A stretch of 64,000 bases of DNA, from the NCBI GenBank assembly GCA_964017145.1, contig OZ024843.1:3800443-3864442 (forward strand), written 5' to 3'. The notes beneath the pieces are model-generated. The model worked only from the letters and a program-made list of their open reading frames with translations, ran no database searches and was not told where the DNA came from. Of the stretch, positions 1 to 64,000 are shown in pieces; position 1 is the first letter of the stretch; each line of letters starts with the position of its first letter. Origin of the DNA: Agrocybe praecox (taxonomy: Eukaryota > Basidiomycota > Agaricomycetes > Agaricales > Agrocybaceae). Made by a program: the position numbers and the translations under genes.

Positions 1-2299
1 TGCAGTGAACTGGGAAGAAAAGAAAATTTGGTCTCTCCTGCGTTGTTGTTCTAACCCTAAGTTAAGGTTCAACGTTTGAGGAGGGGCGACGCGGCCGTGC
101 GATCATCGATGAACAAACAATATCCTTCTTTGCATCTTTCATGACCACACGATTACTGCTACAAATACCCGTTGGACTTGCGAAACATGGGTTGAAGTAA
201 ACTATACCTAAGCACTGTCAATGCGTGACCTATCTCGCTTTCATTGAGTCAACTGGAGAGAAGGTCGATTCGAATATGACCACAGTCTGTGCGGTCAGGT
301 GTGGCAACAGCGGGCGTCTCTTAACGCGAGGTTCTGAGCTGGTACGTGCCTAAACAGCTTTATTTATATGGAAGGGTGGACTGACTTGTTTTCTCTTGGG
401 CCTAAAGGATTCACGCAAATCGAATACTGCACATACAACTCCATGACCATTTGTGAGAGCCTTTGGCTAAGAAATACTCAAACGGCAGTTCTGCAGATCT
501 GTCTTCCTTAAAGTCGATCGATTCTTTGACTCAGATGATCCTATGGACTGATCCGAAGTCGAGAAAGGGTGTCGACAACTCATCCAATAATGAGGGCTGG
601 CTTAGAGTCGACCAAGCCTTGTCGTGCCGCGCTAGGGCTTCGAAATATTATTTTTAAAATTATTAAGAAGAGATATCAACAATTCATCCACCAACAGGAA
701 ACTTGCAGTGTTTGGATCCGCACTACTCCACCCCCAAAAAACCAAATCGTGCGTAGGATGGGAGAAAGAGCATACCGGAGTCTGCAAGACGAACCGTACT
801 TCTTTTACTTCTCTGAACACAGCATATCTGTGCTTGGGCCAGCTTGAAGGTTCTAGTTCTAGGAATGCACCTTGCAATACCATCGTTCTATATATCAGGG
901 CTTTCCAAAAGTATGGTGACCATCATCCAAAGTTTCTCCATTCAAATACCAACCTATTCGCTCGTTCTAGCTCCAATCAATGATTGGCAGTACTTTATGG
1001 GACTAGGAAGATATTCTTCGAATGTTTTTCTCTGTATTGCGCCACGCCATTTTGCCTTGAATAGGTTCACTTCAGCCAAAGCTTTTACCTGGTCAATTAC
1101 AGTTAACCATCTCACTTTAACTTTCTAAGATCGCAGAATAATTCAAAGGTCAGGGGGTTGAATATGTATTTTTCAGGATATACGTTGATATTTAATCAGG
1201 CCTAGAGGGAAGTCCATGAGCGGGGGCCTAGTCAGCATTCAGGTATACATAACTCGAGTATCCAAAAAGAAGATGATCGAAGTGTGTTTCTTAAATCTGG
1301 TTATGATTGTCATCATAGAATGGTATGAATGTACATGCTTAAAATATGGTCACCTTGCTGATAATTATGTCAACAGGTATTTCTGACCGGAAATACTCAA
1401 TTTGAAGACAAACCAGTCATCCAAGACCAATACCTTAAGTGGGACTTACCTTCCCACTTCCCCTCAATGACACCTATGTTATATTCTACTGTCGACGGAG
1501 GATATATGGGCCACATAACACACCAATCCGATGTGTCGCTGGATTTACGACCGAGAACCGAGACCGAGAACCGAGAACGTTGACCCATCGCATTGAATTT
1601 CTACACGTACTCGAACTCTCCAACGTCCTTCTTTTCCGAAGACATTCACGCATAGGCGCCGGAATTCCCCGATGGTCTTGCCCCGATGCAAATCGTACGC
1701 ACAATCTCCAAATGAGTAATTCGGTCTTGAACTCGACCACCGCATCGCATCCTGTGCCAAGCTCGCTATATTCTGAACATAAAAAACGACCATGCCCCAC
1801 TTCATGGATTCAGTCGCTTGTACTTTGTCTGGTGAGTGGTTGGTTATCATATCAGTCGTCTTGATGTATCTATCAGCAGTTATTTCAGATCGTTGAAGAT
1901 AGCTTTGTCGGAGACCTTGGACATCATAGACTACATCATTGACTCCAAACCTATGGCAAGTTCGCTATAGCGCTATTGTTTTTTTTTTGAGCAAGACCAT
2001 CTGCATTTCGCCCTTGATACCGCCTGCGTTTTTAGTTGAAGACTTCTTCCCGCTATGCCTGGCTATACATTCCCTTTCCCCCGATTAGGCTCAGGAGAGA
2101 CTGGAAAATTAGATGTATTCCTGGCATCTTCACTCGCTCACAACAACTGCGCTTTTAAAAAAATCGATCTATAATCCATGGGTCTAGTGGAATGGAAGAA
2201 TCCAGGAAGGGCGGATGATCTTTCCACCTGACGATTTACCAAATCAAAACTCAAGTATCCGCCCCCACTGCGTCTTGCTCCTGAGGAAATAGCGGACGA
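1..2299. other. Intergenic region, no gene recognised
   Basis: Several short open frames exist here, the longest about 140 codons at 1439-1864, but none carries a family motif or a plausible exon series. A short GAACCGAGACCGA-type tandem repeat lies at about 1548-1580. The homology to the LRR gene (see 2300-3130) fades near 2300. I see no trace of the gene that follows the LRR gene in the right arm. Confidence 0.5.
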
Positions 2300-3130
2300 A
2301 CCAGTCATCGAGAAAGCCGTCTCCACTTACGAGTAGGAACCTTTCTCCAGCGTAGGTCTCCCAACCTTGCTTTACGACTTCTCCTGGTTCTGGCGGTTCT
2401 GGCTTAGCCTTCGCTTCTAGCGGGCAGTTCCAGCGGGGAGGGGCAATCCCTATAAAGGATTTGGCGTGCTGACTCTAGGTCCAGTCTTGGTGTTTCTGTC
2501 AGGTTAATCATCGTTAAATATGACGAAGTTGCAGTAGTCGAGTCGAGCAACTTTGCTCCTCATTCTGGTTCCATTTGTCAGTTCTCTTTCATGCTACACT
2601 TGCCAATCAGAACTTCTCCGACACCCTCTTGAAATTCTTCTGTAAACATTTGAAACGAAACCCTTGCTGCATGTTCAAGTTCTTAGAGATTTTCGTTGCC
2701 TTGAGCGTCACTTTAGCTTCTGACAGATCCAGCAAACCCAACGGAAGGGAGCTTTGTGTTTATGTGAATGTGTCTGACGCGAAGGAATCGTTGGCTGTTT
2801 CGCACTTCTGGAACTTTGGCTGCTTTTCATGCATCAGCTATCGTAAAAACGCCAGCTGATTTCCGCAAAGATATGATTTGATCACTAAGACTGATTCCTG
2901 AGATACGATTGTCGAGCCCCAACCTCGTTGCGGGCGTCTAGAATTCCGAGACGACAGAGTTGGGTTGTTGAATGAGTAAAAAGAGCTGTGGGGATCACTT
3001 GATTTCAACTGTGATTTCTGAGTTGACCTTTGCCCTACTATCGGTTCGAACTTCTTGTAAAGCGTCTTTGAAAACCGAGGCAACCGGCTTGTGTGATAGA
3101 TTGAGAGCGCCACTTCGGTAAATTGAGGCT
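2300..3130 (-). pseudogene. Decayed copy of the LRR-protein gene at 53586-56204
   Basis: The reverse complement aligns at nucleotide level with about 54470-55250 of the intact leucine-rich-repeat gene. Shared stretches include the segments around CTCTCAA-CTATCACAC, GCCAACGATTC-TTC, CTGGATCT-TC-GAA-CTAAAGTGACG, AAGAACTTGAA, and further down GAAGTCGTAAAG-AGG-TTGGGA. The reading frame is broken by stops and indels, and the first part of the gene is missing. It lies just downstream of the left P450, exactly as the intact LRR gene lies downstream of the right P450, so it is a passenger of the inverted duplication. Open frames on the + strand here are antisense shadows of this remnant. Confidence 0.85.
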
Positions 3131-3254
3131 GAAGCTGGCGCTGAAGGGCTAGTTAATACCATGAAGTCTAAGAGAAACACATTTTTAACATAAAACTATT
3201 ATACAAAACATTATATGCTACAATTTTCAATTTCTTCTTCCAGTTGGTAACAAA

Positions 3255-5463
3255 TCATTCCTGAAGCGCCCGAGAAATCAACATAGGGACTTCAGCCGCC
3301 TCCTTCCCAGCGACCTTCGGTTTGGCCACGAGGGAGAAGTGTACGTCGATGGGTGTATCAGGACCATTTGGAAATTCGAATACAAAATTGCGAATAAGGA
3401 TGGCGAGGACAATCTGCGTAAATGGCCATTAAGATTACGAGCACTATGGAGTGAAACTAATCATGAACAGACCTTTAGGTTTACTAGGGCGAATGCTCGC
3501 CCAATGCAGGCCCGTGGTCCGTCTCCAAATGTATACAAGCGCCTTAGGGTTGGACCATCTTCGGCCGTGGTGGCAGATCCATCGAGCCAACGGTCAGGAT
3601 TGAACGTCATCGAATCAGGCCCCCATACCGCGGCGGAGCAATTCATGTAGTGGTTAGGAATTATAATTTTCGTCCCCATTGATATAAAGACTTGATTAAG
3701 CGAGTTTCCAGCTAAGTCGATAATTGGCTCGCTGAGTTGGAGAATATCGTCTTCTGTGGCCTGGAATTTAATGATTAATTCGTACACAGATAGAGTTACT
3801 CTTAGCTTACTACACGAGGGGTTTCTCCAGTTGCAGGCCTCAGTCTCAATACTTCGAAGACGACAGCATCGAGGAAGGGGCATGAAGATTCCAGATACTT
3901 CCAGTCGTATTCTACCGCCGGAGATGCGCTGACTTCGATCCTCAGCCTGTCCTGGATATCTAGACGTCTGGCTAATTCGATCAGAGTCCACTAATGTCAA
4001 ATGCAGTACGTCAGACAGGTCGTTAATGGGGCCTGGCAGCTTTGACTGACCACAATGGTAACTAGACAGAGGGGCGAGTGTGGTAAATTCAAGGAAACGT
4101 GTAAGATAAATGAGACAACATACACGCAACGGGATCTGGTCCGGCAATGAGTATACTCTTCATCTAGATTTGGATCAGAATGTATAGAAAACACAAGAGA
4201 CAGTTTTCAAGCAACCTGGGCAATGATTAACTCTTTGCTTTCAGGTGTTTCTTCACCAGCGCCAATTTCAGAATCAACTAAGATACAATTACAAGTTAGC
4301 TTACTTGGACAGCCGGAAGAAATTATCACTCACCTAAGACACGAAGTAGTGACTTCTCGCTTCTCTCGCTCTTTAACATTTCGTTTTCATTCTTCAATTT
4401 CTCAAGCAAGTCTTCCGGTGTACCGCGAGCAGCAGCGGAGATATTTTCGGTCAACCGATTTCGCTCGCCAGAGATCTTTGCCACCCAGTGAACGAAAGCA
4501 GTCGGAACGAAGATTGAAGATATATATGCTAGAACTTCATATTTTGGTTGAGGGGTCGCGTTGAAAGTCTGAAGAGAGTGTAAAAGAGACGAGGGTTGGC
4601 CTTCAATGGCGTGCGGTTCAAGGTCAAATAATCCTCGGCCTACGAGGTCAATGCTAGAGACAAAGCCGCGTCATTAGATGCAAGATATAATACAATAGAA
4701 AGGCGTCTGCCCACAGCAATTTCAGCATCCTGGAAATAAAATAACGAGACAATAAGTAATTGAGTTAAGTATTTAAAAATTGGCTGCGAACCAATCATGA
4801 AGTTCCACTTCAGCTTTGGAACCTTCTTCTTTCGAATCCAATATCTTCTCCCAAGCTGATTTCAGCTGAATAAAGTTATTATTAATAAGTAAAAATCAAC
4901 AATGAATAGTGCTCCACGTACCCTATGTGTAGTTTCGAATAACACAGGCGCCATATTCTTGATAACTGCGCTGCTAAATGCCGGATTCATCGTCTTCCTC
5001 TGCCTGTCAGGTAATAAAATGTCAAGATCAGTTCCACAAAGATTGTCGTTCTGGCGCACCGTTTATGTTCGTCGCTTTCAACCCACATCATGCCACGCCC
5101 TACAAGCCGTTCGATAACTGCCCTCAGGCCAGCAGTTTTATTATATTTGAACGTATCTCTTGAGAAAATTTGGGAAACAGCCTTCGGGTCAGAGACGACG
5201 ATAGCTTCAGAGCCTAGCGGAAGAGAAATGCGATATACGGGTCCGTATTCCTTTGCCCATTGTTTATAAATCGCCTTGGGGTCAGGAGAAAGGCGGATAT
5301 ATCCTGTTTCGCCAAAGAAAAAGCTTTTCCTAGGTGGTCCACGAAGTCTGGTAGAGTTGAACAGTATGAAGCGATTTACGGTTGCTAAGAAAATGATAAA
5401 CACGGCCAGAGCGACCGCGCCCGAAGCAGAAAAATAGAGGGATGCGTGTTCCATGCTGGCCAT
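3255..5463 (-). CDS. Cytochrome P450 monooxygenase (left copy of a duplicated pair)
   Basis: Membrane-bound haem monooxygenase of about 500 aa, near-identical to the P450 at 51011-53221. An N-terminal membrane anchor follows the start MASMEHASLYF; then come a proline hinge (LRGPPRKSFFFG), the K-helix ExxR (EVLRLRP), the PERF-like DPDRW-type motif (NPDRWLDG) and the haem loop FGDGPRACIGRAFA with its Cys ligand. The I-helix reads AGPDPVAFT and is completed by an 11-nt microexon at 4051-4061. The usual Thr after the acidic residue is Pro. The gene is multi-exonic, and I found no frameshift or stop in the exons I joined; the stop codon is at 3255-3257. The start is set by homology with the right copy and by a TATA box 30 bp upstream. 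Its substrate is unknown. Position next to the UbiA/GMC cluster suggests a tailoring role (inference). Confidence 0.93.
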
Positions 5464-5493
5464 AACGGATAATAATTCTTGAGGTTTTTAGTG

Positions 5494-5501
5494 TTTATAT
5501 A
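5494..5501 (-). promoter_or_regulatory. TATA box of the left duplicated P450
   Basis: TATATAAA on the - strand, 30-40 bp upstream of the ATG at 5463, in a block also present upstream of the right copy (TATA at 50973-50980). The short distance implies a very short 5' leader. GCGAGCGAGAG-type repeats lie just upstream in both copies. Confidence 0.6.
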
Positions 5502-5814
5502 CCTGTGTTACTCTCGCTCGCTCTTGTTGTCTTTGTGGGTCAACCAAATTGTGACGCATCATCGGGTTGGTGTCATTATAGATCCAATCCCATGGCAAGA
5601 ACATTCAAGCCCCATAAGTGCCTTTGAGTTTTGATAGTCCAATGTAAAGATAATCAACTTCTAGATAACACCATATCACCAACGTTTTAGTGCCACAAAT
5701 CCGAGCCTAGGACGAAGAGCTGAGTTAACGTCCGGTCTTTTTTTCGAAACAGAGAACAGAGGAAGAAAAAAGGGTCTTTCGGCAACAAAAATGAGGAGAT
5801 CTGAGCGTTGGACG

Positions 5815-6080
5815 ACAGAGTCAGACATTTCAATCTTGATTAATGGTGTTGGATTTCAAATTGTTGGAAAAAAAATGAATGCTTCCATGACGATTCCTGG
5901 GATAACAGGGAAGGGCTTGTGTCATTTAGACGCGCGACTTCTCAGGCAAAAGTCTTAATCTTGACATTATGACGTTCTCTGGTTTTGTGGTCTTTTCTCC
6001 TAATAGATGGTTCTGAATAAGTCACCGACACTTTCAAAGTTTTATATGATCACCTTCCCTGCGACTCCCCTTGTCCTGTA
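5815..6080 (-). pseudogene. Decayed 3' end of an MGMT gene (copy of 49941-50670)
   Basis: The reverse complement of about 5881-6003 aligns closely with codons of the intact methyltransferase downstream of its PCHRV active site. Shared blocks include GACCACAAAAC/GATCACAAGAC, TTGCC-GAGAAG/TTGCCCAAGAAG, AATGA-ACA, TGTTATC and CATGGAAGC/TATGGAAGC. The frame has an early stop (TGA) and further changes, and the active-site region is only faintly recognisable up to about 6080. It sits upstream of the left P450 exactly where intact MGMT sits upstream of the right P450, so it is a passenger of the inverted duplication. Confidence 0.82.
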
Positions 6081-6194
6081 GGCATTTCGCAAGACGCAGT
6101 ATATTGACAGATAGAGATAGTAGATATCCCACTATTTTCAGCTTTTTTGTCTTGGCTCTCCGGTTGTCGGACATTAACCCGTAATAATCAAGTA

Positions 6195-6371
6195 CAGTCG
6201 AAATTGTCTTATCCCATAGCTCTCAGTGGACGTCCGAAGCTATGGGTTATTGTAGGTTATGGGTTATTGCAGGTCAAAACATCCCTCAACCGAGGAGCTT
6301 GTGGACAGAAAGCCTATGGGATTATGCAGGTTATGGCTTTATGCAGTTATGGGATAAGGCAGGTTCGACTG
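6195..6371. mobile_element. 177-bp non-autonomous Tc1/mariner (pogo-like) MITE
   Basis: Imperfect terminal inverted repeats begin CAGTCGAA and continue to CTTATCCCATA at both ends (left CAGTCGAAATTGTCTTATCC, right end reading inward CAGTCGAACCTGCCTTATCC). A TA target duplication flanks it at 6193-6194 and 6372-6373. The interior is made of GGTTATGGG-TTAT-GCAGG repeats and codes for nothing. CAGTCGAAC-type ends with a TA duplication are typical of pogo/Tc1-mariner elements. The open frames at 6147-6470 are an accident of this repeat. Confidence 0.85.
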
Positions 6372-6373
6372 TA

Positions 6374-8304
6374 CATGTATGTTCGTTCAGGTCCGTTCAA
6401 CTCAGGGCCTGTATGCTTCTGCTTTGACAACAGTCGCTCTTTGGACTGGCGTGGCTTTTTATTCAGATAGAAAACGAGCGTATCCAATTTGAAGGAAAGA
6501 TGATTAATTAGACATAAGGTGACAGTAGGGTTCAAGTTGCAATTACTAGTGGCAGGGCAAAATCAGAGCAGCGGCCTTCGAACTCCTTTGGAATTGAAAG
6601 TCACGCGCACATGTTGTTTAATGTACACCAAACAACCAAATATTGACAATCTATACTTTTTTAGGTAATACGTGCCAGTGAAGCACGGTGCCGAGGGTAG
6701 CTTTCTCTTGGCTTTCTCTAGCTTTAAATCAAAGCAATCATGATTCATCGACCTTGAAATTTGCGCGGCGCATTTAACGACGAAGATTTAACGGCAACTT
6801 AGAATATGCAACATAGCGCAATGTATTCGACCACCCGTTGATGCATGGATCCCGTTCATGTCAATAGCAAGTCAATGGTGTTCTCTTCGAAGTCGGATAT
6901 GCAGTGGGTCTTAAATTTTGCTATGAGCATTTCATCACCCTCTTTTTCAATCTCGTCATAGACACCAAAAACACACATAACTATCCATTACTTTACTGAG
7001 CCCACGATTGGGCTTCTCGAAGTTCTTGTCTAGGTCGTTATCCATTCGTTGAAGGTTTTAGGCATCATAGGACGCATCTTTAGTCTATGAATATCCACCT
7101 TTTGTCTTTTTGCCTAGGATTGGGATGTCTTTCACCCCTGCGGCGCCATAGAAAACACTTCACTGCCTCGCCATTAACATTTTTAATCGAAACGCTTGGA
7201 TTGAGAGCCCCAAAGACTTCCCGGACCCATTTTACCCTGCATTTGCTGTACGAGGGATGGGATATTTGGATTTGCGTATCATTTATCTCACATGCACCAT
7301 AGGTCCAGTGGAACAAACAGTCGTACCTCGGGGCAATAGACTGAATGGGGCACTGGATTTTTGCAAACCTGGATATACCGGAGCTCAAAAGCTCACAAAC
7401 GTTAAAACAGGAGAGTTCGACGATAGGACGGAACTGTACTTATGACAATATTGAATAGAGTTCTGTTATGGTCGCAAGTTTTAGGTATCTTTTGCCTTCA
7501 ATTCCCGTCGGGGGCCGGGAGTTCGATATCATTTGGGTTCTTCTATCTGATAATATCCTAGTGACTTGGGTAGTACTGTAGGACATGTACGTCAGTTTCT
7601 CCGTCGAAAGAATCTTTCTTACCTGACTCGCTTTCCGCCAGTTCGTCGTCCTCTGATCAAGTTGATCAAGAAGTTGTCATACCAGTGATTACGTTGTTTA
7701 TTGTCGGACATGGATACCATTTGGGAGAAGTACTTACTACCTTGTATTTCTTACGACTCCATTTTCCGTGAAGTTTCAGGGAGTGTCTAGTACCGTCATC
7801 GTCGAAGCAAGTGAGGACCGTTCAACATTCGTATGTCGAGTCGGGGATAACTTATTGTTTTGCTGCATGGGCGGTTAAAAATGTTGTTTCGTTTCACTCC
7901 TGTCAGGTACGTTGGAGCCACGTTTTCTCACCTACGCTACCCTCGCATTCACTAAAGGTGCCGAGTGAAGCACAACACCGTCGTTTCATTTTTATTTACA
8001 GACTTGGTCGCTAGTTTCTACCACACGCGATGGCAATATCGACTTTCCCAAGGGAGTTGTCGATGTCTCTTTGTGTCATTCCAGAATCCCTCGGGCCTTT
8101 GCCCTCGACGACTCCCGCTAGGATCAGTCGTAAACTCACCTATTTTAGTCTCGTAACAAAAACGGTATGGAAAGCGGAGGTTTCCTCTGCATTCTGTTGA
8201 CATAACGTCCGTCGTGTTGAATTGAGGCTTGGAATCGGGTTGGACACGATCTGTCGAGCAGGGAAATTGATTCATAATGTTATGGGTAAGCATTTGTGAA
8301 GGCA
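6374..8304. other. Intergenic region between divergent P450 genes
   Basis: About 1.9 kb without a gene I can support. Short open frames at 7080-7445 and 7811-8156 have no recognisable motifs. The region lies between the MGMT remnant/MITE and the second P450 and includes that gene's promoter at its right end. Confidence 0.5.
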
Positions 8305-8311
8305 TATATAA
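8305..8311 (+). promoter_or_regulatory. Candidate TATA box of the second P450
   Basis: TATATAA, 77 bp upstream of the ATG at 8388, in an otherwise mixed-composition stretch. Assignment rests on position only. Confidence 0.45.
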
Positions 8312-8387
8312 CGAGAGTCGCGTGGCTCATATCATCCATCGGGTTATTTCCCATCCTCCAAAACACTCTACTCTCGTTCTTCTGGCA

Positions 8388-10521
8388 ATGAATATGATTG
8401 CTCTTGGATGCGCCATTCTCGCGTGTCTTTTCCTTTATAAGCTCCTCACTTATTCGCCACGGAAGGACCTTCCACCTGGGCCCCGACCACTACCAGCGCT
8501 AGGAAATCTTTTGGATATGCCTACAAAGCACGAGTGGAAGACATTCTATAAATGGTCTCAGAAATACGGTACGCCCATGTACATCATTCCTTCACATACG
8601 CTTCATAACCAGCGTTTTCTAGGGGAGATCGTATATGTCACGCTTATGGGCCAGCCTATAATATTATTGAATACTATGGAATCTGCGACAAATCTTCTAA
8701 TAACCCGCTCGGCAAATTATTCTGAGAGGCCGACCATTCCTCTCTCAGAGATGTACATGTTCTGTTACCTGTTTGCTTCCATGATCTAACAGATTTACTT
8801 CTACAGAGTCGGACACTTAACCTTCAACTTTGGATTCATGTCATACGGTCACGAATGGCATAGCCGTAGAAGGATTTTTGCCAGTCAATATAATAAAGTG
8901 TACCTAAGTACATTCCACGACACATACAGAGCCGTCGCCATGCACATGCTTCGGGGATTCCAGACTAATCCCACAACTTATACCAATCATTTCCGTCTGT
9001 AAGTAATTGAATCAAATTAAAGATGATTTATTAAATTCACATGCCTTTAGGTTAACCTCCCAGTTGATGTTGGATATCACCTACGGCATCAAAATTGACT
9101 CCTTGGACAATAGATTGGCAAAAGCAGTCCAAAGTGTTCTAGACACTGTATCTCTCGCAGTAAGCCCCAAAATGATTCTCTTGAATCCTCTTCCATTGAG
9201 TAAGCAATGCCCCTAATTTACGAACACAAGCAATTAAGGAGCTAACTGTATCTTTAATCATAGTCCGCGTACTCCCCGCCTGGTTAAGAAATTTTACGAC
9301 ACCAGGTATCATCACAAGATGGTCGCAAGACGTTCAAGAACTTCTGAATGTACCTTTCGAAAAGACCAAGGCCGACATAGTGCGTAGTCTCTCCCTGCAC
9401 CAGCAAGATACATGGGTTTTAATGATTTATGCGAATACCACAGTTAGAGGGTACTTATAAACCTTCATTTGTCTCCGACCTTCTCCAAAAAATTGGGCCG
9501 GAAAAATCATGGTTGAATGAAACTCTTATTCGAGACGCCGCAGCCACTGCATTTGGTGGTATGTTCATATCTGCTTTAACACCTGGACGTATTGCTAATA
9601 CATAACATTGCAGGTGGATCCGATACTGTATGTTTCCCGTCATCGGATGGGAACGATCACGCTAACGCTTACTCTTTTCTTTTCTTAAGCTAATCTCTGC
9701 TTCGTCGACCTTCCTGCTGGCGATGCTCCTTCACCCGAATGTTCAAGAAATAGCTCACAAAGAGATCGATGCTGTGATCGGTACAGATCGCTTACCCGAC
9801 TTGTCAAATCGTGCAGAACTGCCATTTATTTCTGCCATCGTTAAGGAAGTTCTGCGTTGGCACCCTCCAGCACCATTAGGTATCGTACTTCTCCGATCCA
9901 TTACCTTCTGTTTTTTATTATTAAAAATTATGTAGGAATACCACACGCAGTAAAAGAAGACGACTGCTACGAGGGATTCTCTCTTCCTGCTGGCACTATC
10001 GTGATTGGAAATATCTGGTGAATATGCACGCTGTTTGATATTATTTTGGGCCACTTCATTAACAAATTACTTAGGGGTATCCTCCATGACCCAAAAATCT
10101 TTGAAAATCCACTCGAGTTTAGACCCGATAGATTCGTTGGATTATCAACAGAAGAGTCCGCAAAGATGGATTCACATTTGCGGATTGCCTTCGGGTTCGG
10201 AAGAAGGTACGTTGCTCTATTCTCCTTACAGGCACGTTCTTCTCATTCATGGTTGTAATTGATTGTAGAATATGTCCTGGGATAGTGCTTGCAGATGAAA
10301 TGCTTTGGTTGGTCGTAGCCCAATTTTTGGCCGTCTACACTATTTTACCGGATCCGCATTTCCCTCCCTCCGTTGAATTCACTTCGGGGGCCATTTCGTA
10401 AGTGTTGCACAATCTCTCTATAACCCTTTCTCTTACATATTCGAGCAGCGAGCCTGTGCCCTTCCGATACAGACTGAATTTCCGATCCGAAGAAGCTCAC
10501 TCACTCCTAGAAACAGATTGA
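8388..10521 (+). CDS. Cytochrome P450 monooxygenase (O-methylsterigmatocystin oxidoreductase-like type)
   Basis: Microsomal P450 of about 510 aa. The start MNMIALGCAIL begins a hydrophobic anchor, followed by the hinge DLPPGPRPLPALGN, the I-helix FGGGSDTLISAS, the ExxR motif KEVLRW, the PERF-type motif RPDRFVG and the haem loop AFGFGRRICPG. The sequence ends LLETD before the TGA at 10519-10521. Short introns interrupt it; the first splits the Gly codon of KYGEIVY. It belongs to the same broad class as the P450 at 28108-30316 (shared PPGPRPxPxxGN hinge, LRW ExxR and FGFGRR haem loop) and is unlike the duplicated P450. It is divergently oriented from the P450 at 3255-5463, and the decayed MGMT copy and a MITE lie between the two. 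A tailoring role in the UbiA cluster is inferred from context only. Confidence 0.93.
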
Positions 10522-10573
10522 ACGCCATTTCTCGACCAACGATAGCCACGCCCCTCTTAAACATAGGGTGTTA

Positions 10574-11505
10574 TAATATTGTATAGTAGTACGTTTGTAT
10601 TTTAGATCAGTTCAAGTTTGTTTTATTTAGTACGTAATATTGTATCCATAGTATGCTTGTATTTTAGATCGGTTCAAATTAACTTTATTTAGTATGTACA
10701 GTCATTCACCGGTCAATGACACACACCGGTCAATGACACAAACTCATATTCCGATCTCAAATTTGAATCGATTTCTTTGATTTCTTTTGTAATGTCTTTT
10801 TTAAATACATATCTATTATAATCCAGAATATCTAAAGCCCCGGGTTTTTACATCTTCTGATATTTATGAATAGATCAGATTTTGGGGAATTTATGAATAT
10901 TCGTACCGGATTTGCATTGCCACTCCTTCGAAAATTTTAATTTATTTCAGGCTGTTATTATTTAATCAGTTCTATTCGTCTTTTACTCGGTTCAATTTTC
11001 ATTTAAAATATCAAAGAGCCCAGAAAATCGCAGAACTGCAGAATTTGTGCTGAAAATGGATAAGAGGGCAAGTCACATCACGCATACCATTTTGGGAAGG
11101 AATCCATTTTCTTTCAGGGCTGGTGTATTTTTGGCAGACACGGACGAGGAAGATGGCGAGAGATCGGATTTTGGTGGTGGCTCAGATAATGACTAAGCCT
11201 TCCGAATGCAGAATATCACGCTGATGTGACTTGTGTCATTGACCGGTTTTGACATGATAAGGCCATTTCTAACTGATCTCGGATTGGGAGTATCGGACGC
11301 AGAATTTTGGCTAATTTGAGTCCATATATCAGTTCTTTACATACATATACATAATTCTATCTCCTTAATTTTTTTATTTTCAAATTTTTAAAAAACTTAG
11401 AGCCGTTTTAAATTTGGTTGTGTCATTGACCGGTGAATGACTGTAATATTGTATCCATAGTAGTACGTTTGTATTTTAGATCAGTTCAAATTAACTTTAT
11501 TTAGA
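10574..11505. repeat. Three copies of a 62-bp tandem repeat, split by a transposon
   Basis: The unit starts TAATATTGTATCCATAG and runs through GTATTTTAGATC and AACTTTATTTAG. Copies lie at 10574-10634, 10635-10696 and 11444-11505. The third is separated from the second by the 745-bp element at 10699-11443, which inserted at the TA that opens the third copy. Confidence 0.85.
10699..11443. mobile_element. 745-bp internally deleted Tc1/mariner (pogo/Fot1-like) element
   Basis: The terminal inverted repeats match perfectly over 24 bp, beginning CAGTCATTCACCGGTCAATG, and TA duplications flank the element at 10697-10698 and 11444-11445. The core ACCGGTCAATGACACA is repeated just inside the left end, and a related copy lies internally at about 11232-11246, which suggests subterminal transposase-binding sites. 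An open frame of 63 codons (11008-11196, + strand) ends in an acidic tail ADTDEEDGERSDFGGGSDND before TAA. It could be the residual 3' end of a transposase gene. No DDE core is present, so it cannot move on its own. Confidence 0.88.
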
Positions 11506-11727
11506 TTTATGGTTAATCCGTGCTTTTTTCCCCGCCAGCTTTAGAATGCTTGTACATAGGACAGCAGTAGAGGAATAGATGTCTGTATGATGATGCCAAG
11601 CGAAAAGAATTCCGAGTTGATCTCCTCAAGCATAGAGGGCTATACATGCAGTACTAGTGTACAAGCGAATGTAATTGTGCCAATATTACAGAATAATAAA
11701 AATCTAAAGGGTATCTAATAGCTGAAG

Positions 11728-13405
11728 CTAAAGTGCTTCGGCTTTTACTGTATGTCTGCCGCTTTCCACGTCCATGTCGCGCTGCGTTGGAAATTGGGTT
11801 AGCTGATATTTAAGTATGAAAAGAAGAGAACGAAAGAAACCCTTCCACGTACTGAAAGATCAACCTTTCCGTCCGCTGCCCATGGCCCACGTACCATCGT
11901 AGCGTCCGTGGTACGTTCTGTCACCCGCGAGACCTGGAGACGCATGCCGACTGACTCGGTTTGCATAGAGCCTCCAGTCGAGCCGTTGTTCAGGGATTTA
12001 CGTCCATTGAGGGTTGCCAGCAAACTGTTCGAGTATCTAGACAGAAAAAAAAAAACAGAACCTTAGTCGATGCACTTTGCAGTAGAAATCGACACTCACA
12101 GTTTTGCGAGGATAAAGGCGGGAACGTAGTGGTAGTTGTCTGCAGGATAAGCAACAAACAGGGCAAGATCTATGCCGGCGCAGATCACGGTAATGCTACC
12201 AGTCTGAATGGCGTTGATGATGAGTCTGTTGAACAAATTTTCCGTGCGCGACCAGGGTGTTCTTGATTTTGCTGTGAGGAGCTAAAAATCGGAATATAGT
12301 CAGTCATAAATCTATATGAAGCTCGATATATGTGTTGCCAGGACATACAATGTAAAGCATAGCGGCGGAAATGAGGATGTCCACGGTAAAGCTTCCTGCC
12401 AACCAGTACTAAACAAAGTTGTTGCATTAGAGGAATCCTTAATAATGAAAGTGCCCATAGGACCTGCCTCAAATGCCGGGTGCAACTCCAATAATCTTTT
12501 TTGGGTTTTGTCGAACTGAATCTATAAAAAGAAATCTTCAGCGCCTGTTTGATATAGCAGAGTACGGCACTTACGACAATGGAGGTAACAATAGCAGTTG
12601 CACCTTGCGAGACAGCAATCTATACGTTTCCTTTAGCGAAAATATTTTTGGGTGCCAGTTCTCATAAGAACTGACCAGAGAGATGACCACAGCCAATCCT
12701 CGCATCACTTTTGATGGTGCGAGTACCCAGATACGCCTTGACTATTATTAGATAATGTATTGACCTTTTGTCGATATTTATGGCTCACCAAGAATAGAAT
12801 AGCTGTACGATGGAGGACACTTAGAATAGGCGGTGTCAGTCAACGGATAGATCCTGTCAAAGGCTAGAATACTCACCTAATCCAGCAAACAAAGGAACGG
12901 TGGCGGCGCTCCAAGGGGAATCTCTGAGGAAGACAGTGGCATCGGCCCAGTTTCCGACGGTATAGTACCAAGTGACATGCGTGGTAATAACGGTTTGAGC
13001 AATGTCAATCATCAAGACAATGTAGACTGTTTTTTCGAGATAAGAGCGTGCAGGGATAAATAATTGAAAATTTTACCTAGTAGACGGATCGAAAGCCTGT
13101 CGTGTCCGAAATGGTTTTGGAAATACCCTAGGGCGAGGGTATTAGAAATCTGCAGCGAGATCGATTTTCCGTATGGCACTCACAGACTTGCACGATAAGA
13201 GTGCCCATCAGCAACCAGTTGAGCCATGAACCAACGGCCTTGCAAAAACATCGATTAGTGGAATGTACACATCACTGAGAAAGATTATGTATACCAAGGG
13301 CCCGAAGCTAGAGAAAAAAAAATCTAGTGAGCCGTCTTAGAGAACTTTGAAAACGTACATCTGGGGAGCACTGGGTAGGACAAGTGCAGAAGCGGCATCT
13401 GACAT
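11728..13405 (-). CDS. DUF6534-type multi-helix membrane protein A
   Basis: A basidiomycete-expanded integral membrane protein family of unknown function, with about seven predicted helices and a cytosolic tail. Visible pieces in order are the start MSDAASALVLPSAPQ, FGPL, the first helix AVGSWLNWLLMGTLIVQV, the family motif YFQNHFGHDRLS, a helix with HVTWYYTVGNW, RIWVL, and the tail hallmark SLLATLNGRKS-type (here LATLNGRKSLNNG). The last intron uses GTACGT and a GCTAAC branch site; splicing it gives a C-terminus VDLSRDMDVESGRHTVKAEA followed by TAG at 11728-11730. If that intron is retained, the protein instead ends near 11799. It is a paralogue of 23219-24900, and the two flank the pair of GMC oxidoreductase genes. 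A transport or receptor role has been suggested for such proteins only by topology. Confidence 0.85.
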
Positions 13406-14993
13406 TGTCGATGTACAGTCAGAATATTAAGGAGAGGGATGGAAATAGGTGGAATTGTATCAAGACTGGTACCCTACTCGGGGCTAAGGCCCCTACCTGG
13501 GATTTTGTGTGTCTTAAGACTGGGTAGAATTGTGTCCGTTTGGATCTTTGATCAGACGGCTTGACATATTTGTATGCCTCGTGTCCTTCGGAGGATGCAA
13601 GGATCGCCAGATGGAAGCATTGGGCATAAATATTCGCAGTGCATGTGGCGCATCACTCCCTGATATCACTCGGTGATTTATCCCCCTCTGTTCTAATGTG
13701 GGCTTATTTTCATACGATAACAGCGTTTGGTATACGTTTTAATATGAATATCCAGTATGTTTACAAGCTAGGATTTTATGTACAAGAGTTCAGGTCTTTT
13801 CTTGAATTCCTCCAGTAACTACGAAGCCTGAGGTAATTGGGTCTCCATCGCAGTCGGTTGCGCTAATATTTTATTCAATGCAATGCCTTTTTTTTCTAGA
13901 TCCTATCAGGAGACGCTTTTCTTTGGTCCATCCTTTTTCGAAAGTGCAAAAATCAAGGAAAAATCACAGGCATTACAGTCTACAGAGGAACTGATCATGT
14001 TCAGGTACGATTTCTGATGGCAGTGATCCAAGTAATATATATGAATAATGAAATTTTGAAACATCATTGTAGGGACCTTAATTTTGTGACCTTGTAGCTC
14101 TTTGCTGTCATATGTGTGGGCCCGTTCTCCGCCCCTCCGTATCCCGTATCGTTTTGCATGCTCTCGTTCGTATCACGATTTGATGCGGTGACAGCCAAGA
14201 TCGATAGGATATGATCAGAAGGGGACGTCGGACAACATATATTTTATCGTCATCATTTCAGTTATTTCATCTCAATTGCATCTCAATAGATCTCAATGGA
14301 TCCTTGAAAATTGGTCTCCGAAGACAACCTAAATGCTACTCAACATAGCATACTAAGCCTACATATGCTTAGATAGTCTTTCTTACCAGGACAGCCTCTC
14401 ATTCTAACAGATTCCTGATGAACCAAGGCTGCCGCAAGTCAAGGACTACCGCAGGTGCAACATTCACTTAAATGCGACACTGCGTCATCACAGTTCCATC
14501 TGGACCGATATGATCCCAATAAAACACTCAATACATATTTGCAATCATGTCAAGAAGAAGATATGTGCATTGAGTACTTTCTTGAATACATACGCGGTCA
14601 GTAACTAAACCTTCCTTTCAACAAATTTGCTCGCGAGCTCTTACCGCTCGTCTGGGAAAGGAAGGAACAAGAAGGAACATCGTCAAAATTATTGAGTAGT
14701 GGAATGACGAAAATATCGGAATGTTGGCCTGGTCATTAGAAACTAGTGAACATATTTACATTGATAGAAGAATCTATGAGATTCGTGTAGATGACAGGAA
14801 GAAATATCAAAAAATTCAAAGTCCTACCATGTATGCCGGGCCATATGTTATAAGGATCAGCCCCTCTAAGAATAGCGCGCTAAATTAGTCGAGTGGATAG
14901 TCACAATGGCAGACGAACCTATTTATTTACGTGCATAGCATATACATTTACATTTGCTAGAGTCATTTCAGTCATAATGTCCCGATTGTCAGG
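13406..14993. other. Intergenic region between membrane protein A and GMC gene 1
   Basis: About 1.6 kb. No open frame with family features is seen on either strand. An ATCTCAAT motif occurs three times within about 40 bp near 14270-14300. The left part serves as promoter for the gene ending at 11728. Confidence 0.5.
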
Positions 14994-17900
14994 TTAAAGA
15001 TCCAATTTTCCCTTCACGAGGTCCGCAGCTAGATGTAACAGAAATGTGAGAACCAGAAAAAACCCGATTTTTTCTATATTGTACGCACTAATTTCTCCGA
15101 TAGCGTAAGCCGTAGCTAATCAGATAGACCTTTTAGTTTACTCGACGATCTGAAAGGACGATACACACCTTGCAAATGAGCCCCAAAGTGGAGGGGAAGG
15201 ATGGACACATCTGCTACGCGAAGGTTTGCAGTGCCGTAAACCTGAACATCATCGTAAGCTAAATCAGAAATAAAGAAGTAAAGGTGCAACCCGACCTTGA
15301 GCTTCGTATCGACAACACCTCCGTCTTCACGAGGAAGTAATGCGCAAACACCAACAGGGTCTGATAGACGAGAAGCGGAAAAAAGAAGTCAATAAATAGA
15401 ACAGTTCAAGCAAACAAAGACTCCGGTCGGCGGTGCCTTGATACTTGCGGTAAGACGTGCTAAAGCTGGCCTTGAGATAGTCTAAGGGATACGATACAGT
15501 CAGCCAAGATGGCATGGCGAGTTTAGATGTCAGAGACAATACTTGCCTGCGATTTGCTCGTCAGTCTCAATCTGTGGACCGGGAAACCTTTCTCCATCTG
15601 TGTTCATGTCAATTGGCATTTCCTGTTAGCGAAGCGTGGGGTTTACCCATTAAATAGCTCTTCAAAGGCTCTGTCTGCACGATGCGGCGCGTGAACTTGA
15701 AGATTTCGGTGAACAAGCGGATATCTGTAAGAGACGTTTCAGTCAAACAAAAAAGTATTTTAGTAGGAGAACAACGAAACAAACCATGTTCTTCCTCAAA
15801 GTAGTGAGGATCAATCGTGGGAGGAACAAAAGGGTCTTTAGATTTGATATGCTACCGGCGAAAATCAGGAATCGGTGATAATGAAAACACTACGATCAGA
15901 AGTACTTACGATCGATCCGCGAGAGAAGGGTAGGTTAAACAAGGACGACATGGATATGTATTTCTTTCCAGGCTTCGCAAGTCCTACGTTCAAACAAAGA
16001 CGTCAGTGCCAAAAATATACCATATAAAAAAACAATTACCGGGTACAGGAATCGCCGTTTGTGACAATACAAACTCGACGTCTGATACTCCTTCCTTGAT
16101 GCGCTCGAGTTGGAGCTTGTATTGCTTCACGTAAGAAGGCGAATATTTTCCACCTTCGATGCCAGCATTAATCGACTTCTCCAAATCCGCGTAGATTTTT
16201 GCAGCGTCGGACGTGATATCCGTAAGAGGTACGAAGGATATCATATATAGCGACATTCCAAACACGCCTTCGCCTTTCGTAGCACTGCGATAATTCCGTG
16301 AGATAATCTTGTTATGTTCAATAGGAAGAAGGCGCGTACAAGAGTTGAGCTTGCTTGCCAAGTTCAGCAGAATCGAGCATGCAATCGAAAGTAGTAACTT
16401 TTTCTTGCTTCGTTTCGCATACCTCTGCGCATCAAGTTATAAGCGTGTTACAGTGAATGTGACTATATCCGTACCAAAAGTATTTGCTGTGTAGACGTGC
16501 TCCTGAAGATTGCTGCCAACGGCCGGAAGGTCTACTTTGACTTCGACGCCAACTTTTTCGAGGATTTCCTTATTACCGATGCCTGACAGCTCCAAAATCT
16601 AGAATAAGATGTATATGAGTCAGTTGAAATAGGTGGTTCCTGAGCTCGAGTTCATACTTGAGGGTTGGTGATAGTACTGGAAGTTCAAATGTCTGAAAAG
16701 GCGGCAAGGTTCGAGATGAAGAAGAAACATACCCGGCAGACAAGATAACCTCTTTCCCGACAAGAGCAATAAACTTCTGTCCCTCGTACAAGAATTCAAC
16801 GCCAGTTATCGTTAAGATACCGTCCTCATTTTTTGTTGATTCTAGCTTTGTGACGGCCGCTGAAGTCAAGACCGTGAAATTCGTGCGACATGCATTGGGA
16901 GCGTAGTATTTCTAACAGGAACATTAGCATATACACCGACTCGTGATCGTTGACTTACATTGGCAGCGTAAGACCGAGTACGCGTCAAAGGGTCAACTGA
17001 GATAGGGCACAACCATGTCCCTCGATGCTATTTCATGCTGAGGGCCAAGTATGCATAGAATAGGGAGTGGGTGCTTACATCTCCGGAGAACTGATTGAAC
17101 AGAAAGTCAGTGGTACCCTCTGCAACAAATCAAACACAAAAAAGACGTACAGGCTCTTTAGCTCTTTGAATACCCAAGTTAGCCAAAGTCTGAAAAGGCC
17201 CATTGATCAGAGCTGATATCGTCTATAAATAGACTGGGATATACATCATGGTAAGGTTTTTCGAAGCCGGACTGCGTCAAGGGATATCCAACCACGATGG
17301 GACCTGAACAGAATTAGGGATATAACGCAGAAAGAGATAACAAATCACACCGTCTTTTCCGTGCTGTTTCAAATCATAGCTCATTGCTTCGTGCTTGACT
17401 TTTGGCTCGACGAATCGTTCCGATTTCAAGTGATATTTTTTGAGCAAATCGAAGTTCCACCCTTTGTTTCCTAGCCTCTCGAGTGCTGTATTACAATGAC
17501 GTCGTCACCACTTTTTAGTATCGATAAAATCACGAATGTCGAAAATTACCGTCGACATCACCCCTAGACGGTAGGTGGTATTGGAAGTAGTTGATTGCAG
17601 AGCTCCCTCCTAGACCCTTGCCACTACACGAACATGCGAGTTAGAACTGGGGCAGTCGTGGAGAAAGAGAAGGTAGACAACGTACCGCGGCCAGACAATC
17701 TGCCTGTCCTTCACATAAGGTTGTGGGACCTAATTACGGTTAAGGTGTCGCCAAATGAGCACGATTAGGCGTTACGCACTGTCGTATAATCCCAGTCGTA
17801 TTTCGGGTTCTTGAAGTGGCTACCAAAGGCAGCAGGCGTCACTTTGATACTGTCTTGGGTGGAGATACAACCTATGGTAGAATGATAAACTCACGGATTG

Positions 17901-18261
17901 CTGGGTCGTCCAGGTTCTGGGACCCTCCTTCCAGAACGAGCACACTGACTGTTGGATCTTCCGTCAGACGCGTAGCCAAGACAAGTCCTGTAGTCTATTA
18001 TTGTCTTCATGAGCTCATAGGAAACAATGACTCTTGTTACAAGACATACTCCGCCACCTGAATTGAGCATGTGAGAAGGAAATTTTATTAAAGGACACAC
18101 AGTTCAAGAAACGTACCAACGACAATATAATCGAATGTCTTTCCTGCAACGTCGACAATAGTAGCTACGGATCGAGCTGGAGGCGTTGTCGTAGGGACAG
18201 ATTCAGACGGCTGAGAGGTGTTGACCTCTGACCTGATGCGCCAGTCCATGTCGTTGCCCAT
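14994..18261 (-). CDS. GMC-family FAD oxidoreductase 1 (aryl-alcohol oxidase-like), no signal peptide
   Basis: Flavin-dependent alcohol oxidase or dehydrogenase. The start MGNDMDWRIRSEVNTSQ leads into a polar segment, not a signal peptide, so it is probably intracellular. The FAD-binding motif FDYIVVGGGTTGLVLATRL is assembled over two introns, followed by LVLEGGSQN and a KYDWDYTT segment. The catalytic C-terminus reads YHPVGVCALLPREDGG, YGTANLRVADVSILPLHFGA and HLQ, ending ADLVKGKLDL with TAA at 14994-14996. The first catalytic His is encoded across an unusual GC-AG intron (15361-15448). The usual GT after HPV is GV. The gene has many short introns; every junction I checked stays in frame. 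It lies on the same strand as GMC gene 2, between the two DUF6534 genes. Its substrate is unknown; oxidation of a cluster alcohol intermediate is an inference. Confidence 0.9.
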
Positions 18262-19629
18262 GATGAATATACGTTGAATAATGAAGTTGTTCGTTCAGGA
18301 TACGATACATGCTGATAAAGCGTTAAATATCCTGTCAATCGGTTATTTTAAAGGTATAGGCGGCGAGCGTGATCTTGTTGACAACGCATGAATGGAGTTA
18401 GACTGAGCCCGCCCCTGTTGAAAGAACATTTGATGGCTTCTTCGTGGTAATGCATCGGCAAAGACGCGATGGTTTCAAAACCGGAGTCTTTACAGGGTCA
18501 AACAACTAGAGAAAATGTTGAAAGTAAATAGCATATGCATGCTTCTTTTAGTCGACGCTTAAAGTAAAAGAGGGAGCGAAAGTGGAGGGGAGTTGGACAG
18601 AAAGTTGAAGACCCAAGACCACCCATTTTGGCTTGGTAGAAAGAACTGCGTCAGTTTCCATTCATCTTTGAGATGTAACTCGGGAGATAGCCTGTGGGTT
18701 TCAGTCGATGAAGAGAGTAAAGGATCCATTGGTAGTCAATCTTCCAGGAAAAGTCTTGGTTGTTTAGGACCGGCATTTTCAAGACCTTCGCTTCCTTGTG
18801 GAATCCAGATATTCATCATTAACATGAAGCAGCAACATATTTTTCGAAATTGTCGAGGGTATGGATCGATTTGATGCAGAATTGCTTCCGTGTGCTCCTC
18901 CGTGCGACCGGATATTGAAGGTCCGATCTCGCGCCGAGAGCAGCCGAGCGCTCACGTAATTGACCTACTGAAGAAGGCCCGCGGAGGTTTCCGCACGATC
19001 TTGACTCAACTTTTACTCTCCTAGAAAATAATCAATATAAATGTCTTTTTACTACTATTTTTTCTCAGCGAAAACAGGTAGTATCGCGCTGTCCATTTGT
19101 GCTATAACCGACGTGATGTCGGGCTTCCCACATATGGCATGAGAGGAATTTATTTCTCCGAGAAAATGCCAGCACCGGAGAATATTGGGAGAATAAGCAA
19201 AGAATAAGATACTACTTGTCCAGTCACTAGTTGAAGTTCGACATTTAGTTAGCTGTAACGTTTATTTCAGCTCAAGCCTCATACGAAGCTATTACCCGCT
19301 ATACTATACTCCCACATCATACCCCTTTTGCTCTGCTTTCAATGGGGGCAAACCAAGGGTCAAACTTTAAACTAGGTCTTCTAAATATTTCGAATGGCCC
19401 GACGCCGTGAAGAAATTCAGCGCTCATTACGTAGTTCTCACCCCTATTACATTGTTCGAAATTGTCTACCATAATAAATAGATTACACCGTATATAGTAA
19501 GTGGCATAAAGTTCGTCGAACCAAAAAAAAAAAGATATAAGTTAGGAGCTGCCAAAAGCAAAAGGAGCGTATGTTAACTCTAATTGACCTGAAATAAGGC
19601 CTGGGGGGGATTTGACAAAGGGCAGTAGT
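18262..19629. other. Intergenic region between the two GMC genes
   Basis: About 1.4 kb containing the promoter of GMC gene 1 and the 3' flank of GMC gene 2. An open frame at 18593-18874 shows no family features and no exon partners. Confidence 0.5.
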
Positions 19630-21884
19630 CTACCAGGATTGCTTAATAAGATCGGCACCACGCTCAGCAATAGCGAAGACGGCGGCTTGGATATGGGCGG
19701 CGGGGATGTATGGCTGATGTGATAGCACATTAGTTATAACGAACAACACCTTGAGAGAGAATCATTTGTGACTTACGAAAATGGAAGCATCCACGACACG
19801 GACGCCAACTGCGCCCTTCAAGTTCAGCTTGGAGTCCAAGGGCGCGGTGATATCATAGGATCTGCCGGCCTTGACTGTTGAGGCGGAGTGATAGAAGGTG
19901 GTCGCTTGGCTTCGAATGTAGGCGATAATGTCGTCATCAGTCTTAGCAGCACCAAGGACGCCGTATGGCTGTAAAGTGTAACCTTTCCAAGGTGACAGGG
20001 AGAACATTGTCTTTGCGGTCTTGATAGCTGTGAGCATGATCTGAACATCAAGTGGGTTGGTCAAGAATCCAGTGTCGATGATGGGGGCCTCGAAAGGATC
20101 CGAGGATTTCAAGGTCACGCTTCCACCTGATAGACGTTACAGAAAAAGTTAGAGCGGGTACACAAGCAATACTTAGAACAACAGCTTACGGGATGCGGGG
20201 GACATGACACCTTTGACAACACTGACGAAGTTACCAGAAGTGGGTGCAGGAACGGCATAAGAAGCAAATTGGTTCTACAACGACAATGAAGCACATCAGA
20301 GTTAGAGCAGCCAAGGAGCACAAAAACCAACGTACGACGGGGTATAGTTCAAAATGAGCGGAAGTGGGTCCTGCAGAAGGATCGGGGGTAAAGAATGAAA
20401 ATAGTGATGCTGAAGCGCGCAACCATGCGAATAAGTTTCCAGACACATTTGCGTATCGGCCACTTTTTGAATTAATCCATTGCGTGAGGAGGTCCGTTGC
20501 CAAGGTCTCGTTGTAGGAAATAGCATCCAGGGTGTCGGTCGAGTTGACATACCACTGACTTCCGAGCAACACGTGGTCCTGGAGGTCCTGTCCGACGAAA
20601 GGAGAGGTGATGACAGGGCTGATCTTGAGCTTCAAGAGAGTAAGCGGATTTCCGACACCGCTAAGATGTAAAATCTGAGGAGTGTTGATGGCACCTGCGG
20701 ACAAGATCACTTCCTTGGTCGCTTTTACAGTGAAGCGGGAACCATTTTGGCTTTGGGCCATTTCGACGGAGCGTAAATCAGGAGTCCTGAAGATGCCGGC
20801 GACATTGATGAGCCTGGTAACGTGTGTGTCGAGAATAACGTCGAGGTTGGCACGATCAATATTAGGATGAATAAAAGCCGTAGCCGAGCTGCTGCGAATT
20901 CCGTTTCCAGCTGTGGATTGAATGTAGCCTGTCAGAAATCAGCTCTTTAGAATCCTTATCATTTGTGAATGGGAAACGCGGCTTACTCATTCCAATAGTA
21001 TTACCAGCGTTATTGTCAGGGTTAAAGGCGAACTGAGAAGGACTGACTTCCGTTGTGTTAACCAGCATTTGGTCAATGGGAGTCGGGGTGGCATAAACAG
21101 TCGTCTTCAGGGGTCCATCTTGCCCATGAGCACTAGCAATAATCTGACCATCGGTGTTATGACCGTCGACTGGTCTCGTAAAGCCTTCCGACTGGGATGA
21201 ACATAAGCGCCCGTCCTTCCCACAAAAATAGACTATAAAAAGGCTCACCTTCTTGAAATAGGGCAAAATATTATTCCAGGACCAACCATCGTCGCCAGTG
21301 TAGCTTGCCATACGATCAAAGTCATCACGTGATCCGCGCGTATACGCCAGGAAATCTGAACCAACAAAGTTAGCGACTTGAAACCGGGAAGACGACTCTG
21401 AGACTCACTAATAGCACTGGAACCACCGAGAACGCGTCCTCTTGGGTACGCCAAAGTGCGCTGAGACAGACCCGCTTGCGGCGCAGTCTGGTAGTCCCAA
21501 ATCAACGACGTATTGCTCATAGCGTTGGGGGCCGCGTAGGGAATTTCCAGAGCCATGACACCCTCATCGCTGCAGAGCCAGACCCGTGTTATCTTCAAAG
21601 TCTTTTTCCAGAAATATGACACGAGCAACTCACTTGCCGCCCGCTTCGATCAACAAGACCGTGAATTGGGAATTCTCAGAGAGTCTCGCTGCGACCACGT
21701 TTCCAGCGGTACCACCTGCAGAAAATTAGCAAAATGCGCGTAAGGCAAACCGGAAAGTTTTTCACCCACCTCCAACGACGATAAAGTCATACTGAGACTT
21801 CAACTGCGATGGGCCAGTCACGAACTTCGCACTGGCTGGTCCGGCCAGGAAACACAGCAAAAGACACAGAAACGGGGACCGCAT
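19630..21884 (-). CDS. Secreted GMC-family FAD oxidoreductase 2 (aryl-alcohol oxidase-like)
   Basis: A GMC oxidoreductase of about 600 aa. The start MRSPFLCLLLCFLAGPASA is a clear signal peptide with an ASA-type cleavage site, so the product should be secreted. Then come the FAD motif YDFIVVGGGTAGNVVAARLS, LLIEAGG, the GMC signature YPRGRVLGGSSAI, and a second signature GAINTPQILHLSGVG. The catalytic C-terminal part reads FYHSASTVKAG and GVRVVDASIF, then AAHIQAAVFAIAERGADLI, ending KQSW with TAG at 19630-19632. The HPVGT-type segment is altered to YHSAST, and both catalytic His positions appear present. Several short introns occur. It differs in targeting from GMC gene 1, so the two are not simple redundant copies. 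Aryl-alcohol oxidase, pyranose dehydrogenase or another GMC substrate type cannot be told apart by eye. Confidence 0.92.
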
Positions 21885-23218
21885 CAGGAATGTTCACGGG
21901 CAATAATTAAGGAGAGACCTTCTGCTCAATGTGCCATACATTACTTTATAGCAACGCCTGATTAACTCCAATTGGATTTTTGCAGGTACGCAGACGATCC
22001 TGGACCTCTTGCGATGAGAGGTCGTATAGGCACCAACTCGTCTATCTGACGGGGTTCGATATCGGCTGTCGGAAACACCGTGACGGTGTTTCTTGCCTGG
22101 TTCTTTTGGCGTCCCTCTGGCGTGAATGTTTCAGACTCCTTTCTGCTCATAATCACATCAAGAAAATGCAAAATCGATCCGATTCTGAGGAACCATTCCC
22201 TGGCTCATGTAAAAAACCAAGTCCAACGAGATCGCCAAGTTCAAAGTCCAATTAAAATATTTCAAAAAATCACTGAAAAATTAACGCACGGTGCAAGCCT
22301 AGCGCAAGCGCCAAATCAGGCCAAATCAGGCTTTGCCGTGATTTTTTATCGAGCGGCAATCATGTAGAGAAGGTGATCCAGGTACCATGGTTGCAATCAG
22401 GCAAATGCATATGCATTTGTCAATCTCGAAAATAAATATCTTCAAAGTTCACAGATGTGAGGTTAAAAACGTTTGACTTATTACACATGTATATGCCAAT
22501 AGGATGTCACATGAGATTCATATGTGCGACGTTCGTCTGACCACATGTACACATACTTTTCCCTGTTTGGCGTCTTTTCCACTCGGCTGCTTCGCGATAA
22601 TCCACCTCTGAAACACCTGAAAACCGTAAATTTCTCTGAATTGAGTAGAGGGAGAGCAACAACAACAACAAAAAAAAAGAAGATAGAGATTACCCTGCGT
22701 GAGCGTGCATACGTAAGAGGCGGACAAGATCTAAAGCTCCTTCGATCCCAAACAAATTGATAATTAGGTACAACATCCGCCGCAAACCCGACTGAGTCGG
22801 ACTGATAGGATGCTGAATCTTTCTAAGAATTAGCCCAAAAATGTATGATATGTGCTTATTCTAGAATGTATTTACCCTATGGCTCATAGATTGCAATTTT
22901 GTAGGGTTGACAGCCCAAAGGTCTCTGTTGTGCAATAAAAACTACCAGTACTTGAAGGGTAACCAATATGCAAATACTCTGGGTGATTTACAGGCCCCTG
23001 TACTAGAAATTTCTTATTCTTGAGGCACAGGAGGCAGCAACATCATCTAACACCACACCACGCAACAAGCCCGCCTAATCGCAGAGTGATAAATGGTGCA
23101 TCAACCCGCACAGCGCTTAGCATTGGCAGATTTGACGCCAGGCTCGACATCGACCATAGAGCCTTCCTGTATGTAGTACAAAAACAATCTTCAGTAGACA
23201 TAAGAGAAAATTTATAAA
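21885..23218. other. Intergenic region with an 18-bp perfect palindrome
   Basis: No gene is supported. A perfect palindrome CAAATGCATATGCATTTG lies at 22402-22419, upstream of GMC gene 2, and could be a hairpin or a symmetric factor site. A CAACAACAACA/poly-A low-complexity stretch lies near 22660-22680 and explains the cysteine-rich antisense frame there. A CCAAATCAGG decamer is doubled at about 22311-22330. Confidence 0.5.
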
Positions 23219-24900
23219 TCAAATACTTGCGTCGGATAATGGTTCCTTCCTTTTGGCTTCGGACCACTCACCACCAGGAGATGGTATATTCGTGTCTGAA
23301 GTTGTAGTAGTTCGTTGAGTAAGCCGGGAAACCTCGAGGCGAATCCCAATAGATTCAGGTGGGACGGACGACAACGTTGTCGTCCTTATCCCAACGCTCT
23401 TCCGGCCGTTCAATGTTGCTAGAAGACTTATTGTATATCTACAAAGGAGTCGATGTCGCATTTAGGCGTTAAAGTCAATAATGAGCTAAGAATACGTACA
23501 GTTTTCCGAGAATATACGCGCTGAGATAGATAACTTTGAGTCAGAATTTGGCAAGCTAGAGCAACCAATGGCAGTGGTACTCACGGGACATAATGATAAT
23601 TATAAGAGGTATACGCAACAAAGAGTGCTAGATCTATTCCAGCAGCTATGACCGTGATCAACCCAGTGCGAATGGCGTTGATAATCAATTTATTTATCAA
23701 GCTCTCTGTTCGTGCCAATGGGTTTCGCTCTTTCGCGTCGTAAAGCTTTTCGTCACGTTCAGTAATCATATTCCGCCTTTGTAAAGCCAATCCACGTACA
23801 ATGTAAATCATAGATACCGTTATTAGGATGTCTACCGTGAAACTCCCAGCAAGCCAGAACTAGAACCTGTATATTTAGAACAGACTCCCAATCGGAAAGA
23901 ACTCCCCGCGCACCTCAAATGCAGGATGCAGTTGGAGCAGCCTCTCTTGCGTGCGATCGAATTCGATCTGCGTGGGCATACGCGCTTTACAATTTGACTG
24001 AACAAACGAACAGCAGAGTTACTTACAACAATCGAGCTAACAATAGCCGTACCTGCCTGGGCCATGGCAAGCTTGTGGAGTGCGACCAAACAATGGATTA
24101 ATCCATGGAACTGACTATGAGATTACCAGGAGACTTACCAACGCAATAATAAGCGATACGCAGCGCATGCGAAAAGTATGGGAAAGGACCCAGATACGCC
24201 TGAAATAGCACTGGTCAGATACAGAGTAAACGATAGGCGTGTTGGAGAAGGTGAACCATACCATGCGTAGAAAAGCTGGACAGTACCCGAAACTGTTAAC
24301 TACGCGTCAGGAAAGCGAGTTAGGTATCTGAGAAGGGAGGCACTTACCAAGTCCAGCCAACAATGGGGTCATAGGCCCACTCCATGGGGTATCCTCCAAG
24401 AATACCATGGGTCGGCCCCAGTTCGCTATGGCATAGAACCACGTCAAATGTGTGGAAACCACCGTCTGGAGGATGTCTAAGGTCACTGTGAAGTATACTA
24501 AAATAAAAAGGTCGTGTCAGAGGTATTGCCAATGCTGACGTTTAACGTTAACCAACCTAAAAACTTAACGGCAACTTTATCATTCGAGAAGTGAGTCTGG
24601 AAGTAATCTATAATTGTTAAATATAACATTGAGAAGCTGACAGAGCCAAAAATAAGATCCCACGTACATAGTTGGACGATGAGTGTTCCCATTAACAGCC
24701 AATTAATCCATGATCCTATAATCTGAAATGTTCGAGATTATTAGTGGCCTTTGAAAAACGAGAATCCAGGATTACCAAAGGCCCGACACTGTTACTTATA
24801 ATTCAATCATCATATCTGGTTGCAAGAACTGATGCTAAACATACGCTGTGTTTGCGTCTGGAAGCAGAATGACGGCTGGGGAATCGTCAAAAGCCTCCAT
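23219..24900 (-). CDS. DUF6534-type multi-helix membrane protein B
   Basis: Paralogue of 11728-13405. It begins MEAFDDSPAVILLPDANTAY, followed by VGPLIIGSWINWLLMGTLIV-type first helix residues, YFQTHFSNDKVAVKF, a helix with LDILQTVVSTHLTWFYAI, RIWVLSHTFRMRCVS, the ERLLQLHPAFEV segment, a helix AGSFTVDILITVSMIYI and the tail hallmark ISLLATLNGRKS. The tail is Ser/Thr-rich and ends SDASI with TGA at 23219-23221. About eight or more short introns are present. Family members have no proven biochemical role. Topology suggests a receptor- or transporter-like membrane protein. It is transcribed divergently from the UbiA gene. Confidence 0.86.
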
Positions 24901-26355
24901 AATGCTTCGGTGTCAATATGAGCTGACCTCCCCCCCCTGCACTTACGCGGCGGTAGCCAGAGACAGAAATGAAGACTAGGCCACGGAAGATGTAGTCGGG
25001 CAGCGGGAGACGGCGAAAAGAAAACAACGTTGGCAATCCCTTACGCAACGAACCAGTGGTGAGAATGCCGCATCTGTTTGACAGATGTATGGAATAAGCC
25101 GACCCTTCCCTTCTATGCAATTCTATGTCAGTACAATGTTGGTACACTGTTTCTTAGAGAGACTTACATAAGAAGGGCGCGGTGCCTTTACAACCGCGGG
25201 CCGCTATATACAACACGACTAGCACGTGAGTAATTCTCAAGTCACTTGGGCGACGGCACAGGCAGCAGGTTGCGGCTTTCGCTCGTCTTTTTCATTGCCT
25301 CCATATCTAAACGACGGCAACATTCTGACCTGAGGTCATAGGCCTGGAAGTTTAACGGCGTCGGCACTGCCAGAGTTTGCGATGTAACAACTCATTACCG
25401 AAGAAATATACGGATTCAATACTTTCCAACATGACAAGCCTAATCATTATTTTCTAAGTGAATCTGGTACTTTGGAAAGCCTCTGGAATCAACAACGACC
25501 AGTCTATCGCTTGGGCTATTGAACTCCAGAACCCCCTTTGAGCTCTCTCATATCGCTCCCACATGGCAAGTCCGACTCCCGAGAAATGTCCAGCGTGGCA
25601 TACACAGATCATACAGCCCTATCAACTTGTAATAGCAATCCGCATCAGGCGCATGATGATTTATTCTCTTTGCTTTGTGCGACGAATGGGGAAGCTCCTG
25701 GAAGCTCCAGTCCTGACGCTGAAAATATGTAGCAGCCATTACCATTACAATTTTCGTGTTCCGCAACATAGAAGGGTCACGATCGCTGTGGAATATACCT
25801 ACGGAGGCCAAGCTAGGAGACGTGAATATACTTTTTACGTTAACAACGTAAGCCCGATCCACTTCCGAGGTCGTATACGCACGCTACACACGCAGATACT
25901 GATACCGGCTGCCATGATGATATACGCCAGAGATTGTGCGCAATGTAAAGGTAGATCGGAGAAACCTTTCATGAAAAAACACATACTTATGATTATCTCT
26001 ATAGTCTACTTGACTATCCGTGTGACACACGGTGAGGTCAGATCTTTACGGAAGATGCGCTGCCGCGAAACACATCTACATTGTACTTTCCGTTGTGATA
26101 TGCAGTTTGAAAGGGCCGCCTTCGCTTGCGCCGAACGTGCGCAACGAGTTCCAACTGTTCCCTTAGTGTTCCCGATATCCGCGTCCAGTTGTTTCCCGAC
26201 TCTACTGATCGTATTTTGTTCACTATCATCAAAATTCTTTTGAATCTGTGGAAACAGGCACCGATGTATCCCGCTCGTCTGATGTATAAAATGCTTATTC
26301 GCTCGATTTTTCCAACACCAGAAAATATCATTCATTTTCCTCTCTATTGACAACG
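24901..26355. other. Intergenic region between membrane protein B and the UbiA gene
   Basis: A 1.45-kb divergent intergenic region. It includes the probable promoters of both flanking genes and a decayed DUF6534-like stretch (25790-26230). The 226-codon + strand frame at 25563-26243 has no recognisable family features and overlaps that remnant in antisense, so I do not call it a gene. Confidence 0.5.
25790..26230 (-). pseudogene. Probable remnant of a third DUF6534-type membrane protein gene
   Basis: The sequence resembles the C-terminal exons of the gene at 23219-24900 in the same order and orientation. GAGGT-ATACGCA and AT-CC-GC-GC-ATGA blocks near 25880-25920 match 23607-23655. A CAGTTG-CTCT block near 26180-26210 matches 23935-23950 (codons for QLHPAFEV). 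TATATTCACGTCTCCTAGC on the - strand resembles the TATA-AGTCTTCTAGC of the SLLATLN exon. Frames are broken. The match was made by eye and is diverged. Confidence 0.45.
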
Positions 26356-27444
26356 ATGGAACAGTGCAAGGCTTACTCGACGTTCGCGCCACAGCACCTC
26401 GTCGACAAACTTGTTTATAATTTGTACACGGCCTTCTTATTCACAAAGTCAGACATCAAAACAACATTAATTCCAATCGTAAGTTGTGGCACCGTAGACG
26501 CTCTTACTTTTTTATTTCTTCAATTCTGACTTTTTTCGGCAGACATTTTTTGCTGCAGCCGCAGCACCGATTACAGACATTGCGCGACTACCCCATGTCA
26601 TGTTCTGGATATGGCTTCACCTCCTCCAATTCGACGTATCTAATCAGACCGTGAGCCCGGAAGAAGACGAACTAAACAAGAGGGACAGACCGCTCCCTTC
26701 CAAACGACTGACATTGGAACAAGCCCTCTACCTTCGTTATCTACTCGTTCCTGCATGCTTCCTGCTTTCATTAGCCTATAGCGTGGAAGCGCTTTACGCA
26801 AGCATCGCCCTTGTATTCCTCACGTTCCTATACGACGAGCTTGGAGCTCACTCATCACACTGGATCATTCGAAATGCCGTCAACGCGTTCGGGTTTGCTT
26901 CCTTCGAAGCCGGAGCTACCCTCCTAGCCGGTATGTCATCCTTACTATTCATTCATTCTTTTTGTATGCTTATCTTTTACCCCTACAACCCAGGCCGAAA
27001 CCCACATCATCTACACAACATCGGCATACTCGCTATATGCTTTAGCGCTGGTATCTTTGCCACCACAATCCAAGCACAAGACTTCAAAGACGAAGAGGGC
27101 GATCGCACCATTGGGCGAAAAACCATCCCCATCATGTTCCCTTCCGTAGGGAGATACACCGTCATCATACCCATGTTCGCATGGTCCGTCGGCCTGTCAA
27201 TAGTCTGGGGATTGGACATTTTGACCAGTATTGTGTTTGTTTGTTTGGCGTTATGGGTCGGTGGGCGCTTTGTGGCGTTGCGGTCGGTACCTGCCGATCA
27301 GGTCACCTTTTATTGGTACAATGTGAGCGTCTATGGCTATACTTCGCGCCATAGTGTTCTGATATACTTCTTTGACTATAGGTGTGGTTATCTGCAGCTC
27401 ACGCGCTTCCCGGATATTACCATCTTTTCGTCAAAACATTGTAA
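26356..27444 (+). CDS. UbiA-superfamily membrane enzyme (prenyltransferase or UbiA-type terpene cyclase)
   Basis: Exons 26356-26478, 26543-26930, 26994-27322 and 27382-27444 join in frame to 300 aa, the normal size for UbiA proteins. After the N-terminal MEQCKAYSTFAPQHLVDKL the protein is mostly transmembrane helices. Both Mg2+/diphosphate-binding Asp motifs are visible: the first is NQTVSPEEDELNKRDRPLPS (about residues 78-97), the second DFKDEEGDRTIGRKTIP. These motifs bind a prenyl diphosphate in the membrane. Fungal members include aromatic prenyltransferases and non-canonical sesquiterpene cyclases such as the fumagillin cyclase. The first motif differs from the NDxxDxxxD of COQ2/COX10-type housekeeping enzymes. 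No polyketide or aromatic-supply gene is nearby, so a terpene cyclase using farnesyl diphosphate is my preferred but unproven reading. It is the only scaffold-forming enzyme in the P450/GMC cluster. Confidence 0.92.
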
Positions 27445-28107
27445 AGTTCGGAAGAAATTCCCTCCGAGTCCAGCCTTTAAAATTCCTATAATTTCATTTA
27501 CCATAACTCAGGTCTATAAAGTACGTTTTATAGATTAATCGATTTAGATACTTTCTGTGCTTCATGCCCAGAATACTGCAGTAATAGAGACAACAACCAC
27601 TTCCAGACTATCCCATCTCATTCCAAAGTATCATCCCTATGTAGCGTAGCTTTCCGTGTGTATAAATAGTCACCAGCATTGATACTCCTGTAGGTTTATT
27701 TACGATTTGTAGTACATATATACGATATATCAAGTTCAGAGCAACATTCAGTTTTCTTACATGTATCAACGCTTCCTCGTATCAAAGATGCGCAGCTCTG
27801 TGTACACCGCGGACGGAGCATCTTCCCAAGTTCCCATGTCTTCCCTTCAAGTCGATAATCCTGAAACTTGCACATCTTATCAAACTTTAAATTTTAATTG
27901 GTGAGAACGTGGGTGGCGCACGAGTCAGGCTGTGCTCGACAGGCACTTATGTTAAGTAATCTTCACGACCTGTTACCACTTACGAACGACGGACAACCAC
28001 CAGGCTCAATTGAAAAATGGTGAGCGCAACGTGGTATGGTGTTACACATATTCAGTTGAATCAGTTCCAATAACGTCACTTACATATATGCATATTATAT
28101 ACCTCTA
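27445..28107. other. Convergent 3' region between the UbiA gene and the third P450
   Basis: AT-rich, 663 bp, no gene. It is expected to hold the two 3' ends and polyadenylation signals. A TATATA-rich stretch lies at about 27715-27730. Confidence 0.5.
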
Positions 28108-30316
28108 CTACTCTAGTAACGTTACTCTGGCTTCGGACCGTACTCGTATGATAGGTTTGAATAGCAACGGATGGCTGTTTGTCGACATAGATAAGGTAGG
28201 TAAGTATGCGTTCTCCGTAGGAAAAAAAAAGGTTAACATACGATAACGAGCCTGAGGTAAACTCAACTTTAGGAGCCGGTTCTTTTGGGTCTGCTGATAC
28301 GCTGAACACGGCCAGGAACTGGGCAAATAGGAGCCACAGTCCATCTTCTGCAAAGTGTCTCCCTGGACACACTCTATTGAAACGTGAACAATTGTCGCAC
28401 ATCAGCATTTACGACAATGAGAGCGTACCTTCGTCCAAATCCAAATGCAGCTAATCTTGCCTGCTCCATCTTGGAAAGAATTTCACTGCTACCCGTCTCC
28501 AAGCCCGAAGGCATGAATCGTTCAGGTTTGAATTCCATGGGATTTTCGAAGATTTCTGTGTCGTGGAGGATATTCCTGAGAGATCGGGGTAGATAGTCAA
28601 TAATGAAACCTTCAACACGTTACATCGACTTCCAAAAAGGACACGTACCATATGTTTCCAACGACGGTTGAGCCGGCGGGTAGGAAATAACCCTTGTAGT
28701 AATCGTCCTGTGACAGCATATGAGGGATGCCTGAAGCGAATGCAAAAAGGAGTAAGTATAATGCGTCGCTCTAAACTAGGATAATCGACACGACGTACCC
28801 GCCGGCACTGGGCTATGCCATCGTAATGTTTCCTTCACAATGGCTGAAATGAACGGAAGTCGGTCCCTGTCCTCGAACTTCGGGAGTCGGTCGCGCTCAA
28901 TCGCATCATCTATTTCTTTTTGGGCGTGCTCTTGGATATCCGGATGCAGGAGCATTGCTAGGATAAATGTTTCTTCGGCGGCTACAGTCTAAGCTCCACG
29001 TTAGAAGGATAAATTGCTAAATATATTGCGAGACCACTCACGGTATCAGAAGCGGCTGAAGGAGAAAACCCCATCAACTATGGCAAATAATGCAGGGAAA
29101 AGAAAAACGTTACCTCCATATGCGACAGCTGCCAGACTCCGGATGGTGTTTTCGGCTGCTTCTCTCTGAGCGCCTGGTTCTGTGGTCGACTCGGATTGCT
29201 GGAGAAAATAAGAAGTAAAAGAGTATTTATAGATGCCCGAAGCCTAAAACCCACGTTAGCTGATCGAGCCTCGAGTACAACAACCTTAAAAATATAAATA
29301 GCTCACGAGTGTGGCTTTTGTCTGGTTGAAGGGTACATGCTGGAGGTCGGCAATGTTCTGTCTGCATTGGGCGGTGATTTTGGCAATATACGAGCCACCA
29401 AGCCAATTGGGAAGATTTTTGACTGTAGGGCAGCAATGGTCAACGGGGTGAGATAGTGGGATTTGAGGATGTGCTCACGTATGGGAACGGGGTTGAAAAT
29501 CCACATCGCGGGTAATAATGCGACACCTATCTCGGACATGACTCTTTCTGCTGTTTGAATGAGAGGATCTCCGAAAGTATCCACTTCGGTCCCATATGTT
29601 GCAGCAATAATGGCTTGTCCGGCATGCCTTCGGATAAGTCAGGACCCTCCTGGATCATAATAACTAGAGGACCATGCACTCACAGTTTGGTGTGCTTCGT
29701 GTATTGACCTGGCTCGTCGCGGAAGTTTCGAAGAGCAGTCATGGTCGCAAAGTAATGCGCGTCATAATAATTGCTCAGTTGTCCTGGTTTGTAACCGTTA
29801 ACGAAGATTTTTCGATGTTCTTTCCAGGCTTTGCCATAGGGCATAAAACCAAAGTTGAACTGTGGGTGGCCAATCCTAGAATAAAGATCAAGCCATTGGT
29901 GTCAAATTCCAAGATATTGAAGTAGTTTACCAGTCGACAAGGGGGAAATAAGGCCGGTCGGAATATATAGATGACCTCCCGACGAGCAAATCGTTTGCAG
30001 CTTCCATTGTGTTCAAGATAATCATGGGGCGACCGACAATATTGACGTAGACGACGTCGCCTGTGAGGCCTTTTAGCATTGTGGGCCAAGTCACTGGCAC
30101 TGACGTACCATAAGTCGTCGCCCAGTTTGAAAAAGTCTCCCATTCTGTCTTCCTCGGCATGTCGAATAAGTTACCGACAATGGGCCAAGGTCGAGGTCCA
30201 GGGGGCTTGTGAGTAACATTCCTGGAACTCCGGTTGTGCAGAGTGCGATAGAGGAGATACGCCAGTCCTATGGCAAGGAAAGTGAGTATCAAGTCAAGCG
30301 CGTTTACAGAATCCAT
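28108..30316 (-). CDS. Cytochrome P450 monooxygenase (O-methylsterigmatocystin oxidoreductase-like type)
   Basis: A P450 of about 515 aa. The start MDSVNALDLILTFLAIGLAY is a membrane anchor, followed by the hinge HKPPGPRPWPIVGNLFDMP, the substrate-region segment IYSDRPYFPLVDW, an I-helix ending AASDTTVAAE, the ExxR motif KETLRWH, and the haem loop AAFGFGRRVCPGRHFAED split by an intron. The tail is SLSHPLLFKPIIRVRSEA with TAG at 28108-28110, reached only after splicing a GTATGT...CAG intron at about 28176-28240. Without that splice a false 110-codon frame continues. It resembles the P450 at 8388-10521 in hinge, I-helix and haem loop, so they are probably paralogues. It is divergent from the P450 at 32131-34053 and convergent with the UbiA gene. 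A tailoring role is inferred. Confidence 0.93.
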
Positions 30317-32130
30317 AGAGGTATTGGTGGGCGTTTCTCAAACACATGTGCGACGGGCTCAGTACATATAATATTCTTTGTATGTAACCCATTAATTTGA
30401 CGGATAATCGAATGTCTTCATGAATATTGTTGATCGGCATGCTTTCGTCTGGTCGCGCACATATGCATTCTCACCAATGTCGTCGTAGCTGGGAGAGACT
30501 GGGAGATGAAAACCAGATCCCGGCATCAATTTCAAACAGGCCCGTGAGCAACCCGTGCGGCGTGAGTCAACGTTATTAACGTCGATTTCCCGAGTAGCTC
30601 ATAGTACCCACACTCGGCTACGATATCATGCTTATATTGCCACCTATCGGGGTCATATACAGTGGCCCGGGCGTTGGACTGTGTTGTGCTTTACTATTCT
30701 GAACGACTGGAATTTGAGGAGTCATGATAAAGACATTGTTGACGACAACCTGAGAAACATGGTGTTATGGAAAGGGCCCGACTCACTTCTGCTGGAGGAG
30801 AGAAAGATTGATGCGTCTAATCTGCAGATCTGGATCAAGCGCTTAGCGCTTAAAAATTGCCCATCAAATAGAAGCTGCTGTTCACGCTAATCACAGTTCC
30901 TCAAAGTTCACAGTGCCCGCAAAAAAGTCTGATGTTGCTTGGTACCTACAGCACAGGTACTGTCAGAAATCGAAAAGAAAAATCTGCGCAACTTGGCGAG
31001 TTCATCCTACTTACCTGCGCTGAATCTCGCTAGATCCAGTACCCAGAATGTCTGGCCCTGTCATCGCCATCCTATCGGCCTTTCTTCGTGAGATTGAAGT
31101 GTTTCCTCTTTGTCAACTTTTTTCGTTACTGTGTGAAAGCCGTTTGTTGTTTTACCAGAACTATCAGTTCGTGAGTTATATTTTGCAGGTGTATAGTGGT
31201 ATACATTTGCACGACTCGGTTCCAATAAAATAAACTTTGAAACCAAGAAACATATTAAAACTCCGAAACCAAACAGGAACCCACAAAGGAATAGCTTCGA
31301 ATTTTCGGGATTTTCTCAGCTCTGTCACTGAATTCTCCCCAGAGGACCCTACAGCACATGCTGAAAACAATAACCTTCTTCTAGGCAAACAACTGGGTAC
31401 AGACATGGGAAGGACTTTAATGGCCTGTTCTCTGAAAATATACATTCGATGTCGCGTAATCGTCGTATGGATATTCGGTTACTCCTCGTAGTGTTGGCAA
31501 CATGCAGACTTTCTGCAAATCTTCAGATTGGCGTTCATCTGGATTTATCCGAAGCACAATTTAGGTAAAAAAGCACAAGCTAACATAAGAGAGCACAAGT
31601 CAACGATATGCGACGGGTCCTTTTACTGCTATCACTAGAAACTCGGCCCTATGTTACTGCTCATTACTGCTTATGGGCCATGGCATCGCACACTGCTTAA
31701 TACTCGTCTAGTCACTCCGAGTGCATCTTTCATAGAGGATACTAAACTGGGAAATCCCCAAGATGGACGGTCTGGAGTCAAGCATCTCTCTGGCTTCACG
31801 CAAATTCGTATGGTCACGCAGTATTTGAACGCGCTCTGCATTCTTGAAGGGACTCTCATCAAGCAGATGAACGCCGCGAAAAATTATATCACAAGTGGTA
31901 TATGTATGCAGCGCGTATTGCCGCATCAACCGCTGATTTCGGCTGTCGTCTCAACGGTTTTCTAGTTCAGGAGTTGAATTTCAATAATGAAGAAAGGGTG
32001 GTTGACTCTTGTTCCCTAGACTGGTCCCTTGTCAACCTTCGCTAGCAATAGGCTCAATTTCTGCCAAATCGGTGCTCGTTGTAGCAGAAAGGCTTTAAGG
32101 AGGAACTCTGCTCTTGCATTCATTCACGAA
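30317..32130. other. Divergent intergenic region between the third and fourth P450 genes
   Basis: A 1.8-kb shared upstream region. No open frame here has a recognisable domain. A small inverted repeat GGTACCTACAGCACAGGTAC lies at about 30941-30960. The two P450 genes could share regulatory sites in this region. Confidence 0.5.
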
Positions 32131-34053
32131 ATGACATCGCCTCCCCATCTCCCTTCCGCTCTTGCGATAGCGGTCCTGCTGTACTTAGTACTGAGGACCT
32201 TCTATCGGGTCCTATGGCATCCCCTCTCCCATGTTCCTGGCCCGAAACTTGCGGCTTGCAGTAAATTTTACAGAGCCTACTACGACCTTGTTCTCGACGG
32301 CGAATGGTCTGCACACCTTCATCATCTTCACGCAATCTATGGTGCGCATCCATCACATTTGTATATCTCTCGTAAACGGCGCTTAATTAATTAACTGACC
32401 TACCGCTTAGGTTCTGTGGTGCGGGTTGGCCCAAACGAGGTATGGAGCATCACTTTACGGTGATTTACCCAATTAACGTAATTTTAGCTGCACTTCAGCA
32501 ACCCTGACGCTTACAACGATATATATGGCCTGACGAACAACTTCACCAAAGAAAGAGCATTGTACAGATCCTTCGGAACAACGGGGTCTGTCTTCGGTCA
32601 GCTTGATCCCCACACATCACAAAAACGTCGCCTAGCACTTGGTCCTCTATTCTCTCGCCGTGCAATCTTGAAGTTAGAGAAACCCGTGCTTCAGAAACAC
32701 GTCGACTTGTTGATTGGTCACCTTGCAACTTACGAAGAAAAGACGGTTCCTGCCGACTTGCATTATGCTATTCGTGCCCTTACACTCGATATCATCACCT
32801 CCTACTGCTTCGGCTCATGCTTCAGTGCGACCGAATATCCTGGCTTCCAGCATCCTGTCTCGACTTCGTTGGAAGCCACCATTTATCTGTGCTGGTGGTT
32901 CAAGCATATCCCCATTCTCCGCACGATAGCTGACAGCGTACCGGAATGGATTGTCCGTGCCGTTTGGCCTGCAACGAGGGGTTTCTACGACCAATCCGAT
33001 CACTTGGGCCAGCAAATTGACGACATTCTCGATGACCCAGCCATTCTGGGACAATCAGCGCATGATACTATGTATCATTATTTCCTTGAGAACCTGACCG
33101 ACAAGAAGGGCTTGCCAAGCGCTGGAGGAAAAGAGTTGCAGACAATGACTTCCCGAGAGAGAGCGGAGACCAGGTTGTGGTTATTGCACGAAGGACTTAA
33201 TTTGCGCTTTGCTGGAAGCGAGACCGTAGGTGGCGCGTGCACCGCTGCGACTTTCTACCTCTTGAGGAACGCGGCTGCGAAGAAGCGTCTAGTTGACGAA
33301 CTAATGGCTGCTTGGCCGGATGTCGATAAACCTATGGGATATGAAGAACTGGAGAAACTGCCATACTTGGTCAGTATCTAAGAGTTTATTATAGCATTAA
33401 TTGGTCCCTTTTCTGATACCTTTTTTTAGACCGCCGTTATCAAGGAAGCACTGCGACTATCGTGGGGGACAGCCACTCCTTTGCCTCGAGTTGTCGGTAA
33501 CGGTGGAGGTATTGTAGATGGTATTGCTCTTCAACCTGGAGTGAGTTCGAGTCCTACGTGCCATTCATCTTTGCTCAACTTTTCTTATTTTATTTTCTTC
33601 GAAAATTCTCAGACAATTGTGGCTATGGGAAACACTATTGTAAACACGAATCCACAGGTCTTCCCTGATCCTATGACCTTCTCTCCGGACAGATGGCTCC
33701 AGCGCGACATGGATAGATATCTCGTCGTCTTCTCCAGAGGTCCCAGAGCATGCTTGGGGATCAAGTAAGTTTACATTCCCTCAAGCTACAGGTTGTGTAA
33801 AATGTTCATCTTGTTTTTTTAAAAGTCTAGCATGGTGCGAAATGTATCTCATCATGGGTAATCTCTTCCGCAAGTTAGACTTGACGGACGACGGCAAATC
33901 TTCGTGAGTCCTCCATTCCCATCCCTTTGCATTCCCCACCTCTCGTTATTAATTCTTCTACGTAACAGCTTGGATGATCGCAAGTATAGAGAATACTTTA
34001 TTCCCTTATACCGCGGGCATCATATGCACGCTTTTATCAAGAAGAGGACTTAA
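32131..34053 (+). CDS. Cytochrome P450 monooxygenase (trichodiene-oxygenase-like type)
   Basis: A P450 of about 520 aa. The start MTSPPHLPSALAIAVLLYLV is a membrane anchor; an in-frame non-ATG extension upstream is ignored. The hinge WHPLSHVPGPKLAACSKFYR and the following VVRVGPNELHFSNPDAYNDI are typical of the trichodiene oxygenase/pisatin demethylase-like P450 group. The I-helix region is LRFAGSETVGGACTAATF, the ExxR motif KEALRLSWG, the PERF-type motif SPDRWLQ and the haem loop FSRGPRACLGINLAW, which spans an intron. It ends HHMHAFIKKRT with TAA at 34051-34053. Five or so introns are present, and the checked exon joins are in frame. P450s of this type often act on sesquiterpene scaffolds, which agrees with a UbiA-type terpene cyclase nearby (inference). 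Confidence 0.93.
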
Positions 34054-34390
34054 GGCTCTCTTTTAATTTTAATCAGTATACATCCAAAAACTTAGACTCA
34101 TTGATGACTTTATATTCTCCTCCTATCATTATTCGCTGTGCATTGTTAACGAAAAGTATGTGCTTGGCCAAAAAAAAAATGAGTATGAGGTCGGCATGAG
34201 GAAAAACGCGAAATATCTGACAGTGGAAAAGGCATATGACGCGCTACAGCGCGTCACGTACAAACCTGCCCTGAACTTTGCACGTGCACTTTAGCCGCCT
34301 ATCTTTTTTGCCCAATGCAGACTTGGGCATTAAATAAGTAAAATAATTACTCGTACCTTTCCCAAAATCCTCCATCTTCCGAGTAATGCA
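34054..34390. other. Intergenic region upstream of URB1
   Basis: 337 bp with no gene. It marks the right border of the metabolite cluster, since the next gene is a conserved ribosome-biogenesis gene. Confidence 0.5.
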
Positions 34391-37300
34391 ATGTCCATGA
34401 AAAACACTTCAGAACCACCTAAAAAGCGGCCGCGCATCGAAACACCCAAATTCACAAATGTGTCCCAAATCCGTTCTGCGTTACATAGCGAGAACACCGA
34501 AAATTTGAAAGAAGGTTAGTTGTCATGTTATTGAAAAAAAGGTCTTTCCAATGTAATTTATAGCCCTCACCTCTTTGCGAAATCAGCTGGCCGTCAAGCC
34601 CCAAGAGTCTTCCATATCTCCCCAAGATGAGAGATTAAATTTGGTCAAACAATGGTTGGAAAGCTCTCCTGGTGCTTATCATTTGATTGAACTATGGGAT
34701 AGTGTATGTCTTTTATGTATTATAATGCGGATCCGAACTAATAATTCAACAGCGCCAGTCCCCGATCATAGTGCTTATACTGTCTTTGCTATCGTCAATC
34801 CTGTCTCTTCTAACGGCGCACTACAATAACCATGCTTTGGGGCAATCAATTATGAAGACACTCCTCACGCCGGGCAGACTGCGCACTCTCAACTCCTACA
34901 TAGGCGGCGCAAATAATGAGCTTGTCCTCGTTGTGTTGAAGCTATACAACGTCATGTCAAATTTCGCCGGTGGTCGTGATAAGAAGGCTGTTTTAGAAGG
35001 ATTTGGTTGGGAAATCAAGGTGTGTAGCATTAAGTGAGAAATTCCCATTTTTCTGAAATCACATATTTGATATAGTCATTGCCGAAACTCCTCAATATGA
35101 GACGCAAGACGCACGGGGAAAGGGACCCTTCCGACCCGCTACTGAGACCAGGTACACTATCTACAAGTCGTATTCTTTGCTCTGTTTTTAACTTTCTTTT
35201 CGCATAGATATTCGGACCCTTTACATTCTCCTTTTACTTTCCTTTGTCGACACTGATAGTCCCAGTCAGACAAAGACCCTCTTTCTTGAACAACACAGAG
35301 AAGCCTTCCTCTCCATCTTCAAGGGTATAATTTATGACCATTATTCATTGGCACAAAAAATTCTCGAAGTGTGCTGGGGTGGGATTTGGTCGGACTCGAA
35401 AGTTAAGCGAACACTCAAAATTGGTTTATTCAACGAAACAACGCTTGGACATGTATGTCTGCTCAATACTTACACATAATTCCCGAAATGGCTAATCCGA
35501 ACATTCCGACGCAAGATTATCAAGCTATACGAGCGTGCATCCGTGGAAGATGACGATGAAGATCACGTTCCTGCAAACCTAGTGCATCATTTTCTTTTGG
35601 CCATATGCACCCGCCCTGGAACAGGGATATGCTTTAGAGATAGAGGTTGGTACCCTAAAGAACTGGATCCAGAAGAAGTTCCCGGAAAGGACGACAACGA
35701 TGGGAGGAAAAGAACGGCTAAGGTTTACAATAAAATCCTCGCGAATATACTGAAGACGCTCAAGGTCAATGAAGATGCGAGGCAGCAAGAACTGGTTATC
35801 AAAATTCTCACCGCATGCCCCGAGTTGGTTGCCGGGTAAGATTCTTGTTTTAGTGCACTTGCCTTTTTCTCATCGGGCCATAGATATTGGAACGCTGTTG
35901 CGCTGACCCTAGAACCCCGTCTCTCCTCAAAATGGATCACGAACATCGCAATTTTCGGCAGTATCATATCTTTACACATTCCATCTTCCAGCTTTTTGCT
36001 GCCAAACAGCCAACTCTATGAACCGACCCCGCCGCCTCTATCTGCCATCATGGAAAACATCTTACCTTCCGTCAATACGAAGCACAATTTCTCAAAAGGA
36101 CTACAATCCACTTCTGGGTTGGTTCAACACTGCACAGCACTTGCTCTATCTCGCTGTCTCGTCAAATATCAAGCAGTTCGCGAGCACTTCCGCAAAGTTG
36201 CTCTTGCTTTGGAAGAAGACGAGGGAGACGGCCAATGGAACAAGAGGTGCAAAGAATTGGAACGGGATGTTCGTCGGCGCGTCCCAGAATTTCAGGTTCT
36301 TGTTGCATTTTCGCAACAAAAGAGCGACCCAAAAACTCCTAGCAATCCCGCGAAGTCTGCTCTGCTGGCGGAATGCGCACAAAGACTACTTTGGCTATAC
36401 CAACATTGTCTGCCCTCTGTAGTCGCTGAAGCGCGTTTTGATGTTGGCAAACTTCTCCATGCCTTCTCCCCGGAAAACACGACAGAAGGGTGTGCAGATG
36501 AACATCAATCATTGGTCAAGTTACGGGGAGTACAAAAACTCCATATTTTGAGTTTGCTCAAAGAAAGTGACCAATTCACTTGGACCGGGAAAATTGGTAT
36601 GTTTTAGTGGTTATCGAACCATGGCGCTCAATTAATTTTGGATTGTATAGCATCATTGTCGTACTCTCCTTTCCATATTCTAGTAACGGCATTATCTTCA
36701 ACTTCCGTCCCTGCTCTACGGACCGCTTTGGCATCTGTTTTACGGACGGTCTTGTCCCAGAGTATTCTTTTCCAAGAAGACAAGAACGAACCTGACTTAT
36801 GGTTGAGCATCCTTCCGCGCGAGTCTGCTCATCCTCAGGATTCTTCTTCTATCTTCCACGGCGAGGCTGAAGGTGTCATTGCTTTTATTGACGAATGTGT
36901 TCAACGATGCCTAAAAACACCCTACCGTTACGTTGAAGCACTAAATGTGCTCGATGGATCCTCTGCCGCGGGCGCTCGGCTAAGCATGTACCCCAGCCCG
37001 CTCCTTTTGACGATCATTGAACAATTAGATGCTAAAATTAACAACAAGTCACTGCCTCCGTCACATATTCTCGGCATCGTCTCATATGTTCGCAAACTCA
37101 TTTTCAATCTGATGACGAAGACTACAGACCTCGGGTTTTTACGAAAATACTCTGAGAAGCTTCACTCTGTAATTCGTGAAGATCGACTACCTGCAGTGAC
37201 TGAAGGATTGCCTGCTGCCGTTATCCGGGAACAGGATATTCTCCGTGCGACTCTGACATGTACTACGCATATATCAACGAGCCAGGATCATACCGACGAT

Positions 37301-40300
37301 ACGTTTGAAAACTATCTTTATGACCTAGAAAACAACGCACTGCGTATGTATATGTAATCATTTGTTCCTTCTCTATGTGTTAACAATTTCGAGCAGCAGA
37401 AGCCGAACTGGATCGAACTCATAAAGCCAATTCTGTGGTGCATTGGATGCGCACCTTGGCACATCCACTAGGTACCTCTGAACTGGAGCGTTCAGCGGCT
37501 ATTGTCCACACTTGCGACACTTATCTCGTACCTACAATAATTGAAAACCTGATTCCGGGACAGGCTGACCCTTGGCAGGCATTCAACCTGACGTCTCCTT
37601 TCTCGGGTTTCCTGCCCTAGTAAATCATCATATTTCTCACTGAAAACAATCTCACTGATAAAATCTTATTAGTTTTTCATTCCAGCAACTCTACTTAAAT
37701 ACAGGAGCGGAACAAATCATGGAAGAACGCTGCCAGACCGTTCTTACTGATATCCTATTTTCTGGGAACCCTACCTTCACCGCCGTCTCGAGAAATGTCC
37801 ATCTCATAATGCATTGTATCAATGCTGCTCGTCAGGATAAAACGTTGAGCGGTCACATCTGCCTTTTATCGCGTGTCCTAAAGGCGGCCATTACAATCTT
37901 CTCGACGAAAGATGCGAATGCATTGAAAGCAGAAGTTTTCGTTCATTTCAATGTACTCAAGTCAATGTCAACTTCGCCGTCATCTTCTGACGTCCTAGCG
38001 GGTAAGTTCAAGTTCTGAAGCGTGTTAATGGATATTGACATTTGCACAGAAATACAAAATCTTCTGGAGTGCATCAATCCAGCTTCTAGAGATGATCGTG
38101 TCCTCATTTCCGACATCAGCAATTACTGGTTTGATGTGCTCAAGGGTGGTTTGGCTGACATCAGCCCTGACAGGGTAAGTAGCATTGGACTGTTGATGAA
38201 CAAGTTATTCATTTCAATCACAGATTTCGACTGCTTCCTTGTGGATAAAATACCTGCAAGCAGATAGATTGTTTGAACTTCTCGATTCTCTGGTCACCGC
38301 TGCCCAAGCTGCTCAATTGTCTTCGCTACAGATTGCGAATGCCGTTCTCGAGTCATTAAAGTTAATAGGATTTTTGGAATCTTCCGCGGAATCGGCATTG
38401 GTTGAAAGATTTCCCCAGTTGCTTTCTTTACAATCTGCCATGCCCAATTCTGCGCTGCTCGAGGATGTCATCGCTATGGCCGTACAGGCTACCTTACCGA
38501 TAGGTGTTGACGGCTGTCCTTCATCTATAACATCCCTTTCTGTGGAAATCAAGGACATTATCCACAGGTCGGAAACACGTTGGTCACGGCGTATCAGGGC
38601 TATGAAAATTGACCTAGATCTACGTGCGTTCCTCACGCAAAAAACCATGTCCCATTCTACTGTCAAGATTATATCGGGTCTGCTCTATCAGCGATTTTAC
38701 TCCTCCGCTATTCTATCAGACTGGTTAAAGTCTCCTCAATGCCAAGCGCTCGACTCCGAGTACCTCTTGCCAATTCTGCATGCTCTTCTAGATTCTTCTG
38801 ATACCACAGTCCTTGCCTTACCTTTGGATACCTGGCTGCCGTTCATTCCTCTTTGCGTAAAGGCACTTGTTTCTGCCAGTAAGGGACCAGAATTTCGCAA
38901 CCATGCCCGTTTCTGTCTTGCTGGGCTCTTTTCACTGCACCCTCAGGATAATGAAGAACTCTTGTCGTTTTTCAGCAAAGAAGTTCAGGCAGTACCAGAC
39001 AAAAAAGTATCCTTAGATTTGGTTTCTAGTGGGATCGTCATTGGCAGTAAATTGGGATCAAAGGCGAACAGCGCAATCTCGGCCCTAGTTGATAAAGGGA
39101 TCCAACGTTGCATCGATAGCTCTGCTTTGGAACAGGAGACGGCCGATACAAAAACTCTAACGGAAACATTGCGTCAGTACATGCATTTCCTTCAATTCAA
39201 TGCTAGCTAATAAGTATACCAGACATTTTGCTACAACGCGCACCGGTTGCAAAGACTCACCTTGTTGAGACCTTGTTGACGGTCACGATTCAACATCGGA
39301 TTTGGAGCCCGTCCGCCTTGCGCCTTGCTATTACTTGCCTTGCATCATGCCAACTAAAGGTACGTCTCGTTTGTATGCGGTATAGGTTAGATATCTCACA
39401 AAATATTCTAGCCGGTCATTGTCAACCGACATTTACAATCCATTATCCAGCATCCTCACTTCTTCAGAGTGTGCTCCAGTTCATTTTCAGATTCCTCGAA
39501 TCTACGAGAAACTCTGATAGAACTGCTGTATCGATTGTTCAACCTCTATCCAACGAATACCTGTCAAGTCACGCACATCGAACCCTTGATCAAGGTTTAC
39601 CGAGGAACTCTATCCAACTCTGACCTTCGCATTCTTAGTATTTTCCAGCTATTTGAAAGCCAAAAGAAACTCTCAGTAGCCCCTCTTCTAGCAAGGTGGT
39701 CAAGTACTTCTAATACTACGTCTCACACTGCCCTGGAGGCGTTACAGTCACTAGATCCTGTTACTGTCCTTCGAACATCTTTGAGCTTCCCAAGATGGCG
39801 TACTTTGTCAGACCAATCTGAAACCGTGGTAGACGTCGAAGAATATGTTCTATACGATCCTGTCTTCCTTATGCTGCTGTTCAGTCAAATGATGTCGGAC
39901 CAGCCACCATCATCTGCATTTGGTTGGATCGAATTATTTAGGACAAATGTCGTTTCTCTGTTCATACGCGCACTCTCATCCAAAAATGGACATATCCGAG
40001 ACCTTGCACTGTGTCAAATCATAGCACTATGGAAACAGATGGAGGTAAGATCATCACAAGTTGTTGTATCTGTGGAAATTTCTTAACCAGCTTCATACCG
40101 ATTTAGACAGCAGACCTCCAAGAACGCCCACATGTGTTGTATATCCTCAACCTTCTCAAAGACCTACTTCCTCCACCCATTCCGACCAATGCAACTGCAA
40201 ATATCGGCTTGCCCCCACGTTTACCCACCTACACAACTTTATTACTGATGCATTCACTTCGTGCCGTTTTTAACCCATCCAACTTCATTTACCCTATTAC

Positions 40301-41340
40301 GGCCCCCTTCTTGCTACAACGTCCATCCCTCGATATCTCGGACGTGCCCATGCTGTACGGGCTCCTGTATAGCAGTGCCGACGACAGCTGGAAGAAGGAG
40401 CGCACCTGGATTATCAAGTTCCTGGCTGATGGGATGGTCAGCTCCGAAGATTGGAGGATATTGAAACGGAGACATACATGGGACCTCCTCGCAAGTCTTT
40501 TCCAAAGTTCAACAACAGCCGAAGATGCTCCTCTCAGGGCAGCGATTTTAGAGGTGTGTAATCTCGATTTTGCTCAAATTCGTTCAATCGTACTCAAAAA
40601 ATATCCTAGGTTCTTGCAAATCTCACCTGCAATGCTCAAGCCACTACATCATTAATACTGAAATCGGCTCTTTTGCCGTGGATAGAGATGCAAATTCTTA
40701 ACCCAGGGGCGAGAGCTTTGGGGCGAGAATGGATCAATATTCTTGAAAATATCCTTGTTATCGTTAATGCATCGAAGATCGAAACTTCGACTAATGGCGA
40801 ATGGCGGGTGATAATTTGCAGATGCCTTAAATACTTATTGGATGAGAAATACTGTCAGTATTTATTTTTTCTCTGGGCTCAACCAGAAGCACTGACAAAT
40901 TCTTTCTAGCTACGAATGCGGATGCAAGCTTCCCATATGCAGTGCCCGTTATTCTTCGCCTCTCACTGCTGCAGGGTCCTGTGCTCGATGACCTGCCTGC
41001 CCTTCTCGATATCGCGGTCAGTCATCTGGAGAACTTGGAAGCCAAGGTTCACTTGGATGCATCATCCTCCATGCTCGGGCAACGCAAGACCTTTATGCGT
41101 ACTCCTCCACACTATTCTCTCACCATCCATCAACCGATATCTGTGGATGACTCGAACTTATTGCAATACTTCCAATACCTCCTAGAGTTGCTCTGGAGAG
41201 CCACTATGGCGGTACCGAGAAAATGCGATGCATGGGACAAATTGACTGTACGTGTATTGGCGCTAGGAGGCTATTTCGCGAAAGGGATGGATAATGTCGC
41301 CGAATGGGCAAGGGGAGAAGTTATTCGAAATTTGGCGTAG
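34391..41340 (+). CDS. URB1: Nucleolar pre-ribosomal-associated protein 1 (URB1/NPA1)
   Basis: A very large nucleolar protein needed for early 60S subunit assembly. The start MSMKNTSEPPKKRPRIETPK carries a basic nuclear-type segment, followed by the conserved URB1 N-terminal domain (ALTSLRNQLAVKP, SPQDERLNLVKQWLESSPGA). Long helical-repeat stretches without sharp motifs follow. The family's C-terminal domain is recognisable at about 40380-40500 as WIIKFLADGMVSSEDWRILK and KRRHTWDLLASLF. The gene is about 7 kb with many 45-60 bp introns; the last exons end EWARGEVIRNLA before TAG at 41338-41340. I followed the frame through the main exons and saw no disabling change, but not every intron edge was resolved. 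Confidence 0.9.
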
Positions 41341-41808
41341 ATTTTTGTTTGCCTATCGTCTGGGTTGTATATAAAAGTATCCATGTATAAATGACCCAAT
41401 CATCATTAAATATCCAAAACTCCGAAGGAGGCAATGGAAAGTTATAATCACCCATCATCGATATTTAGCGCAAGCATGAACTTGGAAGTCGACTTTAGGC
41501 ACGGGGAGAGCCAGAGTCTGATCCCAAACCCGTCTGTATGTCCTTATGAAATTGAATTCTCTCCAGATTCCACCAAACGTTTAAACCCCTTCTTAGCAAC
41601 TTTTTATACTGCTCTCACAGCAGGCTATGCATCTATGATCTAAAAGAAACTGCATTTGCCTTGGATTCGATTCGTGTTTGAAAATATGGTGTGCGGGTAG
41701 ATTCAATACCATTGGAATCCGAAAACGGGTATGCTGCTCGTGAAATATTTTGAGTTTTGAAGTTTTTGGATTTGACGCGATCTAGTTCGTCCTTACGGCG
41801 TGTGTCGG
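41341..41808. other. Convergent 3' region between URB1 and RSA3
   Basis: 468 bp with only a short open frame (41434-41643) lacking features. Probably 3' untranslated sequence of the two ribosome-biogenesis genes. Confidence 0.5.
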
Positions 41809-42474
41809 TTAATTCAAGACGACGTCCATTTCGTCCGACGTGAATGTTTCCGCTCCAGAAGCCAACGAGTCAATCAGCAGAGCCAGCTTGGAAGTGCCGA
41901 GATTGGGTTCCTAGAATATCAATCATGCTCGGTCAATTAAAATTCAAAGCAGCTATCGGAAAAAGAAAAGAAAAACCTTCCGAATCTCTTCAAGATCATC
42001 GCTGAACCCATCAGCGACAGACGACATCCAGAATTGACGGAATTTATCCGCCATATCCTGTTCTTTTTGTGCGGGATTTTCCTCGGTCCCATTTTCCTTT
42101 GAAGGCAAGAAAGAAGGTATAGCTGCCGGTGGTGGAGACGGCGATGGTGAATACTGTCGAGGAGCCTGAGCACCACTAGTTTTCTCCTGTTGCCTTCCTC
42201 TGAGAGCGTTAGCGTTAGCCTTCTTTTCTATTTCGTCATCCGAGGAACTCGAGTCTGAGGACGAATCTGAGGATTCTGATGACGAAGAATCGCTATCTGC
42301 TGCAGGTGGTTTTGCAGTGGATGCAACAACTTTCACGACTGGTGCGGCGCCCTCGTCATCGCTGCTCGAATCTGACGACGACGACGACGAATCGGAGGAG
42401 GATGCTGCTCTTCTTTTTCTTTTCCTGTTGCGTTTTCGTTGTGCGGGAGGTTTTCCTGCTGCTGTGGGCGGCAT
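41809..42474 (-). CDS. RSA3: Ribosome assembly protein 3 (RSA3-like)
   Basis: A small nucleolar 60S-assembly factor of about 190 aa in two exons. The start MPPTAAGKPPAQRKRNRKRK is strongly basic and nuclear-type. A long Ser/Asp-rich acidic region follows (SSSSSSDSSSDDEGAAP and a second block), then a Pro-rich linker. The conserved C-terminal RSA3 domain begins DKFRQFWMSSVADGFSDDLE and, after one intron, continues EPNLGTSKLALLIDSLASGA, ending DVVLN with TAA at 41809-41811. The ATG at 42474 is the first in frame. It sits tail-to-tail with URB1, another 60S assembly gene. The low-complexity acidic region gives long antisense frames that are not genes. Confidence 0.9.
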
Positions 42475-43487
42475 TTTCTGCAATGCGTTTTTCAAAGACA
42501 AAACAGGCCTGGCGGATCTTTCGCAAAATAATTCACGTGACGCAATTAACGCGAGCTGAGCGCGTCGCGTCGGCCTGTGGCCTGTTTTCTATTTCAAACC
42601 ACTTCCTTGCTTATATATGTGCTTAGGCGCTAATTGAAATTGAACGTCATAACCGTTAATATCATTCTTGAGTTAGGTTCTCTAAAACCAGTCATTTACC
42701 GTCTAAAATGTAAGTCCTAAAAATTGGTTATCATACTTATTATGTCAATTATTGGTCAATTATGTTCAGTACCTTGTCAGAATCCAAACAGAATCAAGAT
42801 ACCCAGGACCGGACTATGCATAGTTTTTCCAACAGAAACAAACCCCTGCGACCCATGTTAACTGCTGCTATGATCGAGGAGATAAATTTGATATGTGACA
42901 GCGCTTACTCTGTTCACCACTTCTTTCGGTATTGAACTGACAGTATATAGCTGTTTGATACTCTGAAAAAAAAAAAATCGCCACCTGGTACACTGCGCGA
43001 TGGAGTCTACCAACTGATACTGGCGGTCAACGTTTCAACAGTGAGCTGGTGAATATTGATGCTGCCAATGTGCCTGCGAACAGAGCAGATAAATATGACA
43101 GCATTCCCCTCTTTGCATTGGTACATTCCCTGACGTTCTAATATCTTCACCACTGTCAGGTGGAAATTTTAATTGTTTTCCGTTAGAGACACGTGGATGA
43201 CGTTAGGGTAGGTATGGTTGTACTCCGGATCCCGAAGATTTGATATTCGACGATGCTTTCCTCACATTTTGAAACCGTCTTGGACTCTGAAGACTTTGAA
43301 AAGAGCCGGAAATGGACTAGGAGTCCGTTGGAGATGCATGGGAATCCAGGGAATAAATGAAAGCAGTTATTTGACTATGACCTTTCTGGTGATGTTTAGG
43401 TTTGGAACGGCTCAAATTGCTCCGGAGACTATCCGGAGTCTGCTCTTCGCAGGTTGTCCCCTATCTTTCCCGACAAAAGTCTTCAAA
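42475..43487. other. Intergenic region between RSA3 and the alpha/beta hydrolase gene
   Basis: About 1 kb containing both promoters. An in-frame extension upstream of 43488 (from 43218) has no family similarity and is left out. A possible 5' untranslated exon cannot be excluded. Confidence 0.45.
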
Positions 43488-44809
43488 ATGCTCTCGGAAT
43501 CGTATATTCTTCCACCATCGCCAGAGTATCCGCTGTCCATTGCCGCTAAGCGGTATTGGCTACCAGAGTTTGAGGGAAATGCCACCAATCCATCAGCACA
43601 GACCCTTATTCTGCTACACTCGACGAGTTTCCACAAGGAGACTTGGGAACCGACCTTGGAAGATCTGTTCCAAGTTGCTTCTCGACACGGAAGCAAAATC
43701 CTCATACGGGAAGCCTGGTCAATTGACTGTCCCAATCACGGGGAGTCGGGGCATTTGAACCACCGAGCCTTGTCTGAATCGGAGTTTGCCAAATGTACGT
43801 ACATACAATTCGGCTTGTCGGACGCCTTTTCTTAAGTTTTCTATAGTTTCTTGCGAGAAATATGCTCAGGCAGCCCATCACTTCCTTTTCACCGGCCCAA
43901 CCGACTTTAGAAGTCGTAATTTGGTTGGGATAGGGCATTCTTTAGGCGCCAATGCAATGTACGCTCCAAGATAAAAACTTTGATCAATAAGCTTATGATC
44001 ATCTAGGCTTATACTGCAAGAGTTTAAACCTGATCTTCCGTTCTCGTTTTTGGTCATTGTGGAACCCATGGTCAGCCCTAATGGGCAAGAACAATTGGAG
44101 CCTCTTCGGAGGACTTTGACTAAGAGAGCGAGCAAACGTCGAGAGCATTGGGACAGTCAATCGCAATTTAGGCAAGAATTAAGCGCCCCAAATCGGCACG
44201 CGGCGAAATGGGATTCTCGGGTTTTGGATTCCTTCGTAGTGCGCTGATTTATACTATCATCGGAATTATATGATCATAATTAAGTTGATCCTAGGAACAT
44301 GCGCTCTACTGGAAATCAGAAATAACGCAATTTGCCCTGGCCTGCAAACCTGACCAGGAAGTCGTCAGTGCTCCAATCCTCATTGATGACTAAATTTAAC
44401 CTGGAAAATAGGCTATGTACCGTGATGATATAGAGGGCCCGACGAAACCCGTTCAAGTTATTGACAGAATTTCTCACTCAATTCCAATCCACCTTATTCT
44501 TGGTGGGGTACATGATCTTATGTATGTGCTTTGGCTTTGCTTCTGCGGTTTATCCCATCTCATGGCTCTTACTGACATCAGACCTCCCGACATCCACCCG
44601 GATTTAGTCGACCCAAATTCTGGTCGTCAGTTCGCTTCATTAGTCACTGTGAAAGATGTTGGACATCTGGTAAGGCTGTCTGTTTACGTGTCTGTCAGCT
44701 TCTCAACTCTTGTACATAGATACCACAAGAAGCCCCGACGAGGCTGGCTCAAGAACTGTATAATGCTCTATCGTCGGACAAGAATACACCACCCTCATCC
44801 CGTCTTTGA
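43488..44809 (+). CDS. Alpha/beta-hydrolase with peroxisomal (SRL) C-terminus, MpaH-like
   Basis: An alpha/beta-hydrolase-fold protein of about 330 aa. It begins MLSESYILPPSPEYPLSIAA, then TLILLHSTSFHKETWEPTLE (oxyanion region), DCPNHGESG, the nucleophile elbow GIGHSLGANAM with the catalytic Ser, and VKDVGHL with the probable catalytic His. Splicing removes what look like stop codons: introns follow GCAAT, FVV, QEV, HDL and GHL, each with good GT...AG ends. The final exon reads IPQEAPTRLAQELYNALSSD and ends PSSRL before TGA at 44807-44809. SRL is a type-1 peroxisomal targeting signal. This layout matches the MpaH/AKT2-like family of peroxisomal acyl-CoA or ester hydrolases. It lies between housekeeping genes, so a link to the cluster is uncertain. 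Confidence 0.85.
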
Positions 44810-45004
44810 TAATCACCCTTTGGGTTGCGCAACACCTGCTTATATACCCTCTTTTGTTTTGATCATTTTGAATACTGGACGCCTCCTAGATTAACACAAA
44901 TTCGAATGATTATTTTTTTAAAAACAATAAAGACATTAACGTTGGAGGTTTGTAGTAAGGAGCAAAGTCGGTCCACTGTAAGATATACACAAGATGAGGA
45001 AGAA

Positions 45005-46940
45005 TCACGAAGTGGTATTTTCGTTCCCATCTAGACTTTCCATAAGAGCACGATACGCCGCCTTCATGACCAACGCATATTCTTTGTGCTTGATGAAGAC
45101 AGACATGTAATCTTCACTGAAAAACTCGTGGATAAGACTTGAATATTCGCTCGGGTTAGCCTTTCGGCATTCTGCGTAGAGCGATTTCATCAACATTCAC
45201 CATCTCCAAGTTTCATTTCCATGAAAGAAAAGGGAAAGTACTGACTATATGGCTCATTTTTAGAGTAAAATCTGACGAAATCGATAGGATTCTTTTCTTT
45301 CATTCCAAAATTCCGGGATGAGAAATTGACAATGATATCGGTAGTCTTGAGTTTATCCAGATCAGGCGCGTCGACTGAAGGTGGAAGTAGCAAGGTTTTG
45401 CGATGGTAATGATACGCTCCGCAGTGACGTTTTCACGGTAGAAATCCCTTGTAGTCCATTTGATAATCTTGGATCCTACTTCCTTGTATAAATTCCTCTT
45501 GGGGATGCGAGCGAAGATCGCTCGAGCTTCTGCGAGTTCCTATGCCAGTCGGAGTTCTCAGAAAATAGATAATGAGTGTATAATCATTAGGCGGGCTTAC
45601 AGGGTCTTTTGAATGTTGGATATGGCTTCTAATGCAGTCCGTGAGTCCGAGATATTCCTCTGAGTTAAAGACAGATTCCGCAAGATGCAGGTGAGGTTGC
45701 GCAGCCAGAAGTGCGTCAATTATCATGTATTCGATGGCTTTAGCTGTGATAATTTAGCGACAATACCTAGCAAAAATGTGCGTAGAGGTACATACTGGTC
45801 TTGTGATTGTAGACTTTGCTATGCATATTGTAACGGTCGGAGAAGAAGTCGTAGATTGTTCTTGCCTCTTTGATATCGTAGCATATTTGCCCGTCAATGA
45901 CACGAGCAGTACGGAATAGTCTGGCGAGGGAGTGTCCACCAGGCATACCCACCATGCGACAATCGCGAGGAATATAATCAAATCTATGCTTTTCTTGTGG
46001 GCATAGCCATAACAGCGAGCTAGAAATAAATAATGCTCACTTGTCAACGTCAAGGCCATTTCTTTTATTCGCGACAATGTCGAATAAGAAGCTTTTTTCG
46101 TTAGGCCTATTCGAGATATTAAAACAGAGGAAGTTTCAGGCAACATAAAAAATACAACGCACGTCCGAGAAGCGTCCCCAGCAATAAGGGCCTTCACAAA
46201 TTCCTGATCTTCAAGGGGCATTTGGATACCATTGTCTTTGATAAGATAGTCGAACATCGTCTCTGAGCCTACTTCGTGTGTCCAAGTCGTACCCGGTCTG
46301 TTTGAATGTCAGTTGGTTTCGGATGAACACAATTACCTTTCGCACTCACATAGCTTTGGGCATGAACAAGTTATCCCATGCGTGGCTCCAAGGACCATGT
46401 CCAAGGTCATGACAAAGACCTGCAATCTCGACAAGAGCAACTTCACGCGCAGTTATCTCCAAGTCAGGTTGTGCACTGCGCAGATGATCTGCCATTTTCC
46501 TAGCAAGAAGCGCGACGCCTTGGAAAATTGTTAGTCTTGGCATTCAAAACTCAAAATATACGGTCTGTGTACATACCCAAAGAGTGCTCAAAGCGTGTAT
46601 GCGTCGCGTTTGGCCAGACATGACTGGTAGTCCCCAATTGCTTTATTTCGCGCAGTCGTTGAAATTGAGGTCTGTAAAAGTCTCAGCGTGGCGGTCGCAT
46701 AGAAAACACGAGAAAACACGCGCGTATCGATTATTTCTGCCAGCCGAGGATATATAGGTACTGCAAAAAGGAGCGAAAAGGATGAAAAACGCGTCGGTAA
46801 GTCGTGGAAAGCACTCACTGTCGTCTCCGTATTGAGGATCACTAATCAATCGAGAAACCATTGATTCCGTGTACAGGTAGACACAGGGAGAACCACTCGC
46901 TTCCGAGTCGTCCTGCTTGAAAAAAGTTGATATTGCCATG
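45005..46940 (-). pseudogene. SAMHD1-like HD-domain dNTPase, diverged tandem copy with apparent frameshift
   Basis: Tandem paralogue of 47440-49624. It begins near MAISTFFKQDDSEASGSPC, then [38 protein letters not shown], and the HD motif [37 protein letters not shown] and RFDYIPRDCRM follow (the intact copy has FDYIHRD, so His is Pro here). The end is EYALVMKAAYRALMESL before TGA at 45005-45007. In the C-terminal third the frame changes by one base at about 45390-45400, between VTAERIITIAK and LLLPPSVDAP. A 41-nt GTATCA...TTCAG segment could be spliced to restore the frame, but it is unusually short and removes residues conserved in the paralogue. I therefore call it a probable pseudogene or diverging copy; a sequencing error is also possible. 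Confidence 0.7.
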
Positions 46941-47439
46941 CTGCAACTTTTCTGAAAGGGGCTCGAAATGGTATGGTTTTGGTCGTTGTCGTAAGTCAAA
47001 GCCACCCTGAGTCCTGATCGTCGGTTCGGAGCCAAAATTGTGCGGCACGAAAACTGGTCTGTCCGACAAACTACATTCCATTTTCAACGACAATGACTTT
47101 GCAAGTTGCAAAATGCAAAAGCAGATGCATGGATAGGTGAGAGTTCCGAAAGCGCTTAGAATGTGGAACTGATTCGAATGACAAATACCTTGCAAGTTTC
47201 ATCCCAGAGACTACTAAGATGAGATAACAAATATATGCATTGATTGTAAATAATTATATAATGTCCTGGGGTAAATGCGAATTATATTACTTATGTAAAG
47301 TAATTCTGGTGGGTAGCATCTGTTTCCGTATATACACACATTGAGCTATTGCTACAGAGAGTACAAGATTGGTGGAAATGGAAGATGGAAGATGATATAG
47401 GATGTAGGCAATTGAGAAAAACATGAGGTATATGTCCTA
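46941..47439. other. Intergenic region between the two SAMHD1-like genes
   Basis: About 500 bp: promoter of the left copy and 3' flank of the right copy. A frame upstream of 46940 has no family residues. Confidence 0.5.
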
Positions 47440-49624
47440 TTACTTGCGCTTCTTGATGGCAACAATGGGCGTAGTATTTGAAGAAGCTTCGTCTCTCGAT
47501 CTCTTCCTTTTGTTCGCCTTCCTCGCGGTCTGACTAGGACTAGTTGGAGCAAAAGAAGGAGAAACGGTGGTGAAGGCGTTGTCCGAGAAGGGGGTGGCAA
47601 ATGACTTGCCGTCCACTGCAGGGAAGGAAATGCTCGTAGCCCGAGAATGAGGTTTCGGAGTGGTAGGAGGCTCAGATGCAGGGGGTGTAGGAGCCATGGG
47701 ATCCGTTGGAGCTGTAACCGTTATGGGTTCACCGGAGGACGTTTTCAACCTGTCTTCAAGGGTATGAAGTACGTCCCTGTAACCTGCCTGAACGAGGCCA
47801 TAATATCTTTCCTTCCTAGCATAGACGCGGAGGACGCCTTCAGCGAAATGGGCAGGTACCAGATTGGAATAAACCCCTGGTGAGGCGTTGATACCTCCTT
47901 CATAACCGTGCATCAGCCATTTAAATTAATGTCAAAGGGGAAACACTTACTGTTCGGACGCCGTTTTGAATAGAATTTTACTTTATCGACAGGGTTACTG
48001 TCTTGCATTCCATAGTGCATCACAGAGACATCGACCTCTATGTCACGTTCTTCAAGAGGCTCTTCATCTAAGATTGACACCGTAGACGATGATTCGGACC
48101 TTTCCAGTCGTGGAGAAGAGATATCAAGAGTTTCTGCCGATTGCCTTTTCAACAATGCTTGCATTATGTGTCTGGGTGTTACTTCGGCTTTGAAAGTCTG
48201 AATCATTGGCCAATCAACGACTTTGTAATCGACACATCTGTAGAGTTTCCTCGTTCTTATGCGATCAATAATTGCACGGGCGTCTTCCAATTCCTGTGTC
48301 TATGTTTAAATAAAGTTGGCATCCTAAGAAACGTTGAATACGTACAGGCTCCGTGGACGCCTCGATGGTTTCCAAAATATTGTCCGTCAGATATAGGAAT
48401 TTCCTCGGGTCCCATATGCGATCTGAAATCTTCAGGAAAGGATCTGCCGCCTTCAAAGCATCAATGATCATGTATTCTATTGCCTTCGCTGTAGGAGAAT
48501 GTGAGTGAGAAATGAAGAGGATGTTTAATGAGCTGAGTACCTGTTTTGTGACTGTAAAATGTCTTGTGAAGTTTGAAGCGGGCAACGCATATATCGTATA
48601 TGTGGTTTGCATCTTTGATATCGTAGCATATTTGGTTATCAAGCACACGGGCTGAATTGACAAGGCTATGTATATGATTAGAAGCAAAATAAACCCAGCG
48701 GGAAAGTATATTTACCGTTCAAGAGACAAGTGAATAGGTTCACCGATCATGTGGGAGTCTCTGTGTATATAGTCGAACTTGTCCACATCCAGCCCATTGC
48801 GCGTGTTCGCCACGATGTCAAACAGGAATAGTTTCTCGTCCGGCCTATTAACGAATTAGCTATTTGAAGTGCATAACAATAGATTACCTACGTTCTCGAG
48901 TGTTCACCGGCGATCAATGCCTTGACAAATTTCTGGTCTTTCTCGGATATATCGATGGAATTGTCTTTAATGAGGGAGTCAAGCATCATTTCTGAGCCAT
49001 CTTCATGCCGCCATTTTCTCCCTTTACTAAAAGGAAATGAATGACGCGTTGGGAAACGTATGCGCCACTTACATGACAGCTGGAATGAATAGCCCATCCC
49101 ACACATGACTCCAAGGACCATGCCCTAGATCATGACATAGGCCCGCTATTTCGACACAATCCACATCGCGGTCGGTGATGTTCAGGTAGGGCTGACTCGT
49201 TTGTAAATGAGTGGCCATGAGCCTGGCAAGATGCGCAACACCTGCGACTTCAGTTTGTGAATCGTCCAAGCCCTAGTGGCGCGGAGTGCCTACCTAGGCA
49301 ATGCTCGAATCGAGTATGGCAAGCACTAGGCCAGACATAAGACGTTGTTCCGAGCTGCTTGATGTTTCGTAGTCTCTGAAATTGTTTCCTAGGCTCTTTG
49401 ATTAGACAAGAAACACGCCTGAGAGAAATACCACCTACGAGTCTATGAACTTTGCAAGCGATTCAGATACGGGGACTTGTTTGAACATAAGAAAGCGAAA
49501 TTGCGAGCAGAATATAGTCCAACATACTATAATTATGGATAGGATCCTTGATATGTCGAATGGAACTCCTTGGGGTTGCCCCTGCTTCGAAATCCGATTC
49601 GTCGTCGTAAATATCTTGATCCAT
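47440..49624 (-). CDS. SAMHD1-like deoxynucleoside triphosphate triphosphohydrolase
   Basis: HD-domain phosphohydrolase that would cleave dNTPs to nucleosides and triphosphate, keeping dNTP pools low. The start [15 protein letters not shown] leads into [11 protein letters not shown], the family's allosteric/N-terminal motif. Then [29 protein letters not shown], the HD motif [37 protein letters not shown] and [11 protein letters not shown] with the last metal-site Asp. The C-terminal lobe carries [20 protein letters not shown] and [14 protein letters not shown] fungal-specific Pro/Ser-rich tail ends in a basic cluster [12 protein letters not shown] and AIKKRK, likely nuclear import signals. 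About nine introns. It is divergent from the MGMT gene by 316 bp. Confidence 0.9.
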
Positions 49625-49940
49625 AGTGGCGGGAGAGAGGAAACTGAAAGAAGATCTTGGTAAGTTGGAAACAAGTTGGAAAACAAAGAAGGCTTGGGCC
49701 TCTCCGAGAGTCCGAGTCCCGACTCAGGGGCGTTGTTTGGATGTTTCGTGCGTAGTAAACAAAGCCCTTAGCCGCCGACATCACATGATTCGTTCTTGCG
49801 TTCCCCAGGGGCCAGGACCCTTGAACAACTTGCTAAAATGCTCTTCATCCAAGGACCAACTGATCCGCTTGAAGCCTAGTACCTGCGGACTGCCACCATC
49901 TTGAATTCATTCCACTTCCTGCTTTTCTATCTATCGGATA
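49625..49940. promoter_or_regulatory. Bidirectional promoter of SAMHD1-like and MGMT genes
   Basis: A 316-bp interval between the ATG at 49624 (-) and the ATG at 49941 (+). No TATA box or named site was recognised. Both products act in DNA maintenance (dNTP pools and alkylation repair), so shared control is plausible but inferred. Confidence 0.5.
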
Positions 49941-50670
49941 ATGCCAGCTCAAAGGAGTGACCCTAGGAAAACACCGGATACTCTTTTAAAATCCCGATAC
50001 TTTACGAAACATGTTAGGACAGAAGTGCAACCTCAGGCAGTGAACTGGACAGACAGAGATAGTCATGAGGACCCACTCGACGACCGACCACAAAAAAGTC
50101 AGGACGAAATAGAGCCAGTACGACGCGTCTATCCGCTAACTTCCGAGCAGCGAAATGCCTACAGAACACCATCAGGAAAGGTGATGGGCTGATTCAATTG
50201 AAGGTCTTAAGGCAAGTCCTAGTGACTCATTGCGAATCCATTTCCCAGGTTTTGTCACAATATCAATGGGACGTTTACGACTTCGTCAAGACTATCCCAA
50301 CGAGCAAAGTTACGACCTATAAGGACGTCTCACTGGCCATTGGGGGGTCGCCTCGCTCGGGTCAGTACTAAGTAGCATTGACCCTTGTGATGAGATTTCT
50401 TTTTTGCTGACTGTGTTCTATTTAGTCGGAAATGCCTTGAGAAACAACCCTTTCAGTCCTTACATACCTTGCCACCGAGTCATTGCATCCAACCACTTTG
50501 TTGGTGGATTCTTTGGCGAATGGGGAAAGGATCACAAGACGGGAAAACGTTGCAATGAGAAGATTTTGGTTCTTGCCCAAGAAGGCGTTCATTTCAATGA
50601 TACAGGCCATCTTTTGTTATCTGAAAAATCCTTATGGAAGCCTTCGGCCTCCCAGAAAAACCTTTTGTAA
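49941..50670 (+). CDS. Methylated-DNA-protein-cysteine methyltransferase (MGMT-type)
   Basis: A suicide repair enzyme that moves the alkyl group from O6-alkylguanine to its own Cys. Three exons give about 190 aa. A polar N-terminal extension (start MPAQRSDPRKTPD) leads to the DNA-binding domain WDVYDFVKTIPTSKVTTYKD and VSLAIGGSPRS. After an intron comes VGNALRNNPFSPYIPCHRVI with the active-site Cys in PCHRV, then GGFFGEWG. It ends LWKPSASQKNLL with TAA at 50668-50670. Introns are GTGATG...CAG (about 50181-50249) and GTCAGT...TAG. A decayed copy of its 3' part lies at 5815-6080. Human-type MGMT has a longer N-terminal domain, which is reduced here. Confidence 0.93.
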
Positions 50671-50972
50671 TCTAACACTGAACTCGCCTCATTTTTGTTG
50701 CCGAAAGACTTTTTTTTCTTGCTTCGTTTTAAAAAAGATTGGACGTTAACCCAGCTCTACGTCCTAGGCTCGGATTTGTGGCACTAAAACATTGCTGATA
50801 TGGCGTTATCTGGAAGTTGATTATCTTTACACTGGACTATCAAAGCTCAAAGGCACTTATGGGGCTTGAATGTTCTTGCCATAGGACTGGATCTAGAATG
50901 ACACCAACCCGATGATGCATCACAATCCGGTTGACCCGCAAAGATAACAAGAGCGAGCGAGAGCAACACAGG

Positions 50973-50980
50973 TATATAAA
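50973..50980 (+). promoter_or_regulatory. TATA box of the right duplicated P450
   Basis: TATATAAA, 31-38 bp upstream of the ATG at 51011, conserved in the left copy at 5494-5501. The upstream block 50730-51010, with GAGCGAGCGAGAG, is shared by both copies, so both may answer to the same regulators. Confidence 0.6.
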
Positions 50981-51010
50981 CACTAAAAACCTCAAGAATT
51001 AATATCTGTT

Positions 51011-53221
51011 ATGGCCAGCATGGAACACGCATCCTTCTATTTTTCTGCTTGGGGTGCGGTCGCTCTGGCCGTGTTTATCATTTTCTTAGCAACCGTAAAT
51101 CGCTTCATACTGTTCAACTCTACCAGACTTCGTGGACCACCTAGGAAAAGCTTTTTCTTTGGCGAAACAGGATATATCCGTCTTTCTCCTGACCCCAAGG
51201 CGATTTATAAACAATGGGCAAAGGAATACGGACCTGTATATCGCATTGCTCTTCCTCTAGGCTCTGAAGCTATCATCATCTGTGACCCGAAAGCTGCTAC
51301 TCAAATTTTCTCAAGAGATACGTATAAGTATAATAGGACTGCCGGCTTGAGGGCAGTCATAGAACGACTTGTAGGTCGTGGCATGATGTGGGTTGAAGGC
51401 GACGAACATAAACGGTATGTAAGAAGGGCGATATTTGTTGAACCAATCTTGACCTTTTTAATACCTGTCAGGCAGAGGAAAACGATGAATCCGGCGTTTA
51501 GCAGTGTGGTTGTCAAGAATATGACGCCCGTGTTATTCGAAACTACACATAGGGTAAGTGGAGCATTATTCATTGACAATTGTTGGTTTCTAATTAACGT
51601 TGAACTCTACTCAGCTGAAATCGGCTTGGGAGCAAATCCTGGATTCCAAGGGAGGTTCTAAAGCTGAAGTGGAACTGCATGATTGGTTCGTAGCGTTGTA
51701 TTTACTCAACGCATGGCCCAGTATTATCTCATGATCTTATTTCCAGGACGCTGAAACTACTGTAAGGGAAATGATGTATCACATCTTCTTATGATTCACT
51801 TTATCTAGTATTGACCTCGTAGGTCGAGGATTATTCGGTATTGAAACGCGCGCCATTGAAGGCCAACCCTCATCTCTTTTGCATTCACTTCGAACTTTCA
51901 ACGTGACCACTCAACCGAGGTTTGAAATCCTCGCATATGTATCTTCAATCTTTGTTCCCGCCGCTTTTGTCCACTGGGTAGCGAAGATATCCGGCAAACG
52001 AAATCAATTGACCGAAAACGTCTCTGACGCTGCTCGCGGTGCACCAGAAGACTTGTTCGAGAAATTCAAACATGAAGACGAGATTGAAAAGGCCGAGAGG
52101 AGTGAAAAATCATTGCTCCGACTCTTGGGTAAGTAATAATTAATAAACTCTTTGACTGGCTACTCGACTCCTAAACTTCATCATAAACAGTTGACGCTGA
52201 AATTGGCGCTGGTGAAGAAACACCGGAGAGCAGAGAATTAATTATTATCCAGGTTTCTCTAAACATACTCTCGTGACTCCCAAAGAATGATTTCTTATCC
52301 AACCCTAATAGATGAAGAGTATACTCATTGCCGGATCAGATCCCATTGCATGTATGCACCTTATCTGTATACCTTACGCTTAAACTCATGTGACCCACCT
52401 TTTCATTTAGTTACCATTGTGGTCAGTCAAACCTAACCATGTTTAACGACCTATCTGACCTGCTGCATCTGGCATAGTGGGCCCTGATTGAATTGGCCAG
52501 ACGTCCAGATATTCAGGATAGGCTGAGGACCGAAGTCAGTGCATCTCCGGCGGTAGAATATGACTGGAAGTATCTGGAATTTTCATGCCCCTTCCTCGAT
52601 GCTGTCGTCTCCGAAATCCTGAGGCTGAGACCTGCGACTGGCGAAACCCCTCGTGTAGTAAGATAACAAATCATTTCTCTGTGATGCATAACCAATGATC
52701 ATCAAATATTTCAGGCTACAGAAGATGACATCCTCCAACTCAGCGAGCCAATCCTCGATGCGTGCGGCAATTCGATTAATCAAATCCATATATCCAAAGG
52801 GACAAAACTCGTCATTCCTAACCATTACATGAATTGCTCGCCCGCGCTATGGGGACCTAATTCCATGGTGTTTGATCCTGACCGTTGGCTCGATGGCTCC
52901 TTCAGCAAATCCGAAGATGGTCAAACTCCTGGACGCTTGTACACGTTTGGAGATGGACCACGAATCTGCATTGGGCGGGTATTTGCAGTAGCAAACCTGA
53001 AGGTGTGTTTGGCTTTAGTTATATCATATCTCGTGCTCGTCATGTTAATGGTCACTTATCAGATTACCCTCGCTATTCTTATTCGCAATTTTATCTTCGA
53101 GTTCCCAAATGGTCCTGATACACCGATCGACGTGCACTTCTCACTCGTGGCCAAGCCGAAGGTCTCTGGGAGGGATGCCGCTGAAGTTCCTATGTTGATT
53201 TCTCGGGTTCCTCAGGAATAA
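51011..53221 (+). CDS. Cytochrome P450 monooxygenase (right copy of a duplicated pair)
   Basis: Intact P450 of about 500 aa, differing from the left copy at only about one residue in twelve over the first exon (for example WG for SG near residue 14). Motifs in order: anchor after MASMEHASFYF, hinge LRGPPRKSFFFG, I-helix AGSDPIAFTIVWALIELARR, ExxR EILRLRP, DPDRWLDG, haem loop FGDGPRICIGRVFAV, tail VPMLISRVPQE with TAA at 53219-53221. The I-helix is joined from an exon ending at 52351, an 11-nt microexon (52411-52421) and an exon starting at 52478. This is the only solution I found that keeps the frame and the family motif. The Thr usually following AGxD is Pro. It lies between MGMT and an LRR gene, outside the main cluster, and is probably the parental copy. 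Confidence 0.94.
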
Positions 53222-53585
53222 ATATGGACTCTTACATTGACTCACCGATAATGTTTTGCGCGATAATCCAGATTCTCTAAATGACTCCGAAATGCATTAA
53301 CTTGCCTCTCAATTTTAATGATAAATACAAATACAATATCAAATTTTTACAACAGAAACAACCCAAAACAGCACCGTGCTACTTTGGTGCTACTCGTTTT
53401 GGTTGTGGAAACTCGAGGGGCTTTGAATTGTTGTGGAAAAATAGGGGCTAATTACACTTTGCGGAGTTTGAAACAAAATATGCCTCCGGCGCGACGCGAC
53501 TTGATATTTACCACTACCAAAGTACTACACAGTATACCTTTGAAACTGGAAAGAACTCCTTGGATCCCCTGAAAAGCATATATCA
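53222..53585. other. Intergenic region between the P450 and the LRR gene
   Basis: 364 bp, AT-rich, no gene. This interval and the first third of the LRR gene are absent from the left duplication arm. Confidence 0.5.
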
Positions 53586-56204
53586 ATGTCCAGAATACCC
53601 CAGCCATCGTCCTCCAGACTGAAGCCTCCAACTACACCGGGGAGCTTGAAAACATCATCGACAACTTCTCCCAGCTCTTCGAGAACGAGAACAATATCTA
53701 GTATTCAATCTAAGACTCCTACAAAACCCCGCTCAACGCAGAGCAAGCCTGCAGAAATGGAAGCTGCTGCTGTTCCGGCACTGAGTATCAAGGAAGCAAT
53801 TGCCTTGAAAAGAGCTGAGGCACGGAAGGCTCAAATGAGCAAGGACGTTAGTAGTGGCATGAACATGGGAGGATTGGAGGATGCCTTACCAGAGCTCACA
53901 AAGAAACCTCAAGAGGAAGAAGATCTTCTTGGAAGACTTCCTGTTCGTGAAGCTATTGAGCATGCAAGGAGTACAGGTGTGTACATTCCCTTGGTGTCTT
54001 GACGCGATATTAATATATGTAAAAGGGACTTTAAATCTTTCAACTCGGTCGCTTCCTTGTTTACCATCGGTCTTGTTTGAGATACACTTGGGTCTGAAAT
54101 CCGATCCTCTCCGCTCTGTGCCAAATGAACCCGAGCTACCTTTGACAGAGTCGAAATCTTCCCGCAGAGGCGGTGACAAACCCGCTTGGTTTGAAGCTCA
54201 AGATCTCACGGTGCTAAAAGCATGGAACAACGATATCCAAGAAATACAGCATGAGATCTCTCTGTTCGGATCCTTGAAGACTGTTGACGTAGGAATATCT
54301 ATCCATTTTCTTTTATACTAGACACTAACTTGTCTCCCAGTTGCACCAGAACAAATTGACATCTCTTCCCAATACCTTTGTCGATCTCACATCTCTCACC
54401 ATTCTAGACCTATCTTACAATTCACTCACTTCATTGCCCCAGAAATTATTTGCTCTTCCCGAACTGACAACTCTCAACCTATCACACAACAATCTAATTG
54501 CCCTGCCTTTCAACGCCCCCTTTGTAGGAAGCGATGGCAGGACAAGGCCCACCCAGCAATCGAGTGGTGGATTTTTCACGCCTGCGGTTTCTCACTCGAC
54601 AACCCCACTTCCTCGACTCGTTACTCTAGACGCTTCTGACAACAGAATTGTGGCTAATGCTATCGATGATCGTATCCCGGCTTTGATAACAAAATTAGAT
54701 CTTTCTGGAAATCCGCTGGGGTCTTCACAGCAACTTATGCGTAACTTGTCTACATTGTCAAGGTTGAAAGAAGCCAAATTTGAGAAATGCGACATAGCAA
54801 ACGATTCTTTCACGCCCGATACGTTCAGTTCGATTCCATTCCCTAGTATTCGCCTACTGGATCTATCGGAAACTAAAGTGACGCCTGAAGCAGTGAAGAT
54901 TTCCTTGAAGAACTTGAAACAAGAGCTTAATTTCGATTTTTCTACTGAGGATCCTCCAAATGGTGTCGCAAGAATACTGGTCGGCAAGCGTATCATTAAA
55001 GAATCCTGGGAACTGGAACTGGAACGACGTGCAGAGGCGAGAACTGCAGCAGCTTCGGCATTTAATGATGATTGGACAGAAGCGCCACTTCCAGCAAAAC
55101 CAACGCAGTCAAAAGTTGAACCACAGCCGAAGGCCAGGCCTGCACCAACAAAACCACGCGAAATCGTGAAGGAGGCTTGGGAAATCGAAGCCGAACAAGG
55201 GTTGCTAACAGAAGGCGGAAGACGTCGAGCAAGGGCTGCTGCTGCTGCTGCCGCCGCTAAAGATCAAGAACAATCTGCTTCTGATCGTACCGCTAGTTCA
55301 CCCTCTTCATCCAATGGCTTGAGCAATCCGCAATACTATACAAGCAACACTCAAACTTTACGACTTCCAGCTTCCGCGCCATTGACCAAAGCAGGAGGCC
55401 ATGCTCGTGCGTTCTCTATGGCTGCCCCGTCCGCTCTTTCCTCGGCGGTAGGGCGCACTGGAGATATAGAAGTCCCTACTCCCACTCTGCCGTTATCAAC
55501 GATAGTTGCCCAACCATTCGCTCAAACCTTGCGAGTTTTAATCTTGGTCAATCGTCGAATGGACAAATCATTCGCCCTTCCTGCCTTCTCTGACAGTCTA
55601 AGCGGGTTCCTACCATGTCTAGAGGAACTAGACCTGGAAGGCTGTAACTTAGCAGACACAGTGTCGGTTTATACAGCCTCTGAACTGAATTCAGGGACAA
55701 GCACCCCTCCTCGCTCGAACGAGCTTATCATTCCAACGTTGACGAGACTGTTCCCCAGCTTGCGCACACTGAACCTTTCATACAATTTTCTGACGGATGC
55801 ATCACTAACCCCCGAGGCCCTCTCCAATCTTATCTTGGTTTCTCCGCATAGAAAGGGCCTGCGCCACTTGCGTCTGCGGGGCAACCGACTCTCGGCACTT
55901 GAAGGGTTCGTGGAACTGGCCGAGCAATTCAAAGGCAACAGACAAGTTCCTGAATGGAAACTGGAAGAGCTGGATTTGAGGGATAATGAAATTGGTAAAC
56001 TCCCTCCCGTCATGGGCCTACTCCCGTTGGATGTATTTTTGGTGGAGGGAAATACGTGAGTTCATTTTCGCACTTGGTTAAAAAAATTGTCGCTGAATTA
56101 TTCTACGATAATCGATTGATAGTTTCCGAGTCCCTCAGAGGCGTGTTTGGGAGCGTGAGGGTACGAAGGGACTGTTGGGTTGGTTGCGAGGAAGGATGGA
56201 GTAA
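53586..56204 (+). CDS. Leucine-rich-repeat protein (LRRC40-like)
   Basis: A protein of about 790 aa in four exons. The N-terminus, from MSRIPQPSSSRLKPPTTPGS, is Ser/Thr/Pro-rich and basic and probably disordered. SIKEAIALKRAEARKAQ is helical. Classic LRRs follow: FGSLKTVDLHQNKLTSLPNT, LTSLTILDLSYNSLTSLPQK, LTTLNLSHNNLIALP. A disordered middle part has an Ala tract (RRRARAAAAAAAA) and EAWEIEAEQG. A second LRR block has LEELDLEGCNL, LRTLNLSYNFLTDASL and LEELDLRDNEIGKLPP. The last exon ends LLGWLRGRME with TAA at 56202-56204. The architecture resembles LRRC40-type scaffold proteins, with no catalytic domain. A decayed partial copy is at 2300-3130. Confidence 0.88.
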
Positions 56205-56343
56205 CGTGCTCTTTTCTTCCTTTACTATCATTGGACACTTTCTACTTCCCATTCATTTCTTTCTTCCTGTGTCTGAGTAAGATACCCACGTTTAATCGAG
56301 TTGCGAGTTATGAGCAAAATAGACAGTCATATTATCGGACTGA

Positions 56344-58818
56344 CTATACTTCGAGTACATCCACAATATGCGAGTCTTTTACATCTATTTCGTCCTCCAA
56401 TTCAATGTCTTCTCCCTGTTCTCCGGTAACCGTATGACCAACCAACCCCATTATGCCAAGTATACCTTTCATACCACCCGTCTTGGACTCCTCTTGCGGG
56501 CGCATATTTTGGTGCGACCCTCCCTTTCGATGTTTCATACGCGTAGATGTACTCCGTTCTCTCTCTCGCCCTCTCCTTTCCGTATCTGGGTTTGATCGTT
56601 CATTCCTTGCTGTCGGCGTCTTCCTCTTGGGACCCCTTTCTTTGGCTGCAGAAGAACCAATCACTTCTGGGCCATTTCTAGAGGGGGATCCAGCTCGTAG
56701 TAGGGCCCGCACTGGATTTTGCTGTGCGCCATATTTTCTCAAGGTCTTTATGATCATAGCTAGGTAAACCATGCCCAGGACGAATAGTAGTGTGATAGCA
56801 ATACGTGGGCCTAGAGCTGCTCTTGTTCCGAGAGGTCCTCTGTCTTCAGGATCTTGGATGGATCCTGTACGCCATACAAAGGAGAGAATTGAAGATATGA
56901 ACAATAACATTGCCCTGAATGATCAATCAGAATACGACGTTTGGAGGATTACAAAAAAAAAAAACGGTACCATGCCATCCATACAGCCGGTGTCGCGAGC
57001 AAAACCCAGACATTCCACCAAATGAAGGTCTTGGTTTTCTGTGCTTCCTGTATTGTTTTTTTTTTTTTGAGATTAAGTCATTATCGATGGGAGAAAATAG
57101 GTTATCACCTCTGCCCATCTGGACGCATGGAACATGCTACGCATAGCGCCAAATCTGACTATATAGATACATCCGTAAGAGAGACTCAGCAAGGCGCATA
57201 TAAGGGACAATAACGCGGAAGTCCGGGTCAGAGGATCGTCGGCAGCCTCTGGTATTTGGAATATGGTCAAAATAGCACTGTTGATGCTGTCGTAAACTAT
57301 CATATAGAATTAAGAGTGAAAGCGACGACTGACGAGGCGAGTAACGCAGAAACAACATTGAGAGTTTTCCATTCTCTCAAAAGGGAGTCTATGAAGGCTT
57401 CCCAGGAGTGCTTGAACCGAATCAAGGCGGGTGATACTACTCCAGGCGTCCATTCATCTGGGAATGGGAGAGGCAAATGAATCATGGGCCCGGCAGGAGA
57501 CACTCCAACATGGGCGGAGAGGCCAATGCCCGATATTGCGCCAGGTGGAAGGGCACTGTTGGCTTGCTCTCTTTCAAAGGCATTGGTTTGCTGTGCTGTT
57601 GGCGAATGCCGTACTCCCCCTTGGGCATTAATCATCCTTTCAATGTCTGGCCTGCTGACGTCCGCATCTTCAAATATCCTAGCAACGCGAGAGAAATACA
57701 TGGCCGGAAGCCGTAGTAGTAGATTAAGGTAAACTTCTCGCAGTAGAATGTCGGCGACGAAAATTCGAGTATCCTTCCAAAAAGATTGGATCGAATCCAC
57801 AGGAAGGATGTCGTCACAATCGTATGCTCCACTGGAGCTTGATCCATTCGTCTCAATATCTCCATGTCCAATGTTCTGGGTCATGCAGAAAGGAAAACGA
57901 GATTTAAATTTGAATGGATCAACAGGGACAAAGGGGTCTTCTGTTGCATGCCCGCGGTGGAGTCCAGAGGACCACTGGTGGAACAACCGGAGGGGAGAGG
58001 CTGCGCGTGACCTGGACTGAGAAGGTGAGCTAAGATGTTGGCTATGATCTCCCTTTTCTGCAGGCAAAGGCGAAGAACGTATTGCAGGCGAGGCAGCATT
58101 CGAGATGAGTTGGTCATTGCCCATCATCCCATGAGAGGTAGCTATCCAAATCATTATTAACTATGTTAAGTTTTTTCTTTGAAATCGCTACTAACCTTGA
58201 TTAATATGACGCATATTGGGAGAGTTGCGGTCACTATCGAAAGAAACACGTTGCCGCGGCGTCTCCTTTCCTGTTGAGCCCTCAGACGAACCTTGATTCA
58301 ACTCAACTTTAGCAGTGTTGCGTGGTGTTGCCCAGATATTATGATACCCTATGACACTGTGGTCAAGATCGACAGAGTCGGGCACGGATGGAAATGATGT
58401 GGACGCATCTAAGCTGCGCCTCCAGCCTCGTTTCAAATTGTTGGCAGAGAGACTCGAGCTGCGTGATACGCGGCCAGGACCTATATATTGTACAGGACTT
58501 ATAGAAGATTGCTGAGGCAAGGCGGTCAGCTTGTCAGAAGAGGTTAAAATTGACGCTGAAGAAGCGGCATTGTTTGACTCCACTAAATTGTGCCCGTACT
58601 TCAATGTGAGCTCAACACAGCTGAATTTTGAACAGTCACGTACATGGAGTTCCTGTAGAAGATAAAGACTCCTGCAAAACTAGATCTGAAACTAGTTAGA
58701 TTGTGTTTCTTTTGTTGTTTTTCTGAATACCTGGACTGGGACTTCGGGACTGATCTTCTGGAGTCTTCTTTTCCGACCTGCTTGCCATAGAGGAAGAAAG
58801 TCTGTCGTTTGCACTCAT
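56344..58818 (-). CDS. Conserved multi-pass membrane protein of unknown function
   Basis: About 730 aa in several exons. The start MSANDRLSSSMASRSEKKTP opens a long Ser-rich disordered region. A soluble conserved part follows (DPFVPVDPFKFKSRFPFCMT, FWKDTRIFVADILLREVYLN, FPDEWTPGVVSPALIRFKHS, WEAFIDSLLREWKTLNVVSA). Then come transmembrane helices (LLSLICALLSLSYGCIYIVR, RIAITLLFVLGMVYLAMIIK) and a basic/acidic tail ending IVDVLEV with the stop at 56344-56346. An in-frame GTG further upstream is not used, since ATG 58818 begins the conserved style of N-terminus. I know similar proteins as conserved but uncharacterised in mushrooms. No enzyme motif is visible. Confidence 0.75.
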
Positions 58819-59139
58819 ATTTTGAACCAAAAGGCCTTTGAAAGTGGTTCCGAACGCAGGGCGACCAACAGAAAAGATGTTAAGGGGCGCGAACACTGCT
58901 TGTTGAACGACTTAGACTAAGATCCTTTGATACTTCCCATATTCTTTAGTAGAAAAATTATACCATCCGAGATAGGCACACCAGCAACAAGCCCTTATTT
59001 TAGTTGCCTCAATGCTTGAAACGCTGGACGCGACATTTCGGAACAACTACTAAGTTGAGAATGCACTGTATGAGAAAGATGAGAACAGGAAAAGCTCTGA
59101 GGTGAACTAGCTGTGACATGTCACACTCAGCCTTTGAAG
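58819..59139. other. Intergenic region left of the hAT element
   Basis: Upstream region of the gene at 56344-58818. No gene or clear motif is seen. Confidence 0.5.
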
Positions 59140-59718
59140 CAGTGTTGGCACAGTCGGCGAATATTCGTGATTAGTCGGACGCTGAGCCGTTTCAGCATTT
59201 ACAGTCGGATAGTCGGACTGAAATCCGACTAATCCGACTGAAATCATGTGATCTGCCTAAAAAGGCTATCGATAACATCAGCGCGTTGGTGCGCTCAGCA
59301 TAAATATCCAGAAAATGTATACATACAGCAGCGCATAAGCGCGCATAATCGATATTTACCTGTAATACAACTTATATAGTATAATAGTCAATTTTGCGAT
59401 CTTATTAATGGCAGATTTGAACGAAAATTGAACATACAATTGATTTAAGAGTACGAAATCACATACTACATTTCGAAGATGCTAGCTACAGTATAATCAA
59501 GGTCTAGATCAAGGTTTGACTCGGCACAAATTCAAAGCCGAAGTTTTATGCATCTATTTTAATCTCGGGTACTTCCAATAGTCGAGATTACCTGATATTA
59601 GTCGGACGACTATTGTCCGTTTTTGGGAATAGTCGCCGACTAATCTTTTTAGTCGGATTCAGCGGCGACCAAGCGGCGACTCGACTATTGTTTTTAGTCG
59701 CCGACTATTCCAACACTG
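59140..59718. mobile_element. 579-bp non-autonomous hAT-like element
   Basis: Terminal inverted repeats begin CAGTGTTGG and run on as GNAYAGTCGGCGA at both ends. A perfect 8-bp target duplication CTTTGAAG flanks the element (59132-59139 and 59719-59726), the hAT signature. Both ends carry many AGTCGGACT / AGTCGCCGACTA subterminal repeats in both orientations, probably transposase-binding sites. The interior is AT-rich and non-coding. Confidence 0.9.
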
Positions 59719-59950
59719 CTTTGAAGCACGGGAAGCACGTGTTGACATGTTGTGTGACACCAAGCATTGCGGCAAGCCGCGGCCCGGAGCGCACAAGTCT
59801 CGATTTTCCAGAACTTTCTTTTCTTGCCAAACTCTAGTAGCGTGTGGCACGCTCGATTTTGATTTTTCAAGAGTCGACTACGCAACTAGCACAACAACCG
59901 CCACAAATATCTAACAGAAAGACAAAGTTTTAGCGATAATACCAAACAAC

Positions 59951-62539
59951 ATGCCTATCAATGGGTCCGCAGATCCACCAGCTTACGAGCCTCTTTATTT
60001 CAAGTCACTCAAAGATCTCGATGAATGGATCCCAGGTCGTAATGCGAAGCGATATGAAGGGATCATTAAGTACACTCCTAGAAAACCTCACGCAAACGCT
60101 CAAGATCGAGGAAGACTTTTGGTATAATTATTCGATATGATTTATACAGGATTTTACTTATGATTTTATAGGTGTGCCATGATTACAAGGTAATATCGGT
60201 TCCATCTACTTTTCTTCGTCCATTCATTTTATACCAGGGTGGATATGTGGAAAGTCTCCTCGCGAGATCGTACACGTTCAATTACTGGTCCCTTTGTGAC
60301 ATTTTTATCTAGTAAGTTTTCACTGGCTAGATGGCTCATATCTGATGATCTGCGTGTAGCTTTTCCCATCATAGAGTCACTGTTCCACCGCCTGGGTGGG
60401 TTTCAGCCGCTCATAAACAAGGTGTAAAAATGTTGGGGACATTGTAAGCCTTTTTGTGTGAGCTGTGTGCGCAATGATCTTGAGTAGTGCTATCTACAGG
60501 ATCTTCGAACCAGGCGCCGGTGAAGACTCTCTGCGCCTTACTCTCGGCAAGTTTCCTACTTCAAGGACGGGGCGTGTTGTTCCGCCTTCTGTCCGTAATA
60601 CGATGCTTCCTCTTTCTCCGCATTATGCAAAGGTTCTGGCAGAGCTTGCTCGAGAGCGAGGATTTGACGGATATTTGTTAAATTTTGAATGTCTCCTCAT
60701 GGGCGGGCTAGAGCACACCCGAACAGTTGCTGCATGGATTACAATGTTGCAATCGGAGCTTAGAGCGAAAGTTGGACCCCATGCTGAGACGATATGGTGT
60801 GTCCTTGCTCCAGATGGTAGAATCATGTCTAATTCTACATTAGGTACGATAGTGTGATAGTCAACGGGAAAGTGGCCTGGCAAGATCGATTGAATAGCTA
60901 CAACCTCCCATTTTTTCTTCCAGCGACCGGTTTCTTTACTAATTATACCGTGAGTCCCATCTACTTTCATTTTAATTAACCTAATTTTTCGCAGTGGCGG
61001 AACCATATTCCAACTCGCATTGTAAAATATTTCAACTCCCTGTCCAACAACCTCCTACGCAACACCCCCGAGTCTCATGTACATGCTGCCCCAAAGACCA
61101 TACAAGATATATATATGGGGATCGATGTCTGGGGCAGGGGATGTCATGGCGGAGGAGGCTTTGGGTCATACAAGGCCATGCAACACGTCGGCGTCAACAT
61201 ACATAAGCTGAGCATAGCTCTCTTCGGTCAAGCATGGACTTGGGAGAGCGAACAAGATAAGGAAGGTTGGACATGGGATAAATGGTGGGACTTCGAGACT
61301 AAGTTTTGGGTCGGACCTAATGGCGCGAGCGTTCCTATCCCAGAGGATCCTCCACTTAAGCCAGGCGAGCAGCCATGTACGCACGGACGATATATGGCCG
61401 TATCTTCTTTTGTTCTATACAATCCCCCGCCTGACCCATCTGATGCACCATTTTCGACATCTTTCTGTCCTGGAACGGGTCTAGCATGGTTCGTCGAAGG
61501 TCTGAAGGTATACCAGAGTGCAAATGGATGGACTGACATGGACAAGCAGACTTCGAAAGGTGATCTTCTATGGCCATCTCCAAAACTCTACTGGAATGAT
61601 GAACGAAAAGACAAAATCCCGACTGCTACTGCTGCGTTCTGCTTTGAAGAAGCATGGAATGGAGGCAACTCGATGAAGATTTCTGTGTCTTTGCAAGGCT
61701 CCGATGACGAGCTCGCTGCTTACCGACCACTATGGCTGCCTGTTCAACCTCTACACTTGACTCCTAACAAGATATATGAGGCAACTATTGTCTATAAAGT
61801 GGATAGTTCTTCGACAGCTGCCTTAGATCTGGAAATCGCTCTGGGCTTCAAGCCAGTAACACAACTTGATACCAATTTTGTTATGAATGTTATTTCCAGC
61901 TGGACTCTGGAACTTGCTAACGGATGGACAAAATTAGGCGTGCAATTTAATACCACCTCCAAATCTGAAGAAATACCCTGTCCAACTCAAATTGCAGCTG
62001 GTCTAATCGTCGCAATAGTGGCGGAAGAACCTACACAGCCAGCACAGTTGTCCCTTCTCCTCGACCAACTGAATGTCTTCCCTCATGTTCCTCCGCCTTA
62101 CAAAGAAGAGGATCCTTTCATCGTTTGGGTCGAATTATCTTCGGAATCTTCCTCTGCAGAGACAAACTCGACCCTCACAGGTACTCTAACTTGGGAAGTG
62201 GCTGTTGGCATGCCTCGTGCTACAATGGATATGCAAACTCCAGAAGATCCTCGCCCTACCTGGAACGGACAGCCTACTATTGACTGGTTCCCATCATTTC
62301 TGTACTTCAATATCTATGCGCAGCTCTTCGCTGAAGATTTTACGATTGGGCCTGTTGAAAAGGCTGTGTGGGTTGGTACTTCCGGATGGGACGGACAGAA
62401 AAATGGGTTTGATATATGCCCGACAACCCTTCCATTTGGCGTACCTCAGGGCAGAAAAGTTCGCTTTTATATCCAAGGCGTTACTGATCGTGGCGAGGTG
62501 TTGAAGTGGGATAAATGTGCATTCGTTGACGTAAATTAA
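59951..62539 (+). CDS. Endo-beta-N-acetylglucosaminidase, GH85 (cytosolic ENGase)
   Basis: Cleaves between the two core GlcNAc residues of N-glycans. The start MPINGSADPPAYEPLYFKSL has no signal peptide, so it should be cytosolic, acting on free glycans or on glycoproteins exported from the ER. It is about 740 aa with several short introns in the first 1.1 kb and then one long exon (61115-62539 open). GH85 landmarks: LLVCHDYKGGYVES, YFSHHRVTVPPPGWVSAAHK, GVKMLGTLIFEPG, and the catalytic strand GFDGYLLNFE with the Asn and Glu of the substrate-assisted mechanism. Then DIYMGIDVWGRGCHGGGGFG, and beta-sandwich C-terminal domains ending KCAFVDVN. The ATG at 59951 gives the usual length. Confidence 0.93.
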
Positions 62540-62695
62540 CTGTAAAGAATCGTGCAATGGAATTGGACTGTTAGTCAATGACTGGCCAATTTGTTGTACT
62601 ACTACTAGTACACGTGTAAATGTATGTAAATGTACGTATGTTGTTTTGATCTATGGGGAATTCGTTGTATCTCGTGTGTGGCATATTTCGGCTTT

Positions 62696-64000
62696 TCATG
62701 GCTTGTCTCTGAAACCCATGAGGTATTGCATGATTTGGAAGGCGGCCTGTACGTGAAAAAAAATTGAGCATGTAGTTATACTTGAGCAGAGGAGGAAACC
62801 CACAACTGGAGAAAATTGAGGTACCCTTTAGAAGAAAGATATCAGTTAGGTCCAGCACGTGATAAACGAAAAGCTGCATTACATATGGCCACTCAGCTCA
62901 ACTTCGAAGTAGGTTAGGCCACGTTCAGTATGGGTAGTTCCTAAAGCTCCAACACCATCAACTAAGAAGCTATCGTTGGCGATTGGGGTTTGGAAGCCTT
63001 GTTGTCCATGCCACGTCATGCTAGAAGAGAAAAGTCGATGAGTGTCGCTCCTTACGAAATCAGGTATTGCAAATACTTTTGAATGACAATTCTCGTTCTG
63101 GAAATAAAAAATGAGCTACGCAATGACATTGAAACGGAAGCGTAACACACCCTTCAGCGATCAGGATGAAATCAGCAAGCCCATGAACGATAACTGTCCT
63201 GTTGTTCTTCTCGATAACATTGGGCAAAACGGTGAAAGCTGGTGGCAAACTGCCATCGCCCTTAGGGAAGACGTCAATGTCGGAGCACTCTGTCCAGTCA
63301 ACATCAAGAGGGGCGTGGATGGCTTTCTTGACCTCGGTTCGGTTGAAGTACAGTGGGGTTTGTGCCTGTTCGAAAGAACCGCTATTACAAAAACCCTCAG
63401 CGTCTCCCCATGAATCATAATCGATTCCGGTACTTACGGGAATCCCAGAACGTCCCAAAGCACTGGGAAAGTATCGAAAATGCGATATATATTGAAAGCT
63501 GGGTTGACAATGACGGCAGCGTTGAAGATCGTGTCCCAAACATCACATCCTCTCGGGGTTCTCGTTGAGCCATTAGGAAGAGGGAGAAGACCCTTCGGAG
63601 GGTATGTGACGAATTTATCCATGTATCCCGTATAATTGCACTGAGCGCTTATTTTGTCGAGCTGTGCCATGAATGATTGACTGAAAGAAATCTGTCAATT
63701 TGAAACCAGACGTGTATACCAGGGCACATCAACATACTTGAAGGAGAAAACATTTTCGTATTTATGGACGAAGTTGACAGCTGGAATTTGTTCCTGTACA
63801 ACGTCGAAAGACAAGGAAGCTATATTTGGGAGGGATGTCCATAAGACAATCTCTTTGGAAAGACATGATAGAATACTACTCACGATCAGAAATCCAGATG
63901 CCCTGCAAATTAAGATCTAGGACTCCTGGATGCTCGTAAATGTAATTCGCGATGTCTGGCACGAGAATGGATGATGAATTTGGCTATGAGTCGAAACTGA
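62696..64000 (-). CDS. Serine carboxypeptidase (S10 family), 5' part beyond the window
   Basis: 3' portion of a secreted or vacuolar-type serine carboxypeptidase. Exons in order read [79 protein letters not shown], and [18 protein letters not shown] with the catalytic Asp. TWHGQQGF and LSGHMVPQFSPV with the catalytic His follow. The end [16 protein letters not shown] precedes TGA at 62696-62698. The catalytic Ser (GESYxG) must lie in exons beyond position 64000. At least seven introns are present in this part. It converges with the ENGase gene, about 156 bp apart. Confidence 0.9.

Follow-up and report, generated by a model that had tools for sequence, protein, structure and literature searches.

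An intact cytochrome P450 gene pair in an inverted segmental duplication of Agrocybe praecox, with decayed neighbours and a presumed gene-conversion tract

Introduction

Within a 64,000-nucleotide stretch of the Agrocybe praecox genome (contig OZ024843.1, positions 3,800,443–3,864,442)—the window, to which all positions below refer—one segment is present twice in opposite orientations, with a cytochrome P450 gene intact in both copies and the genes on either side of it broken in one. This arrangement raises the questions of how and in which direction the second copy arose, what has kept both P450 genes open while the passengers of one copy decayed, and what the uneven identity along the two arms means. 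A first-pass annotation of the window had read the locus as recruitment of the P450 to a neighbouring UbiA cluster. The locus has a wider use, since in it a duplicated enzyme gene stands beside the broken genes that were copied with it, which serve as a built-in neutral yardstick. A literature search of titles and the openings of abstracts found no published description of it.

Architecture of the inverted duplication

The right arm (50.5–55.6 kb) carries, in order, an MGMT-type gene, the P450 gene, and an LRR gene, and the left arm (6.0–2.2 kb) is its inverted copy at a spacing of ~44.5 kb. The duplicated block, about 5 kb in all, comprises the 3′ end of MGMT, the whole P450 gene, and most of the LRR gene, and measures ~5.1 kb in the right arm and 3.9 kb in the left. 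Self-comparison of the whole window gives as its longest inverted match left 3257–5812 against right 53219–50671 (80.9%, E 0), accompanied by further colinear inverted pieces at left 2506–2826/right 55073–54767 and left 2197–2252/right 55589–55533. With looser scoring, the main match runs from left 3257–6000 to right 53219–50522 at 79%, and left 2488–3121 pairs with right 55087–54456 at 63%; with left 2318–2413, 2265–2317, and 2197–2252, this makes five pieces in mirrored order. Under the same scoring, no match between the arms in the same orientation (opposite strand) was found at E up to 1. A control in which the LRR comparison was reversed gave just two chance matches, of 15 and 17 bases (E 4.9). 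Nothing aligns past right 55589, and blastn does not extend the arms past right 50.5 or 55.6 kb. A single weak 22-residue tblastx piece (left 6050–6115/right 50190–50125) lies beyond the arms and was left out of the analysis.

Self-comparison and Pfam matches thus agree with the gene order and coordinates that the first-pass annotation gave for both arms, and the self-comparison that it proposed as a check finds similarity reaching beyond the P450 into both MGMT and LRR, inverted and colinear. Its description of a 53-kb inverted duplication is correct as to the inversion; 53 kb, however, is the span of the two arms and not the size of the duplicated unit. The arms also differ internally: from the P450 stop to the first aligned LRR base is ~1.2 kb on the right versus 0.13 kb on the left, where ~1.1 kb at the P450–LRR junction (spacer and 5′ part of the LRR gene) is missing.

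All ten P450 introns are common to both arms, and the promoter and both neighbouring genes are partly copied, which supports an intron-bearing segmental duplication at the DNA level. A retrocopy origin of the left P450 is rejected because the introns are shared. When the right P450 DNA was used as a query against the 59.17-Mb genome, it returned only itself and the left arm, with no third copy.

Passenger genes

The right MGMT-type gene (50069..50670, + strand; exon borders unmodelled) is seen as two open frames that carry the domain and shows a PCHRV motif in translation. It matches Pfam PF01035 with 39.4 bits over 50323–50667 and with 21.5 bits, below the cut-off of 27, over 50069–50368. The genome contains two PF01035 matches, of which this is the better, the other being weaker and on another contig. 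In the left arm, only a remnant of the last part of the gene is found (5856..6021, − strand), 64% identical over right 50522–50667 and paired by tblastx at left 6021–5878/right 50501–50644. A 181-bp MITE-like repeat with terminal inverted repeats (6193..6373) adjoins this broken end; at least 44 matching pieces occur elsewhere in the genome, 13 of which were aligned.

On the other side of the P450, the right LRR gene (53600..56059, + strand) is LRRC40-like, with Pfam LRR matches, a long open frame at 54329–56056, an approximate start, and a 5′ part read from translation only. It has 616 homologs; the 120 listed are 49%–85% identical, and the named ones among these are fungal. One LRR protein with 85% identity (P0217) lies on a 20.9-kb metagenome contig. 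The left counterpart (2197..3121, − strand) survives as four colinear pseudogene fragments with 71% identity over 805 columns. Aligned with scoring that makes gaps cheap, these 805 columns contain 24 indels, 19 of them frame-shifting, and the 268 codons contain five in-register stops. A search of the genome with the right LRR protein gave two matches, only one of them intact and the other being the left remnant with eight stops, and the right LRR DNA as a query against the genome found nothing but itself. With frameshifts and stops relative to an intact parent, the left LRR copy is an unprocessed pseudogene. The left MGMT 3′ end and LRR gene are therefore, as first described, recognisable by nucleotide alignment yet broken.

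Two intact P450 genes under purifying selection

The right P450 (51011..53221, + strand; Pfam PF00067) encodes 543 amino acids and the left P450 (3255..5463, − strand) 544. A single 11-exon model fits both, with matching positions, ten GT-AG introns, and no stop or frameshift; the first-pass annotation had likewise called the left copy intact. The models are hand-made, with exon borders set from the arm alignment and splice signals so as to keep the frame open and with two exons of just 15 and 11 nt. Part of the openness thus comes from the modelling itself; the long exons, however, are open in both copies independently of the chosen borders. Decay of the left gene through weak splice sites was considered and rejected: donors differ between the copies (for example, GTGCGC and GTGGGC), but all are GT and the frame is unbroken.

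Cytochromes P450 carry the signature motifs FxxGxxxCxG, which binds heme, and ExxR. The two models contain FGDGPRICIG and FGDGPRACIG as heme-binding motifs and EILR and EVLR as ExxR motifs, placing both proteins in the family. Their C-terminal frames score 51.4 and 66.1 bits against the Pfam P450 model, above the cut-off in both arms, and their N-terminal frames 20.5 and 20.8 bits, slightly below the cut-off of 22.8. Over 544 aligned positions, the two proteins share 458 residues (84%). Elsewhere in the genome, a protein search finds P450 pieces of at most 45% identity, the best lying ~150 kb past the end of the window on the same contig.

Whole-gene dN/dS between the copies is 0.17 by NG86 (0.081/0.477), 0.20 by LWL85 (0.083/0.424), and 0.26 by YN00 (0.092/0.358); codons 136–543 give dN 0.096 and dS 0.61 (NG86). 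Differences at first, second, and third codon positions number 54, 40, and 129 in P450 codons 89–543 versus 78, 63, and 94 in the LRR remnant, where they are spread over the positions. Length has changed between the arms in all ten introns and in one of the 11 exons, there by 3 bp (one codon). Pooled intron divergence is 0.32; when neutral evolution of the left copy was simulated at half this value, a frame without stops survived in 1 of 2000 runs, and in 23 of 2000 at half of that again. The relative rates of the two copies are balanced against seven outgroups (chi-square ≤1.38 in every case), with 23 versus 23 changes per branch when the Galerina protein is the outgroup, and thus without a change of rate in the left copy. 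Open frames, dN/dS, simulation, and balanced rates together indicate that both P450 copies are maintained, under purifying selection in both arms. The earlier claim that selection kept the P450 while its passengers decayed is upheld by the comparison suggested for it, which sets a constrained P450 against the frameshifts and stops of the LRR remnant. Both genes are presumably expressed.

The UbiA neighbourhood

Beside the left P450 lies a group of P450, GMC, and UbiA genes, found by Pfam matches, where the first-pass annotation had placed a UbiA cluster. A further P450 (8271..10403, + strand, borders approximate; Pfam), paired by tblastx with the P450 region at 28.2–30.2 kb, is followed by a DUF6534-like region at 12.1 kb (below the Pfam cut-off), GMC oxidoreductase regions at 15–16 and 20–21 kb (Pfam), a DUF6534 region at 23.6 kb (Pfam), an open frame of the UbiA prenyltransferase family (26498..27535, + strand; Pfam PF01040, 93 bits), and P450s at 28–30 kb (− strand) and 32.5–33.8 kb (+ strand). 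The UbiA protein shows 90% identity over 80% to an unnamed database protein (P0121) and 81% over 78% to one from Agrocybe pediades. The 90% relative lies on a 64.8-kb metagenome contig. The genes between the arms are unrelated to them and include a NopRA1-like gene (131.5 bits).

It is possible, though we hold it only tentatively and think it somewhat improbable, that the left copy was kept through recruitment into this biosynthetic group. The left P450 stands 2.8 kb from another P450, in a row that continues with two GMC regions, two DUF6534-like regions, UbiA, and two P450s between 8 and 34 kb; that it is under purifying selection also fits recruitment. The balanced rates argue against this reading, and so does the retained parental promoter. 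The right copy, moreover, is about equally far from UbiA on its other side (23.5 versus 21 kb), and P450 sequence is abundant, with 111 exon-level matches in the genome; because of this abundance, a P450 found beside other P450s is unsurprising. If the left copy does serve the UbiA group, the locus would document the arrival of a tailoring P450 at a cluster. Single copying followed by retention of the P450 at both sites is the reading followed below.

Direction and age of the duplication

The left unit ends inside MGMT and inside LRR, and both genes continue past those points in the right arm. This makes the MGMT–P450–LRR site on the right the likely source and the left arm the likely copy. 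The opposite direction, with the left arm as source and its MGMT and LRR lost after the right arm was formed, is unlikely. Passenger decay alone cannot separate source from copy, but the extension of the right MGMT and LRR past both ends of the matching unit speaks against a right-hand copy, as do the facts that the right genes are the better of two PF01035 matches and the only intact one of two LRR matches in the genome.

Linkage in other fungi bears on the same point. The size of the contigs carrying the P450 and LRR homologs served as a linkage proxy in the six named species whose P450s come nearest: the contigs are of equal size in three (Psilocybe cyanescens, P. cubensis, and Crassisporium) and of different size in two (Galerina and Crucibulum), and Agrocybe is not comparable, its LRR record lying on a short contig that is perhaps from another assembly. 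For the more distant P450s (33%–37%) of Cyathus striatus, Lyophyllum shimeji, Collybia nuda, Pluteus cervinus, and Sphagnurus paluster, the contigs differ in size. In P. cyanescens, the two homologs are 22 locus tags apart. These data hint that linkage of P450 and LRR, as distinct from adjacency, may be old; because 22 locus tags are not adjacency, the P. cyanescens arrangement does not pick out the right arm as the ancestral site, and to that extent it leaves room for the opposite direction.

Among named organisms, the nearest homologs belong to Psilocybe, Agrocybe pediades, and Galerina marginata. In a midpoint-rooted tree of 12 proteins, ten of them outgroups, the two arms pair with support of 100/99 and end branches of 0.082 and 0.092, and the pair groups next with the Agrocybe protein. 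On this tree, the duplication would postdate the divergence from the Agrocybe protein, provided that the latter is an ortholog.

A high-identity tract over the promoter and gene start

Identity along the arms is sharply uneven. Exon 1 is 93.6% identical between the arms—the first-pass figure of about 92% was close, but the unevenness went unreported—and exons 7–9 are also fairly alike (89%–100%). The identity step-down falls within exon 1. A tract formed by the promoter and P450 codons 1–88 (right 50741..51274, + strand; left 5200..5733, − strand) differs at 26 of 534 columns and is thus 95.1% identical versus 78.9% outside; its borders vary with the mismatch penalty, giving 515, 534, or 676 columns at 95.3%, 95.1%, and 93.3%. 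The tract score of 300 was reached in none of 5000 column permutations (maximum 97), nor was the longest identical run of 125 bp matched in any of 5000, with the proviso that column permutation takes no account of how rates naturally vary along a gene.

Silent and non-coding sites follow the same step. The promoter part of the tract is identical at 251 of 270 positions (93.0%), a comparison made between the arms only, versus 397 of 537 (74%) in the introns (P = 1e-11); the arms do share one promoter, as first reported. Codons 1–88 are 97.3% identical in DNA, and dS over codons 1–80 is 0.056, about one-tenth of that over codons 136–543. Fourfold sites differ at 3 of 38 in codons 1–80 versus 51 of 176 beyond (P = 0.0066, from just 38 sites in the tract). 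Residues are identical at 85 of 88 positions in codons 1–88 versus 373 of 455 beyond (P = 0.00017).

Stronger constraint on the promoter and N terminus than on the remainder, with no conversion at all, could in principle give a similar profile, since promoters can contain conserved sites; the likeness of exons 7–9 also fits this view, and against the Crassisporium protein, the N terminus is indeed somewhat more conserved than the remainder. We nevertheless consider constraint very unlikely as the explanation. Codons 1–88 are only 33%–55% identical to seven outgroup proteins, and the ratio of identity in these codons to that in the rest, 1.18 between the arms, ranges from 0.77 to 1.11 across the outgroups, being below 1 in five of the seven, 1.01 for Agrocybe, and 1.11 for Crassisporium. 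The margin at the protein level is therefore small, and it is the silent and promoter sites that carry the case for conversion: silent-site divergence is near zero in the tract, and identity drops inside an exon. A local tract beyond both chance and constraint is what ectopic gene conversion leaves, and later conversion (or crossover) between the inverted arms appears to be the best explanation of the identity step.

Because later conversion in a localised tract best explains it, first-exon identity gauges neither the age of the duplication nor selection; high identity over the first exon and promoter is no sign of youth or of selection on the P450, and dating the duplication from the first exon would mislead. 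Differences amount to 4.9% over the tract as a whole and to 7% over its promoter; set against the intron divergence of 0.32, and assuming similar rates, these values would make the conversion roughly one-sixth to one-quarter as old as the duplication. A bolder extension, to which we give little credence, is that conversion has been selectively maintained: promoter and membrane anchor would be kept alike so that the cluster-border copy and its parent are co-regulated while divergence proceeds in the catalytic regions, and the intervening 44.5 kb may be inverted by crossing over between the arms.

A model for the locus

Taken as a whole, an account of single inverted copying, passenger decay, retention of the P450 in both places, and later conversion is quite probable. 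A segment of ~5 kb, beginning within MGMT, taking in the whole P450 and its promoter, and ending within the LRRC40-like gene, would have been duplicated a single time to a site ~44.5 kb distant on the same chromosome, with its orientation reversed. MGMT and LRR would have landed there truncated and functionless and would have decayed neutrally, whereas the P450, arriving complete with its promoter, would have stayed under purifying selection at both sites. Later ectopic gene conversion (or crossover) between the inverted arms would have homogenised ~530 bp of promoter and gene start, the outcome being genes with nearly the same 5′ region whose proteins differ at 18% of residues beyond codon 88.

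An assembly artefact or an uncollapsed haplotype can be dismissed: outside the tract, 21% of positions differ between the arms, which are also unlike in all ten intron lengths and in gene content, and both lie within one 4.33-Mb contig, in a window free of N.

Comparison with known systems

ClaW of Ampulloclitocybe clavipes, a P450 of clavilactone biosynthesis, belongs to the same broad P450 group as the two A. praecox proteins, at 36%–38% identity. The 12-protein tree, however, places it in a different clade, and the likeness lends no support to a shared reaction.

The processes proposed here have precedents. The aflatoxin cluster resembles the A. praecox locus in that duplication supplies cluster genes; there, however, the role in the cluster is known, and the term 'gene conversion' is absent from the text of that account (PMC1949824). 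Recursive ectopic gene conversion is described in Aspergillus flavus and A. oryzae, where ectopic paralogs of one chromosomal region are reported to undergo conversion together with deletions and gene loss (PMC12844118). Several other gene sets and repeated events are involved in those species, whereas A. praecox presents one pair and one clear tract.

A likeness in kind of gene and position of the signal comes from Anopheles funestus, in which paralogous P450 genes of one region are reported to carry a first-exon signal of conversion (PMC7297382). That case concerns an insect, is nearly fixed in one population, and is discussed in relation to insecticide resistance; the A. praecox event is old, belongs to a mushroom, joins inverted copies 44.5 kb apart, and includes the promoter. 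Set beside these systems, the A. praecox locus is a new and clean instance of known processes.

Gene pairs and a further open frame

Exons 7–9 of the two P450 genes carried by the arms of the inverted duplication are fairly similar between left and right (3811–4163 against 52312–52657; 89%–100%), and intron 8 shares 84% identity between the two copies. The likeness of these exons may reflect either an older second tract of presumed gene conversion or constraint.

Two further P450 genes (8514–10403 and 28236–30163), nested within this first P450 pair, likewise lie in inverted orientation to each other; their protein identity is 28%–69%, depending on the piece compared. Two DUF6534-like genes (11907–13235 and 23306–24719) form a pair in the same orientation and share 52%–83% identity in pieces. 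The genes at 45229–46673 and 47934–49390 constitute a tandem pair with 30%–75% identity, again in pieces, and their scanned frames returned no Pfam family match above the cut-off. An open frame at 60980–62536 matches glycosyl hydrolase family 85 in Pfam (75 bits).

Repeats

Comparison of the window with itself revealed short repeats of around 60 bp at 10574–11504, together with an inverted perfect match of 27 bp. A MITE-like repeat with terminal inverted repeats occupies 6193–6373, and the rest of the genome contains at least 44 pieces that match it; most aligned copies start with TACAGTC and end with GACTGTA, and the element is presumably Tc1/mariner-like.
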